Shown: piece by piece, positions 1-64,000 of the stretch | Numbering within the stretch: the first letter of the stretch is position 1 | How the letters are laid out: each line of letters starts with the position of its first letter | Source: Quercus robur | Lineage: Eukaryota; Streptophyta; Magnoliopsida; Fagales; Fagaceae | Assembly: GCF_932294415.1 (NCBI RefSeq) | Contig: NC_065535.1 | Coordinates: 69,185,362 to 69,249,361, forward strand | Direction: 5' to 3' | Length of the DNA stretch: 64,000 nt | Translations under genes and position numbers: made by a program | Notes under the pieces: generated by a model | Told to the model about the DNA's origin: nothing | The model's input: only the letters and a program-made list of their open reading frames with translations | The model's database searches: none

Positions 1-1526
1 AAATCCAGAAGTTTCCCAGAAATGAACAGGGACTCCCCCAAAGCCTACAAGAAATCTCTCTTAGCAAAAGCAAAGTCAAGAAAAAAGAAAGAGAAAAAAA
101 AAACCTACATTATCAACATATACCTGCACCAACTTCTGAATATGAGATGATATCACCTCACTGGACGACTTCGCCATTAGAGGACTTAGCTCATCCACAA
201 AGAATGCCTCGTGGGCCTTCAGAGCAGCAGCATCAGCATCATCCCAGAAAGTTGGGAGAAAAGACTTGCCAATCACCCTCTTCTTCTTCTTGATTTCTTC
301 CTCTAAGGCAATCACCTTCAGAGACGAGGTGCGAGAGGTAGGATACTTAGCAGGTGAATGGGCAAGAGGAGGAGTCACTACGGTATCATCCTTGGAAATG
401 TCACCTACCTTTGAACACTTCCTTGAAAGGAGACCACTGATGAGGCCACCTTTGGCTTTCTTCTCTTGAGCCTCGGCCAACTTTTGCTTGCTAAATCTGG
501 TCATCATTCCTACAAGGTAGGAGAAACTACATAAAAATAAAATAAAAAATAAAAAAGAGAGAAGAAGGAACACTTACTCTTTTTTACAACTTCAAGATTT
601 CTCCAGACCTTACTCGACGGTTCTAGACCCAGGAAATGAAGGAATAGTGATTGGGGAGAAACGAGCTCGTCAAAGTCATTGACGGTCTCCAAATATTCCT
701 TTACCTTTTCAGCATAACGTTGATACCTCTTCTTCAAACAAGGACGTTGGGAAACTGCAAAAAAAAAATAAATAAATAAATAAATAATATAAAAAAAATA
801 AATAAATAAATAAGAAGAAGAAGAAGAAGAAGCAAGTATGTCACATCCCAACATCACTTACAAAGAATGAAAAATAACAGAAAGACGCATCAAACATGGG
901 GGTTCCCCAACTAGAAAAAAAATTTGGGGTTTCATCTAGGTCCTCAAGGACGAACTCCCAACCATTGCCAAAAATAAAAAAGAAGTTTGGTTTCCAATTG
1001 CGGAGAGATGATGGGTAATCAATTATTAACCTAGAAGCCCTATCCCACAACTTAAATTCATAATAGCCAAGGTCTTTTGATTTTCTCAGACGATAAAAAT
1101 GAAGGAATTTGTCTTTCTTGATGACATCCTGTCATTGGCGGACATCCACACCACCATACAAGAAATGATGATCCACCAAGAGTTGGGCACTAATTATGTT
1201 GGAGCAAGATGCAAGTACGCAAAAAGTTCCCTAACAAAATGGTGAACAGGAAGACGAAGACCGCTAGTAAAGTCTGCCTTGTAGAAACAGACTTCATCAG
1301 CATTAGAGTGACAGGCCCTATCCTCATCACTCAAAATTCTAATCCTGACCGAATCAGGAAACTAAAACCTATCCCTAATTCGCTTCTCATCTTTTTCTAG
1401 GAGGGCACATGGGATGCTCCAAGCTTTGTAAGGAGTGGAAGGGGAGATAACCTTATGGATCACATGATCATCAGAAGAGGATAACCCCATCTCTAACTCA
1501 CTGGACCTAAGCTCCCTAGACATCTT
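1..1526 (-). pseudogene. Decayed antisense ORF (aORF, 'putative gypsy type transposon' family) of a Tat-lineage Ty3/gypsy element
   Basis: The minus strand reads through fragments of the plant repeat family annotated as putative gypsy-type transposon protein. An ATG at 1523 is followed by a conserved block containing LRLPVHHFVRELFAYLHL, then WDRASRLIIDYPSSLRNWKPN (about 1050-980). Exon-like pieces follow at about 757-577 and about 510-125, each with plausible GT/AG edges. The frame is broken by TAG at 1362-1364 and TAA at 1194-1196, and a frameshift lies just after the second stop. Both stops would be glutamine codons changed by C-to-T. The ORF runs off the left edge. Such ORFs are known to lie antisense between pol and the 3' LTR in Tat/Retand elements, which fits the plus-oriented LTR at 3868-4312. 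The solo LTR at 1527-3321 interrupts it: the minus-strand frame from about 3752 to 3322 joins the frame starting at 1526 without a shift. No function can be expected from this copy. Confidence 0.7.
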
Positions 1527-3321
1527 TGTTAGGACATATGTGTTTCACATGTTAAGAACATATGTCTTGATTTTATGTAATTGGCTTATCCTTTGACAAA
1601 ACACACTTTACTTGTATTGGGGTAGATTTAGGATGTTTTAAATACTTCAAGAAACTTTGTTTCAAGATCACGTATTGAAGCTTTCAAGTCTGTTCAAGAA
1701 AACAAGTTCAGAGTGCAAAATCATTAAAGCTCGACAACTTGTCGACAGCTGCATCTATTGAGCTTAAGGAAGATGTTCTTCATTTAGTGCGCTCGACACC
1801 TGCTCAACACCTGTTATCTGTCGAGGTTTAAGATTTTCAGAATTTCAATATGATTTTCTTGGGATTCGTGAATATGTCTTTGGGCCTTCTTTTCTCCTAA
1901 ACCTAGACATATAAAAGGATCAGTTTAAGGGCCGTCAAACAATTCACAAGTTGCACAAGCTTTGAGCAAACTCTGTTCAAACAAATTGTGACCGGAGACG
2001 AAGTTCTTGCCCTAGTTTATCTCCTTTTCTTGAAGAAGTTGCTGTGTATGTGCACCGTAGGGTTTTGTGACCAAGCATCTTCTTGATCTTCATCGTTTGG
2101 ATGAATTGAAGAACTTTGCAACCAACAACCTTCTTAGTTGGTGATTGAAGTCACGTACTGGGATCCGCGCAATTGGTTAGTCACGTACTAGGAGTCGTGC
2201 ATCAGAAAGGGGAACTATCACTACAGAACAAGTCCAATTGGGTATTGGGGTAAGAGTTCAACTGTAGGTTGGTAAGGTACATGAATTCCTTTACTTGTAA
2301 CCGCTTGTTGTGATAATAGTGGAGTTTCGAGAGTGGTGACCTGAAAATCACCCGATGGGGTTTTTGCCTTTAGGTTTTCCCCATTCGTAAACAAATCACC
2401 GTGTCTTTTATTTTCCGCTACATATTTAGTTTATTGGTGATTTGTTTGTGCTACTAGGGGTGTGCATGGGTCGGGTTGAGGGGATTTTTTGACCCAACCC
2501 ACCATGGTGGGTCAAAAAAAATTCAACCCGACCCAACCCATCATATAAGTTCAACCCAACCCAACCCAACCCACATGGGTCGGGTTGGGTCGAGTTGAAC
2601 CCATGGGTTTGACAAATTTTTTTAGTATTATTATTAAATTGAGTAGAAAAAAAATATATATTAATATATTAAAAAAACCTAAATATTAGTATCAATGTAA
2701 CTCTTTAAAGACAAACAATACTAATAACAAAACAACAATAGTAATTTATTAGGATTTGTGTGAACTAATTGACTTTTATATAAGATAGGAAGAACTGGCT
2801 ATTTGAAAAAAATTTATTAATTATATAATATATTTTTTATATATATTAAATTAGTATTAGTATGAGGAATTGAGGAAATGCTGCTCTACAGCTGTTTTTT
2901 TTTTTAATTATTAAATATAATATATATATATATATATATTAATATATATATATATATATAAATATAAGTGCCCTACAATTGATTTAAAAAAAATTATTAA
3001 ATATAAAATATATTTTAAATATATATTAAATATGGGTGGGTGGGTCGGGTTGGGTTTGGCGGATTTGTAATTTTATGACCCAAACCCAACCCGACCCGCC
3101 ATAAAAATTTTTTTTGTAACCCAACCCAACCCACCAAGCCTTAAAAACCGACCCAACCCGGCGGGTCGGGTTGGGTTGGGTCGGGTTTGGCGGGTCGGTG
3201 GGTTTTCTGCACACCCCTATGTGCTACCATGCGTTTGCATAATTAAACTGATTAATTAATAACTTGGCTAATTAATTAATTAATTTCTATCACAAGGGGT
3301 CATTCAGTTTGTGGCCTATCA
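1527..3321. mobile_element. Solo LTR (probably Ty1/copia), carrying a nested hAT-like insertion
   Basis: The segment begins TGTTAGGACATATG and ends GGCCTATCA, so it has the TG...CA ends of an LTR. It is bounded by a perfect 5-bp target duplication, ATCTT, at 1522-1526 and 3322-3326. No primer-binding site, polypurine tract or coding region lies next to it, so it is a solo LTR left by recombination between two LTRs. Without the 765-bp nested element and its 8-bp duplication, the LTR would be about 1.02 kb. Inside are repeated GCTCGACA-like words near 1730-1830, a TATA-like ataaaagg at about 1911, and long stretches I recognise as common in Fagaceae copia LTRs. The lineage is inferred from memory of such sequences, not from a search. 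The insertion splits the antisense ORF of the surrounding gypsy element. Confidence 0.75.
2455..3219. mobile_element. Non-autonomous hAT-like transposon with 12-bp TIRs and 8-bp target duplication
   Basis: The ends are perfect 12-bp inverted repeats: TAGGGGTGTGCA at 2455-2466 and its complement at 3208-3219. They are flanked by an identical 8-bp duplication, TGTGCTAC, at 2447-2454 and 3220-3227. An 8-bp duplication with this terminus fits the hAT superfamily. The subterminal 100-150 bp at both ends are dense in GGGTTGGGTCGGGTT and its complement, so the two ends can pair over a long distance. The AT-rich middle holds a TA microsatellite (about 2917-2960) and no transposase. The frame at 3026-3214 is only translated repeat. 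It lies inside the solo LTR and is therefore younger than it. Confidence 0.88.
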
Positions 3322-3867
3322 ATCTTTAATGACCTAGCTACCCTAGCAGAATGGGAAACCAGAGGAAATAAAGAAGAAAGGACAAACTTGTGTGGACAGT
3401 CCTCCCCCATGAAGGGACTGACCCACTTGAGACACTCTCCCTCTACAACCTCAAGTAAATAACCTAAGTGAGCGAAAAGAAAAGCTACTGAGGGACAATC
3501 AACCCTAACAAAAGAATAATCTACCATGGAAGAACAGGAAAAGAGAAAGGAGCACGAGGAACTTACCAGGAAACGTAGAATTGAAAAATAAAACTTGAAG
3601 GAGAGAAAAAAACCTAGAATGCCAACTGAACAAGGAAGGAGTATGAAGAAAAAGGAACAGGAGGGAAAAATGCGAAATAAAAGGCCAAAACGTGCACGGG
3701 AAAACCAAGAAAAATTTGCATGTTGAAACCATCCTGACCATACACGTGGCACTCAACTGGTCAAACATTAACTTGTCATAAATGCGCGGTACATAGAATA
3801 TGAAGCATCAAACGAATATGTTCTCATCTCATCTAACAGACGAAAATTCGAACAAGGGGGCAACTAA
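3322..3867 (-). pseudogene. Upstream part of the gypsy-element antisense ORF, cut off by the solo LTR
   Basis: On the minus strand a frame open from 3752 ends in SARVARSLK at 3326. It would continue directly into the ATG-TCT-AGG reading frame at 1523 if the LTR and one copy of the ATCTT duplication were removed. The segment is therefore the 5' portion of the same antisense transcription unit, either untranslated leader or N-terminal extension. The hydrophobic, Phe/Ser-rich translation resembles no domain I know and may be non-coding. A purine-rich run with GGGGG (3850-3860), just left of the LTR at 3868, looks like the polypurine tract of the gypsy element in plus orientation. Confidence 0.45.
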
Positions 3868-4312
3868 TGAGTCAAAAATTTACGATCGTCACTAAGTTGA
3901 AATCGTCATTAACCAAGAGACAATGTTACGCATTTATTACGCTTATTGATGACAAAGCGTAATGAACTGAGCAACAGTCGTAGAATGAGCTGTGAACTTC
4001 TGACAAAGATTTTGTAACACACTAGCCGTTAAGCATACATTGCCCATTAATGAGGCACACAACTATAAAAGAAAAAGCAATAGAAGTGAAAGGGACACAT
4101 AAAGACTCTACAAAAATCACTCTCCAGTCTATTTCTCTCTAAAATCTTTCTCCCTTACTAACTTAAGTATCAGAGGCGATTTGTCTAATGCCACACTGGC
4201 GTGTTACTCTTCCACCCAGTTTACAGGTTTTCCTCCAACAGAGACGACCTCAATCACAATTTCCTCCATCCGCTACAACGACGAGCTCAACTACTGATTT
4301 TTTGCATCATCA
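3868..4312 (+). mobile_element. 3' LTR of a Ty3/gypsy (Tat-like) element
   Basis: The segment starts TGAGTCAAAAATT right after a purine tract and ends TTTGCATCATCA, giving TGA...TCA termini over about 445 bp. A TATAAAA box lies at 4064-4070, followed by a CT-rich stretch and the word ACTTAAGTATCAGAGG (about 4159-4174). That word is close to the ACTTAAGCATCGGAGG-type motif that recurs in plant Tat/gypsy LTRs. The purine tract on its left makes it the 3' LTR in plus orientation, so the rest of the element lies beyond the left edge. The boundaries are read by eye and no second LTR is available for comparison. Confidence 0.6.
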
Positions 4313-6980
4313 CTATTTACTAAAACGTGGATGCCAAACTAATTGTAAGTGGGATAGTTCTGGGAAAAAAAATTGGAAACGAGATAACTGAATAAGGGGA
4401 TTATAGGAGAAAAATTATTGGAACTTGGAAGTCTAAAACTAAGACTTGAATTTAAACAGCTCTAAAAAAAACGTGGATTAAAGGAAGAAACTGCCTTCTT
4501 AAAATTTAGAAGTACCGTGTTTTGATAGGAGTGATTATAGCATATTTTGAATTCCTATTTTGTAGCAGTGTTTTATGTGGAGTTGGAGATGTATTTTTAT
4601 TAAGAAATGCTATGTCCATAACATTTTCACAACAAATCTTATGTGGCAAGTTGTTACAGGTTGTTATTGGTAGAGTAGAAAAGTAATTTCAATGATAGGT
4701 TCAAATTAGAACCAGTAACAACTAACCACCTATGATTTGTTGTAAAAAAGTTGTGGACGTAGCACCTCTCATTTTTATCAGGTTATTTCCAAGTTTTGCC
4801 TTACTTAAACTTAGGGGTGTAGAAGTATTTATAAACCACATAGAAGTCCAATTCAAGAAAATGAATTCTATAGGGAATCTTGTGACGTTATTGACCCTAT
4901 TCTTAAAATATTTGTTAGAGGAGTCATTAGATACTGTGTGAAGTATTTTTGAACTTTAGAAAAGTTCAAATCAAAGAAGAGAATCCTATTATAGATAGAC
5001 AGATAGATAATATCTCCAATAAAAATATGAATTTAAATAATATGACAATATAAATATATTTAGATTCATAAAGTGTTAAATATTTATCTTAAAATTGACT
5101 CTCATGAGTTCTAAGAAAATAATGATTTCAAAAAAAAAAAAAAAAAAAAAAAAACCTCTAAGAAGATAATGATAAATATACACTTCATCTAGTTAATTTT
5201 ATAATTTTTTTTACTTTTATACTTTTATCCTCTTTTTTATTTGAAAATAGAAAAATACATTAAATAACATATAATTAATTTTAGAAAATAAAATTTTAGA
5301 CTTTTGAGAAATATCTTTTTTTGCTTCTTAATATCAAAGAAAAGAGATATGCAGAATGTGGTTTTGTTTTTTTTTTTTTTTTTAATGTTATATCAATTTT
5401 AATTTTGTCCTTAATTTTTTTTATCATAAAGTGGAAAGGTCCATTATACCACTTATAATTAATGAAAAAAAACTAAAAAAACAAAATGTTCTCTTAAAAA
5501 AGAAAAACCAAACGTTTTCAAAAATAAAAAACCAAACGTTAAATGGCCCCGTGAAAAACCGAACTAAGACCTTCAAATTTACAAGACTCTCTCTCAACTA
5601 TATTTATGAGTTATGACTCATTGATATTAAAAGTATTATTTCATCTATTTTCCGTCTCGTGAGTTCATGTCCTTCTGCATTTCTTTGCTATGCATTAATA
5701 GCTTCTATATATTTGATAAATAAAACAAGTTTTGGGCTTGACTGCCTTCTCTTTCGAATCAAAGTTGATTGGGCCAATTCTTATTTTGTTTGGACTTACT
5801 AAAATCAACTCCAACAAAAGTTTATTTAATTTTCCTTTAAATTAATTAAGTGAATACTTCGAGTAAATCACTGTGAGATTTGCAACTAGGAGATTGTTCT
5901 CTTTATCCATTGAAAATGAGAATTTAAGGCAGTCCACACAAATCGCAATTCTCACAATCAAAAATAAGAATTATAAGAAAATAATTATATATATCTTATA
6001 GATAGTTTTTTTGAGGAAGATCTTATAGATAGTTAGTTTTATAATAAATTTTAAAATTTGTCCACAATTTTTTTATTTGAAGATATTTTGAAAATCTATG
6101 AAATAAAATATAATTTATGGAAAATAAATTAAAAGAATTTTTAGACATTCAAGAATTATCTTCTTTTTCTTTTTTTTACTCCAACATCAAAGAAGAGAGA
6201 TGTGGCACCCTTTTAATAGAGGGAGAAATTAGCAATAAATACTTCTTTACTTAACTTTGTACAATTTTAATTTTGTCCTTAATTTTTTTTTTTCTAAAAG
6301 TAGAAAAAAGTGCATAATATCACTTATATTAATGGGGAAAAAAAAAGTTTTCCGAACAAAAAGAAAAAGAAAATCATATGTTATATGCCACAGGCAGGAT
6401 TAAACTATAAACCTTCAATATACAAGACTGACACTCTACCACTAAGTTATAAGTTATTGGGGGCAAATGCTGATGATGCTTTTGCGGAACCATTTTTTTT
6501 TTTTTTTTTAATTAGCCTTTTCTTTACCAAATGTGTAGCTCCTTCAGGTCATATTCGATTCAACCTCCGTGGGAAAATACCAAATCAAGAAAAAAAAAAA
6601 AAAAAAAAAAAAAAGATTTGAAAGGAATGAAAAGATATGGAAGCAGTGTCATCAATTTGTCATGCAAAGAAAACACTCAATTGGTTTTTATAATCGTAGT
6701 GTAGTTTACCGTATAATAGTCTTCAATATAAGTACATAATCATAGAAGATTATTGCAACACACATAACTTTTATTTATTCCTTCAAATAGGATACATAAG
6801 CCGCTAGAAAGTGGCAACTGAGAGGACATCTCACACTCAATTCTTTTACATATAAAAGATGAAAGAAGAAAAAAATAAATAAATAAATAAAACACACATC
6901 ATATATATATTGTTCTCTTATTTAGCACCAGCAGCAAAAGCATATAGCTGCTATGGTAATTAAGGAAAATGCTACTAGGT
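4313..6980. other. AT-rich intergenic spacer with poly(A)/poly(T) tracts and an old internal duplication
   Basis: I see no convincing gene. Homopolymer runs occur at about 5129-5153, 5367-5383, 6495-6509 and 6590-6614. Two stretches, about 5190-5470 and 6040-6350, share a series of similar phrases in the same order (an 'atcaaagaa-agaga' segment, 'ttttaattttgtccttaatttttt', and 'cattat-ccacttat-attaatg'), so they look like diverged copies of one repeat. At about 6393-6460 the minus strand carries a faint tRNA-like A box (TAACTTAGTGG) and a possible B box. That could be a worn SINE but not a tRNA gene. A smaller MITE at 4602-4770 is listed separately. Confidence 0.5.
4602..4770. mobile_element. 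Small MITE with ~31-bp terminal inverted repeats
   Basis: The left end (about 4608-4640, starting TGCTATGTCCATAACATT) and the right end (about 4733-4764, reading GGACGTAGCA at its edge) are near-perfect reverse complements over about 31 bp. They differ by a few substitutions. The match extends weakly outward to 4602 and 4770. The element is about 160 bp long with no coding capacity, which is MITE-like. The superfamily and the target duplication could not be settled by eye. Confidence 0.6.
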
Positions 6981-9900
6981 TTAAGTATTAGTAGTTAGTG
7001 CAAGTAAGCTTGGAACAATGCCTTCATCGTGGCAGCAGAGGAAAGTGGTGTATTTCTCCATGTAATGGTGACACTCAGGACACTTCATGCTTTCTGGGAT
7101 TTTTCCAGCATAGTGTGAGAACTCAAAGCGGCAACAAGGGTGAGAATTACCACGAAGCGTGGCAACATAGTTTTGAAAAGCAACGTCAAAACCCTGCAGT
7201 GGCACATTTTCTTTCCATTGATCATACTCAAACAAGGCAGACCAGAGAAGGTTTCCATGCTCATTAACCAACACACTAGACCCTCTGCTAAGCACAGCCC
7301 ATGTACCCTCTCTGTCAAAGCTAAGCACCCTCTTGATTTGTTGCATCACAAGGTCATGTTCCTCATCCTTGCCTAGCTGAATCTTTGAGAACAGCATGCT
7401 CTCAAGCCTGGTCCAAAAGAACCATATTGTGGCTGGGTCTTGCCAGCAGGTACTGAGCTTTTCCTGTACAATGTTCGCTATCACTCGCTTTACTTGCTCC
7501 TTTTTTGCGGCTTTTCCTACGTACACCATCTCTAAGGGTATGCGTGCAGCCGCTGCAATGGCTTTCGCTTCCTTTGTAAATTTCCGAATCCACTCCATAT
7601 CATCCCCTCCGTACACGAAAATGTATTTTCCTTCTTTAATCTGTTCAATGAAAAAGAGGGAAATGTGAATTACTATGATAAATCATTATTATCCAAAAAA
7701 TTTAAACTGTTAGGAAATAGTTAATTTAATTATTTCATTTTTTCTTAAAGAATGTGTTTGCGTACAAACACAAACGCATGTGTATAATTACCCAGTTCAA
7801 TATAGTTGCATCAATGCCATCCACCAATAGCTCAAGCCTCCAAGCCTCTTCTCTCCAAAGAGTTTCTTCTTTCAAGGTAGTGAAAGGGAAAGCATGGCTC
7901 CCCCAAATCCACATCATGTGAATTGCATTGGGGGAAACCACTCTCCCCTGAGGGTCTAGGACTACAAGGATGGGCTTGTTCCTGAAGTTCCACTCCTCCC
8001 TGATGAACTTGACTGATGCCTTTGATATTATGGAAGGGTGGTACACTGAGTACCATGTCATTGGATTCTGCAGCTCCTCAAAATGCCTTTGCTTGGCATC
8101 AGTCAACTGATCCACAATGGGGATCCACACAACCTCATATGGACTCTGAAGCCTCATTTCATGGACCCTAGACTCATTATAACTTTGTTCAAGAACCGAC
8201 AACTCATCTTGGGTGATATCTAGACTTGAAATGAGCAATAGCACATTCTTCCTCCTAAGAACATCAAGGTTAACCTGGTTTTACCAAAATGAAACAATCA
8301 AATATAGATAATCATATAACTAATTATATTATCACAACTTAAAAATTAAGACCAAGTGTGTATATATATATATATATATGCTATATGTTGATAGTAGAAA
8401 TTGTAATGTCGATAATTGTGCAACAACAATGATAATGATATGTGTTAGAAGAACCGACCCTTTTCTTGGTGTTACCATCAACAAGTGCCAACACATCATC
8501 CCTAGGGCAAATCAAAGCCTTGAGAACTCTCATGTTGTCAATGTGGATCATTTTGAAGAGTTCAACAAGCATTTTATAAGATTCAACATCCCTCCTCTCC
8601 TCTGCATTGAATAGGAGAAGTTCAGCGTATATGAGCGGTATCTTATGTAACGGAAATATATCAAGTCCATGTATGTGCAAAAGAGTGTTGTACCAATTGT
8701 ATGCAATTGTATAAGATACTTTTATGTATTCATTTTTTTATATGGCATTGCATGTTCTATAACGCAGGATAAAACTGGCTTACCAATGTATCGAATGCAT
8801 TCGTCCATCTTCTTCTTAAGATGTTCAAGTATGGTTTTGAGCTTGTGAGTCAGGGTGGATAGCTCCCATGCTTCTGAGGTGGATAACGCAAACCTGCAAT
8901 CAATATCCATTTTGCATTGTTAATGTTAAATGCCTTACTTTTTTTTTCTTTTTTCTTTTTTTGCTGAGAATGTTAAATGCCTTATAAACATTTTAGTATT
9001 TACACTACTTATAAAACAATTTTGATCTTTCTTTTTATTAGTGTGTACAAAAAATTTCAAGAAATGCTTAACAAACCTTTTATAGGCCATACTGTATCTA
9101 AATTTAAAGATTTGCACGAGAATAATAGTAAATTGGGATGGAGAGGAAAACGGCATACTCGTAACCAATGGTAGTGAAACTAGAAATCTGAGATGCGCAG
9201 GCCACAATGCTCCTGATAGTCCAATACACGGCAGTTGGAATATGGGTCAAGGCTGAGGCTAATGCTGGGACGTCCGTTGTTATATAAATGGATGGTAGAT
9301 CTCTAAACTCAATGACACACCAAGTCACTTCTAATATGGTCCTGATTAGCTCATTAAGTGCATCGAACCGGGGTTTCAGTGGGACTGCGTGCTCAATGAT
9401 GCCAGGCACTTGTTTCAGGATTGCCATTGCCTTGGCAAGTTGGTTTGTCGAGTAAATCTGTGCAAGAAGCCAGAATTCTCCATAGTTCAATCCAAATGCC
9501 GCTAGGGCCAACACCAACTTTGCGTCCCATCCATAGTGAGATACCATGTTAAATATTGCCACTGTGGTTTGGTGTGCATCTGTGCTACCCAAAGCCTTGT
9601 ATTGAAGCTGAAAAAAAAAAACAAAAAAAAAAACTTTTAATTTATTTATTTTTTGATAATCAGAAGATTCTAATTTCTATTATTAAGTTGATGTAAATAT
9701 AGATGGGGCAAGATTTTGTAATCGTGATTTCTTATAACCTCGCAAGCAATTCGGTCAATGGTATATGACAGAGCTTCCAACATGGCAAGAAAACTGGTAT
9801 GGTGAGTCTTGTCATCAAAGCCTGGATCAAGGTATGTTTGGGAACCCTGTACAAAAACACAAGCAATAATTAGAAAATGAAAACAAAGAACAACTGGATG

Positions 9901-10868
9901 CTTTCAATTCAAATAAATTACATATATACATTTCCAACCAAAAATTACTTGTATATATATATATATATATATATTTGCTGCATCATGCTTGATGGTGTGA
10001 ACCCGCATACATATAAACTTACAAATGAATGTAATGAGTTTATAAAAATATGATTGGTATAAGTTAAATAATATAATAAATGAATATTTGAATTTTTTTT
10101 TTTTTTTATTGATGACACTTCAGTTTATACCGTTGTTAAGAGGGCGTCTGGAGTGAGAGTGGCGCGTCTAAGAATGTCTTCAACAAGACGAAGAAGGGGT
10201 TTGACATCAACGTCTCGGCCATCTGGACTATGGGATCCCAGAATATGACTGACCAGAACATTGTCATCAGACAATGTAAGCATGCTTCGGTCACCTCTGA
10301 TCAGTTGGTTCATAGCACTAGGTGCCAGCTTACTGAGCAGGCTGGATGGCTGAGAAGAACCCAGTGGGTTGGGTTGGTGCCATGTGGCTCCAAGGTTGGT
10401 TTGTGGGGTGGGTTGTTGCCAAGCCCCAAGATTGGTTTGTGGGTTGGGTTGCTGCCAAGCACCGAGGTTGGTTTGTGGGTTTGGCTGCTGATAAGGAACA
10501 AGGCTGGTTTGTTGGTTGGATGGCTGAAATGAAACTTGTTTGGTTTGTGGGTTTGGTTGCTGTACTGCACCATAATTGGATTGTGGGTTTTGTTGCTGCA
10601 ATGAACCATAATTGGTTTGTGGGTTTGGTTGCTGCACTGCACCATAACCATAATTAGCTTGTGGGTTGGGTTGCTGGTATGTACCAGCTGGGTAGCTGGT
10701 TTGCTGCTGAGAACCCAAGTTGGAGGTTGGCTGCAAAGGACCAAATTGTTGGCCAGGTTGCAACAATGGATTAGCTTGTAATAGCATATTGCTAGTTTGG
10801 CTTGGTTGCTGGGCAGGAGTGGTGGCATTTGGTTTCTGCTGAGGACCAGTTACTGCCTTGGTATCCAT
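6981..10868 (-). CDS. Sieve element occlusion (SEO) protein, 7 exons, 896 aa, with Pro/Gln repeat N-terminus
   Basis: SEO proteins are the structural P-proteins of phloem that plug sieve plates after wounding. I read seven exons on the minus strand: 10868-10131, 9846-9739, 9607-9159, 8893-8784, 8601-8459, 8274-7792 and 7640-6981. All junctions are GT-AG and phases are consistent, giving 897 codons with stop. Residues about 58-175 are a tandem QQPNPQTN-type repeat, absent from typical SEO proteins. The SEO N-terminal domain starts near residue 178 (LSKLAPSAMNQLIRGDRSML). Exon 7 begins IKEGKYIFVYGGDDMEW, the thioredoxin-like core, and ends in the SEO-C CPxCHH motif (C864, C867). The start is the only ATG upstream of the repeat, 105 bp below a TATA box. 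The exon 5 acceptor is the least certain: a CAG at 8602-8604 gives the family-like join CIRYI-EERRDVESY. The gene looks intact. The family is firmly recognised, the exact paralogue is not. Confidence 0.93.
10410..10690 (-). repeat. In-frame coding minisatellite, ~33-bp unit, in SEO exon 1
   Basis: About nine imperfect copies of a unit encoding roughly QQPNPQTN(Y/L)G plus one to three residues lie head to tail, on a reading frame that stays open. On the plus strand this is the repeated 'ttggtttgtgggttgggttgctg' theme. The final three copies (QTNLGAWQQP type) are the most alike. The low-complexity protein stretch precedes the folded SEO-N domain. Confidence 0.85.
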
Positions 10869-10972
10869 GTTTCAGAAAAAAAAACAACAAAGCAAAAGAA
10901 GGTTGGAAACTCTTGGATAACGGTAAAGGGAGAGAAGATTGCTTGTGTGTTTGACATCAGTTTTGGCTGGCC

Positions 10973-10982
10973 TATATATAAC
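10973..10982 (-). promoter_or_regulatory. TATA box of the SEO gene
   Basis: The minus strand reads GGTTATATATAGGCC here, a strong TATA element about 105 bp upstream of the SEO start codon at 10868. A transcription start near 10945 would leave a leader of roughly 75 bases without an intron. Confidence 0.6.
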
Positions 10983-13608
10983 CTTGAGAAAAAGAATAAA
11001 GCGCAGCTAGCTGCATCAACTTCCTTGCTTCCATTGCGGTTAAAACTAAACGTTATGTGGAAGTTTTAGCTTCTGTGGTCCCAAGTTGTCGCACCTTCAT
11101 TTATCTTGACCCTGAATTAGCAACATTAAAAAAGTAGGAACCAAATCTGGATCCAGACCATTTTGGGTTCAAGACCATTTTACCATGGGTCTAACACTAT
11201 TTTACACTTTATTATTACTCGGTATGTATATACATACACATATATTGTTTCCAAAAAAAACATGTTTTTGGAAATGGAAGAAAAAAATATATATTAAGAG
11301 TGACAAAATTCGAAACCACCCGCAAACTTAATACGACACAAAATTAGCAAATTATGAACTGAGCCTTAATGGGTTCATGTTGTATTAGGGTTGATATGAC
11401 TGGTCCATTTAATAAACGTGTTGTGCTCTTATCTAACTCACAGAATTCATTTTTCTCATTTAACTAAATTTCATTTTACCAATATAATCTTCAAAACTCT
11501 AAGTATATAAATTCATTTTCTTTTGTATTGCATTCTCCCAAACCTCATGGCTGCCTCTCAGTCTCAGATCTCAATCTCATCTCACCTCACCTCACCTCAC
11601 ATCACCTTATTTTCTTAGTTATCATCACCCTTTTATCACTGCAGTGTGAAGCTACCACTACCCCCATCCTTCACTTCTCTCTATCACTCAAAATCCTAGT
11701 CGCTATTGTCCTTTACTCTCATTTTTTTTTTTTAACTCTCTGCACCATCACATCATCGATGTCGTCCTTTACTTTTACCTTTATCTATTTTCTTTAAATT
11801 GATTGCTAGGATATGACATTAGCCATTAAAGTTTATTTTGTTTGACATATTATGATTAATTATTTGTATATTTAAATATGTTTTAGTTTTGAATGATTAT
11901 TTGTAATGCATATACTCTATTAATTTTGAATCTTATATTAAAAAATCTTTCTTTTTTCATAGTTCAAATCAATTGAATTAATACTATTTCTCTTTTTTTT
12001 TTGACTTCGATAAAATCTAATAAACGGCTTGACATGATTGACCAATTTAATACATAGGTCGAGTTAAGATTAAGAAAATCTAACCATGTTTAATAAATAT
12101 GTCGAATTAATGTCAAATCATATAATCAAATACTCATGAATTGATATAACACAAATTCAACATATATTTTGTTTATGGAATGGAATGTTTTAATCAATGC
12201 CAACCAATAATTAATAATAAAATTGTTGGACATTCCTGGATCAAGATAAGACACAGGTTCGGACCTTAGGATTTGTTAAAAGTGGGTCGGTTTTGACCCA
12301 TTTTCCTTGGCTCTGTAATTTAAAAGCATGGCATGCATCATGCGGTATCTAAAGCAAGATAGAATATACAGTATAAAGTATAACTATTTTAAAAATGATC
12401 TTGGCCGTTAATTGTGACCAATGGCAATGAGAAACATGTAAAGGGTTTCTGTCACCTGTGGTCCGCTTCCTTGCTTGATTCTCTTTCCTTTTTCTTTTTT
12501 TGTTTTTTTTACTTGTAATGATAGTTGAGAATTTTTGTCCATTAAACACAACGTGAAAAGGACAAAAGTAAGATTTGATTCTTTGCTTTTGTCTTTTGCG
12601 TGATTAAATTAGAGATTTACTTAAACGTTAAAGTAAGATTATATTAACAACCAAATTCACCTTTTTAATTATCAACTAGACCCCAGCTAGCATTTTGAAC
12701 ATCCAAAAAAGAGACTGTCATACCAAACTAATATGCTTTTTGGTCATACCCAAATATGGAGTTCGAAACTGCTTTGAATAACGTCCTCTTTAATCTTTAT
12801 TATCAAAAATAACACCCTCGTTAAACTTTCATGCTCAAAGGGTCTCAGGCTAAGAACAAGATCACATCAATTTCAATTAAAATAGAGAAAATTTATTTTA
12901 TGCTTAAGAATTTTATTTTTTGAATTCTAAGTGCCACATCATTTAAAATTTTAAATAATGCAACACTAAATATACATTTAGATTTGTAAAATTAATCTGA
13001 ATTATGAAATAGTGCTATTTCATATGAAGAAAATCACACTCCGTTTTGTACCATTTAATAATTTGAATTCCCAATCCCCAACGATAATAAAATATGGTTG
13101 GATAGAACCTTGTCTTAAGAATCAAAGTAGGAGCAACTCAAAAACTGTTTGAAGTTGTGCTGAATTCATCGTTGAATAATGATATTCGGTCACTCTTTTA
13201 CCCAAATCTCCTCAACCACAATGAAATTTTGAGTGAAACATATATTTCTTTAGAAATTAGACATCCATAGCTTCAAAACGGACATAAATTTGATTCAATT
13301 TGGAATTAAAGTAAGGGAGATATGATTATTTGAAATTAGGGCAACTAATTTGTCACAACTATGAGTGAACTTGATATGCTAAGGACAAAGTTGGAGAGAG
13401 AATCTAGAGCTGAACTTGATGAAGTTCTAAATTCTCAAAAGCATGTTTATGATAAGCCCGGTTTAGGTTACATTGAGTTGGGAATAATATGTACCTCCTG
13501 AACCTCAAAGTCCCCCACTCCTAAATACAAAATTGTAAATGTACCCCCAGTTGATAGTACTGAGAAAAAGACTAATTAAGCTAGGATAGACAAGGGTAGA
13601 AAACTTAT
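10983..13608. other. Intergenic spacer, no gene seen
   Basis: AT-rich sequence with many stops in all frames. A short (CTCAC)n run is at about 11579-11600, followed by a T-rich stretch. Phrases such as 'ttttgacccatttt' (about 12290) resemble worn repeat ends. The open frame at 11528-11797 has low-complexity composition and no recognisable domain. Confidence 0.5.
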
Positions 13609-13712
13609 AGATAAAATTCCAAGAGGATTCTGGCCTTTTGCCCTTTCTGGGAAACATATTTGGCATAATGCCCCTGTTTCGAAACTATATAGGGGCGTGC
13701 CCCTGTTTGGAT

Positions 13713-13867
13713 ACTCGATCTCCGTAAAGGCGAGTTACTTAAGTAACTCGATTATGAAGAAACCGAGTTGTGGCCAGGTTCTTGCCACGCTGGTGTTCCA
13801 GCTTGGCTTTTGGGGAATAAAATATTCCCGCGTTACTGTTTGGAACTCGTCAATGGGGAAAACGAGT
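13713..13867. repeat. Array A of the 23-nt ACTCG-N13-CGAGT motif (3 copies)
   Basis: Exact copies of the pattern ACTCG, 13 bases, CGAGT lie at 13713-13735, 13746-13768 and 13845-13867. The first two start 33 bp apart, and the linker between them, TACTTAAGTA, is itself a palindrome. The array is preceded (about 13630-13690) by a 'ggccttttgccct...ataatgcccctgttt' segment. That segment resembles the arm of the fold-back element at 38803-39241, so it may be the subterminal region of the same transposon family. Confidence 0.85.
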
Positions 13868-13909
13868 TATATGCGGAATATGAACCAGTTTTTAAATGTA
13901 ACGTCTCTA

Positions 13910-14188
13910 AAACTGTTTGTCTTCCTTCCTCTGCAGTCTACAGTCTCTCTCCCTTCCTCAGTCCGATCAGTAGCCACCGCCAGTCTGTTCAGTAGCCACC
14001 GTCAGTAGCCACCGTCAGATTCTCCTGTTTCTACCCGCACCCAAACCAAACCGTTCAGTAGACCCTTTCCGAAGTTGAATCGAAACCCATACCCATACCC
14101 ATACCCATACCCACACTTATTCAATCTCACCACAGCCGAAACTCAACCCAATCTGTCTTCGGAGTTAAAGGATTACAAACGTATTAAG
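13910..14188 (+). other. Possible 5' UTR exon of an unidentified transcript
   Basis: Downstream of array A is a CT- and C-rich stretch like plant leaders. It contains an AGTAGCCACCG(T/C)CAG repeat (about 13969-14018) and a (CCCATA)n run (about 14086-14113). It ends at 14188 with AAG, followed by GTAATT, a good splice donor. The layout motif-array, leader, donor is the same as at 42.9-43.2 kb. No downstream coding exon could be tied to it. Confidence 0.35.
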
Positions 14189-15664
14189 GTAATTTGTAAA
14201 TGCTGAGTTCAAATTTTAATTTTTTCCCTTTGCATGTAATCTGATTTGAGTGTGGCTTCCTAAGTTTTTCGCTGTTAGATTGTTGTCTATCTGTATTCAT
14301 AATTATTGTTGCTGTTTTAGCTTTGTTGGGTTTGGTTTTGAAGTGGGTTTGGTTTTGAAGTGTTTTATGACGCACATCTAGGGCAGAAATTCATGTAAAA
14401 TACAGTTAGCATGACAACGGTGTTCATTGTTAGGGGAAATTGGTTTGTAATTCATATAGTTTGAAAGTGTATCAAATCAATCTCTATTTTTTCCAGAAAT
14501 TATGTCACAAGTTATGTCATGATTTTGAATTAGGGAAAATTTCTTTTTAATTCAATGCTGAATGATGTTGAATTGAGAAGCTATTGGTTTTACAAGCTTC
14601 AAAGTTACTGGCTTTTACAAGCTTCCACTCTGTTTAGTTATTATTATAATAGATATAATATGTGTATAATGGATATGCACGCATATATCTACACACAGAC
14701 CATGGACATCCTAAAACCTTTGCTGCCATTTACTCTGCTTACGGCTGTAACTGTGCCATATTGTTTTTATTCAACATCTAAGTTTTGGTTTGTAATTTTT
14801 TTTTTTTTTCATGTCATTATCCTTGTAATATCATATGGGAACATATAAACTTACTTACCACATCAGTTGAAAGTCACTTACATTTTGTGTACAGATGCAT
14901 AATTGATTGTCTTAAGAGACTAGAATTGTCTTAGAAGTTTAATTACTTTTTTTTTTTTTTTTTTTTTTTGGTTATTAGTATTCCTAGCCTTTGTAAGAAA
15001 GGATTTAGAAGTAGCCTATATAATGAACATTCCAACTTTTTTCAATCGCAATTGCTATCTCGTACCTAAATGTGAGTGCTTAGGAAAGCCTACGTGTGAT
15101 TGGCCAATGTTTTATCTTTGTTTATTTGATGTTCTTTTTATTGTTTAAATACCAAACAGCCATCAACACAATCAATATGTTATCAAGAATCTAGTTTAGT
15201 GTTGAAATTCCTAAAAAGGTTACATCAAATTTGGTATTAAAGCCCGTTCAAGCTCCTGTCTTGTGTCAGATTAGCAGCTTCTGTGGGTTATGTTTGTTGA
15301 CTAAGTACATCGAATTATTATTATTATCATCTATTACATTTGGGGTTGAAAAGGGAAGTTAGTGGCCTTAGTGGCCTTTTAGGGTCACCCAATCCTTTCA
15401 TAATAGGTTGGGTTAGGTTAGGGAGCATTGAGATTTGTGGTGGCTTTTGGGAATGGAAATAGTACATCCTCTAGGGTGCTTCTGACGGACCTAGGGCTTT
15501 GTTTATTTATTTATTTTTTTGGTGGTTTGGCCTACTATACTTATTTCCCTAGGGTATTGATTTCTGTGTGTCAGAATTAATTTTTGACTCTATAAAGTGT
15601 AGGCTTTTGAATGGGGTTTGATATGTAATTTAATTAATGGAAAATAATGGAATATGAATTGCCA
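14189..15664. other. Intergenic or intronic spacer
   Basis: AT-rich sequence with T-runs at about 14798-14810 and 14947-14970. I see no conserved coding segment. If the leader ending at 14188 is real, this would be its intron. Confidence 0.4.
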
Positions 15665-16110
15665 CTAGGCTTTTGATGCAGATGGAAAATTGCAATAAAG
15701 AAACAAAGATGGAAAATGATAAAGCCTCACATGAAATCCATGTATTAAACCACTCTCCTCAATTTTCTTCAATATCTTGGGCGAAACCTCCATGATTACA
15801 TGAAACAAAAGAGGTGACAAAAGATCTCCTTGTTTCAAACCCCGTGTGCTTAAACCCAACAGGGTGGAGCCATTAACCTATGTTGAGAAATGAACAGTGG
15901 TGACACAAGGCCTAATCCACCTCCTCCATCTATCCCCCGAACCCATTCTGCTCAAAAGATTAAACAGAGAATCCCAATTCACATTATGCTCTTTCTATGT
16001 CCAGCTTGTAGGCCACATCCGGGATACAACTCTTCAATTTTCCATCTAGGCACTCATTAGCAATGAGTACTAAATCTAAAATCTGCCTACCACTAAAAAA
16101 CATCCATACT
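15665..16110 (-). pseudogene. LINE (L1-type) reverse transcriptase fragment
   Basis: The minus strand shows, in order, the LINE RT signature [30 protein letters not shown], then RWRRWIRPCVTTVHFST, a stop in place of the next residue, VNGS, and STRGLKQGDLLSPLLFHVIMEV. The last block is the usual (S/T)RGLRQGDPLSPLLF core of plant L1 elements. Frames shift at least once and stops occur (for example TAG before VNGS), so it is dead. The catalytic YxDD segment is not preserved. No poly(A) tail or target duplication was found. Confidence 0.8.
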
Positions 16111-16997
16111 AGGTGCTCAACAATCTCAACCAAGTATCAATCATAACAAAAGCATCCACTTTGATATCACAAATTTCGCCACAGGGATTGATAAAAATCA
16201 CATAAATTCTTCTTAATTACATATAATTAACTCACATAAATTATGCCAATAAGCATGCCATGAAAAAATACACAAAAATATTACAAAAGTAGGAATTAAA
16301 TTGAGATTTTGAGAGAGAGAGAGGTCATGTGGGTTGGCAGTGATAGTGGGGCAGGGTGGGTTGGTTGCTGTGGGGGGATGGGGGTGGTCAATGGATTGGG
16401 AACAAAAAACAGCAAAAATAATTACAAAAAAAATGTTCACTGTGGGTTATCTTGGCTAAAACTGGTGGATTGCTGGTCTAATCTTTTGTGTTGGAAGAGC
16501 TTTATTGGTGGACTCGTGCAATGGTTTCGCTTGTGGTTTGGAGTGGTTAGCTTGGGGGAGGGAGTTGGCTACTTACTCGGGGGTTGGAGGTGTTCTGTTG
16601 TGCTCTCTGAAAATGTTTTATGTGTTTTAAGGCCAGGCCTAAAACATTTTAGGCCTCTCTTAATTGTGTTTTCCCACCCAACCTAAAATATTTTCAGGAA
16701 AACTAGGATTCACCTGCACCAAACACATAAAAACAATGAAAACATTTTTGGAAAGCGACAATCTTTTGCGTTACTGTCAACATATTAGGCTTCACGAACT
16801 ATTCCTTGGTGGACAAAATATACAACATTTTTTCTTTGACAAGAAATACCGATTACTTCTTTAAAACAATACTATATTTTATTTATTTATTTATAGAGAT
16901 TTTTTTTTTTTTTGGTTGTTGGCCATAATAGAAAATGCTTTTTTTTTGGGGGGGTGGTGGTGGTGGTGGTGGTGGTGGTGGTGGAAAGGGGGTTTAT
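16111..16997. other. Spacer with (GGT)n microsatellite and a near-palindrome
   Basis: A (GGT)n run of about ten units is at 16951-16983, preceded by T- and G-runs. It produces meaningless poly-Val and poly-Trp frames. At 16635-16656 an AGGCCT-AAAACATTTT-AGGCCT near-palindrome stands inside a degenerate repeat region. A GA run is at about 16313-16322. No gene is recognised. Confidence 0.55.
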
Positions 16998-17922
16998 TCA
17001 CAGTAGCCTTGGAACATGCCTTCTCTTTGGATTTGGCCCATTCCCCTCTTCTATTTTTTCTGCATTGCCTACCCCCTCACTGTCTCTTGATCCAGTTAAC
17101 TGAGTGAGTGCTGTTTGAGCAGATTCTTGATCTCTCTCAGGAACTGTATAAGCTGGTACCACTTGACTTGACTTGGTCCAATTTCCAGCCTGGCTTTTGA
17201 AACCCAGATCTGGCTTAGTTTTCACTTAGATCACTACCTTCTTTTGCTCGCTTAATACTGGGTTGAGGCTTTGGATGATTATGAGTGCCTTTGTAGACAA
17301 TTTCAATTATATGTCCTGCATGAGAACGCTCAACCTTTTTATTGGCAGGGCAATTCGGATATGTACATTTGTAGTAGCTTCGTGGATATTCACTGCCTTT
17401 AACTTTCTTCTTCCCATATATACACCACTTGTAGCCATCATTGGCAGGCTTATCAACAGCAATAGTAGGCTGGTATGTCCTATCAGAATGAGAAACCTCT
17501 TCTCTTGTTTCTGCAACACCTTCCTCCTCACAGTCACTTTTTGTTTCCAATTGACTTAGAATGTTCATATTTCCGGCCAGATATTGCGAATCACTAATTT
17601 CTTTTGCAAGCTTGTTAGGCATTTCATGATTATGTTTGCCTTCGTACTTAATTTTAGGCATTTCTCTGGCAGGAGATTGCTCAACCCATTTTCTGACATT
17701 ACAACCCACACATGTACATTTGTAGTAGCTTCGTGGATATTCATTGCCCTTAACCACCTTCTGCCCATATTTACGCCATCTGTACCCATCATCGAAATTG
17801 AAAGGATTAGCAACAACAATGGTAGGCTCACTATCCTGGTATTTCTTATCAGAATGAGATGCCTTTGATGATTCCATCCTGGAAAATCTTTGATAATTGA
17901 TGCTAGTGTAGGGACTGAGTAG
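16998..17922 (-). pseudogene. WRKY group I-like gene fragment with swapped domain order and a frameshift
   Basis: WRKY proteins are plant transcription factors that bind W-boxes. The minus-strand frame is open from a splice-acceptor-like CACAG at 17923-17927; the first ATG is at 17877. Domain 1 (residues 29-87, WRKYGQK at 34-40; zinc ligands C54, C59, H82, H84) resembles the C-terminal WRKY of group I ([21 protein letters not shown]). Domain 2 (residues 147-205) resembles the N-terminal WRKY ([28 protein letters not shown]). Its heptad is WCIYGKK instead of WRKYGQK, with ligands C171, C176, H199, H201. The frame stops at 17215-17217. The expected group I linker (SQAGN..SSQ..PERDQES...PNPKRR) continues in a second frame from about 17225 to 16998, so there is a frameshift at about 17220. 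Order C-type then N-type is the reverse of group I. Domain 2 is unlikely to bind DNA. Confidence 0.8.
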
Positions 17923-17927
17923 CTGTG

Positions 17928-19101
17928 AAAAGAAAATTTTTTGTTAGGAAAAATTACACTGTTCGATCCTAAACTTTTACTCTGATTACAATGTCCTCCA
18001 TGCTTTCGAAATTCATTAATGACTCCCCAATTTTATAACCTTGCTACAATGTCCTGCTGTCTGTGTTGGTGTTATATTAACAAAAAAAGTGGCACACGTG
18101 CATCACACTTGACATGTGACCCCACTTAACCAGCTGAGTCACAAATTTCCATGTCTGTTTGTAAACTGTAAACATTTTGCAATAAAATCGATAGCAGTTT
18201 TTGATGCAGGAGCATCTAAGCTTGTAAATGTGAAATGCTGCTTTGTAGTTTTTGTAACAGGTTGCTGAATTTCCTTTTTTTAACTAGTTAGTTGTTAAGT
18301 CTTTTGTAACAGCACAAGATTGAGAGCTCTTTTTTAACCACTTAGTGAGGCTATTGATTAAACAATTAGAAGGCATTACCATGGGTGAATCAAATGAGAA
18401 CAGTCAAAGATGAAAAATGATAAAAAAAATTAAAAAAGTACGAGTCAGTGATGGGAATGTAATTGGCTTAGTCTATTGGGATGTTTCAGATGATGAAGAG
18501 TTCTATCGGGACCTTCCTTAGTCTAAACTTGAATGTACTGTTATTTGATTGCAGTTTTCTTTAAAGACCTTTTAATTTGGGAATTTTAGATGATGAAGAG
18601 TTATCTTGGGACCTTCGTTGGTCGATCTGAAGTTGAATTGACTTGACACTTATTTGATTGTTTGTTTTTGTTTTTCACTGTTGGATTGCTTTTAATTAAG
18701 TTCTCCCAGAATGAAGACAATTTGGTAAATTCTAGGTCTTCTGGAATGGGCTGGCCTTGGCTGCACCAAAGGCCTTGTCGCCTCACACCTTAGGGCATCG
18801 GGCCATATAAGGCCTTGGCACCTTAAGGTTGCCTTTCACCTTTAACTACCTTGACCCTATTTCTAGTTGACTTAGGAAAGCCAACTATTGATTTTAAAAA
18901 ATCTACTTGATTTGAAGAAAAGAAATGAATTACTAATAACCTAATTTACGACCAAGACTTGACCAATAAAAATATAATTGACTTCTAAGAGAAAAAATAA
19001 TCGACTTCATAAAAACAAATGAAGGAAAAAAACCCAAAAGAGAAGAAAGCAAAGGTCTTGGACTGTTATGGTCACCAATTCAGTGTTCATTTGACACATA
19101 A
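17928..19101. other. Spacer between WRKY fragment and copia element
   Basis: No coding potential. Two similar phrases containing 'gatgatgaagagtt-tc-tgggaccttc' occur at about 18490-18520 and 18590-18616, a short diverged duplication. A 'gaaggccttgtcgcctcacaccttagggca..aaggccttggcacctt' stretch (about 18770-18830) is repetitive. Confidence 0.45.
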
Positions 19102-19106
19102 CTATG

Positions 19107-20215
19107 TGAAAGTTCAAAAACGTGTACAAAACACCTTTGAACGTTTAGACCCCCAAATTACAACTTAACCAATTCAAGCAATATGTCAAACAACTAGTGT
19201 GCGGAAACTTAACATATGCTATAATATGAAATTGGTTAAAAACTATCTAAGCCAAAACAGAATAAAATCCACAGCAGATAATATAAAGGCAAAGATAGAG
19301 AGGAAGGAAGATGCAAACACAAAGACAACACGCGATGTGTTATCGAAGAGGAAACCGAAGCCCTCGGCGTAAAACCTCTCCGCCGCCCTCCAAGCGGTAA
19401 ACAATCCACTAGAAAATACAGTTGGGATACAAGGACAGCAATAGACCCTCCAAGCCTAATCTACCCAGTGCACCTAAGCCCTCCAAGCTTCTTGCTCCAA
19501 CGAGGTTGCGCCGAACCTTTTTCTTTTCTAGCTTCCCGGATTCCGCTACTAGACCGTAGCATCAACCAATGAAGATTGGTTCCTTCCTAACTGCTTCCCA
19601 GAAACCCAAACAGCTGTCTCACAATGATGATGATGGTGAGAACCAGGTTTGGTATAATGCCTCTCAAGGATTTGACAATGGAGAGGAAGAGAGTTGAGGA
19701 ATTTGAAGAGACTCTAAGATATAGATTGTGGGTGAAACAATCTGGTTTTTCTTTAGGGTTTCTCTCTCAAAATTCTCTCTGGAAGCTCTCTTTCAATCGT
19801 GGGTAAAAGGGGTATTTATACTGGAGTGGGAGAGGAATGTGAAACATCAGATTTTACAAAACAGGGGTGGCTTGCGGCTTGACCTCGCGGCTTGACTAAG
19901 TCGCGAGATCCAGTCGCGAGTTAACCGTATGGCCAGTTGTCCTGTTTTGTCCTGTAGTGCTCCAGCTAGCATAACTGTTCATCTTCCAGCATGCTTGGCA
20001 CGTGTGCTGCTTCTGGCGGCTTGCAGCCGCGAGTCACCCGCGAGTCCCAGCCGCGAGTCTCTGTTTTCTTGCACACTCTTGAGCAATCTTCACTCTATCT
20101 CACTCACTACCCTTACAACAAACCCACCTAAATACAGGGTTACTAAATGCTGAATTACAAGCAAATTTGGCACGGAATAAAGCCAATTAGATGGTTGAAT
20201 AAATTCAACCTTACA
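19107..20215 (-). repeat. 3' LTR of the SIRE-type element
   Basis: 1109 bp, equal in length to the copy at 27615-28723. It holds GTCGCGAG/CCGCGAGTC clusters (about 19871-19922 and 20028-20062), unlike its AT-rich surroundings. It also encodes the same short meaningless frames as its partner. Confidence 0.93.
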
Positions 20216-20949
20216 ATCTCCCCCTTTGGCTATTCCGTGACAAAACCCTAAAACAGACTCTAGACTTAACATGTGAGTTGGGAACAGTTGAACAAAACTC
20301 ACTCACACCTAACTCTAGAAGCTGTGAAGCACTTGAATCATATGAACATAATACTCCTGAAACACAACAATACACCATGATCATTGTAAGCAGAAAATTA
20401 TAAATGCATATGAAACAGGCAATATGTGATCAAGCAAAGATGGAGTTAAGAAACAAACCATGGCTTGATCAACCAAGTGAACACCACAAGGTAGTGATCA
20501 CAGTGCTCATTCACACTTGGAATGAACACAAGGACATACAAGTTAACAAGCACAAGGCAAGACACTTGTATGCTCAACACTCAACCAATGCATAACACAC
20601 AAGGCATATGCATCTAGGAACAATCCTACAAGGGCACAAGAGTGACAGTACATAAACCAAAATGCATAACATTTAGATTAAAGTACTGATTTCAACATAG
20701 CATAAAGGCTGCATTAAGCAAGGTACATACCATAAAGCCTACAAACTATGCATAAAACATTAACCCTAAAAGCTTACAAAAGCACATGGGTACAAACACA
20801 AAAACATCCTGAATAACAGTTTACAAAACACAATATATCAACTTAAAGAGAAAATTGAAACTGAAGAAGAATGTAAAGACACTCCCCCTTAGGTAATATC
20901 CTCCCCCTCTGATCATGCCTATCACTCCCCCTTTTTGTCATGGAATAGG

Positions 20950-22044
20950 CTAGTCATCCTTTTCCAGCTTTCTCTTAATTTGATCCAATTGAGTTTGAAG
21001 AGAAGTAAACTTCATATCCCATCGAGTGCTTTGATGGTGTAGAGAAGCTGTGAGTCCAGACATCTTTGTATTCAACTCGTGGACAGAGGATACAATGCGA
21101 TCAAGTTTCTCATCTAGGGAGAGAGTGCTAAACTGAGAGTCACTGTGAGATGCAGAAGTTTCTGGTTTGGCTCTCTTCCGACTATGTCCAATGCTTGCAT
21201 TGAATGTACGCATGTTGATTGGACTTGGTTTGGAGATAGGAGATTCATTAGCCGTTGGATAAATTCCCTTGAGCTTCAAGATCCGTGAAATGAGACTGCA
21301 GAAAGGAACGCATATCCGAGACTCAGTTCGAAGAACCGTTTTGCGCAAAACATGAAAGATATGAGCACAGATGTCTATTTCCACATCAGAGATTAGATCA
21401 TGAAGAAACAAAGCACGTCCGAGGTTCATATACCCAGTGCTTGATAAAGGGTACAAATTGTGAAACATCACAATTGTAAGCACTCTCAGTTTTGGAGAAA
21501 GAGAGGAAACACTGATGGATTTGCCATTGGGTGAGAACTCCAAGTCTTGACCAAGACTTTCTTTGAGAAGCTCCTCATCAGGACAGAGATCATCATAAAC
21601 CGGTGAATGTCGGAAAATGGGTCTGTTGATGTGAAGAATTTCTGCCAGATATGTAGGAGAGACAGAAAAGCTCTTTTTCCGAACCCAGCACTTAAGTTCA
21701 TCTCCTTCCACAATTGCGTTAGCATAAAATTCTTTTACCAACTCTTCATACGCGTCATCCGGATCAGAGAGAAGGTAATTCCAATCCTTGTGAGCAAACC
21801 ATTTCGGAATGTCAGTGTCATGAAGTGAGGACTGATCCAAAGCTCTTTCTAGTAATGGTTTGGCATGTAGAAAGAAATTCTCATAAGACTGATAGGCTGC
21901 ATATGATCTGAACTTGTTGGGATCGAATCTCTTTGATGAAGAGCGAGTCCCTTTTGGTTGAGGTGGGTAATCATCAACATCAATTACTGGTTCCTTCCCT
22001 TTGGAACTACCTCCTTCCACAGCAGCTTTCTTGAATGGTGACAT
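20950..22044 (-). CDS. Extra ORF of the SIRE-type element: 'putative plant transposon protein' with C-terminal coiled coil
   Basis: A 364-aa frame lies between pol and the 3' LTR, in the same direction as pol. SIRE/Maximus elements are known to carry additional ORFs at this place; their role is not established. The protein has a basic, Ser/Lys-rich N-terminus (residues 1-45). The core, about residues 50-260, contains LVKEFYANA, CWVRKKSFSVSPTYLAEIL and MFHNLYPLS, and matches the plant-transposon-protein domain family. A Ser-rich hinge (KRAKPETSASHSDSQ) follows, and residues about 305-362 form a predicted coiled coil (VSSVHELNTKMSGLTASL). The same order of motifs appears in the gene at 55146-56328. 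There is no signal peptide or membrane segment, so an envelope role is not supported. The frame is intact. Confidence 0.8.
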   Translation of the reverse strand: MSPFKKAAVEGGSSKGKEPVIDVDDYPPQPKGTRSSSKRFDPNKFRSYAAYQSYENFFLHAKPLLERALDQSSLHDTDIPKWFAHKDWNYLLSDPDDAYEELVKEFYANAIVEGDELKCWVRKKSFSVSPTYLAEILHINRPIFRHSPVYDDLCPDEELLKESLGQDLEFSPNGKSISVSSLSPKLRVLTIVMFHNLYPLSSTGYMNLGRALFLHDLISDVEIDICAHIFHVLRKTVLRTESRICVPFCSLISRILKLKGIYPTANESPISKPSPINMRTFNASIGHSRKRAKPETSASHSDSQFSTLSLDEKLDRIVSSVHELNTKMSGLTASLHHQSTRWDMKFTSLQTQLDQIKRKLEKDD

Positions 22045-24028
22045 GACCAGTCTGCATTATGAACAAGGGAAATGACAGAACACAATCCAACAGACTATAT
22101 TAGCAGTGGGTTAGTGGAAATTTAGGGACAACGAAGAAACCCTAATAGCTGGATGAAAATGGTCAGAAAATAGCAATGAGGGACACAAATGGCCCAAATT
22201 GAACTACACAGTAGAGGGAGTCCAAATAGAACCACATAATCAACTGAAAAAGGACCCACATTCAACAACACATCAACAGGATACCACACAGGATCATAGT
22301 GAAACACGACATCAACAGCAGATCAGACAAAAATAGCTAACCCTAGCTAAGCACATGATGAAGAACACAACCACCAAAATAAACTGGCTCAAAAACAGAA
22401 ACACAAGCTTCCATAAGCTAAGCATGGACAAAGAGTAATAGTTGAGCTAAAAACCCATCACAAAATCACAATCAAATGTGAATAATCCAGAGGGAAAACC
22501 ATAACAACAAGTAAAATAGAGTTCAAGACAGAAAAACCATACCTGTTAGTCGACGATTTTGAGCTGAAAAGAGGCAAATAATGGAGATCGAAAATGGAGG
22601 CACGGTGTGAATGGGTAAGAGCAGATGAGAAAGACAATGAACAGTCACAAAAAGATCGAGGGAAAAACAAAAAGTTTAAAAACTGCCCCTGTATGTCCAA
22701 AACATGCGATTTTCGCGACTGAAACGAGTCGCCAAAAAGTCGCCAGATCAAGCCGCCAAAACACTCAAGGACAAAAATTTGAAAAATTTTTCTAAGTGTT
22801 TTTCGCGACTAGAAGGTCTACCCGCGAGTGAGTCGCGAGCTGAGCCGCGACAATCTCTGAGTAAACCACGCGACTGGACCTTCCACTCGCGAACAAGTCG
22901 CCAAAAATTACCCGCGAAGACGCGACTGAGGCACGCGACTTGACATACCCGCGACTGAGCCGCCAAAACAAGGCAAAACTGGATTTTTGAAATTTTCAGA
23001 TTTTTCAAACAAAAGACTTTCCAAAAATACCTAAAACACTCAAAAATCTTTTTGTGCTTAAATTAACACAGATTGAGCATGTGAAAACACATTTCATCAA
23101 GTACAATCACACAAATGAATATGGCATTTATTGAACATAAACTTGTGTGTTGTGTGTGGATATCAACAATGAGATAGTCCTTCGTCTAATGTGAAGCTTC
23201 AATGATCAATTCAACCAAGGCATACACAATTAGCACTAGATCATGTGACCCATCTCAATTATAGAAATATGTATATATGACCTCCCACACAAGTTGATAA
23301 CATAACTTGGAGCTTATCATTTGACTCCACTTTCAATCATAACATTTGATCTTTTTGATCTTTTGAGGCAATCATCTCTCATTGTGAGAGTGATATATGA
23401 CATTTCACTTTAAAGAACAGGCCTTTGGCCTTTTTTGAATAAACATTCACTTTAATATAAGGTCACTTACCCTTTTTCCTAGTCAAATACTAGAATGTGC
23501 GACAGGCTTTTGCAGCTCAATATCTCTTTTCATTTGGAGATTTACATTTGGTGAGCTCTTTATAGCAAAACAAAAATAAAGAGTGGGAAGATATATAGAC
23601 ACAAGTCTATGCATGTCTCAAGATCAACAAAACCATTCACTAATCATTCATGACAAGTTTGAAGATCTATTTACAACAATCACAAAGATTTCAAGATTTC
23701 TCCCACAGAGATATGAGTGCAAAGAAACAAGCAATGCTCGAAAATGCACAAAGCCATTAGCACAAAGGTACAAGGCAAAACAAGTTTTGAGAAAAAAACT
23801 CAACAATGTCAATCAAGCTTTCTGATTTTCTAATTTTTATGTGATTTTTGGATTTTTGACACAAAAGAAGAAAATGATTGAACAAACATAAAAAGAAGCA
23901 ACAATATTCACAAATGGACAAACAAACAATAAACATGTTGCACAAAGAGCTAATCAAAGAGGTGTGTGCCCCAACACAAACAGACTTATCATATTATAAA
24001 TATGTGAAGCACACAACACACAAGAGAG
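22045..24028 (-). other. Internal spacer of the SIRE-type element, with CGCGA-rich motif cluster
   Basis: This non-coding stretch separates pol from the extra ORF. Between about 22711 and 22965 lies a dense cluster of GCGACT, GTCGCCAAAA and CCGCGA words on both strands. It gives a local GC peak, and the same vocabulary is found in the LTRs. The rest is AT-rich with many stops. If the extra ORF is made from a spliced message, this is where its leader or intron would lie. Confidence 0.6.
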
Positions 24029-27000
24029 TCAAGGAATTGTACCAACACCAATGGTCTTACAGAGTGATTCAAACCGTGGACCATCGAGAGGCTTGGTGAA
24101 GATATCCGCCTTTTGATTGTCGGTGTGTATGAACTCAAGACACACAACTCTTTCCTCTACCAAATCCCGAATGAAATGGTAACGTATCTCTATGTGTTTG
24201 GATTTTGAATGCTGGACAGGATTCTTGGAAAGATTGATGGCACTGGTGTTGTCACAGAAGACACACATCGTTTCTTGAGGAATTCCATAGTCATGAAGTA
24301 ATTTCTTCATCCAAAGAAGCTGAGTGCAGCAACTTCCAGCAGCGATGTATTCTGCTTCTGCAGTAGATAGAGACACTGAATTCTGCTTCTTGCTCATCCA
24401 CGAGACAAGATTGTTACCAAGATAAAAACAGCCGCCTGAAGTGCTTTTCCGATCGTCTACACTACCAGCCCAGTTAGCATCTGAATACCCAGCAAGACAA
24501 GCATTTGAGTCTTTTGAATACCACAGACCATAGTTTGCAGTACCATTCACATATCGAATGATTCGCTTAGCAGCAGTCAGATGAGATTCCTTCGGATTAG
24601 CTTGGTACCTGGCACAAACGCCCACACTAAAAGCAATGTCCGGTCTACTGGCTGTAAGGTAGAGCAAACTTCCTATGATGCTCCTATACAATGTAGGACT
24701 TACTTCAACTCCCGACGAATCCACATTCAGTTTAGTGGAAGAGCTCATGGGAGTGGAGGCATGTTTTTTGGAGTCTAGTCCAAACTTCTTGACAATATTT
24801 CTGGCATACTTCTCTTGAGATACAAATATACCCTCCTTCTGTTGTTTGACTTGAAGACCCAAAAAAAATGTGAGCTCCCCCACCATACTCATCTCAAACT
24901 CCTTCATCTCCTCAGAAAATTCAGTAGCACGATCTTCGATGGTTGCCCTAAACACTATGTCATCAACATAGACTTGTGCCACAAGGAGATAATCTTCATC
25001 ATTTTTGACAAACAGAGTTCGATCGGCATACCCTCTCTTGAAACCTCTGTCTAGAAGATAATGTGTAAGATGATCGTACCAGGCTCTAGGTGCTTGTTTT
25101 AAGCCATAAAGGGCTTTCTTCAATCTTAATACATGATCTGGAAAATGAGGATCCTCAAATTCTTTTGGTTGCTCAACAAATACTTCTTCATTTAGATATC
25201 CATTCAGAAATGCGTACTTTACATCCATTTGATAAAGTTTGAAATTCAAAGTGCACGCAATGGACATAAGGATTCGAATGGATTCGAGTCTTGCCACCAG
25301 AGCGAATGATTCATCAAAATCCACTCCTTCTAATTGAGTGTATCCTTGAGCTACTAACCGAGATTTGTTTCGAATTATCTCTCCATCTTCATCAGTTTTG
25401 TTTTTAAAAATCCACTTTGTGCCTATAACATGAACGTTCTCAGGCCGTGGAGCAAGTTCCCACACATCATTCCTCACAAACTGATTCAGCTCTTCATGCA
25501 TTGACTCAACCCAATTCTCATCTTGAAGAGCCTCTTCAACCCTTTTTGGTTCAAACTGTGCAAGATAACAGTGATATGTTACATGATTGGCTAGCAGAAT
25601 GTTTCCTTTCCTGAGGCGAAGACCGTCATCAAGAGATCCTATGATATTACTTTCCGGATGATTCTTGATAACTCTTGAAGATGGCCTTTTTGAAGTGGAA
25701 ACTTCATCACTACGAGAGATAGGAGGATGAACTTCTGGAGGAGTAAGAGGACTTGAAGTTCTAGACATCGATCTCGTTTCCATTCTTAGGTTGATGGGAG
25801 TCGATTCTACTTCTGGTATAGGTTCTTCACCTTCTATATCCAAAGCTTCTACCTCAACATCGGGCTCTTTGGTGCTCGGCCCTTCTACATCATCAATCAT
25901 TTCCACCTTAGGTAAGGCATCATCAATCTTGACATTTATGGACTCCATCACAGCCTTTGTTCTCTTGTTAAACACTCTATACGCTCGACTTGTAGTAGAG
26001 TAGCCAAGAAAAATACCCTCATCACTTCTCGCATCAAACTTCCCAAGATTCTCTCGATCATTTAGGATATAGCATTTACTTCCAAACACCCGGAAATACT
26101 TCACTTTAGGCTTCTTCCCATTCCATATCTCATAGGCAGTCTTCTTTATACCAACTCGAAAGAAAATCCTATTGCCAATGTGACACGAGGTGTTGACAGC
26201 TTCTCCCCAAAATTTTTGAGGTATTTGCTTGTTAAGCAACATGACTCTTGCCATCTCCTGAATCACACGATTTTTTCTCTCTACCACTCCATTTTGTTGT
26301 GGAGTTTTGGGAGCTGAAAACTCTCTTTTAATTCCATTCTTCTCATAGAAGGACTCGAATCTTGCATTCTCAAATTCCCTCCCATTATCACTTCTAACTT
26401 TGGCTATCGGAATCCCTTTTTCGTTTTGTAGTTTCTTGCACAGAATCTCCAACCTCTCACAAGCTTCTGATTTTTCTCTAAGGAATTCAACCCAAGTGTA
26501 TCTTGAGTAGTCGTCCACAATGACCATAATGTATCTCTTCCCCCCTAGGCTTTCAGTTCTGGTAGGCCCCATTAGATCAACATGAAGTAACTCCAAGCAC
26601 CGAGAGGTGGCTATCACATTCACCTTGTGATGACTTGCCTTAGTTTGCTTCCCCATTTGACATGCACCACAAACGGTCTTCTTCACTTTTCCAAACTTAG
26701 GAAGTCCCTCGACTGCTTCAAGTTTGGAGACTTTTGCTACTTGTTTGAAGTTGGCATGCCCAAATCTGTGATGCCACAGCTCCAACATATCCACACGAGC
26801 ACTTCTACACGATATGGGTGCCATGGGAACTATTCCATAACAGTTATCTGTAGTCCGATTTCCTTCCAAAACCTGAATCCCCTCTTCATTGATGATCAAA
26901 CATCCTTTCTTAGAGAATTGTACCAGGAAATCATCATCACAAATTTGAGTGATGCTCAGCAAATTCGCCTTCAGCCCTTTTATGAACAGCACATCTTTCA

Positions 27001-27523
27001 ACAAAGGCAAACCAGGTATCTCAATGGTTCCTTTGCCTAGGACTTGAGCATGACTTCCATCACCAAAGGTCACATAGTCACCAACCTTTTCTTTGAGTGT
27101 CTTAAACAGTGACTTATCCCCTGTCATATGGCGAGAACACCCACTGTCAAGATACCACAAACACGCATTAAACACCTTCAATGAGGTATGCACAAATAGG
27201 TTCACATGTGACAGACATTCTTGACCTTCAAACACAAACTCATCATCAGTTTTCATGCTTCTTTCAGATTGATTTTTCATTTTCAGATTCTCAATCATCT
27301 CACACAACATTCTATTCTTTCTTTTATATTTCTTAATCAATGATTTAGATTCAGATATGCTACTGTGTAAGACAAGATTCTGATTTTCAAGATATTCCAG
27401 CATGTGAACAAATACTCTAGCATGTTTCTTAGTTTTTAACAACTCTACAAGATCATCAGTAAGACACCTTTCAGACATATGCATAGAGTCATTTTCACAA
27501 ACACTTAAGCTACAATTTAGCAT
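24029..27523 (-). CDS. Ty1/copia Pol polyprotein (protease, integrase, reverse transcriptase, RNase H) with gag-tail remnant
   Basis: The frame is open from inside the 5' LTR (27637) through the primer-binding site. I place the start at the ATG at 27523, since upstream codons are LTR and PBS. The first ~120 residues are a coiled-coil gag tail; the gag core and CCHC knuckle are missing, an internal deletion. Domains in order: protease with LDSGCSRHMTG; integrase HHCC finger (HHRFGHANF, CGACQMGKQ) and DDE core (HVDLMGP, RSDNGREF, NGVVERKN); GKKPKVKYFRVFGSKCY; reverse transcriptase with YQMDVKYAFLNG and VYVDDIVF; RNase H with SRPDIAFSVGV, GYSDANWAG, STAEAEY and SKHIEIRYHFIRDLV. The pol frame has no stop or shift, so the enzymes could be made if transcribed. 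Without gag, packaging would need help from another element. Confidence 0.92.
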   Translation of the reverse strand: MLNCSLSVCENDSMHMSERCLTDDLVELLKTKKHARVFVHMLEYLENQNLVLHSSISESKSLIKKYKRKNRMLCEMIENLKMKNQSERSMKTDDEFVFEGQECLSHVNLFVHTSLKVFNACLWYLDSGCSRHMTGDKSLFKTLKEKVGDYVTFGDGSHAQVLGKGTIEIPGLPLLKDVLFIKGLKANLLSITQICDDDFLVQFSKKGCLIINEEGIQVLEGNRTTDNCYGIVPMAPISCRSARVDMLELWHHRFGHANFKQVAKVSKLEAVEGLPKFGKVKKTVCGACQMGKQTKASHHKVNVIATSRCLELLHVDLMGPTRTESLGGKRYIMVIVDDYSRYTWVEFLREKSEACERLEILCKKLQNEKGIPIAKVRSDNGREFENARFESFYEKNGIKREFSAPKTPQQNGVVERKNRVIQEMARVMLLNKQIPQKFWGEAVNTSCHIGNRIFFRVGIKKTAYEIWNGKKPKVKYFRVFGSKCYILNDRENLGKFDARSDEGIFLGYSTTSRAYRVFNKRTKAVMESINVKIDDALPKVEMIDDVEGPSTKEPDVEVEALDIEGEEPIPEVESTPINLRMETRSMSRTSSPLTPPEVHPPISRSDEVSTSKRPSSRVIKNHPESNIIGSLDDGLRLRKGNILLANHVTYHCYLAQFEPKRVEEALQDENWVESMHEELNQFVRNDVWELAPRPENVHVIGTKWIFKNKTDEDGEIIRNKSRLVAQGYTQLEGVDFDESFALVARLESIRILMSIACTLNFKLYQMDVKYAFLNGYLNEEVFVEQPKEFEDPHFPDHVLRLKKALYGLKQAPRAWYDHLTHYLLDRGFKRGYADRTLFVKNDEDYLLVAQVYVDDIVFRATIEDRATEFSEEMKEFEMSMVGELTFFLGLQVKQQKEGIFVSQEKYARNIVKKFGLDSKKHASTPMSSSTKLNVDSSGVEVSPTLYRSIIGSLLYLTASRPDIAFSVGVCARYQANPKESHLTAAKRIIRYVNGTANYGLWYSKDSNACLAGYSDANWAGSVDDRKSTSGGCFYLGNNLVSWMSKKQNSVSLSTAEAEYIAAGSCCTQLLWMKKLLHDYGIPQETMCVFCDNTSAINLSKNPVQHSKSKHIEIRYHFIRDLVEERVVCLEFIHTDNQKADIFTKPLDGPRFESLCKTIGVGTIP

Positions 27524-27600
27524 GGTATATTCCAAAACAACAACCACAACACAGGGGTCTAGGATCACACTTAGGTAATAAAACCACAACAAGTGTACCC

Positions 27601-27612
27601 GCTCTGATACCA
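27601..27612 (-). other. Primer-binding site of the SIRE-type element
   Basis: On the minus strand TGGTATCAGAGC stands two bases after the 5' LTR end. It is the complement of the 3' end of initiator tRNA-Met, the usual primer of plant copia elements. Confidence 0.9.
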
Positions 27613-27614
27613 AT

Positions 27615-28723
27615 TGAAAGTTCAAAAACGTGTACAAAACACCTTTGAACGTTTAGACCCCCAAATTACAACTTAACCAATTCAAGCAATATGTCAAACA
27701 ACTAGTGTGCGGAAACTTAACATATGCTATAATATGAAATTGGTTAAAAACTATCTAAGCCAAAACAGAATAAAATCCACAGCAGATAATATAAAGGCAA
27801 AGATAGAGAGGAAGGAAGATGCAAACACAAAGACAACACGCGATGTGTTATCGAAGAGGAAACCGAAGCTCTCGGCGTAAAACCTCTCTGCTGCCCTCCA
27901 AGCGGTAAACAATCCACTAGAAAATACAGTTGGGATACAAGGACAGCAATAGACCCTCCAAGCCTAATCTACCCAGTGCACCTAAGCCCTTCAAGCTTCT
28001 TGCTCCAACGAGGTTGCGCCGAACCTTTTTCTTTTCTAGCTTCCCGGATTCCGCTACTAGATCGTAGCATCAACCAATGAAGATTGGTTCCTTCCTAACT
28101 GCTTCCCAGAAACCCAAACAGCTGTCTCACAATGATGATGATGGTGAGAACCAGGTTTGGTATAATACCTCTCAAGGATTTGACAATGGAGAGGAAGAGA
28201 GTTGAGGAATTTGAAGAGACTCTAAGGTATAGATTGTGGGTGAAACAATCTGGTTTTTCTTTAGGGTTTCTCTCTCAAAATTCTCTCTGGAAGCTCTCTT
28301 TCAATCGTGGGTAAAAGGGGTATTTATACTGGAGTGGGAGAGGAACGTGAAACGTTAGGTTTTACAAAACAGGGGTGGCTCGCGGCTTGACCTCGCGGCT
28401 TGACTAAGTCGCGAGATCCAGTCGCGAGTTAACCGTATGGCCAGTTGTCCTGTTTTGTCCTGTAGTGCTCCAGCTAGCATGACTGTTCATCTTCCAGCAT
28501 GCTTGGCACGTGTGCTGCTTCTGGCGGCTTGTAGCCGCGAGTCACCCGCGAGTCCCAGCCGCGAGTCTCTGTTTTCTTGCACACTCTTGAGCAATCTTCA
28601 CTCTATCTCACTCGCTACCCTTACAACAAACCCACCTAAATACAGGGTTACTAAATGCTTAATTACAAGCAAATTTGGCACGGAATAAAGCCAATTAGAT
28701 GGTTGAATAAATTCAACCTTACA
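27615..28723 (-). repeat. 5' LTR of the SIRE-type element
   Basis: 1109 bp, matching 19107-20215 with about 16 differences counted by eye. Differences include the group around 28350 (GAACGTGAAACGTTAGGT against the partner's A/T-richer version) and single C/T changes near 27870-27895. It would hold the promoter in minus orientation. Confidence 0.93.
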
Positions 28724-28728
28724 CTATG

Positions 28729-29618
28729 CACACACCATCATTTGATGGTATAGGTCTCACAGTTGTTTAATCCATTTAATAAAGCTCAATATTAATTTGA
28801 CTATTATTAGTTGCCTCCAAAGCTGTGCTTGTGAGTGAGATGTTCATTGCAGTAGAGTCTCTAATGGAACCTTTACCTATTTCCATGTTTGTCTCCCCCT
28901 TTTTTTTGTTGAAAACACACCTCAGTAGCCACTAAGTTACAATGAACCCTTTTCAGTTCTTGCTTTATTAAATAAAATTTCTTTTAGAGTGTGATGTCAA
29001 GTACGGGAACAAGCAAAAGCAAAAGGAAGGAACTTTACACTTCGATTAAAGAAGGGAAATTCTAGTACTGATGGGTGGCAGGGCTTGTTTAGGGGTAATT
29101 GGTAATTGGGTACCTTTTAATTTTAGAGCTATGTTTTAGTGTTCTAGAATGGTGTTTTTTGTGGTGCTTAATTGATTGTTTGGTTTGCATTCTGCTTTGT
29201 TCATTTGTTGGTTTACTTTGTTTGATTTAGACATTGAATCTCACCTTGGTTGGTTGGTTAGGTTGCTTATACAATTTGCAACTATGTGTCTTTTATGTTT
29301 ATGCCTTGCAGCCATGAACGTTAGGTTGTTTATATTTTAGTGTTTTACTTTAACTCTTCCTTGATATGATTAAATCGATTAAAAATCAGTGTATATAGAT
29401 GCATGATGTATAATTCAGTTTAGCAATTATATGTTTTCAATTTTCTGTGAAATCTCTCTTTCACTCTGTCTCTCTGTATTTGTTTCTGTGAGTTTGTTGT
29501 AGAACATTCAATTACTTGCCTGTGTTTACTTGCAAAAGCCAAGCTTTTCTTCACTATTACTTGCTTGTGTTTACTTGCCTGTGTTTACGTGTCTAACATG
29601 ATTGCATGCGTGTCAGAT
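28729..29618 (+). other. Spacer / presumed upstream region of the plant mobile domain gene
   Basis: No coding sequence is seen. The stretch is T-rich, with two tandem-like 'ttacttgc-tgtgtttac' phrases (about 29513-29590) immediately before the start codon. A CAG stands directly before ATATG at 29614, so an upstream leader exon spliced here is possible. Confidence 0.4.
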
Positions 29619-32600
29619 ATGCAGCAAGTGGGAAATGTGGATCCTGGACCAACGGTTGGTACACAGTTGACGCGGCAGCCGGTTCATCGATCCACGCTGC
29701 TTTGGGAGACGCCAGCCGGTCAGGTGTGTAGTTGTACTGAACTTTGGACATGTCGAAATCATTTAATTTTATTTTTGTAGGGTTCTTTGATTCTTAGCAA
29801 ATAGACGTTGGACATGGTAGAATGTTTTGGTTTACGCAGAATTGTATTTAATCCAAAGAGAAAATGGCATGAAGCATAAATAATCAAGAACATTGTATGG
29901 AGCAGAAATGTTCAAAGTCAGTACATGTCATTTAGAAGCTATAGTAATCAATAAAAAATTGAATCCGCTACTATTCTTTTTTCCAAACATGCGCACACAA
30001 TTACGCGTGGCTACACATAAGACAACTAACGACCTTGATTCCTAATTCCCTACTCCATTTGACATAGTGAGGCACTTTGTTCATTCATTTCAAAACATGA
30101 TGCCCATCACCTTAATGCTAATTTTAAACAATGTCATTGATGTTGAATTTGATCCTATCTGCTATTGAGGTAGAGCGAATAAGCAATTAACATTGTAACT
30201 AACGTTTTGCAAAATGTTCGGGACTAACTAGTTAGCCTACTGTTTCTTGCATATTATTATTATGTAGCATTGTTATAGTTATTTCGTGTGCACTATCCTA
30301 AGACAATGCTCTTTCGTGTGCAGGTAGTGCCAGGCGTGCTAAACTGCAGACGCCGAAGTTGCAAGTTACCCGAGCATGGGCTTGACCCACGGATTGCTCG
30401 GTACATAACTGAGGCGGGTTTTGAAGGGTTATTCAAGGTCCCAAACTTGGAAATGGATCATGCGTTGATCACAGCACTAGTTGAGCGTTGGCGTCCGGAG
30501 ACGCACACATTCCACCTACCGCATGGAGAGATGAGCATCACCTTACAAGATATTGAGGTGATGCTAGGGGTTCCTGTTGATGGGTTGCCAATTACTGGGG
30601 CTGTGAAGATGGATTGGCCTACGTTGTGTCTTGAGTTATTGGGTCATCGTCCACCAGACCTGATACCGCATCCCCATGAGAACACCTCTATCCTTGCTGG
30701 GGCGAGGCTCAGATTCACGTGGCTGGATGCACTATTTAGTGGGCCCCTAGCTGCGGATGCTACTGATGAGGTAGTGCAGCAACATGCGCGCTATCACATA
30801 CTCGATCGGTTGGGGACGATTTTGTTTATGGATAAGTCGGCAGACCGGGTGTCGGTGCTGCCTCTACAGTTCCTAAACCCAATCAGCAACGCGAAGAGGA
30901 ACAGTTGGGGTAGTGGGGCATTAGCCTGGTTGTACAGGCACTTATGCAAGGCATCGGAGTCGAAGGCGAAGCAAATTGGTGGAGCAGTGATGTTGGTGCA
31001 GCTGTGGGCGTATTCGAGGTTCCCATTGATATGCCCTGTTATGAGGTTGCCACTACCGCCAGTGGAGGCAGGTCCCCTTGCCAATCGGTATGTCATTTGA
31101 GTAGTTTGATACAATTGTCAAGTACTATTATTTTTTTCAATAAATGTTTGGTATGATTTGTGGTGCCTACGTATATTTGTAAGACTGTGTTGCTTCTATG
31201 ATTAAAGCATGCTATTTTGCGAAAGACAAATTTCTTCACCTTATGTCAATCATTATATTTGCATTATTATTATTTTGGTTAGTCTGATTCCAATTTAAAT
31301 TCCAATATCTTACTACATTTAGTTAATATTAGAAATGCTAAAATGTATTGGCGATGCTAAAGCATAGTTGTTTTGGCCAATGTCCTTTTCTGCCTGGTAG
31401 TAGTTCTGAATTTGCAAGATAATTAGGGCCATAACCTAGCCAAGAGCCTTGTAGTTTAATTGGCACCTCCTAGTGTTTCCGACGTAGACATCCAAGGTTC
31501 AAATCCCCCACTCCAACTATGAAATTATCAAAAAATAAAAAATAGAATCAGGGCCATAACTTAACTTTACCCTATGCTTAACTATTTTTATATGGTAAGA
31601 CGAATAAGTATATATCACACCTCTAATACAAAAGAAGATAGAAGAGATTAAATCATATACTTTCAACAAATCCCTAAGTCAAGAATCTCTCTATGTCTAG
31701 ATCTTTCTAATTTTTAGTAAAATAAGTGGTGGAAACCCATAATGATGGTTGGATATCATAGATAACCTTGGGTTTTCACTTCTCAGATGGTTTGGGTTTA
31801 ATATTCCTCCTTCAAATTTCAATCTAATGTATTTTTGATAATTGTGTTTAGAAATGAAGTATTGGTTTTTTGGTTTTCAAAAATCATTCATCATAGAATA
31901 TACATAAATTGATATATGAGATGTACATGAGTCAAGAGCTCCTTGGCACTAATTGTAGGACTTGGCTAACCAATATGCATCACGGTGGGTTAGTAAGAGC
32001 TTAGAAATTAATTTAAATCCTCTTAGCTTTTCCATCGATGATTGTTATTCTTGGAATTCCTTTATCTCAGTCTCTAGATTGGGTGGTAGAATATTTTTCT
32101 GCCGTATGTCATTGTTGTTTAGTCTAAAGGTTAAAGACCTCATGAATTATTTGGTATCACTTTTGATGTGTAGCATAAACATTTTATGTGGATTGGTAGT
32201 TGCATACATTGCCAAGTAAATGGTTATGAAGGTAATGGAAGTTCTGGTAACTTTGATTTTTTTTTTTTTTTTGGGTTGATGGTAACTTTGATATGTTAAT
32301 GAAGCTATAGGCCTATTTCAAATCAAAATTGCCTCTATTAGCTTAGGGACTGGCCTCTTGTCCTAAAAGGGTCCATGGTCATGAGATGCTTACTAATGCC
32401 ATAGGTTCAATCTGCCTTTTGTAGCTTCTAATGCAGCATTTGAGGAGACAACTGCAAATAGATTTTAAACTTTGGTAGAATGAATTCAGTCCAAATAAAT
32501 TTTTTTGACTACATTCTTTTGAGAAATAAATTTTGGTATCATGCTAAAACTCTTACTAGAAAGTAATTATACTAAATGAAATTATGTACGGTTATGTCAT

Positions 32601-33633
32601 TGGAGAATTTATATTTTGTCAAAAAAATAATATAAAATAGTATTCAATGTGACAATTTCTCCAATTTCTCTATAATGATCCACAATTTCTATAATTGCTC
32701 TACTACCCGGTGAAGGACAAATACCAAACCAACCCCAACCAAATTATCCAAATCCCAACTTTATCCACCACCGTGAACGACCCATATTCCCTAATCACAA
32801 GTTGGTTTTGTGATTGTGGGGTTCCATTGTCGAATCAAAATGTTACAAATGAAAAGGGTAAAGAAAATTCAAGAAATTGAAGATACATTCACATGGAGTT
32901 AGTCACCATTTCTATCTAGTTTCCAATATGCTGTCTTCTGTCCAAAGCTGAACCCATTGAGAATACAGTAAATCAAACAGGGCAGGGAGACAATAATTCC
33001 AAATCCTGCAATTGCCTAACATAGATAGGGTACTAATGCACTACTTTACCCCTAACATCCAAATAATCACTAACCCTAGCATGTTTGTTAGCTGCAATTT
33101 GGAAAGGATCATAAACTAACGTAAACTAACCAATTAAAAGACTTGTTCCCACACCATGCATCAAGCCATATACCCTCACCATCATGCCATCCCCAATTTG
33201 AAATCTAATAAATTTATAAGACTCCCAAAACCTGCTCTTATTCTTTTCCACAGTCCCACTCCGTGTGGAAATTCTACTCCGTCTGTAGTCCACTGGGAAT
33301 CTTGCTCATATTTAATTCTTAGAAGGCATCTCCACAATTGGTCATTTCCCTGAGTAAAGCACCATATTCACTTATCCAACAATGCAAAGTTGAAGGAGCT
33401 TAAATTTTTAAAGCAGACCAGAGCGGCCAGTGGACTACAGACCAGTGAACTGGGACCTAGACTGGTATGGTCCACATTAAAAAACCAAGAAAAAATTGGA
33501 AGGGCTCAAAACCAGTCAAACCGCTTCCTGGTTTTGATCAGTTTGATTAGTTTTGGCCCCTTTTTTAATTACTAAATTTTTTTATTCTCTTACAAAAGAA
33601 AACCTTGTATATTATTTTTTTGATAAGTAACAA

Positions 33634-33669
<36 letters not shown>

Positions 33670-36600
33670 CCCTTATATGTTAGGTTTACACATAAACTAG
33701 CCCAACATTAAAAACTAAAGAATGTCAGGCCCTTGCAAAAACTAAACAATGTATTCATGTTTGAAATTCTTGATGGAGAGGTATTTATTGAGGAGGAAGT
33801 ATAGTATCCCCTTTCATTTCAATCTGGGACTTTCAATAAGTCTTTCTTACAAAACAATAAGCCCCTCATTGATTTTGACTTGTTTTTATTTTTATTTTTT
33901 TAAATTGGTAAGTTATAGGTGCACCCAATGGGAATCCAAGATTGAAAAAAAAAAAAAAGATATTAAGAATGCTTGTAGTAATAAAGGAGCCACTCTTTTT
34001 CTGTCTTTCATTCTAGAGAAGAAAAGTTCCAAATTTAGCATGATATTTTTTATTTTTTATTTTTTTGATATATAACGTTAGAACTTTTTATTAAAGAATA
34101 GGCAACCCAAGTACACTGAAAATGTACTACAGTGGCATGAATATTTGCATGATAATTATTTGGAATCTATTATTTGCATGATAACTAATGAGCATTGTTT
34201 GAAATTATATGTTTACTAGATGGAAGGGGCCGAAGAGCACGACAGAGCATGCGACACATGTGCTAGTTGCGTATCGTGCGTCACTGTCGAGTATACGGGC
34301 ACACCAGGTATTCTACCGCTTCATGTCACAAGTGATACTGTTTGTTCTATCGTGCTTCACGTTGTCCACATATGATCGTCGAGTGATACTGTTTGTTCTA
34401 ATTGAAGTGCAAAGAATAATATGTTAACTCATAAATCCAGCACTATAAGAAATTCTTGGAGAAGAATTACGTTTAATTTTGATTGTGAATCAATGTCTGA
34501 GAGTCTAAATTATATATCAGGATTTTCTCAAGTCACCTTCACTTTATCCGACAAACAAATCTTTGCCAAACTTAGAGATAATTAGTGGGGAACCACATTC
34601 ATGCATATCATGATTCATGACCATAAATATAAAATTATTGGAAATTCAATGATACATAAAAAGTAAGCATGCATGCTATAATTGTAGACAGATTACTGAT
34701 GGCAACTTATAGCTCGAGCCAATAAAGGAATACGTATACAGATAAGAAAATGTTTTCGATGACATGAAATAACAACTCTATCTAAGAAAGAACTCAAATC
34801 ATACATAGGTATAAGGTGACAGCCATAATTAATAAGTAATTCTCTCCTTGATCATATTTTCTGATTCAAGCATCATAGCTTTTTATTATGTGGCTGCCAC
34901 ACTGGTAGCACTCTGAGCTTCTCTTATTGTTGGCAGGCATCTTATTGTTGACCATTTCTGCAGGTTGTCTGGGAGCCCTACAGCGATGTCCTAGAGTTGT
35001 TGCCCCCATATTGCACTGCCGGCCGACAAATATGGAGGGCCGATGTGCCATTGATCTATTTTTGGATAGTAAAGGATCATCATCCCGAACGTGTCTTTCG
35101 TCAGTTCGGGATGAAGCAAGTGCCACCGGATATTGTAGATACGTCCGTTCATCTCCACAAAATCTCCCTCCAAGGTAAACTAGATAAGGATTGGGTGCAA
35201 GAGCATGCTGTCTACATTGACCGATGGGCCCATAGAGAGGAACATATTGCTGATGTACCAGCATTGGATGGGGACACGACATACCTTGCTGCTTACATGG
35301 AGTCGTACCGAAAGACGACGAGACGGTACATTACACGCGACTCGGTGTATTGGGAAATCATGGTAAGGCAACAATTCGATTCTTCTTTTATGGATTGACA
35401 ATATATGTGTGTTGCTGCATGCATTATGAGAATTTATTGATTCATGGAGTCATTGGATCAATATTTTGATATTCATTTTAGAGAACATTTCATTTTAGAG
35501 AACATTTTCATATTCATTAGGGTATATTTATTTATTTTTAGGTTTGACAAATTGTTTTTGAACATGCGGTAATGAGTACCAATTAGTTATGGATACTTTA
35601 AAGTACCGTCCCTAGCTAGCTTGGTGTTTTCCTCGGAAAACCCAGTCCATATCTTGCAAAAGTTGATTGAATTACACAGAATTGTAGGATTTTTTTTATC
35701 ATAATGGGCTTCCTAAAAAATTTCTTGAGAGAGAGAAGAGGAAGAAAGTAACCTAATCTTTTTTCCCCCTTCTTTTGAGATAAAAATTCTACATGAACCT
35801 AATTTAAGTGTAGTAAATTTGTGGAGTGACCATCACACCAAGAGTGTGTAGTGGTAAGTTACTTGGTCATGTTAATTTACAACGAAAAATTTGGTCAAAT
35901 AACAGTGAATCAAAGTTGCATTTTAAATTAGTACTCATGATAGAATTTAATAATTAATCATTGGCTTTTTCCTAGCTAGGAGCTCATTGATGTGGTTGTT
36001 GTAATATCACCCCACTTAGTTTTCCATATGAAATTTGCCCTAAAACTGAGATTGTTAGAGGCATGGTATGGTCACAAAAGTAAGCGGCCACACTATATAA
36101 GTGGAGCAGTCTCATTGAATTAGTATAACCGGGTTGGGTTTAGCACATCTATGGATTATCATAAATTTGGGTTTGGTCCATAGACAAAGAGAATATGATA
36201 TTGCAACACGATTGGGATTATGGCCAGCCCTGTTCCTCATAGTTAGGGCCCAACCCATTATTGGTTAATTTACATTTATTTAGGAAAACAAATGTAATAA
36301 TGATATTGTTTGTACCTCTGATTCTTTAAAAAGACTAGACAAATATTTAAAAAAGGAACTAGCCAAATACTTTATACTGCAAACTTTGTTGCACATTTTA
36401 TAACATTGGGTTCCATTGCAATGTCTACTTTTACTCCAACCTATTATATATTCTTTTTACGACTTATGTTAGTAGGTCCATAGACTAGAAGGGTTCTCTT
36501 GTCTGGTACCCATTTTATACAATTCATATATTGCTCATCAAATAGAAGAAAAGTAATTAAGGGATTCTTTTTCTACAGATTTTGATATCATATAATTAGG

Positions 36601-39600
36601 TTATGCCAAATTCGTTATATAAAAAATACTAATCAGTGTATGACTCAGCAGTCGGTAGAATACTTAATAATCGCATAACATTGCATGATTTGCACTTTGA
36701 AATAAACTAACATAAACCTTTTCATTCACTTTTATAGTCTCATTTTAGTGGGGCAAGCATAAGATGACACAACTCTCAAGACTCAAGCAAATCCAAACTC
36801 GCATTTGATCGAACACTATAATTCTTGGTGAAAGACCATCTTATATAGTATCTTACTAAATTATTGACATGACCTTCGCCAATAATATGCAAACAAAATG
36901 TTAATGCTGTCATCAAACAAGTAAAGCCTTCTCTGGTTCCTTAAGATTGTCTTTTGTCTTGTTTCTTCATTTAGTTTTTAAAGACATTGCAATAGTGTGC
37001 GATACCTTGGAATATTGTAAAAATGATAATTGCAAGTAGGATTAGCTCTTTCAATATCTTATAGATCGCAATGCTTTTTTCACGGGTATGCATAACCCCA
37101 AATTTGGTTCGTGTTAGTCTCATTAAATATTAATAGTATATAATTTCAACGACAACCTATTTGGGGGACAATAAAAATTATATATATATAAATTATTTGT
37201 TAAAAAAAAAAAAAAAAGATAAAACAGATTTAGTGCTTTGGACTTAAAGGCCTAGTGTTGCACAACACAAAACTAAACAAAGAAGTTTTAACGGGACTCC
37301 TTTATTTCGCAGGTTGAGTCCACTGTGGAATTACTATTGCAATGCGAACCAAACTCCGCAATGTACAACCACCTGAAGAGGACGCTGGATCTTGTCGGAG
37401 AGATGAGCCGAGCGGCATTGGAGAATGCGCGTGCCACGGTGACTGAGGCGAGCACACAGGCCACAGGCCGTGGTGGGGGAGGTCGTGGGTCTAGAGGGCG
37501 TGGACACAGTGGAGGTCATGCATACAGTGGAGGTCGTGGAGGTGGTCACGAGGATGACGATGTCTTGGGTAACTTCCAACTCTAATACCTTCAATTCTTA
37601 CTGACTTTAACTTCTACTACTTTCAGTTGTAATTTATTTAGAGGACATATTATAGTAGCAAAGTATATATTGTTTGGTAACATGTTTTTAGTGTTAATTT
37701 TCACTTCCTTCTCATAATTATGGTATAATTAGTAGCGTTACAATGTTCTGCAATTATCATAAAAATTAAGACTAAGCACTTTAAATATTAACCAATGGGA
37801 ATAAGCACTTTTTTCTTCCAAGCGATATATATATGTATTGAAATGTAAGACATGCAAACTTGTTTCATTCATTCCTTATCAACTACAATCACAATGCTAT
37901 TATCCACTTTTAACATATACACATCAATGCTAATATATTATGCTTATGTATGAAAACAAAAGTCCAGCAAAATCATTTTTTCATCGTATAAAGCACAGAC
38001 CACTATGGATGCCAATGTAATTCCTTTTAAAAATATTGCTACGCGACCATGAACATAAAATTAGCATTATATGAGGAAATTCAAAGTTGTGATCACACTA
38101 TGACGTTCATAAAATTAGAGTTTAAAAAATAGTAATAATAACAATGATAGAGTATAAACAAGTAAACAAAGCTGGACTTTGTAATTCAAAGGTTTTGTTT
38201 TATAAATTTTATTATTATAGTTAATTTAATATGCCAATAATGAATTAAAAACAAAGTTTTATTAGATTTTACCAACAAAACAAGGTTTATATGTAACTCG
38301 TCTAGGTGGCGTAAGTATTAGTTTTATTGGGAAGGGTTTACACTAGACAATAGTTATTGGATTCTATGAACGACATGCACTAGGTGCGGGTCAAGCGATT
38401 GCTTACGCATTTGGCCCTTGTCTGATGTTGGGTTTGCACTTTACAATAGGGTTTACACCGTATTCACTTGGCCCTTGGTTACACTTCACATTTTGAATCT
38501 TCTGTTAGAAACAATGTTTTATTGTTATTGTATCATCTTTGTAACTGCTATGTGTTTTCAAGTCTGCTCTACCTTTGTTTTTGGACTTTGTTGTCTTCCA
38601 TTCTCAGTTGAATGAATACAGAGTGTTGAAATAAAGAAAAAACAAAAAAACAAAAACAGTGAAAACTGATTTTTATGAACATTTTGTAATAATTGATAGT
38701 GGAAGTAATATTTCTCCAGTCTCAGTTAGAAAATTTTTCCATCCTAAAACGCCAACTTCATTTCTTAAATGTTATTGTTAAAGTTGAAATAATTATTGTA
38801 TGAAAAAATTGGCTTTTGCCCCTTTCAAAAAAACAATCTAGCATTTTACCGTATTTTCCAAATTAATTAGGAAATGCCCCTCTGTTTAAAGTCGATTTTC
38901 TGAAAATCAAGTTAAGCTCTATAGTGAAGTTTTTTAGGATTCTATAGTGACGTTTTAAGGACCTATAGTGGCGTTTTGTAATCCGATTTCCATGAAGTCG
39001 AGTTATAGGTAACAAAAAGAGAAAAAAATTGCATGTAACTCGACTTCATGGAGATTGGATTATAAAATGCCACTATAGTTCCTTAAAACGTCACTATAGG
39101 ATCCTTAAAAATGTTACTATAGGGCTTAACTTTGTTTTAGAGAAAATCGAGTTTAAAAAGAGGGGTATTTCCCTAATTAATTTGGGAAAGACGGCAAAAT
39201 GCTAAATTGTTTTTTTGGAATGGGCATTTGCCCATTTTCTCTAGCTTGGGGCAAAATATGATACTGTCATTGCAAATGGAAAAGCATTCAATCAGAATAC
39301 AGAGTAAGAACATTGGACCGAAAAAGAAAGCAACCATGAGGCTTCATTTTGTATGATTGGTTGTGTGCATGTGAGTGTGTATATGAGAGGTCTCATGCAC
39401 CCAAATTAAGCGAGTTTAAAGGGTCAAATGCCATTGAATCATATCTAGGCTGCAAATAGTAAGACATTTTATGACTCAATCCCTTGTGGTTATCTTAATA
39501 AATGCAACTGTTTTTCTGCAGATGATGAGGCGTTAGAGGGCGACTGGGGCACGTACATGGATGGTGTCGGGTCATCGCGATGCACGTCTGACGCTGCTGC

Positions 39601-40401
39601 CCAACCATCCCACCCCCCTGGCCATGAGAATAGTGCAGAACACACATCTTATGCCCAAGCTGGCCCTCGGTCCCCACCACCCACTCGCCTGTCTCCCCCA
39701 TTGTTTGCCGACTCTGCCCACGACGGTGGCTGTATATTTGTACCCACCCCTGGCCTACCGACACCACCTGTAGTTCAAGCTGAGCCCACCCAGGACCCTT
39801 CACTTCCTAACCCTGACAAACCGGCTGCACAGATCGAACAGATACAGGGTGAGAATATAGTGCCGGTACATGGGTTGCGAAGATCACTCCGCACTGACAT
39901 ACATCCCCCTGGTTGTGGGACCGGTGACGGTAAATAACATGATTTATGGAAACATGGAAGCTATCCATAGACTGCGCATAATTATAAAGGACATAAAAAA
40001 CTCATAAAGGAATTATTACTATGTCATTATATGTCCTAGTCTTCTATTTTCATAATGATAAAGTAATTATTTGCATAGCTAGGAAGGCATCTTTCTTAAC
40101 TGCTACATGTTCATCAGATTGTTCAGATTAACAATCTTGTGCTTAGTTTGCATTATATTTTATTATTTAGGCAGTGCACCTCCATGCTATGTACACTGTA
40201 TATCATTTACCTTAATAGAATGTCACAGGACTTGCATATGATGTTGTGTGCTTTAAGTGATGATCATACTCAGATCAAACATTTTCTGATAATTAAATTA
40301 AGCATAGGGAATGTGTGCATTCAAGTAATGTGTGATCCCTTTGAATTTCAGGTAAGACGAGACCGGCGAAGGCAATTGTGAGGAAACGAAAAGATCGTTG
40401 A
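29619..40401 (+). CDS. Plant mobile domain (PMD, MAIN-LIKE type) protein, 7 exons, 689 aa
   Basis: PMD proteins are found both in transposable elements and as domesticated nuclear factors (MAIN, MAIL1) that with PP7L keep transposons silent. Exons, all GT-AG: 29619-29723, 30324-31087, 34220-34307, 34964-35362, 37313-37568, 39522-39929 and 40352-40401. Phases agree at every junction, giving 690 codons with stop. The PMD spans about residues 36-460: DPRIARYITEAGFEGLF, then ALVERWRPETHTFHLPHGEM, TLQDIEVMLGVPVDG, RWKGPKS, VWEPYSD and YCTAGRQIWRADVPLIYF. Exon 5 adds an RGG/GGH-rich tail, exon 6 a Pro-rich acidic region, and exon 7 a basic end (VRKRKDR) that could be a nuclear signal. Introns hold a SINE (31439-31549) and a fold-back (38803-39241). 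No phosphatase domain follows, unlike PP7-long fusions. Whether it is a host gene or a MULE-borne copy cannot be decided here, since a MULE transposase and motif arrays lie nearby. Confidence 0.88.
31439..31549 (+). mobile_element. tRNA-derived SINE in intron 2 of the PMD gene
   Basis: The body has an A box (TAGTTTAATTGG at 31452-31463) and a B box (GGTTCAAATCC at 31496-31506), then an A-rich end (aaaaaataaaaaat). It is flanked by a 14-bp near-identical duplication, AGGGCCATAAC(C/T)TA, at 31425-31438 and 31550-31563. The order and spacing match tRNA-derived plant SINEs of the Au type. It is about 110 bp, in the same direction as the gene. The cloverleaf is not conserved enough for a working tRNA. 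Confidence 0.8.
31564..34219 (+). other. Remainder of PMD gene intron 2, with worn repeats
   Basis: No coding exon is seen. A TA microsatellite is at about 33637-33663. At 33888-34135 T-rich runs, the phrase 'gtgcacccaatgggaatccaag' and 'ggcaacccaagtacac' resemble the 3' ends of Fagaceae LINEs in minus orientation. At about 33500-33555 'accagtcaaaccg..gatcagtttgattag' looks like part of a non-autonomous hAT repeat. These are recognitions from memory only. Confidence 0.4.
38803..39241. mobile_element. Fold-back (long inverted repeat) element in PMD gene intron 5
   Basis: The left arm (about 38803-39009) and right arm (about 39033-39241) are reverse complements over about 200 bp with scattered mismatches, separated by an A-rich loop of about 25 bp. 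The outer arms carry a 'ggcttttgcccctttc...atgcccctct' theme. The inner arms carry two half-degenerate copies of the 23-nt motif: 38981-39003 (ATCCG...CGAGT) and 39038-39060 (ACTCG...TGGAT). The gcgtttt/tatagtgacgttttaagg block is repeated within each arm. The shape is that of a MULE-like MITE or small-RNA-producing hairpin. No target duplication was found. Confidence 0.75.
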
Positions 40402-41235
40402 GCCGTTGATGATGTGGAGCTTATGGGGGTAAAACCTTGCCCAATATCTGGACTTTTTAATTTATTTTAGTTTTTGAGGTTCAATTTCGATAATTACAAT
40501 TCACAACCAAAAAAAAAAAAAAAAGAGAAAATAAATGTCCTCATTATTAGACAGTTGGGATATATGGCATGACTTAGGTGTGCGTAAACGTTAAGGATTT
40601 TTGTATAGTTTAAACTTATATTGTCATTTAGTTGTTGGTTTTTGTTTTTTATTTATTGATTCATATTTGGTGGCATATTTTGCAGGCTTCAGTGGTTCCT
40701 ACTATTGATATTAAAAGAAACCTGACCACAATTTGTTTTTTTCTTTGTTTTTTGCACAGTAGTTGGACGATGTGTTATTGTTCATGTAACAGCTAGCAGA
40801 TAAAACTTTGACAACATTTTTTGGACATAAAAGACTGACAGATTTTTGGAGAGCATACATGACAGCAGATTTTTGGAGGGCATATATGTTAACAGCTGAT
40901 TTTTTGGATATGTTAGACACAGCTTTTGGAACATATTTTGTAAATGAACCTACTTAAGCATGTTTATGACGTACATGAATATTTGAGTCAGCTTCAAGTT
41001 AGGTACCAATTATACCAATTATATTTGCAAAGGGTGGATATTTTCATGTGCGATGGAAAAGTTCATTTCTAGATTTTTGTATCTATGTATCTGCATATTT
41101 GAACAAAGGCAGCTTTAGACGAATGCAATATAGTGATGATGGATGGAGATCCCACAACTGAAGAAGTTTAATTTATACATTACATTTGTTGAAATTTTCC
41201 TTTTATGTGGGTCTCTTTTATAAGCAAAAGACTCT
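40402..41235 (+). other. 3' flank of the PMD gene, no gene seen
   Basis: Between 40790 and 40925 a phrase of the type 'acagc-gattttttgga--gcatat' recurs three to four times, a weak tandem repeat. The rest is AT-rich. It may include the 3' UTR; no polyadenylation signal stands out. Confidence 0.4.
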
Positions 41236-41250
41236 AGTGTAAATTTAGAC

Positions 41251-41850
41251 AGTTGGGATTTGTTCAAGATGAATGCAACTTTAGCTGATGAATTACTAGT
41301 TCTTGTTCTTGTTTCTCTAGTACCCATGAGGATTGTTCCTATACCCGTCATGTTACTTGGATTATTTACAAGCAATATTCACGCTCTTATTTTTGCAACT
41401 TTAACTGTGGCTTATATAGGTGAATCCATGGAGGGTCATCATTGACTAGTTTGCGTGATTTATTTTTTAAGTTTAACCCTTACGCAAAAAATGTGCGTAT
41501 CGAGATAATCTGCTGAATGAGCATAATATATAAAAACTAAATAGATAAATCATATAAATATAAACTATATAAAGTATAGAAGTAATATTGAAAATACAGA
41601 TTTTAGCGGTCTTCGGGAACTGCAACAAACAAAAGGGGAAGTAAAAAAAAGGAAAGAGATCGAGAAGATATTTGTCCTAAAATTCCAGTTCGGTCTATTT
41701 ATCCCCCCCTAATGAACTACTATCTTTATATTGTTTTGTTCATTTAATTCCAATATTCAATATTATTACATATTTGTAATCATAATCTTAGTAATAATTA
41801 CGATTGTAATACTTAGAGTATTATGGTGTGCTATCTCCTACAAAAAAGAT
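41251..41850 (+). pseudogene. atpI: Nuclear plastid DNA insertion: 3' end of atpI and part of the atpI-atpH spacer
   Basis: From 41260 the plus strand encodes a nearly unbroken C-terminus of plastid ATP synthase CF0 subunit a: [14 protein letters not shown], then [21 protein letters not shown], and the exact ending [11 protein letters not shown] followed by a stop at 41443-41445. CF0-a forms the proton half-channel in the thylakoid membrane. Only the last ~60 of about 247 residues are present, with several substitutions (for example MRI where plastid copies have hydrophobic residues), and the frame starts abruptly. The AT-rich sequence that follows has the style of the atpI-atpH plastid spacer; its right end is uncertain. 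The piece has no promoter or transit peptide and is a NUPT, not a working gene. Confidence 0.85.
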
Positions 41851-42219
41851 GCTCTTCATTAAAAGGTTTGAAAGGGTTTAAAGCTTAATTAAAAGTTTGG
41901 TCAATTCTTACGAAATTCATGTCTTAGCTCCATTCGGTAGTCACACATTGTATGTGCACCAGGCTGTGAGAATGCAAGTGACTGAACTTGGTAGTGTCAA
42001 GGGTGAAGGTAAAGCCTACAACCAAGCTTCATTGAGTTGGGAAGTAATAATTATATCCACTAGCTGCACATACATAATACAACCGAAAATTGCCACCCTA
42101 AAAAAATGTCGTGTTCTTTGGTTACTATATATGTCAACGGACTGATTGAACTTGGTAGCAGGTAAAGCCTACCAATTTGGTATCTCCTACAAAAAACTGG
42201 CTTAGTGAAAACTTATATA

Positions 42220-42871
42220 ACTCGACATAAAAGTAGTCGAGTATTTCTTAGTACTCGATTTCCTTGGAAGCGAGTACTAATTTAAAACCAAGACCTGCGT
42301 CAGTCCATCCAAACTTCTCTGTACAAATCGATTGCTGTTGGATTGGTGTGTGATCGGTCAGTTTTCATATAACTCGCTGATAAACTTGTCGAGTAATTTT
42401 ACTCGAATATGGTTTAGCCGAGTAATTCGTAATAAAATTCCTGCGTACCATACTGATTACTACTCGAGTATATTGTAAGCGAGTACTGATTTAAAACCAA
42501 GAAATTCCATCAGTCCATCCAATCTTCTCTGTACAACTTGATTGCTGTTGGATTGGTGTGTGATCGGTCAGTTTTGATATAACTCGGTTTTACCGATGAC
42601 GAGTATTTACAACTCGCTTATATTGTTATCGAGTATGTTACTCGAATATGGTTTAGCCAAGTAATTCGTAATAAAATTCCTGTGTACCATACTGATTACT
42701 ACTCGAGTATATTGTAAGCGAGTACTGATTTAAAACCAAGAAATTCCATCAGTCCATCCAATCTTCTCTGTACAAATCGATTGCTGTTGGATTGGTGTGT
42801 GATTGGTCAGTTTTCTTGTAACTCGCTTTTATAGTTATCGAGTATTGTACTCGGCTATATATATAGCGAGT
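42220..42871. repeat. Array B of the 23-nt ACTCG-N13-CGAGT motif within a ~210-240 bp tandem repeat
   Basis: Copies start at 42220, 42253, 42372, 42401, 42462, 42582, 42612, 42640 (CAAGT right arm), 42701, 42821 and 42849, all exactly 23 nt long. They sit in about 2.5 tandem copies of a larger unit. That unit also contains GAGTACT(G/A)ATTTAAAACCAAG (at about 42272, 42481 and 42720) and a block TCAGTCCATCCAA..CTTCTCTGTA..TTGGATTGGTGTGTGAT(C/T)GGTCAG. The array ends about 40 bp before the leader of the BED-finger gene. Confidence 0.9.
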
Positions 42872-42904
42872 ATTGTTACTGGTTTATTTGATAACTATGT
42901 CTAG

Positions 42905-43229
42905 GTACCTTCCCCCCAGAAACTGAACCCTCACGCCTCTCTGAAATTCTGAATCTGAAGACTGCCTCTTCATTTTCGTCGTCAACCATTACTCTCTGTA
43001 AATTTTCCTCTTATCTCCTCAAAACTCCAATCGCCCCTCTTTGATGTACACAGTACACTACAGATTCATTCTTCACTATAAAACCAAAACCCTAGTCTGA
43101 AAATGTCTCTCAAAGTCGCTATTCCCCTCAAATCCGTAGGCGACCCCTCTGATTTATCTTCTCCTCACAACCGGTATTCCAACCGGTTATTTTTCTTCAG
43201 CTATGAACCACCGAATCCAGTCTAGCAAG
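42905..43229 (+). other. Leader exon of the BED-finger gene, with a 39-codon upstream ORF
   Basis: A pyrimidine-rich exon-like stretch ends in TCTAGCAAG before a consensus donor GTATGT at 43230. It contains one complete short frame, ATG at 43103 to TAG at about 43223, starting MSLKVAIPLKSVGD and ending SYEPPNPV. I do not recognise it. It could be an upstream ORF or a captured gene fragment. Confidence 0.45.
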
Positions 43230-44950
43230 GTATGTCCTGGACATAATGAATGTCCATTATAATTTTTGTTTTGTTTAGTTAGAAGTGAAATTGATTCATT
43301 AAAGTGTAGATGTTGTTTGCTGTGTTACTCATTATCGTAATGTCCATAGATTTGTGATGTTGATTTTAAAATAACTGGGTCTTGCTGTCTGATTTCTTTT
43401 CAAATTTCTTTGTATCTGTCATCTTCAAACAAAATATTTGTAGATTCGTTCGTGTGTGTCCATCATAATGTTTGTTTTGTTTAGTTAGTAATGAAATTGC
43501 TTCATTAAATTGTAGATTTCGTTTACTATGTTAATCATCATCATGTCCATTTTTTAGTACTTATAGCAGACTTTGTCGTTTATTTTGTATGTTGATTTCA
43601 AAATAATTGGGTCTTGCATGAGTCATTTCAAATATATCCATGAGTCATTTCAGTTAACTTATCTTATTGTCATGCAACATAATTTGAGTTGAAAAAAGTC
43701 ACAGAGAAAATGTAGGGACACAATGTTTGTGTTACAATTTTTACCACAAATTGTGAGTGTTGGAGAAAAAGTTAGAAGTTTATATGAAAGTGATAGGAAG
43801 CAAATAATAGTCTATCACATCAAAATTGTGGCACAAAAGTTATGATTCTAGAAATAACTCATAATGCAATTTATTGGGAGTAGTAGACCAAATACATTTT
43901 TTTTTTTTTTTTTTTTGTGTGTGCCTAAAATGTACTTTTAATCACCTTTAAATTGGACTCTTGATTTTTAGTCATTTAGGATTTTAAATCTCGACAATTA
44001 TAATGATGTCAATTTATTTCTTTTCTTGTGGTCAGACACATTTTTACCATTAATGTTACTAAAAAATACATTTTTTAGTAAGATTATCTAAAACGATGTT
44101 GTCTTTATTAGTGTCAAGATTCTAATAGATGCTAATAGATGTTAACAAAATGTGCACAATAATATGGTTGTATACTTACAAATTTTTATAAGTAAATCGA
44201 TTTAGAAGAGATCATAACAGTTAAATTATATGATGTAAAACAAAAAAAAAAAAAAAGTCTAGAGACACAGAAATTGTATACCTAAAATTTCACCCTTTTT
44301 GCCTTTAGAGGGTGCTAAAGTTATATGATTCAATACTTACAAAAGTAATGTTACAAAGAGGTACAAATTTTAACACATGTTAAATTGGTAGGTTATTATT
44401 GATTCTCATGTTGTTTAATATTGACATTACTTTTATTATCCATAATGAACAATATGCCACGTCATACAATTCTAAAATTTATTATGAATTTTAGTATGTC
44501 TACATACTTATTGTATTAGTCCCAGTGTTCTGGGCTCGGGCCTGTGGCCTTTGTCTATGCTTGCACAATTTTTCAGGGTGAGGTATACGTGGGTTAAATT
44601 TAGTCCAAATTTGGCCAATTAAATCAGTTGTGTCTAATTGTTAAGTAGTAATAGTAGATTGTTTGTTCCTTTTGTTGATTTTAAATTAATTTGTCAGTCT
44701 ATTGTATTAGTCCCAGTGTTCTGGGCTCGGGCCTGTGGCCTTTGTCTATGCTTGCACAATTTTTCAGGGTGAGGTATACGTGGGTTAAATTTAGTCCAAA
44801 TTTGGCCAATTAAATCAGTTGTGTCTAATTGTTAAGTAGTAATAGTAGATTGTTTGTTCCTTTTGTTGATTTTAAATTAATTTATCAGTCCTTACTTTTT
44901 CTTACAATTACTGAATTTGTTATCAATAATTTTTCTTTAAATTGGTCTAG
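43230..44950 (+). other. Leader intron of the BED-finger gene
   Basis: AT-rich, running from a GTATGT donor at 43230 to a TCTAG acceptor at 44950. It includes a T-run (about 43890-43916), an A-run (about 44240-44255) and the 191-bp tandem duplication listed separately. No coding sequence. Confidence 0.5.
44510..44890. repeat. Near-perfect 191-bp tandem duplication
   Basis: 44510-44700 is repeated at 44701-44890 with only about two mismatches by eye (for example AATTTGTCAGTCT against AATTTATCAGTCC at the ends). The unit contains TCTGGGCTCGGGCCTG and GTGAGGTATACGTGGG. It is non-coding, inside the leader intron. Such high identity implies a recent local event. Confidence 0.92.
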
Positions 44951-45902
44951 ATGGAAAGTGATCAGATGATTCGCACTGACATGACGAAAAAAGGAAAACA
45001 GCCTGACTTAGATGCCCAATTGGATGAAGTGTCTGACCTTCCCGAGCCAAAGAAGGCAAAGACTGAGCTCAAAGTCTACAAGAGGAGGACTTCAGCTGTT
45101 TAGCGTGACTTTGAGATGCTTCCAACAAAAGGCAAAGAACGGCCTTCATGCAAATGTAAGCAGTGTGGAAAGAAATTTATTGCTGCCGGAGCATTTGTTC
45201 AGTATAATTTGAAGCGCCATTCGGAGTTATGTCGAAAGAAATTGGAAGTGCCATTGAGCATTCCTGTTTCTACAGGTAATGCATTTTTTATTTATATGTT
45301 GGCTATCCAAAGTTATAAGTTTATGATTTAAAAAAAAATAATAATATATATGTCCAAAAGGTTCTGGATTTCCCATAAAGTACAAAAATGTTTACTTTAA
45401 ATATTAATGATGAGGTGGTGTAGAGAAAAGTTGAAATGGCATTGAAGTTGCTATATGGACGGAGGATTTGAGTTATGAAAATAGAACATATAGAATGTGC
45501 ACAATCTTGGCGAGAATTTAAATGGAATAATCTGATGAAAAATTATGCATGATGGTATGGTTGATACCAATGTAATACATTATATTCATGCATATTTTTT
45601 AGAATCGTTTTTGGATTTTGTTGGCAGACAGTAGACACTACAAAAAATTTACCAATCATTTTTTTTCTTACTACTATGCAAATGACTTATTTGTTTAATT
45701 GATTCATTGCTTACATTGCTTCATTACCCATAGATTTTAAATTTCATATTTATATCGTTTATACGTTTTTAATGTTTCATTCAATTCATTTGATGTAGAC
45801 CTTGTACAGCCACAATTGGAAGAGGTCAGTGAAGATAAAAAGAGCATGGAGATCAATAACGATGAGCACAAGGAAGACAGCTCTTCTAATCCAGTCTCTT
45901 AG
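44951..45902 (+). pseudogene. Small BED-type zinc finger protein gene with a premature stop
   Basis: Exon 44951-45275 follows a TCTAG acceptor and opens with ATG; exon 45799-45902 ends in TAG. Junctions are GT-AG and in phase, giving about 143 codons. Codons 51-95 form a BED finger: a basic stretch (KVYKRRTSAV), then the finger with Cys pair CKQC, and NLKRHSELC supplying His and Cys. BED fingers bind DNA and are typical of hAT transposases and derived factors; here there is no transposase domain. The frame is broken by TAG at 45101-45103, exactly where BED domains carry a conserved Trp, so a single TGG-to-TAG change is the likely lesion. The second exon is acidic (EEVSEDKKSMEINNDEHKEDSS). It lies behind array B and may be an accessory gene of the neighbouring element. 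Confidence 0.72.
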
Positions 45903-47950
45903 TGATGTCTGAAGGCTTTTTGATATGGCACTTGGATTTTGCCATGAACGATAATTTTCATATGCGGTGTAATCATTTTGGGTTTTTATTATCTTAATCT
46001 GTTATGTGTTTTAGTTTTTCATATGGAACTGAAAATGGCATCTAATAGGAGAATACTTGGTTATTTATTATGGAACTTTGACATGGTATTGTTGTTTACT
46101 TAGTATGGACTGTGGAACATTTTGGACTACTAGTTGTTTTAGTGGAAGAATTGCCGAAGTATTTGCATTTGTCGTTATTTTGATTTTTTTTTACTTGATT
46201 TATGGTTGAATTCTGAATGTACATACATGGGCAACATAACAGGTTATTCAACAATGTGGGAGTGGAATTCAAACGTGTTAAGTGTAATTTTTTTTATTAT
46301 TATTATGTTTTGAATTTGAAACAACAAAGAACAGGCCGAGATAGTTTTTATTTATTTATTGTTTTTTCAAAATATAACCGTGGTACATATGTTTTTTTTT
46401 TATAGAAGTTCACTTTTTTCATTACATTGTTTGCTTTCAATTTTTATCAATTTAAGAGTTTAAACCATTTCTTATGAATTAGAGATAAAGATAAGTTTAT
46501 TACATTAAGGGTATTTCATAATTTTCATTAGTTGTTTAGCGCTTTCCCTGAACATCAGGGGCAATCTCAAAAAATAAAATATTATAAAATTTAGTATTTA
46601 GTCGAGTTTTTATCATTTTGTACTGAACCTGAGGTTTTTTTAAGATTATGTATTAAAATAGTCTAGGGGTTTCTCTTATTTGGAGTCCCCATTTATTAAT
46701 TAAGTGAATGTCCTTAACATCTATATTTAAGTTCTGACTATTGAATGAAAGGTAAAAATACATGTCTAACTTGCACCAAAACATTGCCTCCAAAATAGGA
46801 TTACTCTCCTGATGGTATTCAAATTACTTTATTCACTTATAAAAAAAATTTCATTAAAACAAACACGTTTGTTTGAGAATACATCTGCCATGATAACTGA
46901 TTAAAAAAAAAAATTATAACAATGTGGTACCAAAAAAGAACACACACATCTGCCGTTATTGAAAAAAAAAAAAAATCAATTACCTTTATTTAAAGAAAAA
47001 TAAAATTTTGTAATAATCGTAGCACAATTCTTATCTCAATCCAATTATCACAACAATGATGTTTTGAACAATTACAAAAAAAAAATAAAATAAAATAAAA
47101 TAAAATAAATCCATAAGAAATAAAAACAATAAATAAAAAAACCTTCAAAAAGGTCATCCACTCTTTCTTACCTACGTACAAGTTTAAACTCTCCTCATAT
47201 AAAACAGAGAAAATAAAATTCAGTTTCATGATCATGAAACAGTTACAGTCTATCAGTTACAATATTATTTGACTCTGTCTATCCTTATCCTCATGTCTCA
47301 TCTGCAAAAGGTCCTTAGAAAAAATGGTCAACATTCTTTGACGCTGAGTCAAATGATCAATTCTGTCGAAGTAAGGAATGAAATGGTCTTTTTCTTCCCA
47401 AGTATGTTTAAATTTATTTGGAAATGTACATTTGTATATGTTAAGGTCGAATAACTGCATATTACGTAATTAAACAGTTTGGCAAATGCCCATACATGTT
47501 TCATTGCTAGGTGGTGTGCATATCTGGATTTTATGTTCCAATATGGCTCAATGTCATGCTGCAAAATCATAACCGACACGGGGTATATTACATTAGCATT
47601 ACGACAACTAACCTATTGCTCGTTATATTCGCAACTTAATTATATACAAGTTTTTTTTTGTTTTTCCTACGCAAAAAATATATAGAGAAAATACTTATTG
47701 GCTATCCAAAGCCAAGTACAGTTACCAAAACAACATACCCAATGTTAACAACAATACAAGCAATTACAGGCCAACAGGCTAAGACAGATTCCAAATTAAC
47801 GTTCAAAAGGGAAACAAAAAAGATATTCAACAACACTTTAGCCCATCTGTACTGCAAACGTGAGCCATAGGGGTCATAAAAACACATATATTTATATATT
47901 TAGTATTACTAGATTCATAAATGCCACAAGCAAGAGCCATAGTTTCACCT
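45903..47950. other. Spacer, no gene recognised
   Basis: AT-rich with A-runs near 46902, 46965 and 47072, and an (AAAAT)n tract at about 47081-47110. Several short frames are present, but none shows a family motif. The first 200 bases probably include the 3' UTR of the BED-finger gene. Confidence 0.4.
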
Positions 47951-48494
47951 TCATTTCGTGCTTCCTTGTCGTGTCGAATCATGAACTTCATCATCCCCCA
48001 TAACATGGGCTACCACTTCACTTAGCATGTTAGTACTCAAGGTTGCAATCCTCCTTGCGTGGTCACGCTCCTCAATAGCAACGTTTAACTGATACCTCAA
48101 CAATCTGTTCCTAACGTCTCCATCGCAATAGCTAGTTCCTTCGCTTTGAGATGCCATTCCAGAACTTGATGGCGACATGGTAGGAGATGTCCACGATTGG
48201 GAAGCACCATACTGCACGTTCCTACCATTATGTTGCATGAACTCCATGTATGCAGATTCTGCTTCCCGTCGATCCTTGTATGACTTGTGTTCAGCGTTCG
48301 CGAATCTATGAACTTGTCTACTTGCTTCTGCCCAATTGTCGTATATGCCAGGAGCACGACCAACGAAAACAACATAGTATCTGCCACCCTAAAAGAGTTC
48401 GTACAACAACACTGTATGTTAAAACCATATTTGTTGTGCTAGGGTTAGAACTTACGAAGTTTCGAAATTGAGGTATTAGATAAAAATGTACCAT
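47951..48494 (-). CDS. Small protein with RNase H1 N-terminal (viroplasmin-like) domain, 146 aa
   Basis: Exon 1 ends with the start codon itself (ATG at 48494-48492, then donor GTACAT). After an intron (48491-48389, acceptor TTTTAG) exon 2 runs 48388-47951. The product begins M-GGRYYVVFVGRAPGIYDNW, continues VHRFANAEHKSYKDRREAESAYMEF, and so has the whole RNase H1 N-terminal fold (Y-V-V..G..PGIY..W, H-K-S-Y-K-D, A..A). That fold binds RNA:DNA hybrids in RNase H1 and is also found in caulimovirus viroplasmins. Residues 50-85 are Ser/Gln/Gly-rich; residues 90-146 are helical with RDHARRIATLSTNMLSEVV and an acidic end. No RNase H catalytic domain follows, so a binding role is inferred. The split ATG explains why the domain is missed by simple frame scans. 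It is transcribed away from the MULE transposase across array C. Confidence 0.72.
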
Positions 48495-48752
48495 GTTGCT
48501 CTACCAACAGGTGCCAGTGGACTGCAGCAACGTTGACGTTTCTTGTTAAAAGATCTGACAAACAGTTGCATAATCAGCATTTGGTTTGTACAGTAGTAAA
48601 TTATTTAATGACAAGTACAAAAAAAGGTGGGCATGTTACCTCTAGAAGCGAAGGAGGCTTCTCTTCTCCCTGTCTGAATGTTTTCCTCTGCCAAGGTTCC
48701 AATCCACAAAGAGAGGAAGCTGTCATCTTATATAAAGTGGAATACCTGTTGT

Positions 48753-49072
48753 ACTCGATTGTACAAATATCGAGTAAAACATATAACTCGCCTCTCCAAA
48801 TGGCGAGTATAAACAACTGTCCTAACGACCAGTTTGGTGAAGTAAATAATACTCGGTCTCCTCAGGGACGAGTTTTATTTAACTCCATTTCAGAATCACT
48901 GTGCGTTCTGCTGATAGTTGTAGGTTTTAATAGTACTCGGTGTTTGAAGAATCGAGTTATATGTAACTCGATTTGTGCAGAGACGAGTTATATTCATGAC
49001 GTACACGGTTTTAATAGTACTCGGCTTCAGTATAATCGAGTTATATATAACTCGATATCCTGAATGCCGAGT
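48753..49072. repeat. Array C of the 23-nt ACTCG-N13-CGAGT motif (7 copies), possible bidirectional promoter
   Basis: Perfect copies start at 48753, 48786, 48851, 48935, 48966, 49019 and 49050. The first pair is 33 bp apart and the last two pairs 31 bp apart, with AT-only linkers such as TATATATA. The array sits between the RNase H1-N gene (minus) and the transposase gene (plus). A TATATAA element at 48729-48735 reads as TATA box on the minus strand, about 235 bp before the minus-strand ATG. Confidence 0.9.
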
Positions 49073-49319
49073 ATTGTCCAACCATAACACACCCCCCACC
49101 CGCCCAACTTTCTGGGACCACTTACCAATTATATTTGATACTGTCGTTCTGAAGTCTGGACATGGACCGGTCTGCGCTTGCAACCATTGTGTCACAGCTA
49201 GTGAGAGGTTTCACCTTCAATTAACCATCTGCACAAAGCACGCTAATTCAAGAAAGTGCACTTCATCTTTGTTCTGTCAACATCTCAGTTGATAGGTAAA
49301 TACTACTTGATAACACTTT

Positions 49320-49795
49320 ACAACAACACAAATTTTTTTATTGCTGTTGTGGGTGTTGAATTGGGGTATCTGAACAAAATTATGTAGTACAAATTTTGAG
49401 AACAAAAATTATTTCAATGTTGTGGGTCTTCAATGCTAAGTATCTGAACATAATAATGTGGTACATGTTGCATGCTAGGAATTATATAACTGATATTTGC
49501 AATGCTTTTGCATGCTAGGAATTATTTCAATGCTTATGAATTATCTCCCTTAGAGCAACACGAATTTTTTCAATGTTGTGGGTCTTGAATGGGGACATCT
49601 GAACATAATACTGTTGTGGACAATTTTTGAGAACACAAATAATATGAATGTTGTGGGTCTTCAATAGGGGGTATTTGAACATAATAATGTGGTACAATTT
49701 TTGAGAACATAAATTAGTTGAATGTTGTGGGTCTTCAATGGGAGGTATATGACCATAATAATGTGGTCCATATTGCATGGTATGAATTATCTCGC
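49320..49795. repeat. Degenerate tandem repeat, ~75-80 bp unit, upstream of the MULE transposase
   Basis: About five imperfect copies of 'gttgtgggt-ttcaatg-gg-tatctgaacataataatgtggtac' occur at about 49345, 49420, 49575, 49650 and 49725. They are separated by 'aatttttgagaacacaaat' or 'attgcatgctaggaattat' segments. Open frames on either strand here only reflect the repeat. Confidence 0.8.
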
Positions 49796-50040
49796 TTATT
49801 TGCAATGCTTTTGAGTTCTCATTTGTTGAACAATAGCCAGCATGAAACCCGACCACATTGTGCAAACATTTTCGTTATCGAAATGAACTCTGATGGAGTA
49901 GACGATATAATTATTCAATAGTAATTTTTAGCATGTTCAGCACAATTTGCTTAGGTACATAGGGCATGTATAGTTAGCCTATGCTTTCACAATATTACGC
50001 AGCATGATACAATTATTACTATTTGTGGTTTAGGTCCGTT

Positions 50041-52662
50041 ATGAGTCCACATTACTTCTATGTTTACTACAACAGGGAGGCATATATTAATGATTTGCAC
50101 GGGCTATCATACCAAGGTCCGAACCAAAAGCAGACGCTTATTGAAGTGAAACGTGGGATACACACGAGAAAACTTAAACGGAAGATAATGTCAACTATGG
50201 GGTTAGACAAGGATACCCACGACATCTCCATTGTATTTCGGGCTCCGCAGCAACTAGTAGGTACCCAAGTGTTCTACAATTCAATTCCGTTACAATGCGA
50301 CAATGATGCAAATATAATGTGGGGAGTGATAAAGCGGGCAGGGCAATTCATAGGTTCTGACTTGTATGTAACTGTCCACACTGTTGGGTTCAATGTCGAT
50401 GGGGGTTCGCAATATGGCAGCAGAGTTGGAGAGCAAGAATCAATTCCTGTAACCATTGTGCACCCATCAGTTACACCCGAGACATCTTTGCCCTACAACT
50501 GTCAACCATGGAATGGGGTTGCTATGGACAATACTGAAGACGCCGAAGTGTTAGGGTCTATCCATACCCATGAGGATGAAGGATATACTCACCGAAATGA
50601 AGATATCCAAACCTACTTGGACGAGGCAACCGAAATGGATGAGACTCGAGATGTGTATGAGGAGTTCATTGATAACGATGGACCGGTAGAGAATCCAGAA
50701 TTGTTAGATGAACTACAACCAGAAAATAATCCGAACCTTAACCCCGAATGGTTCACGTCAAACACATGGGATGACATTAATGACCCATCACCTTTCCTGG
50801 AAACAGGTCTGCTGAGTTGGCGACCGGGGGACGAACCGAGCAAGGGGATGCTATTCAAGAATAAAGCTGCGATTCAGCACGCGCTAACCATGTTCTCCGT
50901 TGGGCTGAATAAAAAATTTAAGTACATGAAGTCAGACCCCGAGAGACTGGTTGTAACGTGTGTACACGATGCATGTCTGTGGTCAATTCGAGCTATCTAC
51001 AGCAAAAGGCACAAGCTGTGGATGATCACAACATCTAAGGGTCCCCACACTTGCTCGACACTCCAAGTGGATCATGATGGAAGGATGATGGATTCGAAGT
51101 TCATTGCCATCACACTTGAGTCATACGTACGGGAAGACATTTCAAGAACAGTAGCAACCCTGCGTAGTGTTCTTCATGCGAAGCACGGCCATTGGGCGTC
51201 TCACTATAAGGTTTGGGATGCAAAACAGAAAGCCGTTGCAGCCATCTACGGTGGTTTCGATGAGTCATACGCAGAATTGCCTCGGTTCCTGGCAACGTTA
51301 AAAGATGCAGATCCAACCACAGTGACACAGTTGAAGTGCGACCACCGTAGTGTGCCGGGAACTTGCACATTTAACTGTGCCTTTTGGGCTTTTGGTCCGT
51401 GTATAGAAGGGTTCAAGTATTGTAGGCCGGTGATAAGCATCGATGCAACGCACCTCTATGGCAAGTACAAGGGGAAGTTGTTGATAGCAATGGCAACGGA
51501 TGCTAACAACGAGGTTTATCCACTCGCGTTTGCCGTTGTTGAGAGTGAGAGCAAGGAGACATGGGGATGGTTCTTGGCATGCCTGAAACGATATGTTACG
51601 GACCGGACAAATCTTTGCATCATCTCTGACCGACATTCGGGTATAAAAGCTTGCTTTGATGACACAAGGATGACTTGGTTGCAGCCTCCCCAGGCCCATC
51701 ACCGGTATTGCCTCTGCCATGTAGTTAGCAATGTGAACACAAAATGGAAAATTCCGGAGTTGAAGAATATGGTATGGAGGGCCACAAGCGCGAATCAAGT
51801 TAGAAAGTTTCAGGCCACACTGGATTTAATTCGCAATGTCAAACCGGCTGCACACAGGTACTTGGAAAATGAAAACAAAGAAAAGTGGACACTTGCACAC
51901 GACGGAGGGCGTCGATACGGAGCAATGACAACCAACCTATCGGAGTGTTTTAATGGAGTACTGAAAGGTGCACGCAGCTTGCCAATCACGGCAATGGTGA
52001 GGTACACCTACTTCAAAGTGAACTCCTACTTTGACGCTCGTTGTAATCTCGCTCTAGAGCAATTGGAAGCGGGTCAAGAATGGTGCAAGTATGCCATGGA
52101 CAAGTTCGAAAAAAACCAAGCGAAGGCAAAGGACCATATGGTGACACGGATGTGCACATAAGCACGATTATATCAGGTTGACACACCGGGTAATCCTCTA
52201 AGTAATGGGGGCGGACAACACACACACAGGGTTGATCTTCAGGGTATGACATGCACATGTGGAAAATGGGAAGCATACAAGATGTCGTGTTCACACGTAA
52301 TAGCAATTTGTGCTAAGTATAAGCACGATGCGCAGCAGTTTATTGATCCTTGCTATAGCGTGAGTCATAGGTTCCATAGCTATGAACCGGTATTCCAACC
52401 GTTGAAAGACAGATTAGCATGGCCGGATCCGGAAGAAACTAGAGTAGTGATGCCCAATCCGCACCTGATCCGGAACAAAGGTCGGCCAAAGTCCACACGA
52501 ATCCGCAATGAGATGGACGAGAATGATAGGGAGTTGCCGACCTCCCTATGGATCGAGAATGGACCCAAGTCAAGATGTGGGTTGTGTCGCCAAGAGGGGC
52601 ACAACCGTAGAACATGTCCTACTCAAAATGCGGAGTCAACTAGCGGTGGAGCTGCATCATAG
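50041..52662 (+). pseudogene. MULE (MuDR-type) transposase, one in-frame stop, otherwise complete
   Basis: Mutator-like transposases cut and paste DNA between long TIRs. The frame runs from ATG at 50041 (after a possible acceptor GTTTAG) to TAG at 52660-52662, 874 codons, with one TAA at 52159-52161 (codon 707). Order of domains: PB1-like MuDR N-terminus (residues 1-115, KRGIHTRKLKRKIM); acidic linker (about 160-255); MuDR zinc domain beginning WRPGDEPSKGMLFKN; MULE transposase core with candidate catalytic D468 (SIDATHL), D530 (IISDRHSGI) and E635 (LSECFNGV), and the C-x2-H (YCLCHVVSN); SWIM zinc finger after the stop (CTCGKWEAYKMSCSHV); C-terminal zinc knuckle CGLCRQEGHNRRTCP. The downstream part stays in frame, so the stop (probably a former Gln codon) is the only visible lesion. 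TIRs and a 9-bp duplication were not located. Confidence 0.92.
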
Positions 52663-53455
52663 GTAAAGGTCATATATCTCCTACAACTTTTGTCATATAT
52701 AAATTGGCACTATTAAGAACTCAGTAGTAGTGTCTTTGTTCTCTATTGCCATAGTAAGTATTTGGACTAGTCATGAAACAAACACTGGTGTTCATGCATG
52801 TATAGGCAAATGAGGTTGTTTAGTTGTTTTTGTTACACTATTCGTCGTAAGTCTTGTAAATTTTTCCTGTTCTGCCTATGTTGCGTGTTAATAACTTATA
52901 TAAGTCCAGTGTACATAACATTTTTTAACTATTTACAGTAGGTACGGCAGCCAAGGTGGATGGGTGCTAACGGACATACGTTGCGCAGCCAGGATGATCC
53001 CTACCTCTTTAATTGGAAGCAACCGAACGTCACCAGTTGAAGAGGCCCATGATGAGAAGACAAATGATATTGGTCATTTTTTGCTTAGAAGTTGATATTA
53101 AAGTTTGTACTTATGTAGTCATGCACTTTGTTAGTGCCTTTAATGTTATGTACTGATGGGGGTTTTACTAAGCCGGTCAAGCAAACAATTCAGTTAAAAA
53201 CGAAGTTATTGCAATGGGGTTTCACTAAGCTGTTTTAGTATGATTTCCAACTTCTCCAACTTTGTTGCATTCATATTTATATAGCAGTGGCAATCTCAAA
53301 AGCAACAATATAGGAGTGTGTTGCATGCCATGCACTTGTTGCTTCAAGAACATTGTAATAAACAGAACATACCTGGTGTAAAAAACTGACTGAGCTGCAA
53401 CAGGAAAAAACATGCAGGCCGAGTTGTAATATGTAGTGGAAGGTTGTTCTACAAA
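52663..53455 (+). other. 3' flank of the transposase gene
   Basis: Mostly non-coding. A CAG acceptor-like site at about 52938 is followed by a short frame, ATG at about 52960 to TGA at 53040, starting MGANGHTLRSQDD, about 26 codons. It could be a last exon of an alternative transcript or chance. Phrases containing 'ggggttt-actaagc' recur at 53160 and 53217. Confidence 0.35.
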
Positions 53456-54088
53456 ACTCGATTTTGTTAAAACCGAGTAACATTAATAACTCGGTAATAG
53501 AAAATTCGAGTACCATGTAGTCGTCTTTGAACACACACTGGAAAAAGACGTTACTCGATCTTATATTAAGCGAGTTAAATCTGTAACTCGACTTTAGAAA
53601 TATCGAGTATTACTGGAGAATTACTGATCAGTCGAACTGGCTGCGACCCATCGAAATGCATAGGAGTGTGTTGCAATGTGTGACTGTAAGAATCGATTGT
53701 TATTCGATCGCTGCGCGACCAATCGAGGAAGTCATGAGTCCAGCCATGATTGTCTGAAAAAACCGACTGTTGTCCGATTGGTTTCGATTGGTCATAATAT
53801 AAAACTCGATTATACTATTATCGAGTACTAACTAGTGTCTGAAAAATATAACCAGCAAGTACTCGCTCTCCGAGAAAGCGAGTTACTTTAAGTAACTCGA
53901 TAATTTAGTTATCGAGTACGTTGTATTACTCGCTGTCCTTGAAAGCGAGTAGATCTGCGATCCATCACAACTCCAGCCAAAGTTGTCTGTAAGAATTGAT
54001 TCTTACTTGATTGGTGGACAATCGGTCCAAATTATGTAACTCGGTTTTGCGTTAAGCGAGTAATTACTTGATTTTTACATTATCGAGT
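53456..54088. repeat. Array D of the 23-nt ACTCG-N13-CGAGT motif (10 copies)
   Basis: Copies start at 53456, 53489, 53553, 53586, 53804, 53861, 53895, 53928, 54039 and 54066; the last has ACTTG as left arm. Start-to-start distances of 33 bp occur three times and 34 bp once. Between copies lie blocks of the type CCAGCCA--TTGTCTG-AAGAAT-GATT..GATTGGT..ATCGGTC, a diverged form of the second block in array B. The two arrays are therefore homologous beyond the 23-mers. The array precedes the transcription unit of the gene at 55146. Confidence 0.9.
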
Positions 54089-55145
54089 TATTTGGTTCCT
54101 CATTTACACAGTTCAGTGTTAACTGTTGTTTCATAAAAAGAAAAAAAAAAAGCATAGCTGATGTTGTGTGGATGCACTGGACTCCCACGGTAGCAGCAGT
54201 CGATTGCTCTCGATTCCTCAAGCTCGTAAGCGACTTCCCGGGTTCCAAACATCGATCCTCAATTGTAGTATGACTCTTTTATCCTTGCTTCCCATTGAAA
54301 TTAATTTCAAATCCTGCATTAATCTCCCTGTGAAAGCTGAAATTTCGAACTATGCAAGTGTGGGTATTTTCATGATTTTGGGTGTTGTGGTCTGAAATGG
54401 GTCATGGGTTTTTACATATGCATGTTGTTCATACGATTTGTAGCCTTTAATTACATAAACATAGCTGATTTCTACAAGCCCATTCAATTTAGGGTTCATG
54501 TGTTAATATGGAATTTGGGGATTTTCATGGGTGTTGGTGTTTTGACATGAAATAGGTAATGGGTTTTTTTGTATGGATGTTGTACACACGTTTTCTACCC
54601 TTTAATTGCAAAGAACGCATGATTTGTGAGAAATGAAAAATTAGGGTTCATGTCTTCATATTGGGAATTTTGGGATTTTGATGTATTGCTTCATTTGATC
54701 TGAACTGGTTCATGGGTTGCTGTGTATGCATGTTGGCGAGATGTTCTCTATCGTTTATATTCAAAATTTTCACATCTTGGTATGCATGTTGGTTCATTCG
54801 CCAATCTTGTTCTTCGTGGAATTTGGGGTTTTGTTGAATTGGGTATAATTGCCTGAAATTGACCACATGGTAAGACATTGATGGATGGTAGTGATTGGTT
54901 TTACACCCGTTGCACCATGTACACTGTGGGTTTGCATGGTTCTCAAATAACTTGACTGTATGGGTCAATGTTCATGTACATACAGAAAATTTTTCATTTC
55001 AATGCATTCATTCATTGACGCTTATTGTGCATCAATATCATGCAGTCTTTTTGTCATGCATATGTACATTGTGTTTATGTGTCTCTAACGCAGTTCTAAA
55101 TATTGGTTTTCTGTTGTGCTTTCATTCCCACTTGTACATCCTAGT
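54089..55145 (+). other. Leader and presumed leader intron of the plant-transposon-protein gene
   Basis: The layout repeats that of the BED-finger gene: motif array, then a short GC-richer leader (about 54160-54270, with possible donor GTAAGC at 54226 or GTATGA at about 54268), then AT-rich sequence. The phrase 'gggttcatg' with 'gaattt-gggattttcatggg' recurs at about 54360, 54490 and 54645, a weak tandem repeat. The reading frame of the following gene is open back to 54895, but its family-like part starts at 55146. Confidence 0.45.
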
Positions 55146-56328
55146 TATGGCTCCTAAGAAGTCTAAAACCATTAAAACCAAAGCCAAAAGAGTGTCTGCC
55201 TCCTCATCTAAGCCTGCCAAAAGAGTGTCTGCCTCCTCATCTAAGCCCGCAATTGTGTTTGATGAAACAACGTTTGAAACGGTTACGAAGGTGCAAAGGT
55301 TTGAAAATGTAATTCAGTATTGGACAATTTGGCCGGAACGAGAAATCAATCTAGATGAATTACCACTTGCTGTCCATAGGAATCTACAGTGTAGGAACTG
55401 GTTGTCTCTATGTAAAGGTTTACAACCCCCTCCAGTTGCACTGATTAGAGAGTTCTATGCCAATCTCGAAATTCGTTCTGATAATGATTTGGCTACTTGG
55501 ATTCGAGGTCGATACTTTGTCATAACTAAGAATGATATATCCAATGCTCTTGATGTACCTCGTGTTAGAACACCTACTTATCCATACTCATACTCGAACT
55601 GTCTAGAAATCTCTGATGTTATGACTCTTCTTTGCGGAAGATCAATGACATTGGGATTTGAGCCAAGAATTAACTCGAGTGACTTAACCGAGCTTAATTA
55701 TATCTTATTTAGGATAGCTTGTCACAACATCTTCCCCATCTCCCATGTCCATACTATTCCTAGAGAGAGGTATTTCTTTTTGTATGCCCTCGTCACTGAT
55801 GCGTCCATTTGTTTTGCTTCCCTTTTCTATGAAACGCTTGTTCGGGCGCATAGGAGTAAGAGTAAGAAGCATGGTCTATTCTTCCCAGTTTTCATCTATA
55901 GGGTTCTATGCTATGTAGGGGTAGAGAATTTTGCTTCCCTAGAGTTGATCCACATCACAGCCCCTATAGGAGCCACCTTTCTCAAACAACGGACTGCACA
56001 AAAGAGGAGTGTTGGACCGAGTGTTAGGTCATCAAAAAGGCCACGAGTACAGTCCACCACTAGAGACGATCATGCTGAGCAGAGTCCTGTTGATCCTATA
56101 GGTACCGTTGCTGACATTAGTGATGATGGGGTACATGCTCACAGCACAGCTGCAGACCCCACCGTTCCTCCTCCCCTATCTCTTCGTGCTATGATGGAGA
56201 CCATTATGACGACTCAAGCAGCTCATGGACAGCTTTTAGATGGCCTTATTGCTGAGGTTGCTGCGTTGAGAGCAGATTTTTCAGAGTACAGCAGTGCTTT
56301 TCCACCTCCACCACCGTCTGACTCTTGA
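55146..56328 (+). CDS. 'Putative plant transposon protein' family gene with C-terminal coiled coil, 393 aa
   Basis: The start MAPKKSKTIKTK is a Lys-rich segment followed by KRVSASSSKPA twice. The core (about residues 45-280) has REFYANLEIRSDNDLATWIRG, FVITKNDISNALDVP, LFRIACHNIFPIS, RYFFLYALVTDASICFASL and GLFFPVFIYRVL, the plant-transposon-protein domain. A basic hinge (RSSKRPRVQS) could be a nuclear signal. Residues about 340-385 (MMETIMTTQAAHGQLLDGL) look like a coiled coil, and the end is Pro-rich. Motif order and ends parallel the extra ORF of the SIRE element at 20950-22044, but no LTR, PBS or pol surrounds this copy. Instead it stands behind array D. The frame is intact. Function is unknown: DNA binding or scaffolding is inferred from basic and coiled-coil parts only. 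The longer frame from 54895 lacks family features and is probably untranslated. Confidence 0.75.
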
Positions 56329-58732
56329 TGATTGCCTTTGGCAATACATAACAGACAGGGGAAGTAGGGATTGTAGCGTAGGAGCTTTAGGGTTAATTTG
56401 TAGCTTCCATAGATTGTATGAAAGTTTTTTTATGTGATTCTCAAGTATTTGTATATTATTATATGTACTCTTCAAGGTCCACAAACATGGTTTTAATTTT
56501 ATGATAATATGACCATATTCACAATGTGTGATGACTTTTATATTGAATGATCATTTGCTTTCTTTCTTTTTTTCCTTCAACTGGAATGTTGATATGCATA
56601 TTTGAAGAAAAACTACAATCATTGAAATGATAACAGAAAGGAACCTACCTCGTTATATGCATTATCGATTAGTTATGCAATGGCTACACCAAAAAAATAA
56701 AAAGAGATCATAAAAGTAGATTAAACACATACTAGCCTCTGAGCACGCACGTGCACAGAGGTTGTTCTAATTTTATGGATTAGGATTAATTTAAAGCATT
56801 GATCATAATTTGGGATTACTACATTTTCCAAACAAAAAAAAAGTACGGCATTGTGAATTACCGCACATAATACTCATCACACCCATACGTTTTTTTTATT
56901 TGTTTCATTCTTTTTTATTTATTTTTTTTTTATGATTGGAAAATATAATAATCCAATATTACAATAAATGCTGTAAATTAACCCTTACCCAAAAAATTGA
57001 AGAGACTCTGAGCACGCGCATGCTAAAAGCCTAGTTTATAGTTGTATTTGATTAAATTTCCTATGCCGTACTCATACACGTTTATACTTTTTCGATGAAC
57101 GTTATATAGATTTTTTTTCATAATTAATACCTACGTTTCCTGTTTCCGATCACTGATTTGTTTTGTGTTTCCACTTCTCCATCCATATCCTTATATTTAG
57201 GGAAAATTTTAAGATTACAGTGGGGAATTCATGTGACCCTATCCTTATTTAAAAGTTTATGAAAATAAGGAAAACTACACGTTTTAAAAAATCCCACTTA
57301 CTACACATCCATAACAAAAGTGAAAAAGAGTTGAAATTCAAAATATACTTATTTCACCGGTGAAGGAATCAATAATGGTTAGCCACTTACTACACCCCCA
57401 TAACAAAACTTAAAAAGAGATTAGATTTCAAAGATATCAATTACCCTTAAAACTGAGAAAATGCACGTAACATTGTTAATGGAGCAGTAAAGTAATAGTC
57501 TATAAAAGAGGAAATGTAAATTGAATTTCACATAGAATTATACAAATGATAAATATAATTTATGTTACAAAAGAAATATGTTTACAACAATTTCTTAGAT
57601 AACAACCGCTTTAGGTGAGGGTTAAATTGGGTAAAATAATATTGATTCTCAAATATATAATATAATAATACCCTCTAAAATAAAGTGGCATAAATTACAT
57701 TTAAAAAAAAAAATACCGTAAATTACATGGAAAACTTGTTTACATAATACCCTCTAAATAAGAGTAGTGTAAATTACTTTAGGGAAAAAGTAGCGTAAAT
57801 TACCACTTCAAGCAGCCTAATTCCCTTAAAACCAAACACCAAATTGGCCAATGATGAACACAATGCCTCCATCAAATAGGTTGCCAGGGTCCACTTCACT
57901 TCTACAACACATCTCTACTTGAGTTCGGATACCTCTTTTTCTTTTTTTCTTTTTTAAATCAAACGCCTTTTTGACCTTCTAGCTCGTGCTTCGTCCATAA
58001 CTATCTCAAATAATATACTTGTTCCATAATTATCGAACCAGTAACACAACATTACCGCTAACCACTCACCATATTTGTTAGTTACTTGAAAATTAAATAA
58101 CTGGGAAAATACAAAGTTCTGGTAGTTTGTCAATACCATAAAAAACGAATATGTTAAAAGCTCTAACGAAAATCATATTAACAAGAAGTCATATAATTTA
58201 CGAATAATAATAACAATAGTATCAGTAAAAAAGTAGCTAACCTTTTTCAAGAGAATAAGAAATTTGTTATACATTATTAGGGTTAAATACTAACCACATT
58301 GCAATCACAACATAAACAGGGGAAAAAATTGACCTTTGTTAACAAAATAAGCAGGTACTATGGAAAATCACAACTAACTACTTGTCACATAAGGCATAGG
58401 AATAATTGACCAATAACAAAGAGGTAGCCTTTGGTAAGGAAATAAGTAGTTAAAAAGCCTCAGTTAATTGGCAACAGAGTTTTCCATAAAGTGTAAAAAC
58501 ATTGATCACGACCTTTGTTGAGACAATAAGCTGTGTAAAGACCCTTTATCATATAAGTTACCGGGCATGTACACACATAAAACTGTAAATATACTATTAC
58601 GCAATTAGGGGAAGAAGAAGATGTTGAACCAAATCTGTTTTGAAATTCATTTTCTAAACAAGTTTTTTGAAATACATCATGGAAATATTAATGCATTATC
58701 AGAACTCTCAATTTCAATTCAAACACTACTAC
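56329..58732. other. AT-rich intergenic spacer
   Basis: No gene recognised. The words TCTGAGCACGC(A/G)C(G/A)TGC appear at about 56738-56753 and again at about 57008-57023, in the same direction, perhaps edges of a small repeat. 'ccctctaaa(a)taa' with 'gtaaattac' recurs around 57670-57800. Confidence 0.45.
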
Positions 58733-59310
58733 AGTTTCCTCGCAACTTGTTATGAAACAGAAAATATACATGCAACATAAATCATAGGAAAGAAAATAAT
58801 TATATAATTACAGAATAAACATTCTTCACCAAGAGGAAGGAAAGCATAGGCAGATGAACGAAAGGAGTAATCAAACCTTAGAAATGGTTGGAATTCGTTC
58901 TGCATAGCATAAACCAGGAGCAGTTAAATTCTAAGTTTCCTTGCAACTTCCTATGAAATAGGAAATAAACATGCAACATCAATGCTAGGAAAACAAATAA
59001 ATTATACAATTAAACAATATAATTTTTTTACAACAGCGAACGAAAGCATAGGCAGATGAAAGGAAGAAGTAATCAAACCTTAGGAAGCATAAACCAGGAC
59101 CATTAAAATTATCAGTTTCCTTACAACTTGTTATGAAACGGAAAATAAACACACAACATCAATCATAGAAAAACAATCAAATTATATAATTAGACAACAA
59201 AATTTTTTGACAAAAAGGAACGAAAGATTAGGCATATTAAAGAAATGAGTAATCAAACCTTAGGAATGGTTGGAATTGGTTTTGCAGAGCATAAACCAGG
59301 ACCATTAAAG
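58733..59310. repeat. Three tandem copies of a ~180-195 bp repeat
   Basis: Units start near 58733, 58931 and 59111, each with 'agtttcct--caacttg-tatgaaa--g-aaata-aca--caacat-aat' and later 'gaaagcataggcagatga' and 'gtaatcaaaccttag-aa'. Similarity is roughly 80-90% by eye. On the minus strand it lies in no recognisable gene. It ends about 550 bp before the coiled-coil gene at 59862. Confidence 0.8.
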
Positions 59311-59861
59311 TTGTAAAGAAAAGTAAAATCGGAATAGATGGAGAACCTCTTCCTATATAAGATACATAAATAGCATTCATTGAAAAATAGGGGAGCTGTA
59401 TGTTAAGGTGACGTAATCAGTGTGGTAACTGCGACCATGCACCGCTAGTTGAGTAGGAGAGGAACAATCTTGGGTTTTGATTATTGTAGAAGGAGAGGTG
59501 AACCTGAAAATACACGGGTGTGGGGGAAAAAAATTAAATAAAAAAGGAGCACAGCTAACTTTCACCTAACTTCTATCAGTAATAGTAGCGTAATTACAAT
59601 TGATCCCAGTTAAATTTAGACAGATGGAGGAAAATTAGACACCAATTTCATATTTAAATTGGTGTCGTCCCCACAAGAATCTAGACACATGACATTGGTA
59701 GCAGTTATGACCCTCTTCATACAGTGTTTTTCTAGCCTGTATTGACATGACAAGCTCTACTAAATTTTGATTGTAATGCTTGAACCATGAAATGAGGTTA
59801 TAAATGCACCACAATAATGACTTTCTTTCTACTCCCACTAAATTCGTAGATTGAGTAAGCT

Positions 59862-60476
59862 ATGAGTCGCAGCGTCTCAATGTCAAAGCGTAAAATGCGA
59901 AACAAGTTTGGATCTACTTCAACATATGGATCATCAGAAGCTCCAGCAGATCAACAACTACAGACATACACAGACCACTATGGAGGGAAATGGGTCGGAA
60001 AGAAGAGAGATTTCATTAATATGCCAATATACACGTACGAGAGTCTTGGAAGCGTTGGACACATCATGGTCGGCAAACCCACAAAACTAAGTACAGATAC
60101 AACCGCAATAGAGTTCACCGTAGCAGAACCACCATGGTCAACCCTATACGAGAAGAGGTGTGAGTTGGAGGTGTATTGTCGATGGCACGGGTTACGAGTT
60201 CCTAAGGCACACTCAGCCGAGTTACCTAGAGATGAACCTGCCAACATACTTGCGCATCTTGAACAAGAGAACAATCAAATGCAAAGGCGACTAGACCGTT
60301 TTCACGCAATCCAAAAAGCTAGGAAGCATCTAAAGGGGAAGGCGCAAGAGCGAGCCATGAAGTCTATTAATGAAATTACTGCGTTAGATGATGAAAGAGA
60401 TATTTTAGACTTCTCAGATTCAAGCAATGATGACTTCCAGAAATTTCTACCTACGAACATTAGACGTTGTTGTTAA
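59862..60476 (+). CDS. Small coiled-coil protein A (204 aa), member of a local three-gene family
   Basis: Unknown protein. The start MSRSVSMSKRKMRNK is basic and Ser-rich. Residues about 38-95 are a globular-looking region (YGGKWVGKKRDFINMPIY). Residues about 98-160 carry the shared core: ELEVYCRWHGLRVPKAHSAE, PRDEPANILAHLEQENNQMQ and RRLDRF. The C-terminus is acidic (DDERDILDFSDSSNDD). The core aligns with 62581-62961 and 63322-63771: a charged Trp/Glu helix, a VP or AP turn, (P)RD, then a helix with E-N-N-x-M-x2-R-x2-R-(F/Y). The ENN helix should form a coiled coil. The single-exon frame is intact. I know no named domain for it. Confidence 0.6.
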   Translation: MSRSVSMSKRKMRNKFGSTSTYGSSEAPADQQLQTYTDHYGGKWVGKKRDFINMPIYTYESLGSVGHIMVGKPTKLSTDTTAIEFTVAEPPWSTLYEKRCELEVYCRWHGLRVPKAHSAELPRDEPANILAHLEQENNQMQRRLDRFHAIQKARKHLKGKAQERAMKSINEITALDDERDILDFSDSSNDDFQKFLPTNIRRCC

Positions 60477-61704
60477 TGTCTACACATTCTGTGCAATACA
60501 AAATGTTGTTCTTAACGTCTGACAAATGATGATTATGTACGTTCAACTTTTGCATTACTAAAGAGAAACTATTCATTAGTTTTCGCCAAGTTTAAATGAA
60601 ATCAGTTTATCATTTTTTACCTGCTATTCTTTGTTGCTACATATGAAAATTTAAACTGAAAATTTCATACATTCTACAATACAGACTCTTCCAAACCACA
60701 CACACCAACCACTCTTTCACAGAAAAACCATATGGTTCCTAAAGCAAGGACTTGCCGAAGTAGAGTAGGGCCCAACTGAAACCATCACCGGCGAGGTGTA
60801 ATTGGTACAACATGCATTCCGTGAAATTGGTACAATATTACATTGTTATGTCAGTATGTTGCAATGTTTTCAATGGATTAGCTAAGTGTATATGAAATCG
60901 TAATTCATTCTTTCCCTGTTGTTCTTTGTTGCTACATATGATTCTTGTGCTTTGGTTGGAAAATGTCCTCTGCTTAGATATGTTGATGTTTCCAATATTC
61001 TCTCTGTGTAAATTGAAATGTTACCCACATAACACTCATCACCCAACTTAGATTTATTGCACATTACTTGTAGGAAAATTTAATAGATCCAATACATACA
61101 GACTCATCCAAACCACACATACTAACCACACATATGATTCAATAATACAAATAATTCATATATATGACACCATCAGTTGCTGTATCATATACCCGAATTC
61201 GTGTATCTTAGTTCTACAACTGTCCTACTTTATATAAATACATTACGTACAGACTCATCCAAACCAGGCCAACCATTCATTCTGTCTTCCTCTTTATGTA
61301 GAAGAAAGTTTTTTGTTACTTTCGTAACAAACTTTTGTCTGGCTTCATGTTTTATGGGCAAATCAGCTAAGGGATATGTTTCTATCATCTTCATATAAGT
61401 CTATTATTTATAGCTGATGATCTTCCAATTTACAGTTGTTATTAGGTGGATATTGAATCTCAGTGGTAGTCTTATCAAATATAAGAACATGGAAGCTTGA
61501 TTTTCCTTCACATCTGAAAACTAGAAAATAAACATAACAGATAGAATGGTATTCAACGAAATCCTGCCAACCATTACAAAACCAAATGTTGTTATCAACT
61601 TTCTTCAATCCCACTTGCCAAATACCACCATAGGGAACAATGAGTGTAGCTACCATGGATAGCTCAGCACTGTTGAACCCTGACCACAAGTACCCATCCA
61701 CACT
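60477..61704. other. Spacer between coiled-coil genes
   Basis: Short phrases recur in the same direction: 'tacagactc-tccaaaccacacatac-aacca' at about 60681, 61100 and 61250, and 'ttctttgttgctacatatga' at about 60628 and 60921. This suggests an old local duplication of about 300-420 bp. No gene is recognised on either strand. Confidence 0.45.
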
Positions 61705-62436
61705 CACGTGAAAATACAGAGCATCCCTTCAAAGTTTATGCATTAATTTTGGGGGTGAGCTATCCACCATTTCTACTTATACACTTTGCAGTGCTGCATG
61801 TGCTGCTCAACAGTGCGTCACATTGTTGAACCCTATCCAGTCATATCACTTACACACACATGCGCACACAGATATGCATCCTTTCGCAATGCACCGTTTT
61901 CAAGGATGCAGAGCATTCCTGAAAAGTTTATGATACATTTAACAAAGCTCGGCACTGTCTCATCAAGTCATGTCAGACGAGGCACAGGAATGCTGAATAG
62001 TCTTCACGTGAACCCTATCCACTATCCAGTCAAATCACCTACACGCTCGTCAATACACAAATATGCAGATTTTTGCAATGCACCGTTTTCAATGATGCAG
62101 AGCATCCTTGAAAAGTTTATGAAACATTTAATGCAACTCAGCACTGTCTCGTCAAGTCATGTCAGATGAAGCATAGGAATGCTGAATAGTCTTCACGTGA
62201 ATAAACACACAACCTCCTTTGCAGTACACATCACCTGCCTTCTACTGTAGCATAAGCTATAGCCATATCAAACAGTTGCCTCAGCGAACCACGTGCACCA
62301 ACAGGTGCCACTGTATAGCCAAGTCATGTTCGCAGTTAGTATGTGCTCCTCAACACCTCACTAAACAATACAATGTCGAGACATATCATCTTTATTCACG
62401 TGAATACTTACCCTTACATATAATCACATCCACGTG
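61705..62436 (+). promoter_or_regulatory. Cluster of six CACGTG G-boxes within a tandemly duplicated region
   Basis: Perfect CACGTG at 61705-61710, 62005-62010, 62194-62199, 62290-62295, 62397-62402 and 62431-62436; most are CACGTGAA. The stretch about 61825-62200 is a roughly 185-bp unit present twice ('aaccctatcca...gcaatgcaccgttttcaa-gatgcagagcat...tcacgtgaa'), with a third partial copy near 61700-61735. G-boxes are binding sites of plant bHLH and bZIP factors. The cluster lies directly upstream of the gene at 62581. Confidence 0.55.
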
Positions 62437-62444
62437 AATATTTA

Positions 62445-62548
62445 CCCTTGCAAAACTCTTGTATAAAGTCCTAGTCCCATTTACATCTACCCTTGCAAAA
62501 CTCCTATATAAAGTCCCACTCCCATTTACATCTACCCTTGCAAAACAT
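62445..62548 (+). promoter_or_regulatory. Core promoter in a ~49-bp tandem repeat with TATA boxes
   Basis: The unit 'acccttgcaaaactc-t-tataaagtcc-a-tcccatttacatct' occurs twice, plus a third partial copy. It gives TATAAAG at 62462-62468 and TATATAAAG at 62505-62513. The second lies 76 bp before the ATG at 62581, a suitable distance for its TATA box. Confidence 0.6.
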
Positions 62549-62580
62549 CTACAGATACCGATCATAAGTCACATTTTCCA

Positions 62581-62961
62581 ATGTCAATGCGCAATTGGAT
62601 GCTACCTCGTTTTCCAGATAACTATAGGAGGGAGAGAGATTCCGACGAGAGGGAATACTATGCCGGACTGCGGCGGGAGTGGGACTTTCGTGTGAACGAG
62701 TCCAACGCTCTGCACGATGATCTCGTGCGAATCGGAGCGCCTCTTGTTGATCGTGTCTCACTCACACTATCACGACAAAATATGCATCAATATGAGCGTG
62801 CAGTGACAAAAATAAAAAAAGAGAATAATCTGATGATACTGCGTAGGTCCAGGTATCACATGCTACAGCTAGCGGAAGAGCTGGCCGCCGCCACGAACCC
62901 GCAACTCACTCCGACGGAACGTAACAATGTCCTCAACTACGAGGACTACCTGTCAGCGTGA
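62581..62961 (+). CDS. Small coiled-coil protein B (126 aa)
   Basis: The protein starts MSMRNWMLPRFPDNYRRERD. It has a REWDFRVNESNALHDDL helix, then PLVDRVSLTLSRQN, then the signature helix VTKIKKENNLMILRRSRY. It ends with a short helix and ERNNVLNYEDYLSA. It aligns with proteins A and C over about 65 residues (REWD...E...D.L.....P......R...I..ENN.M..R..RY) and lacks their acidic tail. GC content (about 50%) is higher than in the surroundings, which with the upstream TATA box argues for a real gene. There is no intron. Function unknown: a dimerising coiled-coil protein is inferred. Confidence 0.62.
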   Translation: MSMRNWMLPRFPDNYRRERDSDEREYYAGLRREWDFRVNESNALHDDLVRIGAPLVDRVSLTLSRQNMHQYERAVTKIKKENNLMILRRSRYHMLQLAEELAAATNPQLTPTERNNVLNYEDYLSA

Positions 62962-63321
62962 ATGCCTATGTGGTATGTGTGTTATGTCTAGGTTAAGTCA
63001 ATAATGTTAGTAGCATTAGTGTTCAATATGCAATGCATGCATATTGGTGACATCGTGTAAGTTACTTTAAGTTTTCTGTGTTATGTTGTAGGTGCTTATT
63101 GTTATGTTCTAGGTGCTTATTGAAAAACATCAATCATGTGTGGGAATATTTGACTTTTATGCGTTCTGTGGGAATAAACTAGATTACGAATAATGTGCAT
63201 GGTCCTCACAATCAATAATAAGGTTTACATAGTACAAATGCAACAATAGTGACCCACATACATTCAAAACATAGTTAACAAAAATAGTTAAATAACAAAG
63301 TCTAATTACACCACGACCCGA
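62962..63321. other. Spacer between convergent coiled-coil genes B and C
   Basis: Non-coding, with a direct repeat of 'gttatgttgtaggtgcttattg' (about 63083-63122). It should contain both 3' UTRs. Confidence 0.45.
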
Positions 63322-63771
63322 TTAGTCTTCATCTGACATCTCCACGTCTGACTGATAAATGGGATCAGCAAGAAGTGATTGCATGAATTGTGTGTGCTCG
63401 TACCACCCTCCCTCCACTGACTCTCGAATCTCGACTTGGGTCCGATATCGATTAAGACGTATCTTCATTCGATTATTTTCTTCTCTTATGCGGTTCAATA
63501 CTTTACGAAGTTCGTCAATCGTGTCTCTAGGCATCTGCGATGCGAGTCGCCGAGGCACTGGCAACTTAAAACCAGTCAACTCATCATAAAACATTTGTTG
63601 TTCACAAAATAACCAATCCCACTCCTGTCTCATGGTATTGTGAACATAAGCACTATTTCGCAGATTTGGATTGATTGGATAGCTAAACTCATCTTCCAAT
63701 ACCCAGCAATGACCCATAGCAGTGAACACATCGTGAGGCCTATAGAGTTGTGGGTTGCCAGAACCAGACAT
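63322..63771 (-). CDS. Small coiled-coil protein C (149 aa)
   Basis: I start at the ATG at 63771 (MSGSGNPQLYRPHDVF), which lies just after an acceptor-like TTCAG; two upstream in-frame ATGs have no family features. The protein shows RQEWDWLFCEQQMFYDELTGF, a KLPVPRRLA turn, PRDTIDELRKVL, and the signature helix NRIREENNRMKIRLNRYR. It ends acidic (SDVEMSDED). It is most like B in the REWD helix, and like A in the VP turn, the PRD step and the acidic end, linking all three into one family. It points toward B. The frame is intact; function unknown. Confidence 0.62.
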   Translation of the reverse strand: MSGSGNPQLYRPHDVFTAMGHCWVLEDEFSYPINPNLRNSAYVHNTMRQEWDWLFCEQQMFYDELTGFKLPVPRRLASQMPRDTIDELRKVLNRIREENNRMKIRLNRYRTQVEIRESVEGGWYEHTQFMQSLLADPIYQSDVEMSDED

Positions 63772-63859
63772 TGACACTGAATACAATAACATCAACTGAT
63801 CAAGTTAACAGTGTGCATCAATTGTTGGTAAATAATGTAATGCTGCATAAGATGGTACA

Positions 63860-64000
63860 TGACAGTGGCGGAGGTATGATTTCAATTCAGGGGGGGCAAG
63901 CTTAGAAGTCAATATTAACAAAAAAAAAAATTATATATATATTCAAAAAAATTATAAAAAAAACTATAAGTGTCATACAAAAACTATGTAAACTATATTT
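63860..64000. repeat. Edge of a dispersed repeat
   Basis: The phrase 'gtggcggaggtatgatttcaattcagggggggcaag', followed by A- and TA-rich sequence, is the kind of end seen in a widespread plant transposon family. It runs off the window, so neither type nor length can be given. Confidence 0.35.

Follow-up and report, generated by a model that had tools for sequence, protein, structure and literature searches.

A family of very large Mutator-type elements in oak bears a 23-bp spaced palindrome as its conserved signature

We analysed a 64-kb stretch of the Quercus robur genome (the window). It contains most of a giant Mutator-like element, with arrays of the 23-bp palindrome ACTCG-N13-CGAGT (the motif) and the following features:

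13613..13622, no strand: left TSD copy, AAAATTCCAA, 10 bp; right copy beyond the window at 65581-65590 (0 of 10 mismatches)
13623-65580, plus strand: giant Mutator-like element, 51,958 bp, last 1,580 bp beyond the window; bounded by a TIR pair and a perfect 10-bp TSD
13623..13867, plus strand: left TIR, 245 bp, 235 of 245 positions (96%) identical to the right TIR at 65336-65580
13713..13867, no strand: array A1, three copies within the left TIR, the first at +90 from the element end
19107..28723, minus strand: copia retrotransposon nested in the giant element (TSD CTATG); not part of the system
30279..35398, plus strand: plant mobile domain (PMD; PF10536) gene, exons 30279-31100 and 34952-35398
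38801..39242, no strand: decayed small TIR relative, a 442-bp inverted repeat containing two remnants of the motif, each with 2 mismatches (38890 and 38981)
42220..42871, no strand: array A2, ten exact copies and one degenerate, partly in a 239-bp tandem repeat
47951..48388, minus strand: protein with PF01693 (RNase H1 N-terminal domain); the second subfamily has a similar frame
48753..49072, no strand: array A3, seven copies, between the divergent PF01693 gene (minus) and the transposase gene (plus)
50008..52662, plus strand: MULE transposase (PF10551, PF03108, SWIM), with one in-frame stop after a 717-aa part in the window copy
53456..54088, no strand: array A4, nine exact copies and one degenerate, lying after the transposase 3' end and before the PF20167 gene
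55147..56328, plus strand: PF20167 ('Transposase_32') protein, open frame of 393 aa; predicted VANC21-like domain at 61-273 and long C-terminal helix at 346-384
59859..60476, plus strand: 205-aa protein; the second subfamily has a closely similar frame
61408..61728, minus strand: B3-like exon (PF02362), 28.9 bits, slightly below the 30.1 cut-off
65166-65490, just past the right edge of the window: fifth array, in the same 51,958-bp element

A preliminary description of the locus had reported four arrays adjoining transposon genes. All four are present and their link to transposons stands, but a fifth lies just outside the window, and the arrays are not neighbours of several genes; they sit inside or at the ends of one giant TIR element, where the motif begins 90 bp inward from both ends. 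A TIR/TSD scan of the near flanks of the transposase, 39-50 kb against 52.7-64 kb, gave one weak low-complexity candidate, which was rejected; the true ends are farther out. A 10-bp 'TSD' considered for the remnant at 38.8 kb was also rejected: it sits within the remnant's TIR, and none was found at the remnant's ends. Pfam searches on frames of 42.9-48.8, 60.3-63.0 and 13.9-17.2 kb (minus frames in part) matched PF01693 only.

In total, the window holds 29 exact and two one-mismatch copies of the motif. The earlier count of 31 was thus accurate. The two degenerate copies are at 42640 (arm CAAGT) and 54066 (arm ACTTG), and both show a C-to-T type change at CpG. The six pairs said to lie 33 bp apart, start to start, were also confirmed, and neighbouring copies in the arrays are often separated by 10-12 bp. 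No copies were found in the window at any other arm spacing from N0 to N30. When dyads were ranked (5-mer arms with at least three G/C, spacings 0-60), the motif came first with 29 copies and the runner-up had 6. Among 200 Markov-1 shuffles of the window, 199 contained no copy and one contained a single copy. Exact copies are absent from the SEO, PMD and copia stretches of the window, as previously noted, although the copia LTRs contain four one-mismatch matches (19899, 20036, 28407 and 28544). The whole element has 34 exact copies, of which 26 form the internal arrays A2-A4 and none falls within the 17,441 bp of listed coding and nested stretches.

Across copies the arms are constant and the inner 13 bases change fastest; in A3, the window copy and three related copies show zero arm changes. 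The inner bases had been described as partly palindromic. This did not apply to the window copies, where pairing inside the copy (68) was close to that obtained by column shuffling (66.4, P 0.42), but it did apply to 34 distinct copies of 20 other loci, which exceeded column shuffling (P 0.02). The longer pairing at these other loci would suit hairpins or cruciforms, i.e. DNA or RNA structures such as small-RNA precursors, in place of protein sites. We disfavour this reading as extremely improbable, since the arms are constant in window copies that do not pair above shuffling, and since a stem of 5 bp closing a loop of 13 bases is weak.

Genome-wide counts covered 785.7 Mb. The comparison of arm spacings had been set beforehand as a test on which the idea of a specific site could fail, and the motif passed it: N13 occurred 8,286 times, compared with a mean of 460 per other length within N8-N18 and 434 for the pattern read backwards. 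The summed counts were 1,084 for N8-N12 and 3,516 for N14-N18, so that N14-N18 is itself above N8-N12. A scan of viral_contigs for double motifs gave 0 stretches. The same scan of genome_contigs gave 43, each with one pair and without arrays, from many bacteria and archaea that are unrelated by name; these were taken as chance. No description of the motif or the giant element was found in the open-access literature, in the titles and abstract openings of part of the matches.

A further test asked whether copies are spread without a link to gene families; instead, they are linked to a single family of transposons. The motif was present at each of the 8 transposase loci fetched, and of 9 held-out motif-bearing loci in the genome, 8 had the TIR itself. 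Hence the site goes with the element and not with host promoters. This argues against a host transcription factor that the element uses for its own expression, which we consider very improbable. In its favour, arrays lie by eye upstream of gene starts (A2 of a plus-strand gene), and A3 adjoins a TATA-like TTTATATAAG; we know of no plant factor with an ACTCG-N13-CGAGT site.

The family comprises two subfamilies, both with arrays; where they were compared, the alignment between them spans the transposase only. The second-subfamily transposase is about 67% identical to that of the window element and contains PF10551 and PF03108. The complete element of this subfamily (C35) is 31.9 kb long, with its own exact 10-bp TSD, TIRs matching over 147 columns at 83%, and the motif at +90. 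Common to both complete elements are PMD, the PF01693 protein, the MULE transposase, B3, PF20167 and the 205-aa protein. Elsewhere, we sampled 20 loci, non-randomly, within the initial 5.9 Mb of contig 1, where small inverted-repeat relatives hold 28 of 39 motif copies. Twelve measured relatives, with provisional TSD and TIR calls, were 330-1,302 bp long and had the motif mostly at +90. Eleven of the 50 listed genome places were left out (contig 1: 3273867, 3790205, 3808924, 4728916, 5951970, 5952004, 6529217, 6530137, 6539950, 6540029 and 6570583). Two of these, 3790205 and 3808924, appear GC-rich and are perhaps unrelated.

The PF10551/PF03108 transposase, 10-bp TSD and long TIRs place both the window and C35 elements in the MULE superfamily. 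Long TIRs are typical of MULEs, not universal. An excerpt of PMC6446971 gives 8-11 bp as the range of MULE TSDs and describes the TIRs of the VANDAL group as missing or short and degenerate, with some relatives having TIRs. With MuDR/Mu, the oak elements share TIRs, a 9-10-bp TSD, a MuDR-type transposase and a conserved internal site in each TIR. In contrast, the oak site, at +90, takes the form of a spaced palindrome; it is repeated, and further arrays lie inside the element between several genes. The element is also far larger and multi-gene.

The motif is likely a docking site for a protein encoded by the element. The main rival candidate is the MULE transposase, with TIR sites for cleavage and synapsis and internal arrays for autoregulation, a serious alternative that we nevertheless regard as rather unlikely. 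It would account for the motif in every fetched transposase locus and for the fixed +90 position in the TIRs, seen in the two large elements and also in small relatives that lack the gene set and need recognition by the transposase only; moreover, Mutator TIRs hold transposase sites and promoters, according to an excerpt of PMC3310237. However, most exact copies lie in A2-A4, far from the ends, at places where transposases have no known role, and the linked PF20167 protein resembles a sequence-specific DNA-binding protein according to moderate structural models. Binding by another protein of the element (B3, BED-like zinc finger or PMD) seems improbable. B3 exons occur in both subfamilies, and the window element also has PMD exons and one that is BED-like; however, the two clear B3 exons of the second subfamily are placed differently from the window's B3-like exon, which is under the Pfam cut-off, and the BED-like exon has an in-frame stop and no Pfam match.

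A PF20167 gene lies downstream on the same strand for 60 of 68 transposase copies. Because only the best candidates were scored in both protein searches (68 of 1,442 for the transposase, 105 of 6,660 for PF20167), these counts are lower bounds; 7 of 112 PF20167 rows, all short fragments, were excluded from the tally. The preliminary description had drawn an analogy with VANC, which received unexpected support: the protein behind A4 has a predicted fold that matches the crystal structure of VANC21 bound to DNA, in models of moderate quality. VIA-align rows below rank 1 were largely coiled-coil or short partial matches. VANC proteins carry DUF1985/DUF287, and their target motifs are arrayed in one orientation (PMC5735166). 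No match to VANC turned up at the sequence level: with an E-value limit of 1, 61 PF20167 proteins hit 8 families, neither DUF among them, in a search whose HMMER filters can hide weak matches. No relatives of the PF20167 protein or the transposase were found in viral_contigs, and no alternative dyad exceeded one copy upstream of three diverged PF20167 copies.

The oak elements and the Arabidopsis VANDALs (VANDAL21/Hiun and VANDAL6, with the transposase VANA and the anti-silencing protein VANC) have in common a MULE transposase linked to a protein of (predicted) VANC fold, and a short motif at high density in non-coding parts, partly by tandem duplication. The oak elements differ in their size (32 and 52 kb), in their long TIRs and, at the sequence level, in having PF20167 in place of DUF1985/DUF287. 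Furthermore, their motif is a 23-bp palindrome of fixed spacing, found in two subfamilies and in small relatives, and located at +90 within TIRs; as it is palindromic, the one-orientation arrangement of VANC targets does not apply.

We give about even chances to the reading that the motif is an operator-like site of this giant TIR family, bound by a dimeric, element-encoded VANC-like regulator, most likely PF20167. A symmetric dimer, possibly formed through the long C-terminal helix, would bind one palindrome, and the protein would bind arrays cooperatively. Once bound, it would lift silencing of, or activate, element promoters and ends, like VANC in VANDAL elements; small relatives that have kept the site at +90 would also be cleared, and mobilised, in trans. 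More tentatively, PF20167 proteins may be a broad, unrecognised VANC-like branch of sequence-specific anti-silencing proteins, which here would clear a 32-52 kb multi-gene transposon as a dimer on the palindrome, while many small non-coding relatives would exploit the protein by carrying its site and the window copia has gained its own PF20167 gene.

In Arabidopsis, VANDALs are known to practise sequence-specific anti-silencing. Should the same hold for PF20167 proteins, the strategy would reach another plant lineage, TIR elements tens of kb long and possibly retrotransposons, and the simple fixed site makes the idea testable at once. The constant palindrome with its fast-changing centre offers a clean system for studying how transposons can retain a protein site and yet escape homology-based silencing. 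Who pays for anti-silencing becomes directly testable in the small relatives, which carry the same site. These relatives resemble MULE-derived MITEs and Pack-MULEs in sharing the element's ends and TSD size, and differ from them in retaining the motif, mostly at +90.

The preliminary description had placed 31 copies of ACTCG-N13-CGAGT in four arrays of the window (A1, 13713-13867; A2, 42220-42871; A3, 48753-49072; A4, 53456-54088), two of them degenerate. All were confirmed: 29 copies are exact, and each of the two degenerate ones differs by one CpG-type change, confined to one arm. No copies were found in the window at any other spacing between N0 and N30, and the next 5-mer dyad with at least 3 G/C reached 6 copies, versus 29 for the motif. 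In the genome (785.7 Mb scanned, with the window at 69,185,362-69,249,361 of contig C2), the exact motif occurred 8,286 times and the backwards-read pattern 434 times. The expected enrichment of N13 was borne out genome-wide, as the N8-N12 spacings together gave 1,084 copies and N14-N18 together 3,516. The N14-N18 count was itself above that of N8-N12, and the N14-N18 rows shown include words like ACTCGAGT, which hold both arms. A longer related dyad, ACTCGATTTTGGNCTATAAATCGAGT (N16-N17), also recurs among these rows, perhaps serving a sister family of elements as its site. Hence, N13 is dominant, yet other enriched forms exist.

Beyond the window, the flanking sequence contains a fifth array at 65166-65490 that terminates in an inverted TIR. 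The arrays belong to one giant Mutator-like element, which carries a nested retrotransposon:

13623-65580: giant element, 51,958 bp, with TSD and TIR pair
19107-28723: nested copia element, TSD CTATG, LTRs 98.6% identical

The giant element is flanked on both sides by an exact repeat of AAAATTCCAA, and its 245-bp TIRs differ by 10 mismatches. It is bordered on the left by SEO genes (SEO_C) and on the right by SEO-like frames (by eye). Because the copia lies inside it, the copia inserted later; without the copia, the giant element would measure about 42 kb. It holds 34 exact motif copies, plus a one-mismatch copy at 65199, and none at N8-N12 or N14-N18. The outermost copy lies exactly 90 bp from either end, and the 17,441 bp listed as coding or nested contain none of the 34 exact copies.

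At least 68 copies of the transposase were scored genome-wide. A first group shows 91-97% identity, with four stop-free 884-aa frames; a second, at about 67-68%, includes many intact 881-aa frames. In the window, the transposase frame is cut short by a stop following codon 717, so the window copy of the element may be non-autonomous. The suggested tie between the motif and transposon genes was upheld in all eight transposase loci fetched, with 20, 20 and 19 copies in the three loci at 97% identity, 11, 12 and 12 in the three at 68%, three in the one at 84% and one in the one at 61%. In six of the eight it was the commonest dyad with at least 2 G/C. Between L074 (97%) and L078 (68%), blastn alignment was limited to the transposase stretch; the arrays were unalignable, and the motif was nonetheless present in both flanks. 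One member of the second subfamily is complete:

Contig C35: second-subfamily element, 31,911 bp, with exact TSD CTAGTTATGG and TIRs; transposase 68% identical

It has 23 motif copies in all, and at either end the motif lies 90 bp in. Reading frames and Pfam give the order PMD-like, PF01693-like (-), array, transposase, array, B3 exons, array, PF20167 and a 205-aa protein. The last (window 59859-60476; C35 stretch 24562-25176) is ~90% identical between the subfamilies by eye, compared with about 67% for the transposase and 58% for PF20167, so the elements look mosaic.

Arrays A3 and A4 were compared between the window and three 97% relatives (L074-L076). Changes were fewest in the arms and most frequent in the inner 13 bases, which changed about twice as fast as plain flanks. 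Relative to L075, changes in A3 affected 0/70 arm positions versus 30/340 of all else (Fisher P 0.005), and in A4 4/75 versus 89/656 (P 0.04). The corresponding values for A3 and A4 were 13/89 and 28/99 for inner bases, 16/239 and 54/505 for plain flanks, and 1/12 and 7/52 for CpG outside the arms. Pairwise changes pooled from A3, A4 and the arrays of the second subfamily, as non-independent counts, were 16/1440 (arms), 202/1872 (inner) and 485/7733 (other). Shuffling of half-sites or evasion of small RNAs might account for the fast inner change. Position -1 was A or T in 68/68, 46/46 and 78/78 arms (window element, C35 element and 20 fetched genomic motif loci), and position +6 was mostly T or C, with G common in the 20 loci. 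The partly palindromic character ascribed to the inner bases held at the 20 loci (P 0.02), but pairing in the window copies was not above column shuffling (P 0.42). Constant arms around a variable centre would be selected by a symmetric protein dimer, and a hairpin reading of the motif is disfavoured. The commonest gap between neighbouring copies in the giant element was 10 bp (7/19 gaps <60 bp); at the 20 loci, gaps of 10-12 bp made up 4/5 gaps <60 bp among exact copies and 23/44 when up to two mismatches were allowed.

By eye, the internal arrays A2 and A4 and those of C35 are located upstream of gene starts; A3 lies between divergent genes, with TTTATATAAG adjoining. The element and its ends, its gene set, the placement of the motif, the constraint on the arms and the gene linkage are all observed; beyond these, we infer that a dimer of the PF20167 protein, with its predicted VANC21-like fold, would hold one palindrome. 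Neighbouring dimers would stack along the array, and the stacked complex could keep the promoters and ends of the element open, by analogy with VANC21, which works through YAGTATTAY arrays in VANDAL21 (PMC5735166; PMC10398659). Arabidopsis PMD proteins are described as taking part in silencing and as acting at promoters that carry a 'DOWN' motif (PMC7156037), so the PMD gene of the element may, by analogy, also share in this control.

The 20 loci cover 39 of the 50 listed genomic motif places, and 28 of these 39 exact copies fall inside small inverted-repeat elements with ends resembling GGCCAAAATGGGCATTTGCC. Among 16 small elements tested (one in the window), ten had an exact TSD of 9-10 bp, two a 10-bp TSD whose copies differ by one mismatch, and four none (L052, L054, L058 and the window remnant at 38.8 kb). 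A TIR profile built without the motif from 11 loci matched all 11 and eight of nine held-out loci (no TIR in L060). It also matched the window at 13630-13708 (at array A1) and 38.8-39.2 kb, the latter being a relative of these elements:

38801-39242: decayed TIR relative of 442 bp with remnants of two motifs, adjoining PMD exons of the giant element

Eleven of the 12 elements with defined ends (all except L064) have a motif copy, with at most one mismatch, that begins 87-93 bp in from one end or both; 15 of their 22 exact copies are placed in this way. This retained site at +90 favours the main rival, namely that the transposase itself binds the motif, as does the description of transposase sites and promoters in Mutator TIRs (PMC3310237). 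Binding by PF20167 and binding by the transposase are compatible, not exclusive. At L048:3045-3436 (C1:144044-144435), a TIR end with an array of five exact ACTCGAG-type copies had no partner TIR within the 6.5 kb fetched, and probably marks one terminus of a further large element.

Transposase, TSD and TIR identify the window element as a TIR MULE. Its layout is like that of the VANDAL/VANC system, but its long TIRs, the lack of a DUF1985 match at sequence level and its palindromic motif set it apart, and it is therefore not classed in the VANDAL group. Its size is unusual relative to the Pack-MULEs of one reviewed survey, none over 7 kb (PMC6431247), and to the arthropod MULEs of another source (1.4-10 kb; PMC13359780), while larger plant MULEs may exist in the literature. 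Named relatives of the window proteins come from Quercus suber and Lithocarpus litseifolius, which most likely places the plant in the oak family.

Behind array A2, a BED-like zinc-finger exon (44951-45331, +; C-x2-C ... H-x4-C by eye) has an in-frame stop and no Pfam match. Between pol and LTR, the nested copia carries a PF20167 gene of its own (20950-22056, -), 21% identical in alignment to that of the giant element; thus, a VANC-fold candidate also entered a retrotransposon. An uninterrupted 242-aa frame with two WRKY domains inside the giant element (17215-17943, -) is apparently captured cargo.
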